A stretch of 39,599 nucleotides of DNA. It comes from Oscillospiraceae bacterium (lineage in GTDB: Bacteria > Bacillota > Clostridia > Oscillospirales > Oscillospiraceae). A program made the translations under genes and the position numbers. Below are positions 1 to 39,599 of this stretch, in pieces. Position 1 is the first letter of the stretch; every line of letters begins with the position of its first letter. The stretch is taken from positions 1-39,599 of the forward strand of contig JAFYVL010000013.1 of NCBI GenBank assembly GCA_017549125.1, in the 5' to 3' direction. The notes beneath the pieces are model-generated. The model did no database searches, was not told the DNA's origin, and saw only the letters and a program-made list of their open reading frames with translations.

Positions 1-1661
1 ACGACCGCTTCATCCGCACCACTGACGACTACCATGTAGCCGCCATCCAGAAGATCTTCAAGAAGATGTATGAAAAGGGCGATATTTACAAGGGTGAATA
101 CTCCGGTAAGTACTGCAAGCCCTGTGAATCCTTCTGGACCGAGAGCCAGCTGGTGGACGGCAAGTGCCCCGACTGTGGCCGTGAGGTACAGGATGCCAAG
201 GAAGAGGCTTATTTCTTCCGTCTTTCCAAGTATGCCGACCGTGTACAGGATCTGCTGGAGAACACCGATTTCTTAGAGCCCAGAAGCCGTGTCCACGAGA
301 TGGTCAACAACTTCATCAAGCCCGGTCTGGAGGATCTGTGCGTTTCCCGTACCAGCTTCACTTGGGGCGTACCTGTGGACTTTGATCCCGGCCATGTGGT
401 TTATGTGTGGATCGATGCGCTGTTTAACTACATGACCGCTTTGGGCTTCGAGAACGACAAGTATGATGACCTGTCCAAGTTCTGGCCTGCGGATGTGCAT
501 TTTGTGGGTAAGGAGATCGTTCGTTTCCACTCCATCATTTGGCCTGCTATGCTCATGAGTCTGGATCTGCCTCTGCCCAAGAAGGTTTACGGCCACGGCT
601 GGCTGAACTTCAACGGTGAGAAGATGTCCAAATCCCGTGGCAACGTGGTAGATCCCTATCTGCTGTCCGAGCGTTTCGGTGTGGATGCTCTGCGCTTCTT
701 CCTGTTGCGCACCTTCCCCTTCGGCTCTGACGGCAACTTTACCAACGAGCTGCTGATCTCCACCATCAACACCGACCTGGCCAACACCTTGGGTAACTTG
801 GTTTCCCGTACGGTGGCTATGAACCAGAAGTATTTTGACGGCACTTTGGCAGAGGGCGGCGCAGCCGATGCGCTGGACGAGCAGCTGCAGGCTCTGGCTG
901 CAGAGGTAGTAGAAAATTACACGGGGCACATGGAGCGTTTCCAGTTCTCCAATGCCCTCAATGAAGTTTTCCGTCTGTTGGATCGTGCCAATAAGTATAT
1001 TGACGAGACCACTCCCTGGATCTTGGCTAAGAGCGAGGACACCAAGCAGCGTCTGCTGACGGTTATGAAGAATCTGTGCGAGTGCATCCGCATCAGCGCA
1101 ATCCTCATCAGCCCCATGATGCCCGAGTCCGCCCAGAAGATCCTGGACTTGCTGCAGGTACAGGAGGCTGACCGCGTTTGGGACAGCCTGACCTATCGCA
1201 CCGAGACCACTTGGAACACCCAGGTGGGTGCGGCTCTGTTCCCCCGTATTGATATGGAGAAGGAACTGACCGCTCTGGAGGAGCTGAGCAAGGCCGCCCA
1301 AGAGCCTGAGGAAGATCCTCTGCCCGAGCCTCTGCCGGAGATCGCTTTTGACGATTTCTGCAAGGTGGAGATGACCGTTGTGAAGGTTCTGACCTGCGAA
1401 AAGGTGAAGAAGAGCGACAAGCTGCTGAAGTTCACCTTGAATGACGGCACTAAAGAGCCCCGTCAGATCCTGTCCGGTATTGCAAAATACTATGAGCCCG
1501 AGCAGCTCATCGGCAAGACTCTGGTAGCTGTGACCAATCTGGCACCCCGTAAGATGATGGGTCAGATGTCCTGCGGTATGCTGCTGAGCGCAGAGCGCGG
1601 CGACAAGCTGAATCTGGTGATGCTGGATGACAGCGTGCCTGCCGGCAGCCGTTTGGTATAA
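1..1661 (+). CDS. metG: Methionyl-tRNA synthetase, 5' end cut off by the window
   Basis: Charges tRNA-Met with methionine in the cytoplasm. The frame is open from base 3, before the first internal ATG at 66, and the first codons read DRFIRTTDDYH, a conserved MetRS stretch, so the gene starts left of the window; 552 residues are present. A four-cysteine zinc knuckle (CKPC ... CPDC) lies near bases 114-175. The KMSKS signature is at 621-635, followed by the anticodon-binding helical domain. From about base 1336 comes the C-terminal EMAP/Arc1-like tRNA-binding domain found in dimeric bacterial MetRS. The HIGH-type N-terminal motif is outside the window. The gene ends at TAA 1659-1661, directly before a strong terminator, and converges on the ABC exporter operon. 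Identification is firm. Confidence 0.97.
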   Translation, partial: DRFIRTTDDYHVAAIQKIFKKMYEKGDIYKGEYSGKYCKPCESFWTESQLVDGKCPDCGREVQDAKEEAYFFRLSKYADRVQDLLENTDFLEPRSRVHEMVNNFIKPGLEDLCVSRTSFTWGVPVDFDPGHVVYVWIDALFNYMTALGFENDKYDDLSKFWPADVHFVGKEIVRFHSIIWPAMLMSLDLPLPKKVYGHGWLNFNGEKMSKSRGNVVDPYLLSERFGVDALRFFLLRTFPFGSDGNFTNELLISTINTDLANTLGNLVSRTVAMNQKYFDGTLAEGGAADALDEQLQALAAEVVENYTGHMERFQFSNALNEVFRLLDRANKYIDETTPWILAKSEDTKQRLLTVMKNLCECIRISAILISPMMPESAQKILDLLQVQEADRVWDSLTYRTETTWNTQVGAALFPRIDMEKELTALEELSKAAQEPEEDPLPEPLPEIAFDDFCKVEMTVVKVLTCEKVKKSDKLLKFTLNDGTKEPRQILSGIAKYYEPEQLIGKTLVAVTNLAPRKMMGQMSCGMLLSAERGDKLNLVMLDDSVPAGSRLV

Positions 1662-1663
1662 TA

Positions 1664-1699
1664 AAAAAAGGTGTGCGAAATAATTCGCACACCTTTTTT
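1664..1699 (+). terminator. Rho-independent terminator of metG
   Basis: A perfect 10-bp stem (GGTGTGCGAA, 1670-1679, with its complement at 1684-1693) closes a 4-base loop and is followed by six T. The stem is preceded by a run of A, so it may also act on the opposite strand for the converging ABC operon. Confidence 0.9.
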
Positions 1700-1702
1700 C
1701 TT

Positions 1703-1817
1703 GGCTCCCCTCGTAGGGGAGCTGTCACCGCAGGTGACTGAGGGGTTGTCGTCCTATAGAAGAACACTCCCCCTGTCAGCTGATGCTGACATCCCCCTCA
1801 AAGAGGGGGACAAGCCA
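1703..1817. repeat. Family A palindromic repeat, copy 1 (hybrid of two subtypes)
   Basis: The left half has the GGCTCCCCT...GACTGAGGGG unit seen at 17061 and, reversed, at 27539. The right half has the subtype with CACTCCCCCTGTCAGC...GGGGGACAAG, which is otherwise seen reversed at 35507-35558. Each half contains short hairpins such as CCCCTCGTAGGGG. It sits between the metG terminator and the stop of the converging exporter gene. Confidence 0.8.
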
Positions 1818-1820
1818 GGT

Positions 1821-3719
1821 TTATTCCAACTCAAAAGCACCGGTGTAGAGCTGATAGTAAGTGCCCTTTTGGGCAATCAGATCGTCGTGGGTGCCACGCT
1901 CGATGATACGGCCATGATCCAGCACCATAATGCAATCGGAATTCTTGACTGTGGACAGTCGGTGGGCGATTACAAAGGTGGTTCTGCCGTGCATCAGCGC
2001 ATCCATGCCCTTTTGCACCAGCGCCTCCGTACGGGTATCGATGGAGGAGGTTGCTTCGTCCAGAATCATCACCGGGGGGTCTGCCACCGCCGCACGGGCA
2101 ATGGCGATCAGCTGCCGCTGACCCTGGGAAAGTCTGGCACCGTTACCGGTGAGCATGGTATCGTAGCCCTCCGGCAGACGGGTAATGAAATCGTGGGCAT
2201 TTGCCAGCTTTGCCGCATGGATGCACTCTTCATCGGTGGCATCCAGCTTGCCGTAGCGAATATTATCCATCACCGTGCCGGTGAACAGGTTGGTATCCTG
2301 CAGAACCACACCCAGGCTGCGACGCAGGTCGGATTTGCGGATCTTATTGATATTGATACCATCGTAGCGCACCTTGCCATCGGCAATGTCATAGAAACGG
2401 TTGATCAGATTGGTAATGGTGGTCTTGCCTGCGCCGGTTGCGCCTACAAAGGCGATCTTCTGACCGGGGTTGGCGTACAGGGTCACATCGTACAGCACCT
2501 GCTTCTCCGGCACATAACCGAAGTCCACATTGTACATGGTGATATCGCCCTTGACCTCGGTGTAGGTCACCGTGCCATCTGCCTGGTGGGGATGCCGCCA
2601 AGCCCAACGGCCTGTGCGCTCTTCACATTCCACCAAATTGCCCTGGGCATCTTCCTTGGCATTGACCAGGGTCACATAGCCATGATCCTCTTCCACAGGC
2701 TCATCCATCAGTTCAAAAATACGCTCAGCACCGGCCAGCGCCATGACGATGGAATTGATCTGGTTGGAAATATGACCGATGGGCATATTGAAGCTGCGGC
2801 TGAGCAGCAGGAAGCTGGCCAGACCACCCAAGGTGATCAGCTCGCCGTCGGAGGCAATGGCCATCAAGCCGCCTACGATGGCCAGAATGGTATACTGGAT
2901 ATAGCCCAGATTGTTATTCACAGGGCCCATCATGTTGGTATAAGAGCCGGCTTTGTAGGCATTGGCGCGAAGCTGCTCGTTGATGGCATCAAACTCCTGC
3001 TTGCAGGTCTCCTCACGGCAGAATACCTTCACCACACGCTGGCCGTGGATCATTTCTTCCACATAGCCGTTGACCTTACCCAAGGACCGCTGCTGACCGA
3101 TGAAATACTTGGCAGTATTTTTTGCCACGGCTGCGGTAACGATCATAATACCGAAGGCGGTGACAACCACCACAGCGGTGAGAATGGGAGAGGTAATGAG
3201 CATCATGACGAATACCACCACCAGAGTGGTCACAGAGGAGATGCATTGGGGAATGGATTGGGAGATCATCTGCCGCAGGGTGTCAATATCGCTGGTGTAG
3301 CGGCTCATGACATCGCCTACGGGATGGGTATCGAAATACCGGATGGGCAGCTTCTGCATATGGTCAAACATGGCATTGCGGATCTTCAGCTGTGTGCCTT
3401 GACCCACCTTGACCATCAGATAGCTGCTGGCAAAGTTACTGATCATACCCAGGCCGTAAATGCCGCCCAGGATGCACAGGAATTTCACCAGAGGTGCGTA
3501 ACTGGGATTGGTTTGACCCAGCATGGGAGTAATATAATCATCAATGATATATTGCAGAGATTTGCTGCTCAGCGCCTGGGCAAAGGCCGCCACACCCAGG
3601 CAGATCACCACGATCACCAGAGTAGCGCGGAAGGGCTTCAGATAACCCAGGAGTCTGGATAGGGTTTGCTTGGGGTTCTTGGCCTTGCGGCCGTCACCCA
3701 TCATTCTGGGAGGTGCCAT
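1821..3719 (-). CDS. ABC exporter half-transporter, catalytic-site subunit
   Basis: This 632-residue protein has an N-terminal six-helix exporter membrane domain (about residues 30-330) and a C-terminal ATPase domain. Walker A is GATGAGKT (about 426-433), the signature is LSQGQ (530-534), Walker B ends in MILDE with catalytic Glu about 555, and the H-loop His is in IAHRLST (about 586). An insertion of about 45 residues, including a WAWRHPH segment (about 345-390), separates the two domains; I recall similar insertions in clostridial members. With the upstream gene it fits the heterodimeric exporter type (TM287/288, BmrCD, LmrCD), exporting drugs, lipids or peptides; the substrate is not readable. 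The start ATG overlaps the upstream stop (TAATG), indicating translational coupling. Confidence 0.93.
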   Translation of the reverse strand: MAPPRMMGDGRKAKNPKQTLSRLLGYLKPFRATLVIVVICLGVAAFAQALSSKSLQYIIDDYITPMLGQTNPSYAPLVKFLCILGGIYGLGMISNFASSYLMVKVGQGTQLKIRNAMFDHMQKLPIRYFDTHPVGDVMSRYTSDIDTLRQMISQSIPQCISSVTTLVVVFVMMLITSPILTAVVVVTAFGIMIVTAAVAKNTAKYFIGQQRSLGKVNGYVEEMIHGQRVVKVFCREETCKQEFDAINEQLRANAYKAGSYTNMMGPVNNNLGYIQYTILAIVGGLMAIASDGELITLGGLASFLLLSRSFNMPIGHISNQINSIVMALAGAERIFELMDEPVEEDHGYVTLVNAKEDAQGNLVECEERTGRWAWRHPHQADGTVTYTEVKGDITMYNVDFGYVPEKQVLYDVTLYANPGQKIAFVGATGAGKTTITNLINRFYDIADGKVRYDGININKIRKSDLRRSLGVVLQDTNLFTGTVMDNIRYGKLDATDEECIHAAKLANAHDFITRLPEGYDTMLTGNGARLSQGQRQLIAIARAAVADPPVMILDEATSSIDTRTEALVQKGMDALMHGRTTFVIAHRLSTVKNSDCIMVLDHGRIIERGTHDDLIAQKGTYYQLYTGAFELE

Positions 3720-5449
3720 TATTCCAGACCTCCCTTCTTCTGAGAATCGAATACCTCGCGGTAAATATCACAGGTTTCCAGCAGGCTGTTGTGGTCGCCT
3801 TGGGCAACCACCCGACCGCCATCCATGACCAGAATCAGATCTGCATCCTGAATAGAAGCCACACGCTGGGCAATGATCAGCTTGGTAGTACCGGGGATCT
3901 CTTCGGCAAAGGCCTTGCGGATCACCGCATCCGTATGGGTATCCACCGCAGAGGTGGAATCGTCCAGAATCAGAATCTTAGGCTTCTTCAGTAGCGCACG
4001 AGCGATGCAAAGACGCTGTTTCTGACCGCCGGACACGTTCTTACCGCCCTGTTCGATATGGGTATCGTAGCCATCGGGGAAAGCGGTGATGAAATCATGG
4101 GCGCAGGCCAGCTTACAGGCATGGATCATTTCCTCGTCGGTGGCATCGGGGTTGCCCCAGCGCAGATTGTCTTTGATAGTGCCGCCAAAGAGCAGATTCT
4201 TCTGCAGAACCATGGAAACCTGGTCGCGGAGAGCATGGATATCGTAATCCCGCACATCCACACCGCCTACCTTCACGCTGCCTTCGGTGGCATCGTACAG
4301 ACGGGGGATCAGCTGCACCAAAGTGGATTTACTAGAGCCTGTGCCGCCCAGAATGCCCACGGTCATACCGGAGCGAATGTGCAGATCCACTTGATCCAGC
4401 GCATTCTTTGCGGCAGTACCGGAGTACCGGAAGGAAACATTTTCAAAGGTAATAGAGCCGTCTTTCACTTCGTTGACGGGGTTTTCCGGATTTTTCAGAG
4501 CCGGTTCTTCGGTCAGCAGCTCATAGGCACGGCGCATGGGCGCACGGCTCATGGTGAACATGACGAACACCATGGACATCATCATCAGACCTGTGAGGAT
4601 CTGACCGGTGTAGGTGAACATGGAGGTCAGCTGACCGGTGGTCAGACCGCTGCCGCCTACGACCAATTTTGCGCCCAGATAGGAAATGACGATCATACAG
4701 GTGTATACGGACAGCTGCATAGCGGGGCTGTTGAAAGCCATGATCCGCTCTGCCTTCACGAAATCCTTATAAATGGATTCGGAGGTCTCGGTGAACTTCT
4801 CCACTTCCTTATCCTCACGGACAAAGGATTTGACCACACGGATACCGTGGAGATTCTCCTGGGTCACATTGTTCAGCTTATCGTAGGTTTTGAACACCCG
4901 CTCAAAAATGGGATGCACCAGACGAATCAGCAGAATCAGCACCACCGCCAACAGGGGCAGTACCACACAGAACACCAGACTCAGCTTCACGCTGATGCGG
5001 AATGCCATAATCAGCGCCATCACCAGCATCACCGGGGTGCGGAAGATCATGCGGATGCACATCTGGAAGGTCATCTGCAAGGTAGCCACGTCAGAGGTCA
5101 GACGGGTGACGATGGAAGAGGATGAGAACTTGTCGATGTTGGAAAAGTCGTAGGTCTGGACCTTATTGAACATATCATGGCGCAGATTCCGGGCAAAGCC
5201 CGTACTGGCATGGGAGGCAAAAAAGGCTGATGCCACACCAAAAGCCAAACTGCACAGAGCAAGCAGAGCCAGCAGACCACCCTGTTGCCACACAGCGGTC
5301 ATGTTGCCTGCATTGATGCCCTTGTCGATCAAGGTGGCAATGACCAGGGGGATCAGAATCTCCATGGTGACTTCGCCAACCATACACAGAGGACTCAAAA
5401 TGGCAGACCATTTGTATTCCCGGATACTCCGGGCAAGCATACGAATCAT
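3719..5449 (-). CDS. ABC exporter half-transporter, degenerate-site subunit
   Basis: This 576-residue protein has a six-helix membrane domain (about residues 15-305) and an ATPase domain. Walker A is GGTGSSKS (368-375) and the signature is VSGGQ (472-476). Two catalytic positions are replaced: Walker B reads LILDD, so Asp497 stands where the catalytic Glu normally is, and the switch residue is Gln528 in IIAQRVASI instead of His. These are the usual marks of the non-hydrolysing partner of a heterodimeric exporter, and the downstream gene supplies the intact Glu and His. The start ATG has a strong AAGGAGGT ribosome site at about 5461-5468. An A/T-rich TATAAT-like stretch lies at 5475-5480 on this strand but lacks a convincing -35. 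It is the first gene of a two-gene operon. Confidence 0.93.
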   Translation of the reverse strand: MIRMLARSIREYKWSAILSPLCMVGEVTMEILIPLVIATLIDKGINAGNMTAVWQQGGLLALLALCSLAFGVASAFFASHASTGFARNLRHDMFNKVQTYDFSNIDKFSSSSIVTRLTSDVATLQMTFQMCIRMIFRTPVMLVMALIMAFRISVKLSLVFCVVLPLLAVVLILLIRLVHPIFERVFKTYDKLNNVTQENLHGIRVVKSFVREDKEVEKFTETSESIYKDFVKAERIMAFNSPAMQLSVYTCMIVISYLGAKLVVGGSGLTTGQLTSMFTYTGQILTGLMMMSMVFVMFTMSRAPMRRAYELLTEEPALKNPENPVNEVKDGSITFENVSFRYSGTAAKNALDQVDLHIRSGMTVGILGGTGSSKSTLVQLIPRLYDATEGSVKVGGVDVRDYDIHALRDQVSMVLQKNLLFGGTIKDNLRWGNPDATDEEMIHACKLACAHDFITAFPDGYDTHIEQGGKNVSGGQKQRLCIARALLKKPKILILDDSTSAVDTHTDAVIRKAFAEEIPGTTKLIIAQRVASIQDADLILVMDGGRVVAQGDHNSLLETCDIYREVFDSQKKGGLE

Positions 5450-5530
5450 AAAGGAAACATACCTCCTTCATTATATTATAATAGTATAGTTTATCATACC
5501 CATACCACGGATGCAAGGTGTTCGAAAAAA

Positions 5531-5678
5531 CTTTACAATTTTCCGCTTTGCCTCCCCTGTAGGGGAGGTGCCCCGAAGGGGCGGAGGGGTTTACGGAGAT
5601 TGAGATCTGCTAACCCCTCAGTCGCTTCGCGACAGCTCCCCTACGAGGGGAGCCTTGTGTGCGATAAATTTGAATTTA
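5531..5678. repeat. Family A palindromic repeat, copy 2, with outer inverted ends
   Basis: The core (5551-5654) runs from CCTCCCCTGTAGGGGAGG through CCCCGAAGGGG to CTACGAGGGGAGCC and contains four short hairpins. It is almost identical to the copy at 20862. Both copies have extra outer arms (here ACAATTTTCCGC and GCGATAAATTTGAATT) that are roughly inverted repeats, so the full unit is about 148 bp. It fills most of the 5450-5739 gap. Confidence 0.8.
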
Positions 5679-5681
5679 TTA

Positions 5682-5710
5682 TTTTCTTTTTTCAGATTTT
5701 GTTGTATAAT
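5682..5710 (+). promoter_or_regulatory. Possible promoter for the PsiE-like gene
   Basis: A perfect -10 TATAAT (5705-5710) lies 17 bases after a poor -35 (TTTTCT, 5682-5687). The start codon is 29 bases downstream of the -10, with AGGAGG between them. The -35 is weak, so this is tentative. Confidence 0.45.
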
Positions 5711-5739
5711 GTCATTATCTAAATTTTAGGAGGGCCTGT

Positions 5740-6195
5740 ATGCGAAAATCTCATCATGTTCACAACGACCCCAAAATGGCGGAACGAATCGCCAAACAGC
5801 AAAAGCGGGATCACCGGGTGGAGCATGTGTACCGCCGAATCCTGCACTTCATTGAGCGCGCCATCGCCGCAATCACCATCGTCGTTCTGCTGGTGGTTCT
5901 GGGCATGGAATTTTACAAAATGCTCACCACTGACGGCTACTGGCAGGTAGATACATATTTACACAACGTTTTGAACGTGGTGGTCGGTCTGGAGTTCGTG
6001 CGTATGCTCATCGACACCACCCCCGCCAGCATTTTGGAAGTGCTGACGGTGGCTATCACCCGACACGTGATTTTGTCCCATGACGATCCCTGGAGCAATC
6101 TGGCCTGTGTGGCCTGTATTGCCGGATTGTTCGCCATCCGTCGATTCCTGGTTCGCCGCCATGAGTTGAAGGAAGAAATGGTGGAAATGGACTAA
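5740..6195 (+). CDS. PsiE-like small integral membrane protein
   Basis: The 151-residue protein has a basic cytoplasmic N-terminus (about 40 residues) and then three or four hydrophobic segments: about 42-62, 78-95, a weaker one near 98-112, and 122-136. The segment GLEFVRML followed by ILEVLTVAITRHVIL resembles the phosphate-starvation-inducible PsiE family, whose biochemical role is not established. A good ribosome site (TAGGAGGG, 5727-5734) precedes the ATG. It ends 3 bases before the acyltransferase gene, so the two are probably one operon and may share a membrane role. The family call rests on recalled motif similarity, not on a search. Confidence 0.6.
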   Translation: MRKSHHVHNDPKMAERIAKQQKRDHRVEHVYRRILHFIERAIAAITIVVLLVVLGMEFYKMLTTDGYWQVDTYLHNVLNVVVGLEFVRMLIDTTPASILEVLTVAITRHVILSHDDPWSNLACVACIAGLFAIRRFLVRRHELKEEMVEMD

Positions 6196-6198
6196 TTT

Positions 6199-7446
6199 AT
6201 GAATATTAAAATCAAAAAGAAATCTTACGAAGAAGTCTGCCAACTACCCCGTCCCAAGCATCGCAACCCCATGGGACCCAGCAGAATTCTCCAATGGCTC
6301 ATTCGGTTTCTGAGCATCCCCACCCGATTTGTATGCCGCAAGCACGGCATGGAGAAACTCGGCAAGAAAGAACCCTGTCTGATCCTGATGAATCACTCCT
6401 GTTTCACGGATCTGAAGATCGCTTCCAAGCTGTTCTTCCCCAAGCGTTACGGCATTGTCTGCACCACCGACGCTATGGTGGGTCTGGGCTGGCTCATGCA
6501 TTGGATGGGCTGCATCCCCACCCAAAAATTCGTCAGCGATGTGGGCTTGATCCGGGATATGGAGTACATGCTGAAGAAAAAGAAAACCAGCGTTCTCATG
6601 TTCCCGGAGGCCGGTTATTCCTTTGACGGCACAGCCACCACCCTCCCCAGAAAAATGGGTGTGCTGCTGAAAAAGCTGAACGTTCCTGTGGTCACCGTGA
6701 TCACCCAGGGCGCATTCCAGAGAAATCCTCTGTACAACGGTCTGCAGCTGCGCAAGGTGAAGATCCAGGCAGATATGACCTGCCTGCTGACCAAAGAAGA
6801 GATCGCATCCATGACCGTGGCGGAGCTGGATGCCAAGGTGGAAGAAGCCTTTACCTTTGATAATTTCCGCTGGCAGCAGGAAAACCAAATCGTGGTCAAC
6901 GAACCCTTCCGTGCTGACTTTTTGAACCGGGTACTGTATCAATGCCCCCATTGTCTCACCGAAGGCAAAATGGAAGGCAAAGGTGTAAATCTCACCTGTC
7001 ACCATTGCGGCAAGACCTACACCTTGACCGAAACCGGCTATCTCCAGGCAGAAGACGGCATCTTTAACCATGTGCCCGACTGGTATCAATGGCAAAGACA
7101 GCAGGTACGTAAGCAGCTGGAAGATGGCACATACCGCCTGGATGTGGATGTGGACATTGCCATGCTGGTGGACTATAAGGCTTTGTACATGGTAGGCCAA
7201 GGTCGGTTGACCCATGACAATACCGGTTTCCGGCTCACAGGCTGCGAGGGCAAGCTGGATTACACCCAGCCGCCTCTGGCCAGCTATAGTCTCAACGCGG
7301 ATTATTTGTGGTATGAGATCGGTGACGTGATCTGCGTCGGCGATCGCAATACCCTGTATTACTGCTTCCCCAAGGGTGCAGATGTGGTTGCCAAAACCCG
7401 GCTTGCCACCGAGGAATTGTATAAGCTTTTGCGTACACGAAAATAA
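6199..7446 (+). CDS. PlsC-type acyltransferase with C-terminal zinc ribbon
   Basis: This 415-residue protein is related to 1-acyl-glycerol-3-phosphate acyltransferases, which transfer an acyl chain to lysophosphatidic acid at the membrane. The catalytic HX4D motif is NHSCFTD (His66, Asp71), and the later FPEG-like block reads FPEAGYS (135-141). After the acyltransferase domain (about 40-235) comes a four-cysteine zinc ribbon (CPHC at 249-252, CHHC at 267-270) and a C-terminal region of about 130 residues that I do not recognise. The ribbon suggests a role beyond plain phospholipid synthesis, or a structural or partner-binding module. It follows the PsiE-like gene after 3 bases with no clear ribosome site of its own, consistent with coupling. 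Confidence 0.8.
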   Translation: MNIKIKKKSYEEVCQLPRPKHRNPMGPSRILQWLIRFLSIPTRFVCRKHGMEKLGKKEPCLILMNHSCFTDLKIASKLFFPKRYGIVCTTDAMVGLGWLMHWMGCIPTQKFVSDVGLIRDMEYMLKKKKTSVLMFPEAGYSFDGTATTLPRKMGVLLKKLNVPVVTVITQGAFQRNPLYNGLQLRKVKIQADMTCLLTKEEIASMTVAELDAKVEEAFTFDNFRWQQENQIVVNEPFRADFLNRVLYQCPHCLTEGKMEGKGVNLTCHHCGKTYTLTETGYLQAEDGIFNHVPDWYQWQRQQVRKQLEDGTYRLDVDVDIAMLVDYKALYMVGQGRLTHDNTGFRLTGCEGKLDYTQPPLASYSLNADYLWYEIGDVICVGDRNTLYYCFPKGADVVAKTRLATEELYKLLRTRK

Positions 7447-7450
7447 GAAA

Positions 7451-7484
7451 AAAGTGTGTGTTTGCCGGGGCAAACACACACTTT
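7451..7484. terminator. Bidirectional terminator between converging genes
   Basis: A 14-bp perfect stem (AAAGTGTGTGTTTG, 7451-7464, with its complement at 7471-7484) closes a 6-base CCGGGG loop. It is flanked by A on the left and T on the right, so it can stop both the acyltransferase transcript and the opposing transcript that ends at 7487. Confidence 0.9.
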
Positions 7485-7486
7485 TC

Positions 7487-8185
7487 TTATTTCCAATTCT
7501 TAATATGTTCCCAAAGTTTGAGACAATGTTCCGGATGCTCGGTGTTGCGGATGAACACCAGGTACACCGTACCCTCGGTGAGCAGGCAATCCTTACCGAA
7601 CTGGGTTTTGGACAGGTCAATACCTGCGGCTGTGCCCTCCGTTTCCACATCGGCACGGATGTTAACCAGCATACCGGCATCATACAATTCGTCCAGTTCC
7701 TCCTGGGACAGCAACTTATTCAGATCCATATAGATCCGCTCGTCCACATAATGCTCAAAGGAATAGGCATCCATCAGCATATAATCCAGATCCTTGCCTT
7801 CGATCTGGGACAGGATGCCCATGGTGGTACTGAAGGTATTATTGGTGGCATCCACGGTGGAAGTACCCTCCAGGGTGGAGGTGGTTAAGTAAATCTTACC
7901 ATCGGGATTGCCCAGCACTTCCTCAAAGAATACATCGGTCAGATAATCATGGCCTTCCATGGACAGCTCCACGTTGCTCATATTACCGCAGGCATAATAT
8001 TCCAGATCCCGGTTCATCACCGCCGACAACACAATGGCCAGCACGATCACCAGCATCAATGCCACGAACATATATTCTTTATAGTATGTCCAGATATGAT
8101 CCAGCTTTTCCTTCCAGGTCATTTCCTTCAGCCGGGCTTTTTCCTGGGCAAAATGTTCTTTTAGCTTGGATTTTGAGATTTTCAT
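7487..8185 (-). CDS. Single-pass membrane-anchored protein of unknown function
   Basis: I do not recognise a named family for this 232-residue protein. It has a charged, lysine-rich N-terminus (about 1-35), one transmembrane helix (about 39-58, rich in Val, Leu, Ala and Ile), and an extracellular acidic region of about 170 residues with no cysteine cluster or clear catalytic motif. Its ATG overlaps the TGA of the upstream DUF624 gene by four bases (ATGA), so the two are translationally coupled and probably work together in the membrane. Confidence 0.75.
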   Translation of the reverse strand: MKISKSKLKEHFAQEKARLKEMTWKEKLDHIWTYYKEYMFVALMLVIVLAIVLSAVMNRDLEYYACGNMSNVELSMEGHDYLTDVFFEEVLGNPDGKIYLTTSTLEGTSTVDATNNTFSTTMGILSQIEGKDLDYMLMDAYSFEHYVDERIYMDLNKLLSQEELDELYDAGMLVNIRADVETEGTAAGIDLSKTQFGKDCLLTEGTVYLVFIRNTEHPEHCLKLWEHIKNWK

Positions 8186-8841
8186 TGTTCTTCCTCTTTA
8201 TGACGGTTCAGAATTTTGATCAAGGTGTTCTTCAACAGCACCGTGATCACCACACCCATCACCGCATAATATACCGCAATAAAGATCAGCATTGCCAAAA
8301 ATGCCCACAGGGGGAACCAGATGAACAGGATCACCGGCAGCCACAGGATCGCCGCCGTAGCCAGCACCTGCAAGGGCGCATGGAGAGCCAGATACCAGGC
8401 ATCCATGATCCAGCCGTTGGCATCGTTCTCAAAGTACACATTCACCGGGATCATAGCGGTGGTGAACAGGATCACCGCCAGGGCAAACAGGCAGTGGATG
8501 GCGGTTTCCAGAATAGAACCCACACCGATCAAGGAATGATCCTGGAGCAATGCGCTGATGCGAAGGGTGGCATTATTGATGGTGAAATAACCCATGGCCA
8601 GGCAAATTACCATAGCCACAGCCACACGCAGGAAATTCTTCTGAAAGCCCTCCCGGAAGCCCTGGAAGGTGCTGTCACCACGGATGCTGAAACGAACAGC
8701 GCTATACAGACCTGCGGTGGCATTACCGATGGTCACCACCGGAATGCAAGAGACCAAGAATAATAAATTCAACATGATGGCGCTGCCGATCTTATTGACC
8801 ACGCCCATGAATTTTTGAAAAATCGTTTGCTTTTCTTCCAC
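8182..8841 (-). CDS. DUF624/YesL-family membrane protein (GTG start)
   Basis: This 219-residue polytopic protein has about five hydrophobic segments. The N-terminal block, LNLLFLVSCIPVVTIG followed by an AGLYSAVR stretch, is characteristic of DUF624 (YesL), membrane proteins of unknown function often found near carbohydrate uptake genes. The start is GTG: the in-frame codon at 8841-8839 lies 9 bases after GAGGAGG, and no ATG fits that ribosome site. A consensus promoter is just upstream. It is the first gene of a two-gene operon with the anchored protein downstream. A paralogue of identical length is encoded divergently from 9180. Confidence 0.85.
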   Translation of the reverse strand: MEEKQTIFQKFMGVVNKIGSAIMLNLLFLVSCIPVVTIGNATAGLYSAVRFSIRGDSTFQGFREGFQKNFLRVAVAMVICLAMGYFTINNATLRISALLQDHSLIGVGSILETAIHCLFALAVILFTTAMIPVNVYFENDANGWIMDAWYLALHAPLQVLATAAILWLPVILFIWFPLWAFLAMLIFIAVYYAVMGVVITVLLKNTLIKILNRHKEEEQ

Positions 8842-8873
8842 TTCACGTTTCCTCCTCGGATAATACGGCTTAT

Positions 8874-8902
8874 ATTATAAACCGAAAACCCCCGTTTGGC
8901 AA
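8874..8902 (-). promoter_or_regulatory. Sigma-A-type promoter for the DUF624 operon
   Basis: On the minus strand, TTGCCA (8902-8897) and TATAAT (8879-8874) are separated by exactly 17 bases, about 30 bases upstream of the GTG start and its ribosome site. Confidence 0.75.
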
Positions 8903-9041
8903 TACGAAATCCCCATGGATTTATAGCCAAACTGTTAACTTTTCCCAAATTCTAGAAAAAACCTTGCTTTTGACCGGCGTTTTATGTAAGATAAAGAAAA
9001 ATATCAATTTATCACACTGTTCCAAAATACGAACTATCCAT

Positions 9042-9132
9042 TGTAGGGGAGGGTTTTAACCCTCCCTTGCACCCAACAATTGTACTGCGGTTAATACGGA
9101 CGGTTGCGGGAGGGGTGAACCCCTCCCCTACA
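9042..9132. repeat. Family B palindromic repeat, copy 1
   Basis: This 91-bp element begins TGTAGGGG and ends CCCCTACA. Each end carries its own hairpin: GGGAGGGTTTTAACCCTCCC on the left and GGGAGGGGTGAACCCCTCCC on the right. The middle (ACTGCGGTTAATACGG) is shared with the copy at 24105. It lies in the 8842-9179 gap between two divergent DUF624 genes. The remainder of that gap holds the minus-strand promoter and a weak TTGACC (8970-8975) pointing rightward. Confidence 0.85.
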
Positions 9133-9179
9133 GTGCAGCGAAATGACAAGGTGATAGAGGGAACAACAGAGAGGTTATT

Positions 9180-9839
9180 ATGCGAAGTATTTTTAATTAT
9201 GAGAATAAATTCATGCAGTTGCTGATGACCATGGGTGACATGATCATTTTGAATCTGATGTTTTTACTGTGCTGCTTGCCGGTGGTGACCATTGGCGCAG
9301 CCCAAGCCGGTCTTTGCACCGGTCTGCGGAAGCTGACGGACAAGGACGACGACACCTCCCCGGCCGCCGCCTTTATGAAGGGCTTTGCCAATGGCTTTGG
9401 CAAGATCACCATTGCCTACTCCATTATGCTGGCGCTGATCCTGCTCACCGGCTACACCGCCGCCTCCGTGGCCTTTTATGATGTGAACGGTGTCAAGGGC
9501 GCACCGGTGGTGCTGTCCATTGTTTCCCTGTGCATTTGCGCTCTGTTCCAGACCACCATCTGCACCTTCCATTCCCGTTTCTCCTGCACATTGTGGCAGC
9601 TGTTCCGCAACGCATGGTTCATGATTCTGGCACACCCTCTGCGTACTGTGCTGTCTGCCGCTCTGGCCTGGAGTCCCGTGATCCTGTTCCTGGGCTCTCC
9701 CCGGGTGTTCATTCTCATGACCCCTGTGGTCATTACCCTGTTCTTCAGCTTTATTTACCTGTTTGTGAATAGCTTGATGAAGAAACCCTTTGAGGGCATT
9801 ATTCAGCTCTATCACGAAAAACAGGAATCTGCCGAATAA
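9180..9839 (+). CDS. DUF624/YesL-family membrane protein, second paralogue
   Basis: This is a 219-residue polytopic membrane protein with the same N-terminal family block as its divergent neighbour (LNLMFLLCCLPVVTIGAAQA) and a GLRKL segment just after it. About five hydrophobic segments are spread over the length. Function is unknown; the family is named after YesL. The start ATG follows GAGAGG at about 9168-9173. No confident promoter is visible: TTGACC at 8970 has only a poor -10 partner, and the family B repeat lies between it and the gene. A strong terminator follows the stop, so it is probably monocistronic. Confidence 0.85.
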   Translation: MRSIFNYENKFMQLLMTMGDMIILNLMFLLCCLPVVTIGAAQAGLCTGLRKLTDKDDDTSPAAAFMKGFANGFGKITIAYSIMLALILLTGYTAASVAFYDVNGVKGAPVVLSIVSLCICALFQTTICTFHSRFSCTLWQLFRNAWFMILAHPLRTVLSAALAWSPVILFLGSPRVFILMTPVVITLFFSFIYLFVNSLMKKPFEGIIQLYHEKQESAE

Positions 9840-9842
9840 CCC

Positions 9843-9873
9843 ACACGGTCTGCAACAGCAGACCGTGTTTTTT
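9843..9873 (+). terminator. Rho-independent terminator after the second DUF624 gene
   Basis: An 11-bp stem (ACACGGTCTGC, 9843-9853, with its complement at 9858-9868) closes an AACA loop and runs into a T tract to 9873. Confidence 0.92.
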
Positions 9874-9902
9874 CAACAATTTCCCCAAAATAAAAAAAAG
9901 GG

Positions 9903-9931
9903 TTGTAAACTTAACAAAAATGATGTAAAAT
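9903..9931 (+). promoter_or_regulatory. Promoter of the gpmI operon
   Basis: TTGTAA (9903-9908), a 17-base spacer and TAAAAT (9926-9931) form a good sigma-A promoter. It leaves an untranslated leader of about 100 bases before gpmI. The leader holds a small hairpin (ATGTTG...CAACAACAT near 9978-9998) but no riboswitch I recognise. Confidence 0.65.
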
Positions 9932-10037
9932 AGTACAAGCGATAGTTTAGATACACTGAAGAGGTGTGTCCATACGAATGTTGAGAACGCAACAACATAT
10001 CAAAATAGATTATGATTTTTTATGGAGGTAATTTCCA

Positions 10038-11597
10038 ATGGAAAAACCGATTGTACTGGTAATTATGGATGGTGTAGGTAAGGGCGACGGCGGCAACGGC
10101 GACGCTGTGAAGCAGGCCAAGACCCCCACTCTGGATCATCTTTTGAACACCTGCCCCCACACCTATCTGAAGGCACACGGCACCGCTGTGGGTCTGCCCT
10201 CTGATGAGGATATGGGCAACTCCGAGGTTGGCCACAATGCGCTGGGCTGTGGTCAGGTCTACTCCCAGGGCGCAAAGCTGGTGGGCGAGTCCATCGAAAA
10301 TGGCGTGCTGTTCACCTCTGACACCTGGAAGGATCTGGTTGCCAACGCACAGGACAAGGCTATGCATTTTGTAGGCCTGCTGTCTGATGGTAACGTTCAC
10401 TCCAACATCGCTCACCTGATCAGCCTGCTGAAGCAAGCTAAGACCGAGGGTGTGAAGAAGGCTTACTGCCACATTCTGCTGGACGGCCGTGACGTGCCTG
10501 CCACCTCCGCTTTGGAGTATGTGGAGCAGCTGGAGAATGTGCTCAAAGAGCTGAACACCGAGGGCTGTGACTATGCCATCGCTTCCGGCGGCGGCCGTAT
10601 GCAGGTGACCATGGACCGTTACGAAGCCAACTGGGCTATGGTGGAAAAGGGCTGGCAGACCCATGTACAGGGTATCGGCCGTCTGTTCCCCTCCGCTACC
10701 GAGGCTATTGAGACCTACCGTGCAGAGACCGGTTGCATCGACCAGGATCTGCCTCCCTTTGTGGTGGAGCGCAACGGCGCACCTCTGGCAAAGATCGCCA
10801 ATGGCGACAGCGTAATTCTGTTCAACTTCCGTGGCGACCGTGCTCAGGAGATCTCCCTGGCATTCGACCGCAAGGATTTTGATAAGTTTGACCGTGGTGA
10901 TTTCACCGGTGTGAAGTTTGCCGGTATGCTGCAGTATGACGGTGACCTGAACATCCCCGAAAACTATCTGGTCAAGCCCCCTGTGATCACCAACACCCTG
11001 ACCGAGGTGCTGTGCGCTGCCGGTATTACCGAGTACGCTGTGTCTGAGACCCAGAAGTACGGTCATGTGACCTATTTCTGGAACGGCAACCGCTCCGGCA
11101 AGGTGGATGAGGCTCTGGAGACCTATGAGGAGATCCCCTCTGATGTGATCCCCTTCGAGCAAGCACCTGCTATGAAGTCCAAGGAAATCACCGAGAAGCT
11201 GGTGGATGCCATGGCTTCCGGCAAGTATCAGTTCCTGCGCTGCAACTACCCCAATGGCGACATGGTGGGTCACACCGGCGCAATGGATGCTGTTATCTAC
11301 GCTATGGAATGCGTGGACAATTCTCTGAAGGCTGTTCTGGAAGCTGCCGACAAGTACGGCTACACCGTGCTGATCACCGCTGACCACGGCAACGCTGACC
11401 AGATGACCGAAGAGAAGAAGGGCAAGATCTCTGCCCGTACCGCCCACTCTCTGAACCCCGTTCCCTTCATCATTTACGACAAGGATCACGATTGGACTGT
11501 GATCGAGGGCCAGTACGGTCTGGCCAATGTAGCGCCCACCATTGCCAAGATGATGGGCATTGAAGCCCCCGCATGCTGGGAAAATAGCATCGTATAA
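10038..11597 (+). CDS. gpmI: 2,3-bisphosphoglycerate-independent phosphoglycerate mutase
   Basis: Interconverts 3- and 2-phosphoglycerate in glycolysis and gluconeogenesis using two manganese ions. The 519-residue length is typical. The N-terminal metal Asp11 is in VIMDGVG, and the phosphoryl-accepting serine is Ser62 in GNSEVGH. The C-terminal metal-binding block ADHGNADQM is near residues 451-459, and FNFRGDRAQE matches the conserved arginine-containing substrate segment. ATGGAGGT lies 7 bases before the start ATG. It is the first gene of a cluster with asp23 and fakA (21-base gaps), so glycolysis here may be co-expressed with envelope and fatty-acid functions. Its codon use is strongly biased, as expected of a highly expressed gene. 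Confidence 0.97.
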   Translation: MEKPIVLVIMDGVGKGDGGNGDAVKQAKTPTLDHLLNTCPHTYLKAHGTAVGLPSDEDMGNSEVGHNALGCGQVYSQGAKLVGESIENGVLFTSDTWKDLVANAQDKAMHFVGLLSDGNVHSNIAHLISLLKQAKTEGVKKAYCHILLDGRDVPATSALEYVEQLENVLKELNTEGCDYAIASGGGRMQVTMDRYEANWAMVEKGWQTHVQGIGRLFPSATEAIETYRAETGCIDQDLPPFVVERNGAPLAKIANGDSVILFNFRGDRAQEISLAFDRKDFDKFDRGDFTGVKFAGMLQYDGDLNIPENYLVKPPVITNTLTEVLCAAGITEYAVSETQKYGHVTYFWNGNRSGKVDEALETYEEIPSDVIPFEQAPAMKSKEITEKLVDAMASGKYQFLRCNYPNGDMVGHTGAMDAVIYAMECVDNSLKAVLEAADKYGYTVLITADHGNADQMTEEKKGKISARTAHSLNPVPFIIYDKDHDWTVIEGQYGLANVAPTIAKMMGIEAPACWENSIV

Positions 11598-11618
11598 TTG
11601 GATTGGAGGCTGCATAAT

Positions 11619-11969
11619 ATGATTCGACACGATACTGAAAATGGCTCTGTAAACGTAAGCACCAATGTCTACACCGACATTGCAGGCACTGCCGCCAGCA
11701 ACTGCTTTGGCGTCAAGGGTATGGCTGCCCGTAGTGTGAAGGACGGCCTGTATCACCTGCTTCGCAAGGAATCCGCATCCAAGGGTGTCCGCGTGGAGTT
11801 CCACGAGGATGGCACCATTTCCATCGATCTGCATGTGATGGTGGATCACGGTGTGAATCTGAACGCCGTTGGTGAATCTATCATTTCCGAGGTTCGCTAT
11901 GTGGTCAACAGCACCACCGGTACTGAGGTCAGAGCTGTCAATGTTTTCTTTGACTCTATGAGCGTATAA
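11619..11969 (+). CDS. Asp23/Gls24 (YloU-like) envelope stress protein
   Basis: This 116-residue small alkaline-shock family protein reads NVSTNVYTDIAGTAASNCFGVKGM near its N-terminus and ends with the VNVFFDSMSV type of beta strand usual in YloU proteins. The start ATG at 11619 is chosen because GGAGG (11605-11609) fits it; a longer frame from 11598 would place the start before the ribosome site. The family is linked to cell-envelope homeostasis. It sits directly before fakA, the same yloU-yloV order as in Bacillus subtilis, which supports both assignments. Confidence 0.88.
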   Translation: MIRHDTENGSVNVSTNVYTDIAGTAASNCFGVKGMAARSVKDGLYHLLRKESASKGVRVEFHEDGTISIDLHVMVDHGVNLNAVGESIISEVRYVVNSTTGTEVRAVNVFFDSMSV

Positions 11970-11990
11970 TAAGCTTGGAGGTACACAAGA

Positions 11991-13616
11991 TTGAGACAAA
12001 CAATTAACGGTGCGGAATTGCGCAGATTGATCATCAGCGCAGCCGCAGGTATTGAGATCAATAAACAAAAACTGAACGAGCTGAACGTGTTCCCCGTTCC
12101 CGACGGCGACACCGGCACCAATATGGCCATGACCGCTAACACCGCCGCAGTGGATCTGCGGAAGGCAGAAGATCCCGATCTGGCACAGGCTGCCAAGATC
12201 GCCGCTTCCGCCATGCTCCGTGGCGCTCGTGGTAACTCCGGCGTTATCCTGTCTTTGCTGTTCCGTGGCCTGTCCAACAAGCTGAAGGGCTGCACCGAAT
12301 GTGACGGCAGCCTGTGGGCTGCTGCTCTGCAGGAGGGTGTGGACGCTGCTTACAAGGCAGTGATGAAGCCCGCTGAGGGTACAATTCTGACCGTGGCTCG
12401 CCTGGCCGCCGCAAAGGCACAGGAAGCTGCCCGTGAGAACAACTATTTTGAGTTTGTACACCAGGCCGCCATTGAGGAGGCCAAGGTTGCTCTGGCCAAC
12501 ACCGTGAACCAGAACCCTGTTCTGAAGAAGGCAGGTGTTGTGGATGCCGGCGGTAAGGGCTGGCTGATCGTGCTGGAATCCATGCTCTGCGCCCTCCACG
12601 GCGAGGATCTGGTTGCTCCCGAAAACGGTGAGGAAGCCAAGGATTCTGCAGATTTCGGTGATTTCAACACCGAGGATATTACCTTTACCTATTGTACCGA
12701 GTTCGTCATCTCCCGTGAGAACGATAAAGACCCCGTGGCTCTGCGGGATTATCTGAACACCCTGGGCGACAGCCTTGTGGTGGTGGACGATGAGGAGATC
12801 ATCAAGGTTCACGTGCATACCAACGATCCCGGCGCAGCGCTTCATGCAGCTGTGAACTACGGTTCTTTTGTGACCGTAAAGATCGAAAATATGCGCCTGC
12901 AGCACACCGAGAAGGTCATGAGTGAGCAGGAGTTAGAGCCCAAGATCGCTGAGCCCGAAAAGGCTCTGGGTGTGGTTTCCGTCTGCGCCGGCGACGGTTT
13001 GGCAGATGTGTTTATGAACCTGGGCGTGGATGGCATCATTTCCGGTGGCCAGACCATGAACCCCAGCACCCAGGACATTCTGGAAGCTGTGAACAAAGTC
13101 CCTGCCGAGACCGTGTTCGTTCTGCCCAACAACAAGAACATCATCATGGCCGCTGAGCAGGTGAACGCTCTGACCCCCAAGAACGTGGTGGTCATTCCCA
13201 GCAAGACCGTGCCTCAGGGCATTACCGCTATGCTCAGCTACAACCCCGATGGCTCTATTGAGGAGAACACCGAGGCGCTGACCGAAGCTCTGTCCACTGT
13301 GGACACCATGCAGATCACCTATGCCGCTCGTAACTCCGACTTTGACGGCTACGACATTCACGAGGGTGACTATCTGGCTATCTATGGCAGCAGCCTGTTC
13401 GGCACTAGCCAGGATATTAAGGTAGTTCTCAAGTCCCTGGCCGAGAAGGTTCGTGACGACGGCAAGGAGTATATTACCATCTATTACGGACAGGATATTA
13501 AGGAAAAGCACGCCCAGAAGGCTGCGGATCTGTTCGCTGAGATCTGCCCCGATGCCGATGTGAATCTGCTCCGTGGCGGCCAGCCTGTGTACTATTATCT
13601 GATTTCCGCTGAATAA
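11991..13616 (+). CDS. fakA: Fatty acid kinase catalytic subunit FakA (TTG start)
   Basis: Phosphorylates fatty acids delivered by a FakB carrier protein, feeding phospholipid synthesis. This 541-residue protein has an N-terminal DAK2/DhaL-type nucleotide-binding domain with the magnesium aspartates in FPVPDGDTGTNM (Asp38, Asp40). A middle segment contains the GKGWL motif, and the C-terminal half has the DegV-like fold seen in YloV. The start is TTG at 11991, fitted by GGAGG at 11977-11981; no ATG is suitably placed. It follows asp23 after 21 bases. FakB partners are not in this window. Confidence 0.92.
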   Translation: MRQTINGAELRRLIISAAAGIEINKQKLNELNVFPVPDGDTGTNMAMTANTAAVDLRKAEDPDLAQAAKIAASAMLRGARGNSGVILSLLFRGLSNKLKGCTECDGSLWAAALQEGVDAAYKAVMKPAEGTILTVARLAAAKAQEAARENNYFEFVHQAAIEEAKVALANTVNQNPVLKKAGVVDAGGKGWLIVLESMLCALHGEDLVAPENGEEAKDSADFGDFNTEDITFTYCTEFVISRENDKDPVALRDYLNTLGDSLVVVDDEEIIKVHVHTNDPGAALHAAVNYGSFVTVKIENMRLQHTEKVMSEQELEPKIAEPEKALGVVSVCAGDGLADVFMNLGVDGIISGGQTMNPSTQDILEAVNKVPAETVFVLPNNKNIIMAAEQVNALTPKNVVVIPSKTVPQGITAMLSYNPDGSIEENTEALTEALSTVDTMQITYAARNSDFDGYDIHEGDYLAIYGSSLFGTSQDIKVVLKSLAEKVRDDGKEYITIYYGQDIKEKHAQKAADLFAEICPDADVNLLRGGQPVYYYLISAE

Positions 13617-13622
13617 GGGTAT

Positions 13623-13644
13623 GGGCTCTGCGGATGCAGAGCCC
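13623..13644 (+). terminator. Stem-loop after fakA, possible weak terminator
   Basis: A perfect 9-bp stem (GGGCTCTGC, 13623-13631, with its complement at 13636-13644) closes a GGAT loop just after the fakA stop. The downstream tract (CCCTCTGTTC) is poor in T, so termination may be partial and allow read-through into the YihY-like gene. Confidence 0.6.
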
Positions 13645-13682
13645 CCCTCTGTTCATTATACAAATTCTAGTTTGGTGATGCT

Positions 13683-14561
13683 ATGAAAAGACTCCCCGAT
13701 ACACCAGCAGTCAAAAAGACCTTATCCATCATGGACTATATGTCCAGTCTGCGGATCGGCATCAACGGCTCCAGCACCTGTTATTTTATTGTGCTGTCTC
13801 TGTTCCCCTTTCTGCTCTTGATATTGAGTTTGCTGCGATATACCGGCTTGGAAGTAGAGCATTTGACCTCTCTGCTATCACGAATCCTTCCCAAGACCAT
13901 GATGCCCTCTGTGGAGCGGCTTGTGGTCAGCACCTACCGCAGTTCCTCCGGTACGCTGGTATCCGTCTCCGCAGCCATGGCTCTGTGGACTGCCAGCCGT
14001 GGTGTTTACGGCATTCTCATTGGTCTGAACGTGGTCTATCACGTGGAAGAAGACCGTAGTCTGTTCTATACCCGTGTGGTCAGCGTGCTCTACACCTTCG
14101 CATTCCTGGTGGTGCTGATCCTGACCCTGGTACTCAACGTCTTTGGCGACGTCATTATGGAGCATATCAGTGCCGAAAAAGGGCCATTGTGGTTCCTGGA
14201 TCAAGCCATCAATCTGCGTTTTTCCGTGATGCTTCTGCTGCAAACCCTGCTATTTACGGCAGTGTATATGGTGTTCCCCAACAAGCACAACCGTTTCTGG
14301 GAAAGTCTGCCCGGCGCGGTGCTTACCTCTTTGGGTTGGTTGGTGGTCTCCAATCTATTCTCCATTTATATGGAGTATTTCCCCAATTACGCCAACATTT
14401 ACGGCTCTATGACCGCCGTGGCTTTGGGTATGCTGTGGCTGTATATGTGTATTAACATTGTGTTCTACGGTGGTGTGCTGAATCACCATCTGGCGCAGTT
14501 TTACAAAAAGCGTGCAGAAAAGAAAGCTTCTGACACGGAAGAAACCGAAGAAGAACTTTAA
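13683..14561 (+). CDS. YihY/BrkB-family integral membrane protein
   Basis: This 292-residue protein has about six transmembrane helices. The N-terminal INGSSTCYFIVLSLFPFLL segment, the ALWTASRGVYGI segment, and the final LGMLWLYMCINIVFYGG helix are characteristic of the YihY/BrkB family, once misnamed ribonuclease BN. Function is uncertain, with transport or envelope roles proposed. The tail is acidic and soluble (KKASDTEETEEEL). The ribosome site is weak (GGTGAT just before ATG). A short stem-loop follows the stop. Confidence 0.88.
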   Translation: MKRLPDTPAVKKTLSIMDYMSSLRIGINGSSTCYFIVLSLFPFLLLILSLLRYTGLEVEHLTSLLSRILPKTMMPSVERLVVSTYRSSSGTLVSVSAAMALWTASRGVYGILIGLNVVYHVEEDRSLFYTRVVSVLYTFAFLVVLILTLVLNVFGDVIMEHISAEKGPLWFLDQAINLRFSVMLLLQTLLFTAVYMVFPNKHNRFWESLPGAVLTSLGWLVVSNLFSIYMEYFPNYANIYGSMTAVALGMLWLYMCINIVFYGGVLNHHLAQFYKKRAEKKASDTEETEEEL

Positions 14562-14562
14562 A

Positions 14563-14581
14563 GGGCTGTCATAGACAGCCC
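14563..14581 (+). terminator. Short stem-loop after the YihY-like gene
   Basis: GGGCTGTC (14563-14570) and GACAGCCC (14574-14581) form an 8-bp hairpin with a 3-base loop. Only two T follow, so it is at best a weak terminator. Confidence 0.5.
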
Positions 14582-14603
14582 TTCAATCATACGAGGTGAG
14601 CGA

Positions 14604-15449
14604 GTGTTTGGATTTGTAATGGCAGATACGAAAGAGTTGTCTGCGGAACAAAAACAGCGGTATAACAGCGTTTACTGCGGCATTTGCCGGCAAATTCGCA
14701 AACGTTCCTCCCAGATCGCCAGGCTGGCGCTGAGCTTTGACATGGCTTTTTTGGCGTTGCTTCTGATGAGCCTGTACGAACCGGAGGAAACCGGCGGCGA
14801 CCGTGCCTGTCTGCTGCACCCCATCAAGCCCCGTCCCTGGATTGACAATCCTTACATCCAATATGCCGCCGATATGAATGTGGCGCTGGCCTACTATAAT
14901 GCGCTGGACGATTGGCAGGACGACCGGAAGGTATCCTCCGGACTCTATGCGCGGCTGGTAAAAAAGCATTATCCCCCCATTGCCCGGCACTATCAGCGGC
15001 AATGCACAGCCATTGTGGAATGTATTTCCGATCTGCAAGATTTGGAGAAATCCGGCTGTGATAATCCGGATCTGCCTGCCAGCTGTTTTGGCAAGCTCAT
15101 GGCAGAACTGATGGTCTATGAGGAGGATCTGTGGTCGGACAGTCTGCGGAAGTTAGGCGAATCTCTGGGTCGCTTTATTTACTTAGCCGATGCGGCGGTG
15201 GATTATGCCAAGGATCAGCAGAAAAATCGTTACAATCCCTTCATTGCCATGGGCAAACCGGAGGATCAACCCCTGTTTCGCCAATACTTGGAGATGGAAA
15301 TGGGTCGCTGTACCCATTATTATGAGAGCCTGCCCTTGGTGCAGGACAAAGCCATTTTAGACAACATTCTTTATGGCGGTGTTTGGCTGCAATATAGCGG
15401 CAAGATCGCCAAAAAAGATGGAGGAAACCATGATCAAAGACCCTTATAA
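14604..15449 (+). CDS. DUF5685-family protein (GTG start)
   Basis: A 281-residue soluble protein that I match to DUF5685 by its start ([12 protein letters not shown]), the YCGICRQI cysteine pair, and conserved acidic patches such as ALDDWQDD and [12 protein letters not shown]. The alternating aspartate-rich helices recall a helical fold related to isoprenoid or squalene synthases, but this is only an impression. GTG at 14604 is chosen because GAGGTG (14593-14598) precedes it at the right distance. The last 20 bases overlap the J-domain gene, which points to translational coupling. Function is unknown. Confidence 0.75.
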
Positions 15450-16017
15450 GGTATTGGGGGTAAGTCCCGATGCCACAGATGAGGACATCAAAAAGGCCTA
15501 CCGACGGCTGGCAAAGCAATACCACCCGGATCGAAATCCCGGGGATGCAGAAGCCGCCCGACGGATGCAAGAGATCAACGAGGCCTATGACCAAATCAAA
15601 AATCCCGAAAAATCCCGTGGTAACTACCGCTACGGCGGCTTCGACTACGAGGCATATACACGAAACAACGCCGACGACGAGTCCGGTCTGAAAGCGGCTA
15701 TGCATTATTTGCAATTTGGCAGAATCCGGGAGGCTTTGAATGCCCTGGAAAGCTGCAAAAATCGCAATGCCCGTTGGTATGCGGTCTCCGCTGTGATCCA
15801 GGAGCGTATGGGCAACCGAATCACCGCCCTGGAGCATATTCGCAGAGCGGTATCCATGGAGCCGGATAATCTGGAGTACCTGCGGATTCTGGAATATATG
15901 GAGAACGGCGGCTTTGCCTACGGTCGCACCGCAGGCAGATATCGGGGCTACACCCTCCAGGGTGATCCCTGTACCGGTCTGGCACTCTGCTTGCTGTGCC
16001 GGTGCTGCTGTTGTTAA
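15430..16017 (+). CDS. J-domain protein with TPR-like middle and cysteine tail
   Basis: This 195-residue protein starts with a J-domain (about residues 2-65) containing the HPD motif in YHPDRNP, which stimulates Hsp70 (DnaK) ATPase. It has no Gly/Phe region or zinc fingers, so it is not DnaJ itself. Residues about 90-160 form helical TPR-like repeats ([11 protein letters not shown] ... [15 protein letters not shown]). It ends in a striking run, [10 protein letters not shown], which could bind metal or be lipidated. The start at 15430 is preferred because GGAGG (15420-15424) fits; an upstream in-frame ATG at 15418 lacks one. It overlaps the DUF5685 gene and is followed 13 bases later by a membrane protein. 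Confidence 0.85.
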
Positions 16018-16030
16018 AGGAGTGTAGAAT

Positions 16031-17020
16031 ATGGATCTAAAAAATCGAAAGGGTTTGAAGGATCAAGCCCAAAAATTGGTGGATCGTTGTGATAACCAGC
16101 CCAGAAAACTCACTTTGATCAGCAGCGCTGTGTATCTGGGACTGTCTCTGGTGATCTCTCTGATTACCCTGGTGCTGAACCGGGGCATTGCCGGAACTGG
16201 CGGTCTGAGCGGTATTCAGACCCGTAATATTCTGCAGACCATCCAATCCATGCTGAATCTGGTCTATACCATCGCCCAGCCCTTCTGGCTGGTGGGTCTG
16301 GCCTATGTGTATATGCAGACCGTGCGGAAGCAAATGCCCCAAACCCAAAGTTTGCTCCGTGGCTTCCATCGGTTCGGCCCTGTATTGCGGCTGAATCTGC
16401 TGAAATGGGCATTGCTGTTTATGGTGGCATTCCCCTGTGCCTTTGCCAGCAGCTATGTGGGCATGATGCTCTCTCCCAAAATGTACGATCTGTTTGAGCC
16501 CATTGCCATGGAAATGCAGCAGAATCCCAATGCCGATATCTATGCCATGATGGCGCAGATTCCTGTGAAGGAACTGCTTGGGGCAACCTGGCCCATGCTG
16601 ATCCTCTTTACAGTGATGTATCTGGCCATTGTGATCGTCTTTGCCTACCGGTTCCAATTTGCGGATTATCTGATTCTGGACGACCCCAAAATTGGAGCGA
16701 TCCAGGCGCTGAAAAACAGCTTCCACATGACAAAGGGCATTCTGGGTGGTCTGGTAATGCTGGATCTGAGCTTTTTGTGGTATCACGGATTGCAGGCCTT
16801 GGCAGCCCTGTTTGCCTTTACAGATCTGATCCTCACCTACTCCGGCATTTCTCTGCCCGTTTCCCGGGATATGGCTTCCATAATCAGCGCTTGTATTTAC
16901 GCAGCCCTGGTGCTGACCATGGATTACACCATCCGCCCCCGGGTGGAAGCTACCTATGCGCTGGTCTACGACCGCCGCAGAAACCAGATCTACTTCCCCT
17001 ACACCCTGGACGAGAATTGA
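16031..17020 (+). CDS. DUF975-like polytopic membrane protein
   Basis: This 329-residue protein has about six hydrophobic segments (near residues 30-50, 80-100, 120-145, 185-210, 240-265 and 285-305). The sequence ALKNSFHMTKGILGGLVMLDLSFLWY resembles the DUF975 signature, in which a lysine/glycine turn precedes a Leu-Ser-Phe-Trp helix. Function is unknown. AAAGGAGTG before the ATG is a good ribosome site, and the gene follows the J-domain gene after 13 bases, so the DUF5685, J-domain and membrane genes probably form one operon. Confidence 0.7.
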   Translation: MDLKNRKGLKDQAQKLVDRCDNQPRKLTLISSAVYLGLSLVISLITLVLNRGIAGTGGLSGIQTRNILQTIQSMLNLVYTIAQPFWLVGLAYVYMQTVRKQMPQTQSLLRGFHRFGPVLRLNLLKWALLFMVAFPCAFASSYVGMMLSPKMYDLFEPIAMEMQQNPNADIYAMMAQIPVKELLGATWPMLILFTVMYLAIVIVFAYRFQFADYLILDDPKIGAIQALKNSFHMTKGILGGLVMLDLSFLWYHGLQALAALFAFTDLILTYSGISLPVSRDMASIISACIYAALVLTMDYTIRPRVEATYALVYDRRRNQIYFPYTLDEN

Positions 17021-17026
17021 TAAAAG

Positions 17027-17050
17027 GGAGTGTTGCAACCGCAACACTCC
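17027..17050 (+). terminator. Stem-loop after the DUF975-like gene
   Basis: A perfect 10-bp stem (GGAGTGTTGC, 17027-17036, with its complement at 17041-17050) closes an AACC loop. Only TTAAT follows, so efficiency is uncertain. Confidence 0.6.
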
Positions 17051-17060
17051 TTAATGCCTT

Positions 17061-17203
17061 GGCTCCCCTTGTAGGGGAGCTGTCAGCGATAGCTGACTGA
17101 GGGGTGTTCGGACACCAAGATCTGCACACCCCTCCGCCCCTTCGGGGCACCTCCCCTACAGGGGAGGCTTGGGGGACAAGGCTTAAGTTGACAGCATTAC
17201 CCA
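17061..17203. repeat. Family A palindromic repeat, copy 3
   Basis: GGCTCCCCTTGTAGGGG through CTGACTGAGGGGTG to CCTCCCCTACAGGGGAGGC is the reverse complement of the unit at 27539. It carries an outer tail (17170-17203, GGGGACAAGGCTTAAGTTGAC then AGCATTACCC). The same tail, inverted, forms the left edge of the copy at 35487. It lies between the converging DUF975-like and rrf2 genes. Confidence 0.8.
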
Positions 17204-17257
17204 AAAAAGACACACACTGACACAAAAATGGACTGTTCCGTATGAACAGTCCATTTC

Positions 17258-17668
17258 TTATTTCATTTCTGTGAGCAGGTCTGCCAGGGTGATGCCCTCG
17301 AAGAACTCATCGATCATGCGATCTAACTTGTCCCACATGGGCTTGGTCTGGCAACAGGTGGAACGGCTGCAGGCCGCCGGGCCTTGGGATGTACAAGACA
17401 CCGCCGCCAAGCTGCCCTCCGTCAGCTTCAAAATACTACCGACGGTGTATTCCTCCGGCTTCCGGTTGAGCCGATAGCCGCCGCCCTTACCATGGACGGC
17501 ATCCACAAATCCGGCCTTGCTCAGCACCGTCATGATGGATTCCAGATATTTCTGGCTGATGCCCTCGGATTCCGCAATTTCCTTCAGAGGAATATAGCGT
17601 TCACCGCCGTTGAGGGCAAAATGCACCATCACTCGCAGGGCATAACGACCTTTTGTTGATACGATCAT
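17258..17668 (-). CDS. iscR: Rrf2-family regulator, IscR-like
   Basis: This 136-residue transcription factor has an N-terminal winged helix-turn-helix (about 1-75; IAESEGISQKYLE is the recognition region). A cluster of Cys92, Cys100 and Cys105 (plus Cys106) follows, similar to the three cysteines that bind a 2Fe-2S cluster in IscR. It is the last gene of the nifS-nifU operon, 5 bases after nifU, so it probably senses Fe-S status and represses the operon. Two matching dyads over the operon promoter are the likely binding sites. The cysteine spacing (x7, x4) differs slightly from Escherichia coli IscR, and CymR-like cysteine regulation is the main alternative. Confidence 0.82.
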   Translation of the reverse strand: MIVSTKGRYALRVMVHFALNGGERYIPLKEIAESEGISQKYLESIMTVLSKAGFVDAVHGKGGGYRLNRKPEEYTVGSILKLTEGSLAAVSCTSQGPAACSRSTCCQTKPMWDKLDRMIDEFFEGITLADLLTEMK

Positions 17669-17673
17669 AGGCC

Positions 17674-18102
17674 TTATTCACAATGAGCGCAATGCTCGCA
17701 ATCGGGGAACATTGCCTTGTCGTAGGCAATGCCGTTGCGGTCATAATAGTCCTTCACCGCAGACTTGATGGCTTCCTCTGCCAACACAGAGCAGTGCATC
17801 TTCTGAGCAGGCAGACCATGCAGAGCCTCTGCCACCGCACGGTTGGTCAGCTGCAAAGCATCGCTCAAAGGCTTGCCCTTGATCATCTCGGTGGCCATGG
17901 AGGAAGAGGCAATGGCGCTGCCGCAGCCAAAGGTCTCAAACTTCACATCCACGATCACATCGTTTTCGATCTTCAGATAGATCTTCATAATATCGCCGCA
18001 CTTGGCATTGCCCACCTGGCCAACACCGTCGGCATCCTCAATAATACCCACATTCCGGGGATTCATAAAATGGTCCATGACCACTTCGCTATAAAGTGCC
18101 AT
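17674..18102 (-). CDS. nifU: Fe-S cluster scaffold protein NifU/IscU
   Basis: A 142-residue scaffold on which sulfur from the cysteine desulfurase and iron are assembled into 2Fe-2S clusters. The three scaffold cysteines are Cys35 in GNAKCGD, Cys60 in FGCGSA and Cys103 in KMHCS, with Asp37 next to the first. It ends with three further cysteines (CEHCAHC, 135-141), which could bind metal and are an extension beyond the minimal scaffold. It is the second gene of the operon, separated from nifS by 156 bases that contain a family E repeat, and immediately precedes the rrf2 regulator. Confidence 0.94.
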   Translation of the reverse strand: MALYSEVVMDHFMNPRNVGIIEDADGVGQVGNAKCGDIMKIYLKIENDVIVDVKFETFGCGSAIASSSMATEMIKGKPLSDALQLTNRAVAEALHGLPAQKMHCSVLAEEAIKSAVKDYYDRNGIAYDKAMFPDCEHCAHCE

Positions 18103-18140
18103 AACTTTTCTCCTTATAATTCACTTTTCTCTAAATTGAA

Positions 18141-18250
18141 GAAATTGAAAACTGAAAGTTGAAAGTTAAGGTATTTCCTTCGGAAATGATTTTTAATAAG
18201 TCGCCAAAGGCGACACCTTCGTTTTCCGTTTTCAGTTTTCAGTTTTCAAC
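18141..18250. repeat. Family E palindromic element, copy 1 (inside the Fe-S operon)
   Basis: The core (18170-18217), read on the minus strand, is GGTGTCG-hairpin-CGAC, an A/T stretch, then a TTTCCGAAGGAAA hairpin and TACC. Arms are GAAAACTGAAAG-type on the left and CAGTTTTCAGTTTTCAAC on the right, imperfect inverted repeats of each other. It sits between nifS and nifU within the presumed transcript, so it is transcribed and could form an RNA structure affecting relative expression. Confidence 0.78.
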
Positions 18251-18258
18251 TGAAAATA

Positions 18259-19446
18259 TTACAAAATATACTCTCTGACTCCATTCTGCAAATCTCTCCA
18301 CACGGGGGACATATTTCGCAGCTGCTGCACCACCTTGGGCACATAGGTCAGAATATGGTCGATTTCTTCCATGGTATTATAATGGCTCAAAGACAAACGC
18401 AAAGAACCGTGTGCCACATCGTGGACACGACCGATGGCCAGCAGCACATGGCTGGGATCTAAGCTACCGGAGGTACAGGCAGAGCCGGAAGAAGCGCAGA
18501 TGCCGTGCATATCCAGAAGCAGCAACAGGCTCTCGCCCTCGATGCCCTCAAAGCAGAAGCTTACGTTACCGGGCAGACGGTTCACCGGGTCACCGTTCAG
18601 CGCACAATGGGGGATCTGGCTCAGACCTTCGATCAGCTTGTCACGCATGGCGGTGACGGTGGCGGTATGCTCCTCCATATGATCACAGGCATCCTTCAAA
18701 GCAGCCGCCAAAGCGCAGATACCGGGAATATTCTCCGTACCGGCACGCTTGCTGCGCTCCTGTGCGCCACCCTCGATCAAATTGGTCATAGGGAAGCCAC
18801 GACGGACATACAACACACCCACACCCTTAGGGCCGTGGAATTTATGGGCAGACAGGCTCAGCATGTCAATATTCTGCGCCTTCACATCAATGTGCAAATG
18901 ACCGGCAGCCTGCACCGCATCCGTATGGAAGGGTACACCGGCTTCCTTACAAATAGCACCGATTTCCCCAATGGGCAGCACAGAGCCGATCTCGTTATTG
19001 GCATACATACAGGTCACCAGGCAGGTGTCCTCACGGATGGCATCCTTCACCTGCTGTGCGGTCACATTATGACCTTCCTTCACATCCAGCAAAGTGATCT
19101 CATAACCCTCTTTTTCCAGCTTGTTCAGGGTGTGCAACACCGCATGATGCTCAAAAGCGGTGGAGATAATGTGCTTTTTATTCTTTCTTGCGCCGTAACG
19201 AGCCGCAGAAATAATGGCTTGGTTATCCGCCTCGCTACCGCCGGAAGTAAAATAAATCTCCCGGGGATCACAACCCAAGCAGGCCGCCACAGTCGCACGG
19301 GCATTTTCCAAGGCTTCCTTGGCTTCCTGGCCTGCAGAATGAAGGCTGGAGGGGTTTCCAAATACGGATTCATAATAAGGTACCATGGTCTCAATGGCCA
19401 ACTTACTCATCTTGGTCGTAGCCGCATTGTCCGCATATACAAACAT
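18259..19446 (-). CDS. nifS: Cysteine desulfurase NifS/IscS
   Basis: This 395-residue pyridoxal-phosphate enzyme removes sulfur from cysteine as a persulfide for Fe-S cluster and thio-cofactor assembly. The cofactor lysine is Lys202 in SLSAHKFHGPKG. The stacking His is in the EHHAVLH block (about 99-105). The catalytic cysteine is Cys324 in the ASSGSACTSG loop, the type found in IscS/NifS enzymes. The start ATG at 19446 follows AGGAGG at 19456-19461 (minus strand). It is the first gene of nifS-nifU-rrf2, driven by a consensus promoter with two overlapping dyads. Confidence 0.96.
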   Translation of the reverse strand: MFVYADNAATTKMSKLAIETMVPYYESVFGNPSSLHSAGQEAKEALENARATVAACLGCDPREIYFTSGGSEADNQAIISAARYGARKNKKHIISTAFEHHAVLHTLNKLEKEGYEITLLDVKEGHNVTAQQVKDAIREDTCLVTCMYANNEIGSVLPIGEIGAICKEAGVPFHTDAVQAAGHLHIDVKAQNIDMLSLSAHKFHGPKGVGVLYVRRGFPMTNLIEGGAQERSKRAGTENIPGICALAAALKDACDHMEEHTATVTAMRDKLIEGLSQIPHCALNGDPVNRLPGNVSFCFEGIEGESLLLLLDMHGICASSGSACTSGSLDPSHVLLAIGRVHDVAHGSLRLSLSHYNTMEEIDHILTYVPKVVQQLRNMSPVWRDLQNGVREYIL

Positions 19447-19469
19447 GGTATTTTCCTCCTATCTGATTT

Positions 19470-19488
19470 CCCTAGTAATTTCATAGGT
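19470..19488. promoter_or_regulatory. Candidate operator 1 of the Fe-S operon
   Basis: CCCTA, nine bases, TAGGT forms a dyad directly downstream of the -10, over the expected transcription start. It shares its half-sites and spacing with the dyad at 19504, and the centres are 34 bases apart. The Rrf2 regulator encoded in the operon is the likely ligand. Confidence 0.6.
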
Positions 19489-19517
19489 ATATTAGCACTA
19501 TCTACCTACTTTGTCAA
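19489..19517 (-). promoter_or_regulatory. Sigma-A promoter of nifS-nifU-rrf2
   Basis: On the minus strand, TTGACA (19517-19512) and TAATAT (19494-19489) are separated by 17 bases. The nifS start lies about 43 bases downstream of the -10. Confidence 0.85.
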
Positions 19518-19522
19518 TAGGT
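19504..19522. promoter_or_regulatory. Candidate operator 2 of the Fe-S operon
   Basis: ACCTA, nine bases, TAGGT is a perfect 5-bp-arm dyad that completely covers the TTGACA -35 element. A protein bound here would block RNA polymerase. Confidence 0.62.
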
Positions 19523-19532
19523 TAAAAGTTAG

Positions 19533-19759
19533 AGTGAAGTTGCTTCGCAATGAAGTATACCTAACGGTATATGAAGTTACTTCGTAATGAAGTTTTCTCC
19601 GTTGGAGAAAGTGAAGGTATGGCTAACGCCATGGATTTAAAATATATTTTTGAAATAGCAATTTCAAAAATACCATCATTGCACCAAGGGTGCAACTTCA
19701 TTTGGCTTTTGCCAAACTTCACAGCGTAGCTACTTCATTTGCCAACGGCAAACTTCACT
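19533..19759. repeat. Family E palindromic element, copy 2 (chain of hairpins)
   Basis: The left arm is a series of TGAAGT words separated by small hairpins (TTGCTTCGCAA, ATACCTAACGGTAT, TTACTTCGTAA, TTCTCCGTTGGAGAA). The right arm is a matching series of ACTTCA words separated by other hairpins (TTGCACCAAGGGTGCAA, TGGCTTTTGCCA, GCGTAGC, TGCCAACGGCA). The core (19616-19674) has GGTATGGC...GCCATGGATTTAAAAT, a TTTTTGAAA...TTTCAAAAA hairpin and TACC. A separate hairpin (TTCCAGGATATCGG with its near-complement, 19761-19795) follows. These fill the 19447-19879 gap together with the Fe-S promoter. Confidence 0.82.
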
Positions 19760-19879
19760 ATTCCAGGATATCGGGCGCAGACCGATATCTTGGAATTTGT
19801 TTCCTGAATTTTCGACTTTTGCATGGATTATTGTTCGGTCGAATGCGGCATAGTAATAGAGCAAAAAGGAGGGTTGCAC

Positions 19880-20842
19880 ATGAAAAAAACGGCATGGATG
19901 ATGGCCTTTCTTATCATCCTGATTTCCTTGCTGCCCTTGGGTGTACAAGGGGCAGAATTGATCCCGGGCGGACAGCTGATCGGTCTGGAAATGTCCACAG
20001 ACCATGTGACCGTGGCGGGCTTTGAAGAAAACAATCCAGTTGCCAAACGAGCCGGTATGCAATTGGGGGACACCATCACCCACATTGATCAAAAATCCGT
20101 CTCCTGCGCCGCCGATATCCGCACCGCTCTAAACCACTCCCAAGGCACGATCACCGTGGGCATCACCCGAAAGGGCAAGCCCATGCGTCTATCCATGAAC
20201 CCCGCCATTACCGCCGACGGCCCACGGATCGGCGTGTATTTGAAGCAAGCAGTCAGCGGCGTGGGTACTGTGACCTATTACGACCCGGAAAGCGGTGACT
20301 TTGGGGCATTGGGGCATAGTGTCAACGATACGAACGGAAAACTGCTCCCGTCCCATGGTGGCAATGCCTATGATGCGTCCATTTTGCAGGTGCGAAAGGG
20401 CAAATCCGGCAAGCCCGGTCAGCTGATGGGCACTATGAACACCGCTAAAATTCTGGGTTCTTTGGGTAAGAATACCCAGCAAGGTGTGTTTGGCTGCAGC
20501 AAAGCCGACTTTACCGGTGACCTTCTGGAAACCGCCTCTGCCAGCCAGATCCACACGGGCTCTGCCACCATCCGCTCCACAGTAGACGAAAATGGGGTAC
20601 AGGAGTATTCTGTGAAAATTCTCAAAATCTATCCAAAAGGCCGCAGCGGGGGCAGAAATATGCTGATCCAGGTCACCGACCAGCGGCTACTGGACACCAC
20701 CGGCGGCATCGTCCAAGGCATGTCCGGGTCGCCCATTATCCAGGACGGCAAGTTAATTGGCGCGGTGACCCACGTTCTGGTCAACGACCCCACCATGGGC
20801 TATGGCATTTTCATCGAAAATATGCTGGACGCCGCCGCATAA
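19880..20842 (+). CDS. spoIVB: SpoIVB-type serine peptidase (family S55)
   Basis: This 320-residue protein has an N-terminal membrane/signal segment (about 5-24), a PDZ domain (about 30-105) and a C-terminal S55 peptidase domain. The catalytic His is His146 in ALGHSVND, and the catalytic Ser lies in QGMSGSPI (Ser282 or Ser284), followed by GAVTHVLVNDPTMGYGI. In Bacillus subtilis SpoIVB is made in the forespore and triggers sigma-K activation; here it implies a spore former. The start at 19880 fits AAAGGAGGG; longer frames lack a ribosome site. The protein is about 100 residues shorter than the B. subtilis enzyme. The usual neighbour spo0A is absent: a family A repeat begins right at the stop codon. 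Confidence 0.93.
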   Translation: MKKTAWMMAFLIILISLLPLGVQGAELIPGGQLIGLEMSTDHVTVAGFEENNPVAKRAGMQLGDTITHIDQKSVSCAADIRTALNHSQGTITVGITRKGKPMRLSMNPAITADGPRIGVYLKQAVSGVGTVTYYDPESGDFGALGHSVNDTNGKLLPSHGGNAYDASILQVRKGKSGKPGQLMGTMNTAKILGSLGKNTQQGVFGCSKADFTGDLLETASASQIHTGSATIRSTVDENGVQEYSVKILKIYPKGRSGGRNMLIQVTDQRLLDTTGGIVQGMSGSPIIQDGKLIGAVTHVLVNDPTMGYGIFIENMLDAAA

Positions 20843-20988
20843 TTTCCAATTTGTCGCTTTGCCTCCCCTGTAGGGGAGGTGCCCCAAAGGGGCGGAGGGG
20901 TTTACGGAGATTGAGATCTGCTAACCCCTCAGTCGCTTCGCGACAGCTCCCCTGCAGGGGAGCCTTGTGTGCGATAAATTGGAATTTA
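20841..20988. repeat. Family A palindromic repeat, copy 4, with outer inverted ends
   Basis: The core (20862-20964) is nearly identical to the copy at 5551. Outer arms AATTTCCAATTTGTCGC (20841-20857) and GCGATAAATTGGAATTT (20971-20987) are inverted repeats with few mismatches, giving a 148-bp unit. The left end overlaps the last bases of the spoIVB stop codon. The rest of the 20843-21146 gap holds a stem-loop and the toxin-antitoxin promoter. Confidence 0.85.
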
Positions 20989-20994
20989 CAAAAA

Positions 20995-21041
20995 ACAGGG
21001 GAAGGTTCTATGTCCTAAATGTACACAGAACCTTCCCCTGT
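20995..21041. terminator. Long perfect stem-loop, possible terminator
   Basis: A 15-bp perfect stem (ACAGGGGAAGGTTCT, 20995-21009, with its complement at 21027-21041) closes a 17-base loop. A run of A precedes it and CGATTTT follows. It may terminate spoIVB or be a further small repeat. The large loop is unusual for a terminator. Confidence 0.5.
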
Positions 21042-21084
21042 CGATTTTAACAAACTGGTGCATCCGTTTTTCCTGTTGTCCTTA

Positions 21085-21113
21085 TTGACATAGTAGGCAA
21101 ATTTACATATAAT
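21085..21113 (+). promoter_or_regulatory. Consensus promoter of the toxin-antitoxin operon
   Basis: A perfect TTGACA (21085-21090), a 17-base spacer and a perfect TATAAT (21108-21113) precede the antitoxin by about 33 bases. The A/T-rich TAATATTA dyad just after the -10 could be an autoregulatory site for the antitoxin. Confidence 0.88.
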
Positions 21114-21146
21114 AATATTAGAATTTGACTACAAGGAGGATTCGTT

Positions 21147-21413
21147 ATGAATATCCGCCCTTCTGCTGCCATCCGGCAGAACTATAACGAGATTGCAGAA
21201 CTGTGCAGAAAAACCCAAACTCCCATCTACCTCACCAAAAACGGTGAAGGGGATTTGGTCGTCATGGACATCGAAAGCTTTACCCGCCGGGAAAAAATGC
21301 TCCAACTGCGTGAAAACCTCTTGGCTGTGGAAGAAGATCGCGCTATGGGGCGCAAAGGCTGCACCATTGATGAATTGGACAGCTTTTTGGACCAGATTCT
21401 GGATGAGGCATAA
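21147..21413 (+). CDS. Phd/YefM-type antitoxin
   Basis: This 88-residue protein has the typical Phd/YefM layout: an N-terminal DNA-binding part (MNIRPSAAIRQNYNEIAELC, TPIYLTKNGEGDLVVMD) and an acidic helical C-terminus expected to wrap the toxin. It is preceded by AAGGAGG and a consensus promoter, and ends 3 bases before the toxin. These antitoxins normally repress their own promoter. The identification rests on the N-terminal pattern plus the adjacent toxin. Confidence 0.88.
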   Translation: MNIRPSAAIRQNYNEIAELCRKTQTPIYLTKNGEGDLVVMDIESFTRREKMLQLRENLLAVEEDRAMGRKGCTIDELDSFLDQILDEA

Positions 21414-21416
21414 CCC

Positions 21417-21722
21417 ATGAAATACAATGTGATCATCTCTGACAGAGCCAAAGAAATGCTGGGTATGCACATCCGATTTTTAGCCCAGGTCAATAAAGCC
21501 GCCGCCACAAAGCTGAAGAATCGGTTTATGGAAGAAATGCGCTCCCTGCAGGAATTGCCCCATCGTTATCCTTTCTTTAACGAAAACTACATCCCAGCCA
21601 ACAAGTATCACAAATTATATGTAGAAAATTGGTATCTTGTACTGTATCAGATCAAGGACAGCACCGTCTGTGTGGATTGGATCGTGGATTGCAGACAAGA
21701 CTACCAGTGGTTACTGAGATAA
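21417..21722 (+). CDS. ParE/RelE-superfamily toxin
   Basis: This 101-residue basic protein starts MKYNVIISDRAKEML and continues with the helix-turn-helix of RelE/ParE folds (residues about 15-45). LQELPHRYPFF, NKYHKLYVENWYLVLYQI and the final VDWIVDCRQDYQWLL are the usual strand and C-terminal elements. ParE members poison DNA gyrase and RelE members cleave mRNA; which applies cannot be read here. The stop TAA overlaps an ATG for the downstream reductase (TAATG), making a three-gene arrangement. Confidence 0.87.
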   Translation: MKYNVIISDRAKEMLGMHIRFLAQVNKAAATKLKNRFMEEMRSLQELPHRYPFFNENYIPANKYHKLYVENWYLVLYQIKDSTVCVDWIVDCRQDYQWLLR

Positions 21723-22513
21723 TGTCTATGGTGTTAGTAACAGGTGCAACAGGGTTTGTGGGACAGACCATCATGAAATTATGCAAAGATACGGTTGCCT
21801 GTCCATCCCTGCAGAATTTAACGGAAGAACAAGTTTATAAAATCATCCGGGACAGCGGCGCAGATACCATCATTCACACCGCTGCCATTGCGGACACCGG
21901 CGTATGCGCCGCCGATCCCGAGGCCTCTTACCAAGCCAATGTGCAGCTGCCGGTATGGATCGCCAATGCCGCCCAAGGTGCAAAGCTGATTTGCTTCAGC
22001 TCTGACCAGGTATACAGCGGCACGGAAGCAGAAGGCCCTTATACAGAGAATATGGCAAAACCGGGCAATGTGTATGCCGCCCACAAGCTGGAAATGGAAC
22101 AGCGGGTTCTGGACATGGCCCCGGATAGTGTAATGCTCCGGGCAGAGTGGATGTATGACTACTATCTTAAGAAGCCCAACTATTTTATGAATATCCTCCA
22201 TGCCACCCAGGCGCTGGGCTTCAGTTCCCGGCAGTACCGGGGAATCACCTATGTAAAAGAGGTGGCCCGGAATATGGAGGCGGTAATAGGCTTGCCCGGG
22301 GGCATTTATAACTTCGGCAGCGAAACCCAAAAATCCATGTACCAGATCACCCGGGAATTTTTAGGGTATTTAGGCAAGGAGATTGCCCTGGAAGATGCGC
22401 CACCTCGGCATAATCTATGGATGAACTGCGAAAAGGCAAGAAAATTCGGTGTGCGTTTCTCCAGCGTGGAAGATGGGCTGAAACAATGCGCAAAAGATCA
22501 TAATTTGCATTAA
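21722..22513 (+). CDS. NAD(P)-dependent sugar-nucleotide reductase-like protein (RmlD/SDR)
   Basis: This 263-residue extended short-chain dehydrogenase has the Rossmann motif GATGFVG (about 7-13), the active-site pair in YAAHK (Tyr-x3-Lys), and FSSDQVYSG, typical of RmlD-like dTDP-4-dehydrorhamnose reductases. The C-terminal substrate domain is present. No other rhamnose genes are nearby, so the substrate is unknown. Start: ATG at 21722 overlaps the toxin stop, and a second in-frame ATG is at 21728; both lack a clear ribosome site, so coupling to the toxin is likely. A longer frame from 21629 runs inside the toxin and is unlikely. It ends before a strong terminator. Confidence 0.85.
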   Translation: MSMVLVTGATGFVGQTIMKLCKDTVACPSLQNLTEEQVYKIIRDSGADTIIHTAAIADTGVCAADPEASYQANVQLPVWIANAAQGAKLICFSSDQVYSGTEAEGPYTENMAKPGNVYAAHKLEMEQRVLDMAPDSVMLRAEWMYDYYLKKPNYFMNILHATQALGFSSRQYRGITYVKEVARNMEAVIGLPGGIYNFGSETQKSMYQITREFLGYLGKEIALEDAPPRHNLWMNCEKARKFGVRFSSVEDGLKQCAKDHNLH

Positions 22514-22516
22514 AAT

Positions 22517-22545
22517 ATCCGGGATGCGATGCATCCCGGATTTTT
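22517..22545 (+). terminator. Rho-independent terminator after the reductase gene
   Basis: An 11-bp stem (ATCCGGGATGC, 22517-22527, with its complement at 22531-22541) closes a GAT loop and runs into five T. Confidence 0.9.
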
Positions 22546-22547
22546 AC

Positions 22548-22574
22548 GGAACGCTGTTCGCAGCGTTCCCTACC
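22548..22574. repeat. Solo hairpin ending CCCTAC, related to family B ends
   Basis: GGAACGCTG-TTCG-CAGCGTTCCC followed by TAC. Read on the other strand it is GTAGGG plus a hairpin, like the ends of the family B elements, but with different hairpin sequence and no second end. Confidence 0.55.
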
Positions 22575-22581
22575 ATAAATG

Positions 22582-23250
22582 TTATGTGCGTTTAGAGAAA
22601 TAGGATTTGCCATAGACCGCAATCTCTGCCACCAGGCACACAGGCAAGGCCGCAAAGAAATCCACCGCAGAGTGCTGTTTAATGAACATGGTGGACAAAC
22701 AGATCATGATCACCGCAAAGACCACAAAGATCTTCCACCAGGTATAGGCCTCCTTCTGGCGCACCCACACGGAAGCAATGCCGATGGAATAGGCCACGTG
22801 CAAAGAAGGACACACACCGGTGTTGGTGTCAAAGCTATAGATGAACCCTACCAGGTCCGACAGGATATTCTCCCGGGGAAACACCTCCGGACGCAGATCC
22901 TGTCTGGTGGGATAGAGTATGTAAACCATCATGGCGCAGATCTGGGTAATGATAATGTAGGTCTGCAGGCATTTAAAACTCTTTACATCATAGAATAGAA
23001 ACCAGCCCAGAGAGATCACCACCAGCAAATACCAGAACACATAAGGGATCACAAACCATTCGTTGAAGGGGATCGCATCGTCCAGCCACATTTTCACCGG
23101 GGCGCAATTTTCTGCCGGGATCAGATTCTCCGTAAGGAAGTACATGATAAAGTAGCCCACCCAACCCAACAGCAACAGCAGGTGGGAGAACTGGGGATCT
23201 TTCAATTTGGACAGCCGCAGCTGCTTATAGTCCACGACGGGTGTTTTCAT
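22582..23250 (-). CDS. PAP2-superfamily membrane phosphatase or phosphotransferase
   Basis: This 222-residue protein has about five transmembrane helices. It shows the PAP2 motifs: YPTRQDLRPEVFP (first block), CPSLHVA (second block, with the catalytic-type His), and STMFIKQHSAVDFFAALPVC (third block, with His and Asp). PSLHVA instead of PSGH resembles the PAP2_3/inositol-phosphotransferase-like branch. It likely removes or transfers phosphate on lipid headgroups. Its ATG lies inside the end of the upstream acyltransferase gene (26-base overlap), so the two are coupled and probably act on the same lipid pathway. Confidence 0.85.
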   Translation of the reverse strand: MKTPVVDYKQLRLSKLKDPQFSHLLLLLGWVGYFIMYFLTENLIPAENCAPVKMWLDDAIPFNEWFVIPYVFWYLLVVISLGWFLFYDVKSFKCLQTYIIITQICAMMVYILYPTRQDLRPEVFPRENILSDLVGFIYSFDTNTGVCPSLHVAYSIGIASVWVRQKEAYTWWKIFVVFAVIMICLSTMFIKQHSAVDFFAALPVCLVAEIAVYGKSYFSKRT

Positions 23251-23998
23251 GGGTCGTCTCCTTATTGGAAGGATAATATTTTTTCGGGATGTTGCGGTAA
23301 GGCACGACCCGATGCTCCGGCAGCGACTCTGCCACCCGGGTAATTTCGTCCATCAAGTAATCGCAGAGTTTTCTGCGCTGGGTATCCATAGGCTCTGCCG
23401 GATCGTAGGCCACCGGCTCACCAAAATGCACCTGCCGCAACCCGGGGGCAATGTACATAGGCACAAATTTCAGCACCTTGCCGGTGCGCTTGTAATACAG
23501 CTTTGCCACATCCAGAAATTTATCCTGGAAATCATAGACAATATGGTTATGCTTCACATCATGCTCCGGGAAGATCACCACCGATGTTCCCTCGTCCAGC
23601 ATACGGACGGTGGTCTTGAAGGTGGACAGTAGCCGGGCATCCCGGTACACAGGGATGGTGTTGGCATTGTTGAACAGGCACACGGAGAAGGGTGTGATCA
23701 CATAGGACAGGATCTTATAAAACCAATGGGTGTACTTGGGCTTTTGAGACCAGAAATCCTGAAAGGCATAGGAAGGCACTTCCTTCCAATGCATCATCTG
23801 GGAGGCACACCAGGTATAGCGCTCCATGGGCATATAAAATTCGCAGATAATCGGGCTGTTCATCTGGGTATGGTTACCCACCAGCACCACCGGCTCATCC
23901 GGCAGGTTTTCTGCGCCGCAGACCCGGGTCTTGGGATAGACCAAACGGATGATCCCCCGCAGGATCTTATATGTAAAGGTGGTTTTCTTCTGCTCCAT
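23225..23998 (-). CDS. PlsC-like acyltransferase with altered HX4D motif
   Basis: This 257-residue protein resembles the lysophosphatidate acyltransferase fold: VVLVGNHTQMNSPII corresponds to block I and VVIFPEHD to block III. The catalytic HX4D is HTQMNS here, so serine replaces the aspartate. The activity may therefore differ or be lost, unless this branch uses another residue. The start at 23998 fits an AAGGA site (about 24008-24012); a longer frame from 24094 lacks one. It overlaps the PAP2 gene by 26 bases, suggesting joint phospholipid or glycolipid remodelling. Confidence 0.78.
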   Translation of the reverse strand: MEQKKTTFTYKILRGIIRLVYPKTRVCGAENLPDEPVVLVGNHTQMNSPIICEFYMPMERYTWCASQMMHWKEVPSYAFQDFWSQKPKYTHWFYKILSYVITPFSVCLFNNANTIPVYRDARLLSTFKTTVRMLDEGTSVVIFPEHDVKHNHIVYDFQDKFLDVAKLYYKRTGKVLKFVPMYIAPGLRQVHFGEPVAYDPAEPMDTQRRKLCDYLMDEITRVAESLPEHRVVPYRNIPKKYYPSNKETTHENTRRGL

Positions 23999-24104
23999 AA
24001 TGACCGATCCTTTCAGCTTCCTTTTATTGTGCCATAATATCAAAGATTTTGCAACCGGAAATGAACAAATTTTAAACTTTCCCCCAAAATGCATTTTGCC
24101 GTAC

Positions 24105-24197
24105 TGTAGGGGAGGGTCAATGACCCTCCCGCTACCCTAACCATTCCACAGCGGTAAAAATCGAAGGTTTCGGGAAGGTCAGTGACCTTCCCCTACA
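24105..24197. repeat. Family B palindromic repeat, copy 2
   Basis: This 93-bp element runs from TGTAGGGG to CCCCTACA, with a hairpin at each end (GGGAGGGTCAATGACCCTCCC-like on the left, GGAAGGTCAGTGACCTTCC on the right). The internal CAGCGGTAAAAATCGAAGG corresponds to the middle of the copy at 9042. It lies between the acyltransferase start and the lipoprotein promoter. Confidence 0.85.
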
Positions 24198-24243
24198 ATG
24201 GGGGAATTGGAAAAGTTTACCAACAAAAGACAAAAGTTTCTAC

Positions 24244-24272
24244 TAGACAAACATACAAATTTATGCTATATT
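24244..24272 (+). promoter_or_regulatory. Promoter of the lipoprotein gene
   Basis: TAGACA (24244-24249), 17 bases, then an extended -10 (TGC-TATATT, -10 at 24267-24272), just before GGAGGTGAG and the start ATG. Confidence 0.72.
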
Positions 24273-24293
24273 GATTTTGGAGGTGAGTATTCT

Positions 24294-25118
24294 ATGAAAA
24301 AAATTATGATCCTATGTTTCGCTTTGGTATTACTCCTGTGTGCTTGCAGCAGCGAGACGCCCGACAAGGAGGAAACCAACCCGCCTACCTCTGTGGAGAC
24401 AAACGCTCCTACGCTGACCACGGAGCCTTCGGAGATTCCGGATACCACCGAGAATACCGAGACCCCAGAGGCCACGATCCCCGAAGCAACCAATGACCCC
24501 GGCAGCACCGGAAACAGCCAGCCTGCCACCGCACCCACCGAATCGGAAGAAGAAGGCTACATTATCCATATCCCTCTGGCAGACCAATCCATCTTCTTCG
24601 GTCCTACCTATGATTCCTATTTTGTAGGTGTTGTAGGTGTTGCCACCAACTACACCATTGTGGACGAAGCCACTGACCCGGAGGGCAACCTGTGGGGCAA
24701 GCTGAAATCCGGCCGTGGTTGGGTGGATCTGACAGAGATCCGTTCCGGCAAGCGGGAAGCCCATCCCTTTACGGTGAATCTTGCGGATAAGGCCATTTAC
24801 GAGGATCCCAACACCATGCATTGCTCCCAGACTAATCACGAGGCGGCCATCCAGATCGCCATTCGTCCTCTGGAAAAAATGACGAACTTTACCTTCTCCG
24901 ATTATTATCTGAACGGAGAGGAATTTGAGATCGGTGAGACCTATTTCACTGCCATAGAGATGGATGAGGATACACCTTTGGTGGTGGATCTGATGTTTAA
25001 CGGTGATTTCTCCATGTTCCTGATCACCTGTGTGGATGAGGAGGGCAATCCCCATAACTACCGCATCTACGAAAGCCAGAGAAATAACACCATTTGCATG
25101 GATGAGATAACCGCATAA
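24294..25118 (+). CDS. Secreted lipoprotein of unknown function
   Basis: This 274-residue protein begins with a lipoprotein signal: a Lys-rich start, a hydrophobic core and a lipobox LCAC with the modified Cys at residue 18. A linker of about 70 residues rich in Thr, Pro, Glu and Ser follows (about 20-90), typical of cell-wall-spanning stalks. The first part of the folded region (about 95-160; IHIPLADQSIFFGPTYDSYF ... GRGWVDLTEI) resembles a bacterial SH3-like fold; the rest is unrecognised. The start at 24294 fits GGAGGTGAG; the frame from 24198 would begin inside the family B repeat and hide the signal peptide. The gene has its own promoter and terminator. Confidence 0.85.
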   Translation: MKKIMILCFALVLLLCACSSETPDKEETNPPTSVETNAPTLTTEPSEIPDTTENTETPEATIPEATNDPGSTGNSQPATAPTESEEEGYIIHIPLADQSIFFGPTYDSYFVGVVGVATNYTIVDEATDPEGNLWGKLKSGRGWVDLTEIRSGKREAHPFTVNLADKAIYEDPNTMHCSQTNHEAAIQIAIRPLEKMTNFTFSDYYLNGEEFEIGETYFTAIEMDEDTPLVVDLMFNGDFSMFLITCVDEEGNPHNYRIYESQRNNTICMDEITA

Positions 25119-25129
25119 TCACACATACC

Positions 25130-25162
25130 CCCGGAGGCGGCCTTCGCCTCCGGGAAATTTTT
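25130..25162 (+). terminator. Rho-independent terminator after the lipoprotein gene
   Basis: A perfect 10-bp stem (CCCGGAGGCG, 25130-25139, with its complement at 25145-25154) closes a 5-base loop and is followed by AAATTTTT. Confidence 0.85.
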
Positions 25163-25182
25163 GTATACGGGTATTTTGCGCT

Positions 25183-25210
25183 TTGCTTTTTGCGCCTTTT
25201 ATGCTATACT
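25183..25210 (+). promoter_or_regulatory. Promoter of the redox membrane operon
   Basis: An extended -10 (TGC-TATACT, -10 at 25205-25210) with a weak TTGCTT -35 at 25183-25188 (16-base spacer), 33 bases before the ATG of the CxxC membrane protein. Confidence 0.6.
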
Positions 25211-25243
25211 ATCATAGATATTTTGTCTTATGGAGGCGAAACT

Positions 25244-25999
25244 ATGACTAGAAAGGGCATTCGGCAGATTTACAGTATTGTTTTGACCGTTTCTTTGATT
25301 CTGGCTGGCATCTGCTTAATGTATGCATGTTATCAGGTATATTCCACCGGCGGTGACCATCCCTACTCTGCAAAACGGGTGGCAGAGGCCTTTGCGCCCA
25401 TTGCCCCTGCGGTGTATGTGGCTTTGGGTCTGTCTCTGGTGAGTTTGTTCCTGCCCAAGGAAGAACAGCGCCGTAAAATCGAAAAGAATTACGAACTGAT
25501 GCTCCGGAAATTGCACCAGAAGCACGACGTATATGGCTGTGGCGACCAAAACCTGGTGCAGGCTATCGTAAATGAGCAACGCCGTCGCAAGAACAACCGG
25601 GTGATCACCTGGATTCTGCTGGGTCTGGGCTTCCTGGTGTCACTGATCTACAGCACCAATATGGAAAATATGGTGGCATCCAATTCCACCCCCAAGGTCA
25701 TGCATTTCGCCCTGGTGATGGGTGCTTGCTTTGCCGTACCCTTTGGTTTCGGCATCTATAGCGCCTATGCCCACAAGGCAAGCATTTGCAAGGAATTGGA
25801 ATTGATGAAGCTGGTGGCTGTGCCCAGAAGCACACCCCTGGTCATCACCAAGACCCAGCCCAAGTACATGGCTTATATCCCCTATGTGGGTATCGCTGTG
25901 GCTGTGCTGCTGATCCTGGTAGGTTATCTGGGCAACGGTCAAGCCGGTGTGCTGGCAAAGGCCGTGGAAATTTGTAAGGAATGCGTAGGAATCGGGTGA
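25244..25999 (+). CDS. Five-helix membrane protein ending in a CxxC motif
   Basis: This 251-residue protein has hydrophobic segments near residues 10-32, 50-70, 120-142, 150-175 and 210-232. It ends in LAKAVEICKECVGIG, a CxxC at about 245-248. That tail resembles the small clostridial CD1871A-type CXXC peptides, which I recall as separate short genes near 4Fe-4S and TlpA-like genes; here it is fused to a larger membrane protein. The next gene encodes exactly those partners, so a thiol or electron-relay role is likely. The start at 25244 fits GGAGG at 25232-25236. Confidence 0.7.
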   Translation: MTRKGIRQIYSIVLTVSLILAGICLMYACYQVYSTGGDHPYSAKRVAEAFAPIAPAVYVALGLSLVSLFLPKEEQRRKIEKNYELMLRKLHQKHDVYGCGDQNLVQAIVNEQRRRKNNRVITWILLGLGFLVSLIYSTNMENMVASNSTPKVMHFALVMGACFAVPFGFGIYSAYAHKASICKELELMKLVAVPRSTPLVITKTQPKYMAYIPYVGIAVAVLLILVGYLGNGQAGVLAKAVEICKECVGIG

Positions 26000-26004
26000 A
26001 TACT

Positions 26005-27495
26005 ATGTGGAATAAAATCAAAAAATGGCTTCCTACCAAGCGGAAGATCATGCAGCTGTATTTTGCGCTGCTGTTCAATGCCAATATTAAGGGCTATATT
26101 ACCGGCGCCAACGTGTTCCAGGGCAACTCCAAGACCATGTGCGTTCCGGGTATGAACTGTTACTCCTGCCCCGGCGCAGTGGGCGCTTGTCCTTTGGGTT
26201 CTTTGCAGGGCGCATTTACCGCCGGCAAGAGTACCCTGTTCTATGTGGCAGGTATTTTGCTATTGTACGGTCTTATGTTCGGCAGAATGATCTGCGGCTG
26301 GTTCTGTCCCTTTGGTCTGATCCAGGATCTTCTGCACAAGGTCAAGACCCCCAAGGTCAAAAAGAGCCCGGTGACCCGGCTACTGTCTTACTTAAAATAT
26401 GTGCTGTTGGTGTTCTTCGTGGTGATCATCCCTCTGATGTATGCCTTCAAGGACACCCCTCTGCCCGGTTTCTGTAAGTACATCTGTCCTGCCGGTACTT
26501 TCGAGGGCGGTATGCTCCAGCTTTCCCATAAGCTGGCAGGCAATATGTATTTCGGCTCTCTGGCCTACCTGTTTACCTGGAAATTCATGCTGATGGTCAG
26601 CATTCTGGTGGGCTGTATCTTTATTTTCCGTCTGTTCTGCCGTTTCATCTGCCCGCTGGGCGCATTATACGGCCTGTTTAACCGATTCTCCGTGTTTGGC
26701 ATTAAGGTGGACGATTCCAAGTGTACCCAATGCGGTCTGTGTGTCAGCCATTGTAAGGTGGACATTAAAACCGTGGGTGACCAGGAATGTATCAGCTGTG
26801 GTGAATGCGCCCAGGTGTGTCCCACCAAGGCCATTATCTGGAAAGGCCCTCGCATCTTCGTGAAGGATAACGAGATCCCCCAGAAGAAGAACAAGCAGCT
26901 GATCAGCCGCAGTATCGTGGCGATCATCATGGTAGCCGCCCTGGTGGGTGTGGGCATCTATGCCTGGAAGGAAGGCCCGGAGCTGCCCTCTGATCAGCCT
27001 GCTCAGCAGACCCAGGAAGGCGAAATTCCCTATGGCACCACCGTGGGTACTGCCTGCTATGGCGCAGATCTAGCCATCGCCAACAGCGAAACCATTACCC
27101 AGGAAACCGCAGACCCCACCCAGACCGGCAAGGTCACAGTGATCAATTTCTGGGGTACATGGTGCGGCCCTTGCGTGGCAGAATTGCCCTATTTTGACCA
27201 AATCGCCACGGAGTATGCCGATTCGGTCACGGTATTTGCGGTTCACTCTCTGATCGCCAACAACACCATGGCCGCCTTCATCAAGGAGCATTATCCCCAA
27301 AGCAATCTGATCTTCCTGTCGGACTTCGGCGAGAAGAACACCAGCGAATACTATAATATGCTCACCGGCGGTGTGAATGTGGGTTATCCCTACACGGTGA
27401 TTCTGGACGAAAACGGCATCATCACCCACACCTTCCTCAATTCCGTCCATTACGAGGATCTGCAGGCAGCGGTGGAAGCAAATTTAGCGAAATAA
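26005..27495 (+). CDS. Membrane polyferredoxin fused to a TlpA-like thioredoxin domain
   Basis: This 496-residue protein starts with a membrane part of four or five helices carrying cysteine motifs: CVPGMNCYSCPGAVGAC (46-62), CGWFCP (97-102), CKYICP (157-162) and CRFICP (212-217), as in NapH/YccM-type proteins. Two classic 4Fe-4S motifs follow (Cys240/243/246/250 and Cys262/265/268/272). A further helix (about 303-321) and a linker lead to a thioredoxin domain with WCGPC (Cys387, Cys390), probably outside the membrane. It could pass electrons from a cytoplasmic donor through Fe-S clusters to reduce extracytoplasmic disulfides, together with the upstream CxxC protein. ATG 26005 is preferred over an in-frame ATG at 25981 because GGGTGA lies just ahead of it. 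Confidence 0.9.
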   Translation: MWNKIKKWLPTKRKIMQLYFALLFNANIKGYITGANVFQGNSKTMCVPGMNCYSCPGAVGACPLGSLQGAFTAGKSTLFYVAGILLLYGLMFGRMICGWFCPFGLIQDLLHKVKTPKVKKSPVTRLLSYLKYVLLVFFVVIIPLMYAFKDTPLPGFCKYICPAGTFEGGMLQLSHKLAGNMYFGSLAYLFTWKFMLMVSILVGCIFIFRLFCRFICPLGALYGLFNRFSVFGIKVDDSKCTQCGLCVSHCKVDIKTVGDQECISCGECAQVCPTKAIIWKGPRIFVKDNEIPQKKNKQLISRSIVAIIMVAALVGVGIYAWKEGPELPSDQPAQQTQEGEIPYGTTVGTACYGADLAIANSETITQETADPTQTGKVTVINFWGTWCGPCVAELPYFDQIATEYADSVTVFAVHSLIANNTMAAFIKEHYPQSNLIFLSDFGEKNTSEYYNMLTGGVNVGYPYTVILDENGIITHTFLNSVHYEDLQAAVEANLAK

Positions 27496-27500
27496 GCACC

Positions 27501-27528
27501 AATCCCGGGGTTTCACCCCGGGATTTTT
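27501..27528 (+). terminator. Rho-independent terminator of the redox operon
   Basis: A perfect 10-bp stem (AATCCCGGGG, 27501-27510, with its complement at 27516-27525) closes a TTTCA loop, with T following. Confidence 0.85.
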
Positions 27529-27538
27529 CCATGCCTAA

Positions 27539-27685
27539 GCCTCCCCTGTAGGGGAGGTGCCCCGAAGGGGCGGAGGGGTGTGCAGATCTTGGTGTCCGAA
27601 CACCCCTCAGTCAGCTATCGCTGACAGCTCCCCTACGAGGGGAGCCAAAAAGCCGATTTTTGACAGCTCCCCTACGAGGGGAGCC
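27539..27685. repeat. Family A palindromic repeat, copy 5, with a duplicated right end
   Basis: A full unit (27539-27646, the reverse complement of the copy at 17061) is followed by AAAAAGCCGATTTTTGACAG and a second right end, AGCTCCCCTACGAGGGGAGCC. The joining words (AAAAATCGGCT, inverted) also occur at 35600-35610 in copy 6. Together with the next hairpin it fills most of the 27496-27822 gap; the remainder is A/T-rich and holds the U32 promoter. Confidence 0.82.
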
Positions 27686-27689
27686 AAGT

Positions 27690-27716
27690 GGGCCGATGTG
27701 GGCATCGGCCCCTACA
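27690..27716. repeat. Solo family-B-like end (hairpin plus CCCTACA)
   Basis: GGGCCGATGTGGGCATCGGCCC followed by CTACA. Read in reverse it begins TGTAGGGG and then a hairpin, exactly like a family B terminus, but no partner end is nearby. Confidence 0.6.
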
Positions 27717-27776
27717 CAAAACCAAGGAAATTTTTATGAATTTTACGCAATAGGGCTAGCGGTGGCATAGAAACTA

Positions 27777-27785
27777 TGTTATAAT
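27777..27785 (+). promoter_or_regulatory. Extended -10 promoter of the U32 peptidase gene
   Basis: TG-T-TATAAT (27777-27785) is a perfect extended -10, which can work without a good -35; none is visible upstream. The start ATG is 38 bases downstream. Confidence 0.6.
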
Positions 27786-27822
27786 GTTTGCGAGTATACC
27801 ATTAAATAAGAGGAATACCATT

Positions 27823-29904
27823 ATGTTAGAATTATTATCCCCTGCCGGGTCCATGGATGCCCTTCGGGCAGCTGTGCAAAATGGCGCTAATGCGGTCTAT
27901 TTGGGCTGCGGCAGCTTCAATGCACGGCAAGGTGCTAAGAACTTTACCATCCAGGCGCTGGCTGAGGCTGTGAAATATTGTCATATTCGTGGTGTAGCTG
28001 TGCATCTGACCTTGAACACCCTGGTTTCTGACAAGGAAACCGATGGTGTCTGCGAGTTGATCCGCAACGCCGCCAGCTACGGTGTGGATGCTTTCATCGT
28101 CCAGGATCTGGGTGTGGTGCAGCTGTGTCAGCAGATTGCGCCCCACATTCCCGTCCATGGCTCTACCCAGATGACCATCCACTCTCTGCCCGGTGTGCAG
28201 CTTTGCGCCGCATGGGGCTTGAGCCGTGTGGTGCTGAGCCGGGAACTGAGCAAGGAGGAAATCGCCTATATCACCGCCAACTCCCCCATTGAAATTGAGG
28301 TATTCGCCCATGGCGCATTGTGCATGGGCTATTCCGGTCAATGCTACCTGTCTGCCGCCATCGGTGGTCGCTCCGGCAACCGTGGTCGCTGCGCCCAGCC
28401 CTGCCGTCAGTGCTACGGCTACGGCCGTTTCCAGAATCAGTACCCCTTGAGTCTGAAGGACAACTGCCTGGTGACCCATTTGAAGGAACTGTCCGAAATG
28501 GGTGTGGCATCCTTGAAGCTGGAAGGCCGCATGAAGCGGGCTGAGTATGTGGCGGCGGTGACAGAAGTGTATCGCCGTGCCATCGACCAGGGTCATGTGA
28601 CCCAGGATATGGCCGAAAAGCTGTACACCGCCTTCAACCGTCAAGGCTTTACAGACGGTTACTATAAGGGTCAGACCGGCCCGAATATGTTTGGCTACCG
28701 GGATGAGCGTTCTGAGAATGCCACCTGGCTGAAGCAGATGCGCCAGACCTATGAGACTGTGGAAAATCCCTTAGTACCTGTGCAGTTTACGGTCACCGTT
28801 CGCAAAAATGAATTTACCTTGTCCGTGGTAGATCCGGAGGGTCATGTCTGCACGTTGCATGGTCCTGCCCCGGAGACCGCCCGTACCACTCCCATCATTG
28901 AAGAAGATCTCCAAAACCGCCTGTCCAAAACCGGCGGTACACCCTACCGCTGTGTGGGTGTGCAGGTAAATCTTGACCCGGGTCTGAGTCTGTCCGCCTC
29001 GGCGATCAACACCCTGCGCCGGGATGTTCTGAATCAGCTGACCGCCCAGCGGGCTCGGCACAACACCCCCAGCCTGGGTCGTCCTGAGAAGCTGGTGAAA
29101 TACCCCGATACCCGCAGTGCGCCGGTGCTGACCGTACAGGTCACCAATCGGGAGCAGATCACCGCCAAAATGCTGAAGATGAATCCTGCGGTACTGTATG
29201 TACCTTTGCATATTCTGGCGGAAATTCCCAATTTCACCGCCCAACTGGCGCAGCATGTGAATGTGTGCGCTGTGCTGCCCCGGATCGTCCATGACGGAGA
29301 GATTTCCCAGATGACCACCCATCTGCGTACCATCCGTGCCTTGGGTGTTCGGGAAGTGCTGGTAGGCAATCTGGGCTTGATGATCCCCGCCCGGGAATGC
29401 GGTATGCGTGTGCGTGGCGATTTCGGTCTGAATCTGTATAACTCCCGTGCCATGGCCGCCGCCAGAGAGCTGGAACTGCGGTCTGCATGCTTAAGTTTTG
29501 AAATGACCCTGCCCCAGATCCGGGATCTGAACAAGGCTGTCCCCTGTGAGATCCTGTGCTACGGCAGATTGCCCCTGATGGTCACGGAGAACTGTTTGAT
29601 CCGTGGCAAAACCGGTCAATGCTCCTGTCACTTAGCACCTGCCAAGCTGACGGACAAAACCGGTGCGGATTTCCCCATTATCCGGGACGGCAACAACTGC
29701 CGCAGTGTTCTGCTGAACGGCAAAAAGCTGTACTGGCTGGATCGCCGTGAGGATCTGAGCCACGTGGGTGTATGGGCAAACCGTATGTATTTCACCACCG
29801 AGAACCCCCGGGAGGTAGACCAGATCCTGGCCGCCTGGGAAAATCCCATGCCCTTCGATCCCGGCGCATGTACAAGAGGCCTGTACCTACGAGGTTTGGA
29901 TTAA
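27823..29904 (+). CDS. U32-family peptidase, RlhA-like
   Basis: This 693-residue protein starts MLELLSPAGSMDALRAAV, the conserved U32 barrel beginning. The family signature is EVFAHGALCMGYSGQCYLS (about 159-177), and Cys167, Cys174, Cys190 and Cys194 form the cluster known to bind Fe-S in related proteins. The long form with a C-terminal extension matches YhbU/RlhA-type proteins; RlhA is needed for hydroxylation of 23S rRNA C2501, while other members act in ubiquinone or tRNA modification. The exact reaction here is not provable from sequence. The start at 27823 fits AGAGGA at 27810-27815. Confidence 0.9.
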   Translation: MLELLSPAGSMDALRAAVQNGANAVYLGCGSFNARQGAKNFTIQALAEAVKYCHIRGVAVHLTLNTLVSDKETDGVCELIRNAASYGVDAFIVQDLGVVQLCQQIAPHIPVHGSTQMTIHSLPGVQLCAAWGLSRVVLSRELSKEEIAYITANSPIEIEVFAHGALCMGYSGQCYLSAAIGGRSGNRGRCAQPCRQCYGYGRFQNQYPLSLKDNCLVTHLKELSEMGVASLKLEGRMKRAEYVAAVTEVYRRAIDQGHVTQDMAEKLYTAFNRQGFTDGYYKGQTGPNMFGYRDERSENATWLKQMRQTYETVENPLVPVQFTVTVRKNEFTLSVVDPEGHVCTLHGPAPETARTTPIIEEDLQNRLSKTGGTPYRCVGVQVNLDPGLSLSASAINTLRRDVLNQLTAQRARHNTPSLGRPEKLVKYPDTRSAPVLTVQVTNREQITAKMLKMNPAVLYVPLHILAEIPNFTAQLAQHVNVCAVLPRIVHDGEISQMTTHLRTIRALGVREVLVGNLGLMIPARECGMRVRGDFGLNLYNSRAMAAARELELRSACLSFEMTLPQIRDLNKAVPCEILCYGRLPLMVTENCLIRGKTGQCSCHLAPAKLTDKTGADFPIIRDGNNCRSVLLNGKKLYWLDRREDLSHVGVWANRMYFTTENPREVDQILAAWENPMPFDPGACTRGLYLRGLD

Positions 29905-29922
29905 ACGGATCGTTATGACAAT

Positions 29923-30033
29923 CAAACTGAAAACTGATAACTAAAAACTATGGTATTTGCTATACCCGTATATTTCAATCCGTCGGCAAAGCCGACACAT
30001 TCGTTTTCAGTTTTTCGTTTTCAATTTTCAACT
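29923..30033. repeat. Family E palindromic element, copy 3
   Basis: The core (29952-29998), on the minus strand, is GTGTCGGCTTTGCCGACGG, then ATTGAAAT, then a TATACGGGTATA hairpin region ending ATACC. Arms are ACTGAAAACTGATAACTAAA on the left and CGTTTTCAGTTTTTCG plus TTTTCAATTTTCAACT on the right. It lies between the U32 gene and maf. Confidence 0.8.
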
Positions 30034-30064
30034 ATTCCATTTTGGAATCTGAAAGGAATGCTTT

Positions 30065-30625
30065 ATGGCTATCATTTTGGCATCCCAGTCGCCCAGGCGG
30101 CAGGAGCTTATGGGGCTTTTCCGGAAGCCCTTCACCGTACAGGTGGCAAATATCGACGAGAGCATGGATATGCAGGCAGATCCTGCCCGGGAAGTGGCCA
30201 GAGTCAGCGCCATGAAAGCCCGTGCCGTCCAGCGCCAAAAAGGTGATATTGTGATCGCTGCGGACACCATTGTGGTCTGCGACGGTCAGATCCTTGGCAA
30301 ACCCACCGATGAAGCCCACGCATTCCGGATGCTGCGGATGCTGTCGGGCAAGACCCACCAGGTCATGACCGGTCTGACCGTATTGAAAGACGAAACCATC
30401 GTGACCCACACCGAGGTCACGGATATCCGCTTCCGTCCTCTGTCTGATGCAGAGATCACGGACTATATTGCCACCAAAGACCCCATGGACAAAGCCGGAA
30501 GCTATGGCATCCAAAACGGTGCGGCTTTGTTTGTGGAGGGCATTACGGGAGACTATTTTAATGTGGTCGGTCTGCCGGTGTGCCGCCTGGGGCTTATTCT
30601 GAAAACCATGGAGGAAACGAAATGA
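30065..30625 (+). CDS. maf: Maf-family nucleotide pyrophosphatase
   Basis: This 186-residue protein hydrolyses non-canonical or modified nucleoside triphosphates to monophosphates and has been linked to septum formation. The N-terminal signature ASQSPRRQEL (about 6-15) is diagnostic, with further conserved blocks AADTIVV, LGKP and DKAGSYGIQ. It opens the cell-shape cluster, a common position in Firmicutes. AAAGGAA precedes the ATG. Its TGA overlaps the mreC ATG by four bases (ATGA), so the genes are coupled. Confidence 0.96.
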   Translation: MAIILASQSPRRQELMGLFRKPFTVQVANIDESMDMQADPAREVARVSAMKARAVQRQKGDIVIAADTIVVCDGQILGKPTDEAHAFRMLRMLSGKTHQVMTGLTVLKDETIVTHTEVTDIRFRPLSDAEITDYIATKDPMDKAGSYGIQNGAALFVEGITGDYFNVVGLPVCRLGLILKTMEETK

Positions 30626-31452
30626 AGTATTTTTTCACCCGACGCGTGAAGATAGTGCTGATCATTACAGTGCTATTGGCGGTGATCCTGGGTGTTCTGG
30701 GCAGCTTCACCGGCTTAGGCCTACCGAAAATGGTCGTCCAAGGTGTGCTGACTCCCATTCGTGCCGGTGTCAGTAAGCTGACCAGCAGCGCAGAGGATCT
30801 CTACGATTATATTTTCTCCTATGAGTCCATGGCCGCAGAAAATGAATCTCTCAAGCGCAAAATCTCCGAAATGGAGGATGCCGCCCGTCAAAAGGATGCC
30901 CTGTCTCAGGAAAACCAGCGGCTGCGTGCCCTTTTGGATCTGCGCACCGGTCACTACGACTACAAATTTACCGATGGCTACATTATCTCCTGGGATTCCG
31001 GAGATTGGTCCAACACCTTCACCATTAACCGTGGCTCCAGCTCCGGTATTGAAGTGAATATGTGTGCTGTCACCGCCAATGGCGAATTGGTGGGTCTGGT
31101 CAGCGAGGTTGGCCCTAATTACGCTGTGATCAAGAGCGTTTTGGACTCCTCCCTGGAAATTTCCGCCACCATTTCCGCCTCCGGCTACAATGGCATGGTC
31201 AAGGGTGGCTACACCTCCGATCTGCCCAATATGCTGCGGATGAATTATCTGGCCAGTAACGCCACCATCCACATCAACGACCAGGTGGTTACCACCGGTT
31301 CTACGGTATATCCCCGTGGCCTGGTGATCGGCAAGGTGGTGGATGCAGGCTATGACGATACCGGTGTTGCCAAGTACGCAATTCTGGAACCTGCGGTGGA
31401 TATTCAGGAGCTGGCGCAAGTCTTTATTATTACCGAGTACGATGTTGAGTGA
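30622..31452 (+). CDS. mreC: Rod-shape-determining protein MreC
   Basis: This 276-residue elongasome protein has one N-terminal transmembrane helix (about 10-30), a coiled-coil (about 68-110, rich in Glu, Lys, Asn and Leu) and a beta-rich extracellular domain containing GLVSEVGPNYAVIKSVLD and YPRGLVIGKVV, typical of MreC. It links cytoplasmic MreB to extracellular wall enzymes. The start at 30622 fits GAGGAA and overlaps the maf stop; the frame from 30580 lies within maf. The usual mreB is not next to it, so MreB must be encoded elsewhere. Confidence 0.95.
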   Translation: MKYFFTRRVKIVLIITVLLAVILGVLGSFTGLGLPKMVVQGVLTPIRAGVSKLTSSAEDLYDYIFSYESMAAENESLKRKISEMEDAARQKDALSQENQRLRALLDLRTGHYDYKFTDGYIISWDSGDWSNTFTINRGSSSGIEVNMCAVTANGELVGLVSEVGPNYAVIKSVLDSSLEISATISASGYNGMVKGGYTSDLPNMLRMNYLASNATIHINDQVVTTGSTVYPRGLVIGKVVDAGYDDTGVAKYAILEPAVDIQELAQVFIITEYDVE

Positions 31453-31457
31453 GGCTT

Positions 31458-32036
31458 ATGGCAAAAAAGTACGAATTTAAACAGGATAAGCAAGGCACCG
31501 GATTCTGGAGTAAGCTTTATGTGACCCCGAAACAACGGCGAACCATTTTGCGGTGGGCTTTGTATGCCTTTGTGATCATGGTGCTGTCCGTGGTGCAGGA
31601 TGTGATCCTGTGCCGAATCCAGATTTTCGGTGCTACCACCGATCTGGTTCCCTGCGGCATTGTGCTGATCTGTCTGGTGGAGGGTGTCCAGCGAGGATGC
31701 ATCTTTGCCTTGATGGCATCTTTGTTCCACCTGTTTTCCGGTGGCGCACCGGGGGTATATTCCATGGTGTTTATTACGGTACTGGCCGTGTACGGCTCTA
31801 TCTTCCGGGAATCCTTCCTGCAAGAAGGTTTCTGGGCGGCTTTGCTGTGCTGCGCCGGTGCAATGGTGCTGTATACCATGCTGAATTTTGCCATGGGACT
31901 CTTTTTGCAGCTGACCATTCCCAGCCGTGGTCTGGGCTTCCTGCTCACAGCGGTTATGACGCTGCCCATTGTCCCCATTGTGTACCCCATTTGCACGTCC
32001 ATCGCCCGTCTTGGAGGTGACATATGGAAAGAATAA
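31458..32036 (+). CDS. mreD: Rod-shape-determining protein MreD
   Basis: This membrane protein of about 192 residues has a basic N-terminus (about 1-33) and five hydrophobic segments. Its position between mreC and PBP2, together with the pattern AFVIMVLSVVQDVILCRI near the first helix and a TIPSRGLGFLLTAVMTLPIV end, identifies it as MreD, a poorly conserved family. Start: ATG 31458 is chosen, with GTGAGG just before it at short spacing; a GTG at 31449 overlapping the mreC stop is the alternative. It overlaps the PBP2 gene by 13 bases. Confidence 0.88.
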   Translation: MAKKYEFKQDKQGTGFWSKLYVTPKQRRTILRWALYAFVIMVLSVVQDVILCRIQIFGATTDLVPCGIVLICLVEGVQRGCIFALMASLFHLFSGGAPGVYSMVFITVLAVYGSIFRESFLQEGFWAALLCCAGAMVLYTMLNFAMGLFLQLTIPSRGLGFLLTAVMTLPIVPIVYPICTSIARLGGDIWKE

Positions 32037-34084
32037 CCCGATTCCGTGCCTATCTGCTGCTGTTCTTCTTTGTGGCAATTATCGCTATTTTTGCCTTCCG
32101 TATGTACGATCTGCAGATCATCGAAACTGACGGCAACACCTATAACGCATCCACCTTTACCACCAAAACCCGTGTCCGTGCCGCCCGTGGCGAGATTCTG
32201 GACAGAAACGGTGTGGTGCTGGTGTCCAACCGTGCCAGTTACGACCTGGTGATCAACCACTATGTGTTGCTCAGCGCAGACGGAACAAACCAATACCTCT
32301 ACAACCTGATCCAGAAATGCCAGGAAGTGGGTGTGGAGTATAATGAAAGCTTCCCGGTGTCCCGGGAGCGTCCCTTCACCTATACCCTGGAGGAGTACAG
32401 TTCTGTAAAACAGGGCTATTTCCAGAAATTCCTGGCTTATATCGGTGATATTGACTCGGATATTACCGCACCTTTGCTCATTGATCAGCTTCGGGAGATC
32501 TACGACATTCCTGCCAGCTGGACAGACGACGAAGCCCGATTGGTCATCGGTCTGCGCTATGAACTTTCCCTGCGAAACTGCATCACCAGCCTGGGCAATT
32601 TCGTGTTCGTCACCGACGCTGACGACGAGGAACTGTCTGCGGTGGTGGAATTGAATATTCCCGGCATGAACCCGGAAGCCTCCACCGTCCGTGAGATCCA
32701 TACGGAATATGCCGCCCATATCATTGGCTATGTGGGTGACATGACCCCGGAACAATGGAAGCAATACAAGGAAGTGGACGGCTACGAAATGGATGCCCAG
32801 ATCGGTCAATCCGGTCTGGAAAAGGAATACGAAGCCTTCCTCCACGGTGTGGACGGCTGGCGAGTGGACACGGTAGATGCCAAGGGTACGCTGATCTCCT
32901 CTTACTATGAGACAGAACCCAAGGCTGGCAAGAACGTAGAATTGAGTATCGACATCAATCTGCAGATGGTTGCCGAGGATGCCCTGGCGGCTGTGACCGA
33001 AAAACTGCATTCTCAGCCCACAGGCTATAAGGGACAGGATGCCGCCGGTAGTGCGGTGGTTGTGATGAATATGCAGGGTCAGGTACTGGTCAGCGCCAGC
33101 TACCCCACCTACGATCTGAACAACTTCTCCTCCCACTACCAGGAAATTCTGGATGCCAAGGACAACCCCCTGTTTAACCGTGCCTTGATGGCAACCTATC
33201 CCCCCGGCTCTACCTACAAGCCCACCATGGTCATTGCGGGTATCGACTCCGGTGTAATCACCGCCGAATATCCCATTTACGATGCCAGCATTTATAAAAA
33301 ATATGCGGGCTTTGAACCCAAATGTCTCTACTGGACCACCTACGGTATGTCCCACGGCGACGTGAATGCCATGACCGCCCTGCAGAAATCCTGTAACTAC
33401 TATTTCTACTGGATAGGCGACCGCATTCGTCTGTCGGCCATGGATGCCACCGCCAAGGGCTTAGGTCTGGGTGAACCCACCGGTGTGGAATTACCGGAAA
33501 ACATTGGCCACCGTGCCAACGAAGAGACCAAGGCCAAGCTCCATCCGGAGGATGGCGCATGGTATCAGGGCGACCAGATTCTGGCGGCCATTGGTCAATC
33601 GGACAACAGCTTCTCTCCCATGCAGCTTTGTGTCTATGCCACCACCCTTGCCAACCGTGGTAACCGCTACAAGGCCACCTTCCTGAATCGTGTGGTCTCT
33701 TCCGATTACTCCATGGCACTTTTGACCAGCGAGCCTGTGATCCTCAGCAGTATGGAGATCTCTGACTCTGCTTACCGGGCTTACCGGGAGGGTATGCGCA
33801 TGGTTGCCCATGTACAAAGCGGCACGGCATACTCCACCTTTAAAAACTACCCCATTACCATTTGCGCCAAAACCGGCACAGCCGAAGTCACCGGTCAGCG
33901 TTCTGCAAACGGCGCATTTATCTGCTTCGCACCCTACGATGATCCCCAGATCGCCATTGCGATTTACGGCGAGAAGGCCGGTGCCGGTAGCACGCTGGCA
34001 ACCGTAGCCAAGGAGATTCTGGACACCTACTTCCAGCTGGACGAGCCGGAACAGGTGGTCATCAACGAAAACCAGCTTAGCTGA
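32024..34084 (+). CDS. mrdA: Penicillin-binding protein 2 (elongation transpeptidase)
   Basis: A 686-residue class B penicillin-binding protein. One N-terminal helix (about 8-28) anchors it, a pedestal domain follows, beginning RAARGEILDRNGVVL, and the transpeptidase domain has all three catalytic motifs: STYK with active Ser396, SCN near residues 456-458, and KTG with Lys616. It cross-links peptidoglycan during cell elongation with MreC/MreD and a RodA glycosyltransferase (not in this window). Translation is coupled to mreD by overlap. Its stop overlaps an ATG at 34084, but the next gene more likely starts at 34105. Confidence 0.95.
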   Translation: MERITRFRAYLLLFFFVAIIAIFAFRMYDLQIIETDGNTYNASTFTTKTRVRAARGEILDRNGVVLVSNRASYDLVINHYVLLSADGTNQYLYNLIQKCQEVGVEYNESFPVSRERPFTYTLEEYSSVKQGYFQKFLAYIGDIDSDITAPLLIDQLREIYDIPASWTDDEARLVIGLRYELSLRNCITSLGNFVFVTDADDEELSAVVELNIPGMNPEASTVREIHTEYAAHIIGYVGDMTPEQWKQYKEVDGYEMDAQIGQSGLEKEYEAFLHGVDGWRVDTVDAKGTLISSYYETEPKAGKNVELSIDINLQMVAEDALAAVTEKLHSQPTGYKGQDAAGSAVVVMNMQGQVLVSASYPTYDLNNFSSHYQEILDAKDNPLFNRALMATYPPGSTYKPTMVIAGIDSGVITAEYPIYDASIYKKYAGFEPKCLYWTTYGMSHGDVNAMTALQKSCNYYFYWIGDRIRLSAMDATAKGLGLGEPTGVELPENIGHRANEETKAKLHPEDGAWYQGDQILAAIGQSDNSFSPMQLCVYATTLANRGNRYKATFLNRVVSSDYSMALLTSEPVILSSMEISDSAYRAYREGMRMVAHVQSGTAYSTFKNYPITICAKTGTAEVTGQRSANGAFICFAPYDDPQIAIAIYGEKAGAGSTLATVAKEILDTYFQLDEPEQVVINENQLS

Positions 34085-34104
34085 TGCACAACAGGAGAAA
34101 CCAG

Positions 34105-35412
34105 ATGAATATTTACGAAAAAATCATTGCCTCTGCCCAGGCACAGGCGGAAGAATTGACCGCTCTGCGTCGGGATCTGCATAAGCACGCAGAAACCGGC
34201 TGGCTGGAAATGCGCACCACCTCCATCATCGCCAGAAAGCTGACAGATCTGGGCTATGAGATTCTCCTGGGCGAGGATGTATGTCTGAAGGAAAGCCGTA
34301 TGGGTGTTCCCTCCCAGAAGGTGCTGGAGGAAGCTTACCAGCGTGCCATCGACCAGGGTGCTGACCCGGAGTTTGTGGAAGCTACCCGTGGGGGTATGAC
34401 CGGTGTGATCGGTATCCTCCGCTGTGGCGAAGGCCCGGTGCTGGCCATGCGCTTTGATATGGATGCGCTGGGCGTGATCGAATCGGATGAACCCGACCAT
34501 TTCCCCACCGCCCAGGGCTTTGCTTCCATTAACCATGGTGCTATGCATGCCTGCGGTCATGATGGTCATACCTGCGTGGGTCTGGGTGTTGCCAAGACGC
34601 TGATGCAGATCAAGGATCAGCTTCACGGCACGATCAAGCTGATCTTCCAACCTGCGGAAGAGGGTGTCCGTGGCGCAAAATCCATTGTGGATAAGGGGCA
34701 TTTAGAGGGTGTGGACTATGTGCTGGGCGCCCATGTGAGCAATCTGACCAAGAATGGCTGTGATTTAGTGCCCGGTGCGTTCGGTTCTCTGTCCACCAGT
34801 AAATACGATGTGGTGTTCCGGGGTAAATCCGCCCATGCCGGTGTAGCCCCCCAGGAAGGCAATAATGCTTTGCTGGCAGCGGCTACGGCTCTGCTGAATC
34901 TGCAGGCCATTCCCCGTAGCGGCGGCGGTGCGACCCGTATCAACGTGGGTAAGCTGGTGGGCGGCACAGGCCGTAACGTGATCGCCGATGAGGCCTTCAT
35001 GGAGATCGAGGTTCGTGGCGATACCAGCGAACTGAACGAGTATATGAGCCAGTACGCTCTGCGGATCTTGGAGAATGCCGCAGCCATGCACCAATGCACC
35101 GTGGAGATCCGTCTCATGGGCGCATCCTGCTCCATTACCAGCGACAAGGCGCTGGCAGAGCGGATCGCACAGCTGAGCAAGACCCATCTGGATGTGACCG
35201 TATCCGACAATGTAATGATCAAGAGCGGCGGCAGCGAGGACTATGCTTATATGATCACCCGTGTGCAAGAACAAGGGGGACAGGGTGTGTTCATGCGCAT
35301 CCATGCGGATATGGCAGGCCCTTCTCACAACCGCAGATTCGACTTTGATGAGTCCTTCATCCCCAGAGGTATTAAAATCTTCTGCGGCGCAGCCTATGAC
35401 ATTTTGAAATAA
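34105..35412 (+). CDS. abgA: M20 amidohydrolase, AbgA-like
   Basis: This 435-residue metallopeptidase of the M20D/amidohydrolase family has metal-ligand motifs ACGHDGHT (Cys150, His152) and FQPAEEG. The features CLKESRMGVPS, GFASINHGAMHACGHDGH and SGGSEDYAYM follow E. coli AbgA (436 residues), a subunit of p-aminobenzoyl-glutamate hydrolase. No abgB partner is present, so the substrate may be another N-acyl or aminoacyl amide, possibly wall-derived given the operon. The start at 34105 fits AGGAG (34093-34097) at 7 bases; the ATG at 34084 overlaps the PBP2 stop but has no ribosome site. A terminator follows. Confidence 0.86.
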   Translation: MNIYEKIIASAQAQAEELTALRRDLHKHAETGWLEMRTTSIIARKLTDLGYEILLGEDVCLKESRMGVPSQKVLEEAYQRAIDQGADPEFVEATRGGMTGVIGILRCGEGPVLAMRFDMDALGVIESDEPDHFPTAQGFASINHGAMHACGHDGHTCVGLGVAKTLMQIKDQLHGTIKLIFQPAEEGVRGAKSIVDKGHLEGVDYVLGAHVSNLTKNGCDLVPGAFGSLSTSKYDVVFRGKSAHAGVAPQEGNNALLAAATALLNLQAIPRSGGGATRINVGKLVGGTGRNVIADEAFMEIEVRGDTSELNEYMSQYALRILENAAAMHQCTVEIRLMGASCSITSDKALAERIAQLSKTHLDVTVSDNVMIKSGGSEDYAYMITRVQEQGGQGVFMRIHADMAGPSHNRRFDFDESFIPRGIKIFCGAAYDILK

Positions 35413-35419
35413 AAAATGA

Positions 35420-35452
35420 TGCCATCCCGATTCACCCGGGATGGCAATTTTT
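35420..35452 (+). terminator. Rho-independent terminator of the maf-abgA cluster
   Basis: A 10-bp stem (TGCCATCCCG, 35420-35429, with its complement at 35437-35446) closes a 7-base loop and is followed by ATTTTTAT. Confidence 0.85.
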
Positions 35453-35486
35453 ATAGGCGATTTCATTCCTATCCGACTCCCCTACC

Positions 35487-35819
35487 GGGTAATGCTGTCA
35501 ACTTAAGCCTTGTCCCCCTCTGAGAGGGGGATGTCAGCGAAGCTGACAGGGGGAGTGTCCTACACGATAAGCACCAATCCTACGACACTCCCTCAGTCAA
35601 AAATCGGCTCTTTGGCTCCCCTTGTAGGGGTAAGCGAAGCGCAGTCGGCGGTAGTGAATGACAGTCCGGTGGACTGTCAGAGCCGCCGACCGGGCTCGCC
35701 GCAGCGAGCTGTCAGCGATAGCTGACTGAGGGGTGTTTGGACACCAAGATCTGCACACCCCTCCGCCCCTTCGGGGCACCTCCCCTACAGGGGAGGCTTT
35801 GGGGACAAGGCTTAATGCC
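35487..35819. repeat. Family A repeat, copy 6: large mosaic
   Basis: This is the largest repeat block of the window. It begins GGGTAATGCTGTCAAC then TTAAGCCTTGTCCCC, continues with the GGGGGATGTCAGCGAAGC subtype (to about 35558), a CTACACGATAAGCACC spacer, a TCAAAAATCGGCTCTTT junction and a second unit like the one at 17061. It ends GGGGACAAGGCTTAA, so TTAAGCCTTGTCCCC and GGGGACAAGGCTTAA bound it as inverted ends. A 76-base insertion lies inside the second unit. It fills most of the 35413-35908 gap; 35820-35908 shows nothing recognisable. Confidence 0.8.
35631..35706. repeat. 76-base palindromic insertion inside a family A unit
   Basis: Compared with the copy at 17061 (...GTAGGGG directly joined to AGCTGTCAGC...), this copy has 76 extra bases at that junction. 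The insertion contains nested hairpins: TGACAGTCC-GGT-GGACTGTCA inside CGGCGG...CCGCCG. Confidence 0.7.
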
Positions 35820-35908
35820 CTACAGGGGATGCTTTATAACAAAAGAAACTGTAACCATGCTGAATTTTTCCAGAAAACTTATGAATTTTCATGTCAGAAT
35901 CAGATTAT

Positions 35909-36544
35909 TCAATCATATGCCTGCTCTATTTTCTTCAGTTCATCCCAGGTATGGAGCAATGATTTCCAATCTTGAATTGGTTTCCCATCATCACCTACCC
36001 ATCCCCTTTGATCAAAATAAGACCAAAAATCTACAGCGGATACATAGGTTAACCTCTGCTCCTGGCAATAGGCATCAATGGCCACCACCGTGGGGTTTCC
36101 ATTTTTGTCCACATGCAGATTAGGAGTACGAGTAGGATTCTGAGTATGATTATGATTATGACTATGATTATGATTACGATTATGAGTATGAGTATGAGGG
36201 GTATTTCGCTCCATTTCGGTGCATTCCGGTGCATTTCGCTGCATTTCGGTGCATTCCGGTGTCCCTTGTGTACTCTCCTCTGCCATAGTATCTGGTTCCG
36301 TATGCGTTGCCAAGATGCCGTTAGCCTTATTTATGGCGCAAACCTCCCGATAACGGTCTAATTGGGTCTTGAGTACACCAAACATCAATTCCACCGCAAA
36401 ATCATCCCCATCATAGACAGCTCCATAAAACCGATAACCAAAGGCTGCCCGCATCAATGCGCCAAACTGGGCATCGGTCAATTTTTCTGTGCTCATATAT
36501 ACATCCGGAAATAACACCAAGGTGTCCTGCTTTCTTCTGGCCAT
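35909..36544 (-). CDS. DUF6291-type phage-like protein with internal repeats
   Basis: This 211-residue protein has an N-terminal part (about 1-75; DTLVLFPDVYMSTEKLTDAQ, then LKTQLDRYREVCAINKANG) that resembles DUF6291, found in phage or plasmid replication regions. The C-terminal part (about 155-205; DFWSYFDQRGW, DWKSLLHTWDELKK) is like replisome-organiser tails. Between them are two copies of a 10-residue unit (PECTEMQRNA, PECTEMERNT) and a His/Asn run (HTHTHNRNHNHSHNHNHTQN). The start at 36544 fits AAGGAGGA. A longer frame from 36637 would read through the family E repeat just upstream. It stands alone, flanked by repeats, and may be a remnant of a mobile element or a recruited gene. Confidence 0.68.
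   Translation of the reverse strand: MARRKQDTLVLFPDVYMSTEKLTDAQFGALMRAAFGYRFYGAVYDGDDFAVELMFGVLKTQLDRYREVCAINKANGILATHTEPDTMAEESTQGTPECTEMQRNAPECTEMERNTPHTHTHNRNHNHSHNHNHTQNPTRTPNLHVDKNGNPTVVAIDAYCQEQRLTYVSAVDFWSYFDQRGWVGDDGKPIQDWKSLLHTWDELKKIEQAYD
36147..36199. repeat. Hexanucleotide microsatellite inside the DUF6291 gene
   Basis: About eight near-copies of TGATTA/TGACTA/TGAGTA (CATAAT-type on the coding strand) encode the alternating His/Asn/Thr run. Six-base units keep the frame when copy number changes, so length would vary between strains without breaking the gene. Confidence 0.85.
36207..36266. repeat. Two 30-base tandem units inside the DUF6291 gene
   Basis: CGCTCCATTTCGGTGCATTC and following bases (36207-36236) repeat at 36237-36266 with few changes. 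They encode the duplicated PECTEM decapeptide. Confidence 0.8.
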
Positions 36545-36560
36545 AAAATCCTCCTTAGGT

Positions 36561-36652
36561 AATGCAAAATGCAGAATGCAAAATGCAAAATTGATGTATC
36601 GCCTTTGGCGATGATTTGAAATAAATTTTCGAAGCAATTATGCATTTTTTCT
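36561..36652. repeat. Family E palindromic element, copy 4 (truncated right arm)
   Basis: The left arm is a run of TGCAAAA/TGCAGAA words. The core is ATGTATCGCC-TTTGGCGATG, then ATTTGAAAT, then a second, degenerate hairpin (AATTTTCGAAG). Only one TGCATTTT word remains of the right arm. It lies directly upstream of the ribosome site of the DUF6291 gene. Confidence 0.7.
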
Positions 36653-36720
36653 TTATTATAACATGCCAAAAGTCTGTTTTTTTCCCACCTTGTAATGACC
36701 TTGTAAATTGAGAAAAGAAA

Positions 36721-36760
36721 AAGCCCGAAAACCCTTGCCAATCAAGGACTTCCGGACTTT
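36721..36760. terminator. Long imperfect stem-loop, possible terminator
   Basis: AAGCCCGAAAACCCTTG (36721-36737) pairs with CAAGGACTTCCGGACTT (36743-36759) with four mismatches or wobbles around a CCAAT loop. A-rich sequence precedes it and TTCCATTTTTT follows. It could terminate in either direction. No gene on the plus strand ends near it, so its role is unclear. The flanking 36653-36720 and 36761-36855 show nothing else. Confidence 0.5.
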
Positions 36761-36855
36761 TCCATTTTTTTCGTTTCAGAGAACATTTTCAAAAATTACC
36801 CCTAAATTTTCCCCATTTTTGCCAAAAGGTACCGCATTGGTCCCATGGAATCTGG

Positions 36856-36990
36856 GAATGAATAATGAATAATGAAATCGCTTCGCTGATGAATAATGAA
36901 TAATTGTGGTGTCGGCCATGCCGACGGATTTAAAATCATGCCGCCTTGCGGCATACCTTAATTATTCACTATTCAATATTCATCATTCAT
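36856..36990. repeat. Family E palindromic element, copy 5 (best-preserved core)
   Basis: The left arm is GAATAATGAATAATGAA-type words interrupted by an ATCGCTTCGCTGAT hairpin. The core (36908-36957) is GGTGTCGGCCATGCCGACGG, then ATTTAAAAT, then CATGCCGCCTTGCGGCAT and ACC. The right arm is AATTATTCACTATTCAATAT and following ATTCAT words, the inverted counterpart of the left arm. Confidence 0.85.
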
Positions 36991-37005
36991 GATTTATTGT
37001 TTTAG

Positions 37006-37041
37006 GTGCGGTAGACGGGAGGGGTAAACCCCTCCCCTACG
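37006..37041. repeat. Family B element, right end only (copy 3)
   Basis: TGCGGTAGACGGGAGGGG then TAAACCCCTCCCCTAC matches the right part of the copy at 9042, but the left TGTAGGGG end is missing. It abuts a family E element, so the two may have inserted next to or into each other. Confidence 0.72.
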
Positions 37042-37072
37042 ATGTGGCGAAATTATATGGATGTATCCCGAC

Positions 37073-37103
37073 AAAAATCCGGTGGGAAGCATTTCCCACC
37101 GGA
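37073..37103 (-). terminator. Rho-independent terminator of the DUF3810-rsmG operon
   Basis: On the minus strand a perfect 11-bp stem (TCCGGTGGGAA, complement at 37103-37093 and 37088-37078) closes an ATGC loop and is followed by TTTTT, 19 bases after the rsmG stop. Confidence 0.88.
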
Positions 37104-37121
37104 CCATTATTTTGCATTCCC

Positions 37122-37823
37122 TTACAGGGGAGATTGCTTGATTTTTGCGTAGCGGCGGGGGTATTGGGCAGGCGTGGGCGCAACCTTGCGAAGCACGATC
37201 ACCGTATGGGCTGTGCCGTCGGCAGGGAACTGCTGTACCTTTTCCAGCTTCAAGCCCAGCTTTTTGATGGCGGTCTTGGCTTCGTCCAATTCCTCCTGGG
37301 CCGCTGTACCCTTCATAGCCAGCACCGCGCCGCCTACTTTTACATAGGGGGCTGTCAGTTCCAGCAAAATATTCAATCTTGCCACAGCACGGCTGGTAGC
37401 AAAATCATATTGCTCACGACGGGTGGCAACTGCCTCCTCCGCACGGGCGGTGACACACTCAGCCTCCACACCCAGCTGGGGCAGAATGGTTTCCAGCCAT
37501 GTCATCCGCTTTCCCAGAGAATCCAGAAGCGTCAGCTTGGCTTCCGGGCAGGCGATCTTCACCGGCACACCGGGAAAACCTGCGCCGCAACCCACATCGA
37601 TCACGGTCTTGCCCTTCAGATCCTGCAAGGTCAGCAAGCTGATGCTGTCCAGCAGGTGAAGCTTTGCCACCTGGGCAGGCTCTGTAATAGCGGTCAGATT
37701 CATGACCTTGTTCTGCTCTACCACTGCATGACCGAAATCACACAGCTTCTGCCGAGTCTCCCCGGACAATTCCAGCCCCAATCGGGGCAAACCCTCACAG
37801 AGGGCTTCCAACATTTCACTCAT
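37122..37823 (-). CDS. rsmG: 16S rRNA (guanine-527) N7-methyltransferase RsmG
   Basis: A 233-residue methyltransferase that modifies G527 in the 530 loop of 16S rRNA. NLTAI (42-46) and HLLDS (56-60) are typical RsmG blocks. VIDVGCGAGFPG (74-85) is the S-adenosylmethionine-binding loop, and ATSRAVARLN is the later conserved stretch. The C-terminus ends YPRRYAKIKQSPL, close to the family's YPRxxGxPxKxPL ending. It is the second gene of an operon, starting 3 bases after the DUF3810 stop; the usual mnmG neighbour is absent. Confidence 0.95.
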   Translation of the reverse strand: MSEMLEALCEGLPRLGLELSGETRQKLCDFGHAVVEQNKVMNLTAITEPAQVAKLHLLDSISLLTLQDLKGKTVIDVGCGAGFPGVPVKIACPEAKLTLLDSLGKRMTWLETILPQLGVEAECVTARAEEAVATRREQYDFATSRAVARLNILLELTAPYVKVGGAVLAMKGTAAQEELDEAKTAIKKLGLKLEKVQQFPADGTAHTVIVLRKVAPTPAQYPRRYAKIKQSPL

Positions 37824-37826
37824 GGA

Positions 37827-39011
37827 TCAACCTGCAGGTGTAGTAGGTGTGGTGGGATTGGCCGCAGCCGCTTCATTCTTTGCCACAATACCGATCTTAT
37901 CGGTGGGGTTCACGATCTCAGCCAAACGGGGATCGCTCTCATCCAGAGGATCAAACAGCAAAATCTTATCCTCTGCCTGCTCCTCCTGCTGCTTGGGCAG
38001 GATCACAGATTGAATGTGCCAGTTCACCAGCAGATCCACGGTCTTGCTTTCCACCTGGCTGCCCTTCTCGCCCAGGAAATCCGCATAATCATCCATATCG
38101 GACTTCACCTGGCTGGACATGGCAGATTTCACACGCTTGTAGGCAGCACGACCTTCCGATGAAGTGTCCGCGGCCAGAGCCTTATAGCAATAACGGTATG
38201 CCAGCAATGCGCCGGAATACTGGAAATTCACATCATCATTGGCAGCGCAGGCCATATAGGCCGCAAAGTTAGCATCGCACTCACGGGTGATGCTCATGCG
38301 CTTTGCCATTTCCTTACACATGGCATAGGGCATAGCCACCGCAGGTACATTGGGATTCACAGCCGCCTCACCGGTCAGACCCACGGTTTTACCGGTAATG
38401 CCCTTCTCCGTATAATACTCTGCCCAGCCCAGCTCCTTAACAGGGGCGGTAGAACCGGCAAACACAGGATAGTGATCCCGCTTCACCAGATTCTGGAAGC
38501 CATTGGCGGCCTGTTTTGCTTGGGTAGCAAATTTCACGGCCTTCACCGTACCCAAACTGGTGCGCTCCACCTTGCCGGACAATGCAGATGCCTGCTCCAG
38601 ATAATAGGTAGCCGCATTTTCCAGGGCGGTCAGGGAAGAATCGTAGCTGGTGATCCGCATATCTTCAGCAATGGAACTGTTGTACTGGTTCAGACCGTAC
38701 AGGCCGTTGCTCAGGAAGTTCACAATGGCCACAGCCGCCAGCACCCAACCCAGCATCTGCACAGGATTCCAGCGCAATGCCACCATCAGCACAATACCGG
38801 CAAGCAACGCCAGAATGCCAAACAGGAACAGCACCTGCCATACGCAGAACTCCATACCGCCGCTCCAATCAGCCAAACCGGATTGCAGCACACGGGTCAT
38901 GTAGGGGTAGGTCATATCCAGCAGCTTGGTATGGGCCGCCGCAAACTGGCTCAGCGCCCAGCTGAAAACAGCGAAGATCAGCGCAACCAGGTAACCTCTC
39001 CAATATTTCAA
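37827..39011 (-). CDS. DUF3810-like membrane protein lacking HExxH histidines (TTG start)
   Basis: This 394-residue protein has helices near residues 5-25, 57-78 and 84-105, then a soluble domain. The family is metallopeptidase-like and normally carries HExxH; here the region reads YAMCKEMAKRMS (229-240), with Lys233 and Lys237 where the two histidines belong, while the downstream ANFAAYMA helix is intact. It is therefore probably catalytically inactive or metal-free. The C-terminus is rich in Pro, Thr and Ala. The start is TTG at 39011: AGGAGG (39026-39021) lies 9 bases upstream and no ATG fits. It shares an operon with rsmG. Confidence 0.75.
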   Translation of the reverse strand: MKYWRGYLVALIFAVFSWALSQFAAAHTKLLDMTYPYMTRVLQSGLADWSGGMEFCVWQVLFLFGILALLAGIVLMVALRWNPVQMLGWVLAAVAIVNFLSNGLYGLNQYNSSIAEDMRITSYDSSLTALENAATYYLEQASALSGKVERTSLGTVKAVKFATQAKQAANGFQNLVKRDHYPVFAGSTAPVKELGWAEYYTEKGITGKTVGLTGEAAVNPNVPAVAMPYAMCKEMAKRMSITRECDANFAAYMACAANDDVNFQYSGALLAYRYCYKALAADTSSEGRAAYKRVKSAMSSQVKSDMDDYADFLGEKGSQVESKTVDLLVNWHIQSVILPKQQEEQAEDKILLFDPLDESDPRLAEIVNPTDKIGIVAKNEAAAANPTTPTTPAG

Positions 39012-39102
39012 TAGAATACGCCTCCTTACAGAAATCCCCTTTACAGGGACATGAGAGCTTCTTTTGATGTAATTTTATGGCATACATACCTTAACAGCTT
39101 AT

Positions 39103-39131
39103 AGTATAACACAGATTTCGTCATTTGTCTC
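39103..39131 (-). promoter_or_regulatory. Promoter of the DUF3810-rsmG operon
   Basis: On the minus strand GAGACA (39131-39126) and TATACT (39108-39103) are 17 bases apart. The -35 matches the consensus at four of six positions. The start codon is about 90 bases downstream. The 39012-39352 gap holds this promoter and the divergent gap promoter. Confidence 0.6.
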
Positions 39132-39247
39132 CCCCTAAATGATAAATTTTTTATGTACAGGGGAAATTCGCCCCTGAAAACTCCGGATTTTGTAACCTGT
39201 GTCAATTCTTTTCTTGAAAAGTTTGGTATTTTATTCAATTCAACCAC

Positions 39248-39276
39248 TTTACAAGCAAAAAAAGTTATAGTATAAT
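39248..39276 (+). promoter_or_regulatory. Strong promoter of the glyceraldehyde-3-phosphate dehydrogenase gene
   Basis: TTTACA (39248-39253), 17 bases, and a perfect TATAAT (39271-39276). Transcription would begin near 39283. Confidence 0.85.
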
Positions 39277-39286
39277 GATTCAGCGT

Positions 39287-39332
39287 GGGTTTATAACAAA
39301 CCCGAGAAAAATAAATAGGCCGCACATGCGGC
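39287..39332 (+). promoter_or_regulatory. Two tandem hairpins in the gap leader
   Basis: GGGTTT-ATAAC-AAACCC (39287-39303) and GCCGC-ACAT-GCGGC (39319-39332) lie in the leader of about 70 bases, the first almost at the expected 5' end. Such 5' hairpins can protect an mRNA from decay. No T tract follows either, so they are not terminators. Confidence 0.5.
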
Positions 39333-39352
39333 TAAAAATGGAGGAAATCACC

Positions 39353-39599
39353 ATGTCTGTAAAAGTTGCTATTAACGGTTTTGGTCGTATCGGCCGTCTG
39401 GCTTTCCGTCAGATGTTCGGCGCAGAGGGCTTCGAGGTTGTTGCTATCAACGATCTGACCTCTCCCGCTATGCTGGCTCACCTGCTGAAGTATGACTCCA
39501 CTCAGGGTGCATACGCAGCTCCCTTCGGCACTCACACTGTCGAGGCTGGCGAGGACAACATTGTTGTCGACGGCAAGAAGATCACCATCTATGCTAAGG
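39353..39599 (+). CDS. gap: Glyceraldehyde-3-phosphate dehydrogenase, 3' end cut off
   Basis: The first 82 codons are present and the frame is open to the window edge. The N-terminus [17 protein letters not shown] is the NAD-binding start of type I GAPDH, and [21 protein letters not shown] is the next conserved block. The enzyme oxidises glyceraldehyde-3-phosphate in glycolysis. AATGGAGG precedes the ATG by 7 bases. A strong promoter and the highly biased codons agree with high expression. The catalytic Cys region is outside the window. Confidence 0.97.

Follow-up and report, generated by a model that had tools for sequence, protein, structure and literature searches.

Palindromic elements with heptamer arms in an Oscillospiraceae genome, probable ORF-less relatives of S23 intervening-sequence elements

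Cyanobacterial STRR are heptanucleotide repeats. More generally, excerpts of PMC4692102 describe heptameric repeats as over-represented in many bacterial genomes and as the subject of few publications. Those reported between genes include TAACTGA in Beggiatoaceae (excerpts of PMC4679880) and, in the same excerpts of PMC4692102, GGGAATC in Xanthomonas and GGGGAYT in Nostoc. Two Xanthomonas genomes hold 70 and 75 pairs of GGGAATC in convergent (inverted) arrangement; neither "S23" nor "four helix" occurs in the excerpts of either paper. In trnL P6b, repeat-class stem-loops have repeatedly been replaced by another class (excerpt of PMC4476775). The S23 proteins of 23S rRNA intervening sequences (IVS) are said, in excerpts of PMC4990558, to have no known function; there the S23 ORF of the Coxiella IVS is reported to be preceded by GACAGAT heptamers in tandem, and as heptamers are reported for this one IVS they are not a published defining feature of IVS. 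Among the ranked part of matches in the open-access literature, a body outside which subscription papers and preprints fall, none was found joining heptamers and S23, except PMC4990558 with its heptamers in one IVS.

The window, i.e. the whole 39,599-nucleotide stretch analysed here, comes from a genome of a genus near Candidatus Faecousia. The original prediction of five palindromic elements with one literal core was right as to their number and places (starting at 18141, 19533, 29923, 36561 and 36856) and loosely worded as to their form, the literal core being present in two and one element having no right arm. The core of the family reads GGT-hairpin-ATTTRAAAT linker-hairpin-ACC. The literal pattern GGTRT-N-ATTTRAAAT-N-ATACC has five matches genome-wide, two of them within the window (19616, 36908), and a backwards-read control pattern has none; the literal pattern was rejected as too strict. 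The cores at 18170-18217, 29952-29999 and 36595-36642 fit it loosely, the last lacking GGT/ACC and the first two, whose linker is a variant one, being on the minus strand.

Element 1, in the iscS-iscU gap, comprises a left heptamer arm of GAAAACT/GAAAGTT (18145..18169, plus strand) resembling the arm beside the S23 gene L202 of the same genome, a folded core (18170..18217, minus strand) made of hairpin GTCGCC-TTT-GGCGAC, linker and hairpin ATTTCC-GAA-GGAAAT, and a right complementary arm (18218..18249, plus strand). Element 2, in the iscS-spoIVB gap and entirely on the plus strand, has a left array of TGAAGT words alternating with small hairpins (19535..19615), a core with a long second hairpin (19616..19674) and a right array of ACTTCA words and hairpins (19675..19758); the left array has the word and architecture of arrays at S23 genes L228, L308, L336 and L368. 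Element 3, between the U32 peptidase gene and maf, has a left heptamer arm of GAAAACT/GATAACT (29924..29951, plus strand), a core whose second hairpin is partly decayed (29952..29999, minus strand) and a right complementary arm (30000..30031, plus strand). Element 4, on the plus strand, consists of a left heptamer arm of AATGCAA/AATGCAG (36561..36594) and a decayed core without GGT/ACC closing (36595..36642), the right arm being missing. Element 5, also on the plus strand, in the DUF6291-gidB gap, has a left GAATAAT heptamer arm with one small hairpin inserted (36857..36907), a core matching the literal pattern with a ATTTAAAAT mini-hairpin between its two hairpins (36908..36957), and a right complementary arm, ATTATTCA (36958..36993). 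Heptamer repeats flank the payload of elements 1, 3, 4 and 5; in element 2 their place is taken by a word-hairpin array of the type found beside array-type S23 genes. The heptamer nature of the arm words had been missed in the original prediction. All five adjoin protein genes, not 23S rRNA helices, and the claim that no transposase is nearby agrees with a Pfam scan of 29 of the 88 listed window ORFs, which found none (4 of the 29 had no match).

These elements are dispersed within genomes. A covariance-model search, proposed as a check on the family, located at least 18 core sites in the own genome, and 42 of 73 genus genomes proved to hold copies; as 150 of 402 candidates were scored in the first own-genome look, copies there may have been missed. 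The model used, R1, recovers all five window elements (E 2e-16 to 0.001), of which only 36595 (9.4e-7) and 19616 (0.0011) are independent, three of its six training sequences being the window cores of elements 1 (2.2e-16), 3 (1.7e-13) and 5. These six replaced a first alignment of 11 cores that was too gapped; C49, C87, C5 and the window cores 19616 and 36595 were dropped. R1 had no match in 725 kb chosen irrespective of elements from 25 genus genomes, of which 11 are S23-positive. Period-7 arrays numbered 22 in a 624 kb sample of the own genome, versus 0-6 for any other period that was tried, and were present in 3 of the 11 S23-positive genomes in the stretches drawn without looking for elements. 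Heptamer arrays there numbered 7 in 393 kb (the 11 S23-positive genomes) versus 0 in 333 kb (14 S23-negative genomes; p 0.023), a contrast resting on three genomes and set aside as evidence. No occupied/unoccupied pair was found for any ORF-less element. The notion of arms freely interchanged among copies was not borne out: read by eye, 40 copies from G063, G002, G037 and G040 carry their genome's own word in all but two cases (L268, and L303 with one foreign arm).

Folding of the elements as DNA, compared with shuffles, gave z values of -5.1, -4.8, -4.2, -2.7 and -6.3 in order, with the fourth equalled by 3 of 200 shuffles and the second folded in part only. The prediction that hairpins differ in sequence while remaining paired held, at least five pairs being present in 44 of 47 cores for hairpin 1 and in 39 of 47 for hairpin 2. 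The different inner five-pair stems (13 and 14, respectively) are all Watson-Crick, and as the parse takes paired stems only, the informative part is the number of cores that parse. Left and right arms are complementary in the elements at 18141, 29923 and 36856 (scores 30, 29 and 28), weakly so at 19533 (20) and not at 36561 (12, no right arm). In 29 other genomes, represented by their single best-matching core, own left and right arms scored 31.2 versus 17.1 for arms combined across genomes (permutation p 1e-4), and for 18 own-genome cores the values were 26.4 versus 17.0 for mismatched arms. The two core hairpins are consistent with the suggested selection for a fold; for the arms, G.U wobbles among mismatches show no strand bias (58 vs 66 in 39 S23 loci, 37 vs 33 in 34 cores), so that nothing points to RNA-level selection on them. 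The other suggestion, copying that rewrites arms, may apply: both arms are shortened alike in one Nostoc element, while in a Planktothrix element just one arm is shorter.

The own genome has four S23 (PF05635) genes, all on contigs other than that of the window; as there is no PF05635 match within the window, its elements are classed as ORF-less relatives and not as IVS proper. Fourteen control genomes had no PF05635 match. S23 and ORF-less elements share arms: all four own-genome S23 genes are flanked by repeated words, L202 by simple GAAAACT heptamers on both sides, as in elements 1 and 3, and the other three by word-hairpin arrays. Flank complementarity exceeded the shuffle 99th percentile (22.0) at 24 of 33 genus S23 loci, i.e. 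at 23 of 24 simple-arm and 1 of 9 array loci; for 74 control ORFs the 99th percentile was 20.8 and the maximum 23. Under a stricter control combining left and right arms from different loci, only 5 of 33 exceeded the 99th percentile, because words are common to loci. In the class set, 7 of 29 loci exceeded their shuffle 99th percentile (26.2), the remaining 22 having no clearly paired arms within 130 nt; the S23 genes of a phage record (L395) and of Monoglobus (L384, whose match contains a stop) had no paired arms either. Strict period-7 arrays adjoin 20 of 72 genus, 8 of 69 class and 9 of 12 plasmid or phage S23 genes, versus 1 of 71 control ORFs; at other periods from 4 to 13 there were 0-1. 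Insertion sites are shared as well, the iscS-iscU site holding an S23 element in L096/L198 and the U32-maf site one in L207, with ORF-less elements at both sites in the window.

Heptamer arms also occur at S23 genes of Nostoc, Bernardetia and Planktothrix. Nostoc plasmids provide both occupied and unoccupied sites, and the S23 elements replace target sequence, with no evident target-site duplication. Inspected by eye, one target (L442/L443) had the word CAATTCG near its left end, judged to be chance, and nothing clear was seen in the other two. For L391 a script counted 4 words on the left and 5 on the right; by reading, one of the latter falls outside the arm.

Arm words go both with S23 clade, across host families, and with genome. 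The proportion of locus pairs sharing a repeated flank 6-mer rises from 2.9% at 20-30% S23 identity to 45.6% at 60% or more, and at identity 0.4 or more it is 13.1% versus 8.3% permuted (p 2e-4); these words were computed, and as 120 of 122 loci have a repeated 6-mer, only their sharing informs. Words on the S23 protein tree were read by eye. The gene associated with the cores is S23, not a Y1 transposase: cores were found in 30 of 41 S23-positive versus 3 of 20 S23-negative genomes (Fisher p 2.4e-5, 61 genomes, without phylogenetic correction), leaving 11 S23-positive genomes where no cores were found and three S23-negative genomes with cores. ORF-less words matched S23 words of the same genome with a mean of 31.8 versus 22.7 permuted (p 1e-4, without phylogenetic correction; one best-match core per genome, duplicate locus L380 = L211 left out), the match being strong (a score of at least 38) in 9 of the 21 genomes, not strong in 12, and highest for the own genome in only 6. 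Gene and core counts were tabulated by hand, with E limits of 0.001 for S23 and 1e-6 for Y1 and reverse transcriptase, and since genome phylogeny did not enter the computations, some of the association may be due to common descent. Taken overall, the original interpretation is supported in part: the arms differ around a single core, structure is maintained, the family is dispersed, and a gene located elsewhere in the genome is associated with it.

The explanation that we regard as probable is that the five palindromes are related to S23/intervening-sequence elements, of which they would be non-autonomous forms without an ORF; for the relatedness itself our confidence is high. A full element would consist of a tandem-heptamer arm, a payload and a complementary arm, the payload being one gene for an S23 four-helix-bundle protein in the full element and a folded two-hairpin core in the window. 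As this conserved core is unlike an S23 gene remnant, it may have an origin other than deletion from a full element. The S23 protein may recognise the repeats of its own word, a point on which we consider the odds about even, and would then act in trans on both S23 and ORF-less elements. As the element encodes no catalytic enzyme of its own, host replication or repair may paste in a folded single-stranded copy, an insertion that would replace a stretch of the target and leave no target-site duplication; such movement through host machinery remains a doubtful proposition.

Small intergenic palindromes in both orientations could also be REP/BIME-type sequences mobilised by a Y1 (HUH, RAYT) transposase, of which the genome has one gene. 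Y1 and core counts show a weak rank correlation (0.31, p 0.035), and 29 of 42 parsed hairpin 2 loops are GAA, GCA or GTA, GNA triloops being suited to folded single-stranded DNA. This reading is improbable, as Y1 presence is not significantly associated with cores (12 of 17 vs 13 of 29 genomes, p 0.13; 46 genomes, without phylogenetic correction), and by eye no GTAG-type tag was seen at the core foot. Heptamer arms with element-specific words are not known for REPs. Reverse transcriptase was likewise rejected as a partner by presence (Fisher p 0.77, the same number of genomes, also uncorrected). That stems keep pairing through sequence change beside genes might alternatively reflect structured RNAs or terminator-like regulatory elements, immobile and kept by transcript selection; the missing wobble bias on either strand, zero Rfam matches in the window at the gathering threshold, and the many orthologous iscS-iscU gaps of relatives that hold no such element make this unlikely.

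It is equally unlikely that the arrays maintain themselves neutrally and are no mobile elements, slippage expanding the heptamer and quasipalindrome template switching keeping the arms complementary. Variant words within one array fit such a process, as does the Nostoc element L441, with one heptamer fewer in both arms (3/3 vs 4/4); the Planktothrix element L444, however, lacks three heptamers in one arm only, similar whole elements are dispersed at different places in G063, G002, G037 and G040, and words are common to related S23 elements across host families. Slippage and template switching may nevertheless act on arms after insertion. A serious possibility, though one we hold at less than even chances, is that an unidentified host enzyme moves arms and cores, with S23 a frequent passenger or regulator only: S23 has no known catalytic domain, and several genomes have more ORF-less elements than S23 genes (in G002, 44 cores to one S23 match). 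The co-variation of word with S23 clade is harder to explain in this way, although whole-element inheritance could produce part of it.

If the palindromes are indeed ORF-less relatives of S23 elements, heptamers and S23 belong together here, the former as arms and the latter as gene, and the S23-bearing full versions represent a family of bacterial mobile elements that has been little studied. This link may help to account for the recurrence of seven-letter repeats among bacterial genomes. Tentatively, S23 genes may define mobile elements across phyla that encode neither transposase nor integrase nor reverse transcriptase; each S23 clade would read its own short word, repeated as arms serving as tag and substrate, with ORF-less elements parasitising the S23 of their word and many bacterial heptamers being such arms. 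The STRR and trnL P6b repeats, likened here by description only, may be linked to S23 elements in the same way.

Among known systems, the 23S rRNA IVS of Coxiella and Leptospira (excerpts of PMC4990558) resemble the S23 elements described here in their S23 protein and complementary terminal arms, and heptamers beside the ORF, reported there for the Coxiella IVS, are also seen in the class S23 element L250, which sits with its heptamer arms inside 23S rRNA. Unlike IVS, the window elements lie between protein genes, have no ORF and contain a conserved folded core. The heptamers of Beggiatoaceae, Xanthomonas and Nostoc are likewise tandem and intergenic, and are discussed in the excerpts of PMC4679880 and PMC4692102 as regulatory or G4 sequences, whereas here they form the arms of elements. 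With MITEs and REP elements, finally, the window elements share their short, non-coding, dispersed palindromic nature, and they differ in their heptamer arms; no target-site duplication was seen, and presence of Y1 showed no significant association.

The five ORF-less palindromes of the window lie in gaps between genes: element 1 (18145) between iscS and iscU, element 2 (19535) between iscS and spoIVB, element 3 (29924) between a U32 peptidase gene and maf, and elements 4 (36561) and 5 (36857) both between a DUF6291 gene and gidB. The window makes up an entire contig (C82, 39,599 bp) of an assembly that comprises 2.29 Mb and is 71.5% complete, and the relatives of its IscS with named records include two Candidatus Faecousia (Oscillospiraceae) sequences, at 84% and 83% identity. 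The original prediction of one family with a common core holds in that two hairpins and a linker are arranged around ATTTRAAAT in each element, but the closing GGT/ACC is present in most of them only. Folding of element 5 indicates that the linker can form a tiny hairpin of its own. The arms of elements 1, 3, 4 and 5 are tandem heptamers, and those of element 2 are TGAAGT words alternating with small hairpins. Other repeats were also noted in the window. A second palindromic family, seen as inverted repeats whose feet read GTAGGGGAGG/GTAGGGGAGC and whose ends read CCTCCCCTAC/GCTCCCCTAC, is represented by 14 exact matches of feet and ends (at 1713, 5559, 9043, 17071, 20870, 24106, 27548, 35779, 37031 and others), and tandem hexamers (GATTAT) and 10-mers (ATTTCGGTGC) occupy positions 36118-36261 within the ORF matching DUF6291.

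The proposed covariance-model search was run with a model of the folded core (R1) trained on six cores, of which the window supplies three. It detected 18 distinct places in the same genome at E 0.07 or better, including the six training sequences, and copies in 42 of 73 genomes of its genus, which is near Candidatus Faecousia (hereafter the genus). Outside the genus, copies were found in 3 of 46 other genomes (E 1e-4 to 8e-4), and a 725-kb sample taken across 25 genomes of the genus gave no match at E 0.01. Among 47 cores compared (18 from this genome, 29 from others), at least five pairs are formed by hairpin 1 in 44 and by hairpin 2 in 39. The inner stems come in 13 versions for hairpin 1 and 14 for hairpin 2; the hairpins differ in sequence yet stay paired. 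Loops are TTT or TTC in 31 of 45 parsed copies of hairpin 1, and GAA in 24 of 42 of hairpin 2. Arrays of period 7 number 22 in 624 kb of this genome; counts for the other periods between 5 and 12 range from 0 to 6. In four further genomes (G063, G002, G037 and G040), 40 fetched copies, read by eye, display one subfamily and one word particular to each genome, with two exceptions. An ORF-less core of G037 (L303, contig C35), with GAAAGTG-type words in its left arm and GCAAAAT-type words in its right arm, is a chimera, and in G002 (L284-L296) many heptamer elements are nested inside a larger palindrome whose ends are ACCTTCCCCC...GGGGGAAGGT.

The gap between iscS and iscU of one relative (L096/L198) features heptamer arms flanking a small ORF which reads like an S23 protein, the four-helix-bundle protein of 23S rRNA intervening sequences (IVS). 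The family searched after this reading, PF05635 (23S_rRNA_IVP), has four genes in the genome of the window and matches in 41 of 61 genus genomes and, at E 1e-10, in 77 of 291 genomes of the class. A profile of seven S23 proteins matched the solved structures 2rld (1e-49) and 2gsc (XCC0516; 7e-7), both with five chains. Simple complementary heptamer arms lie on both sides of the gene in 24 of the 33 genus S23 loci first read, and the remaining nine have word-hairpin arrays, mainly upstream. Window elements 1, 3, 4 and 5 resemble the former kind and element 2 the latter; its word, TGAAGT, forms the arrays flanking an S23 gene in genome G016 (L368). The earlier interpretation, which invoked selection on a folded form or a copying mechanism that rewrites arms, is redirected towards elements of the S23/IVS type.

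Insertion sites are shared between the two forms: ORF-less in the window, the element is of the S23 form at the U32-maf site in L207 and at the iscS-iscU site in L096/L198. S23 elements also occupy the gap between purH (AICARFT/IMPCHase) and purD (GARS) in 11 loci (L208-L210, L212, L216, L217, L220, L221, L224, L225 and L312). The ten of these that are placed on the protein tree, with three word classes, fall in one larger S23 clade, with a separate branch for each word, reflecting either repeated use of the site or words changing in place. Arm complementarity exceeds the 99th percentile of shuffles at 24 of the 33 genus loci; the 99th percentile obtained by combining arms of different loci is exceeded at only 5, because words are common to loci. 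Beside S23 genes, 7 is the only repeat period that stands out. With genomes and loci treated as independent, here and in the two preceding tests, word sharing is far commoner among related S23 proteins of different host families, the words of ORF-less cores match those of S23 elements in the same genome, and core presence goes with S23 presence, while no significant association with core presence was found for Y1 or reverse transcriptase. The link between word and protein may be due in part to the inheritance of whole elements from common ancestors.

Occupied sites on Nostoc or Anabaena plasmids were compared with unoccupied homologues in three cases: 432 bp replaces 198 bp at one site, 467 bp (453 in L441) replaces 329 bp at another, and 589 bp (843 in L392) replaces 64 bp at another. 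The flanks are close overall (at site 1, 96.7% identity to a second plasmid from that strain). None of the three sites shows an evident target duplication, and target sequence is missing from the occupied ones; one insertion interrupts a DNA cytosine methyltransferase gene, and cas1 at an occupied site is shorter (972 versus 1044 nt). The unoccupied homologues sit on other plasmids and are therefore not direct ancestors of the occupied sites, and the missing target possibly stems from later deletion. We infer, as the weakest step of the proposed mechanism, that host replication or repair could paste in a folded copy of the element. It was also observed that plasmid S23 elements (L384, L388, L391, L392, L393 and L394) adjoin defence or DNA-modification genes, positions including one between cas2 and cas1 and one within a DNA methyltransferase gene, and other neighbours being DISARM drmD, N-6 methylase and type I restriction genes.

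Paired heptamer arms accompany plasmid S23 genes of Nostoc (three), Dolichospermum, Planktothrix, Euhalothece and Bernardetia (scores 40-78), with words such as AATTCGT, AATTCGC, AATCGTA, GGTCACT and GATTAGT. Pairing is weaker at S23 genes of Treponema, Chlorohelix and Anabaena (23-25), and absent at those of Monoglobus (17) and a phage record (14). A bolder, cross-phylum reading of S23 elements may be entertained. Within the class, one genome carries, inside 23S rRNA, an S23 element flanked by heptamer arms; four copies with identical scores are present there, one of them placed, and this element corresponds to the classical IVS.
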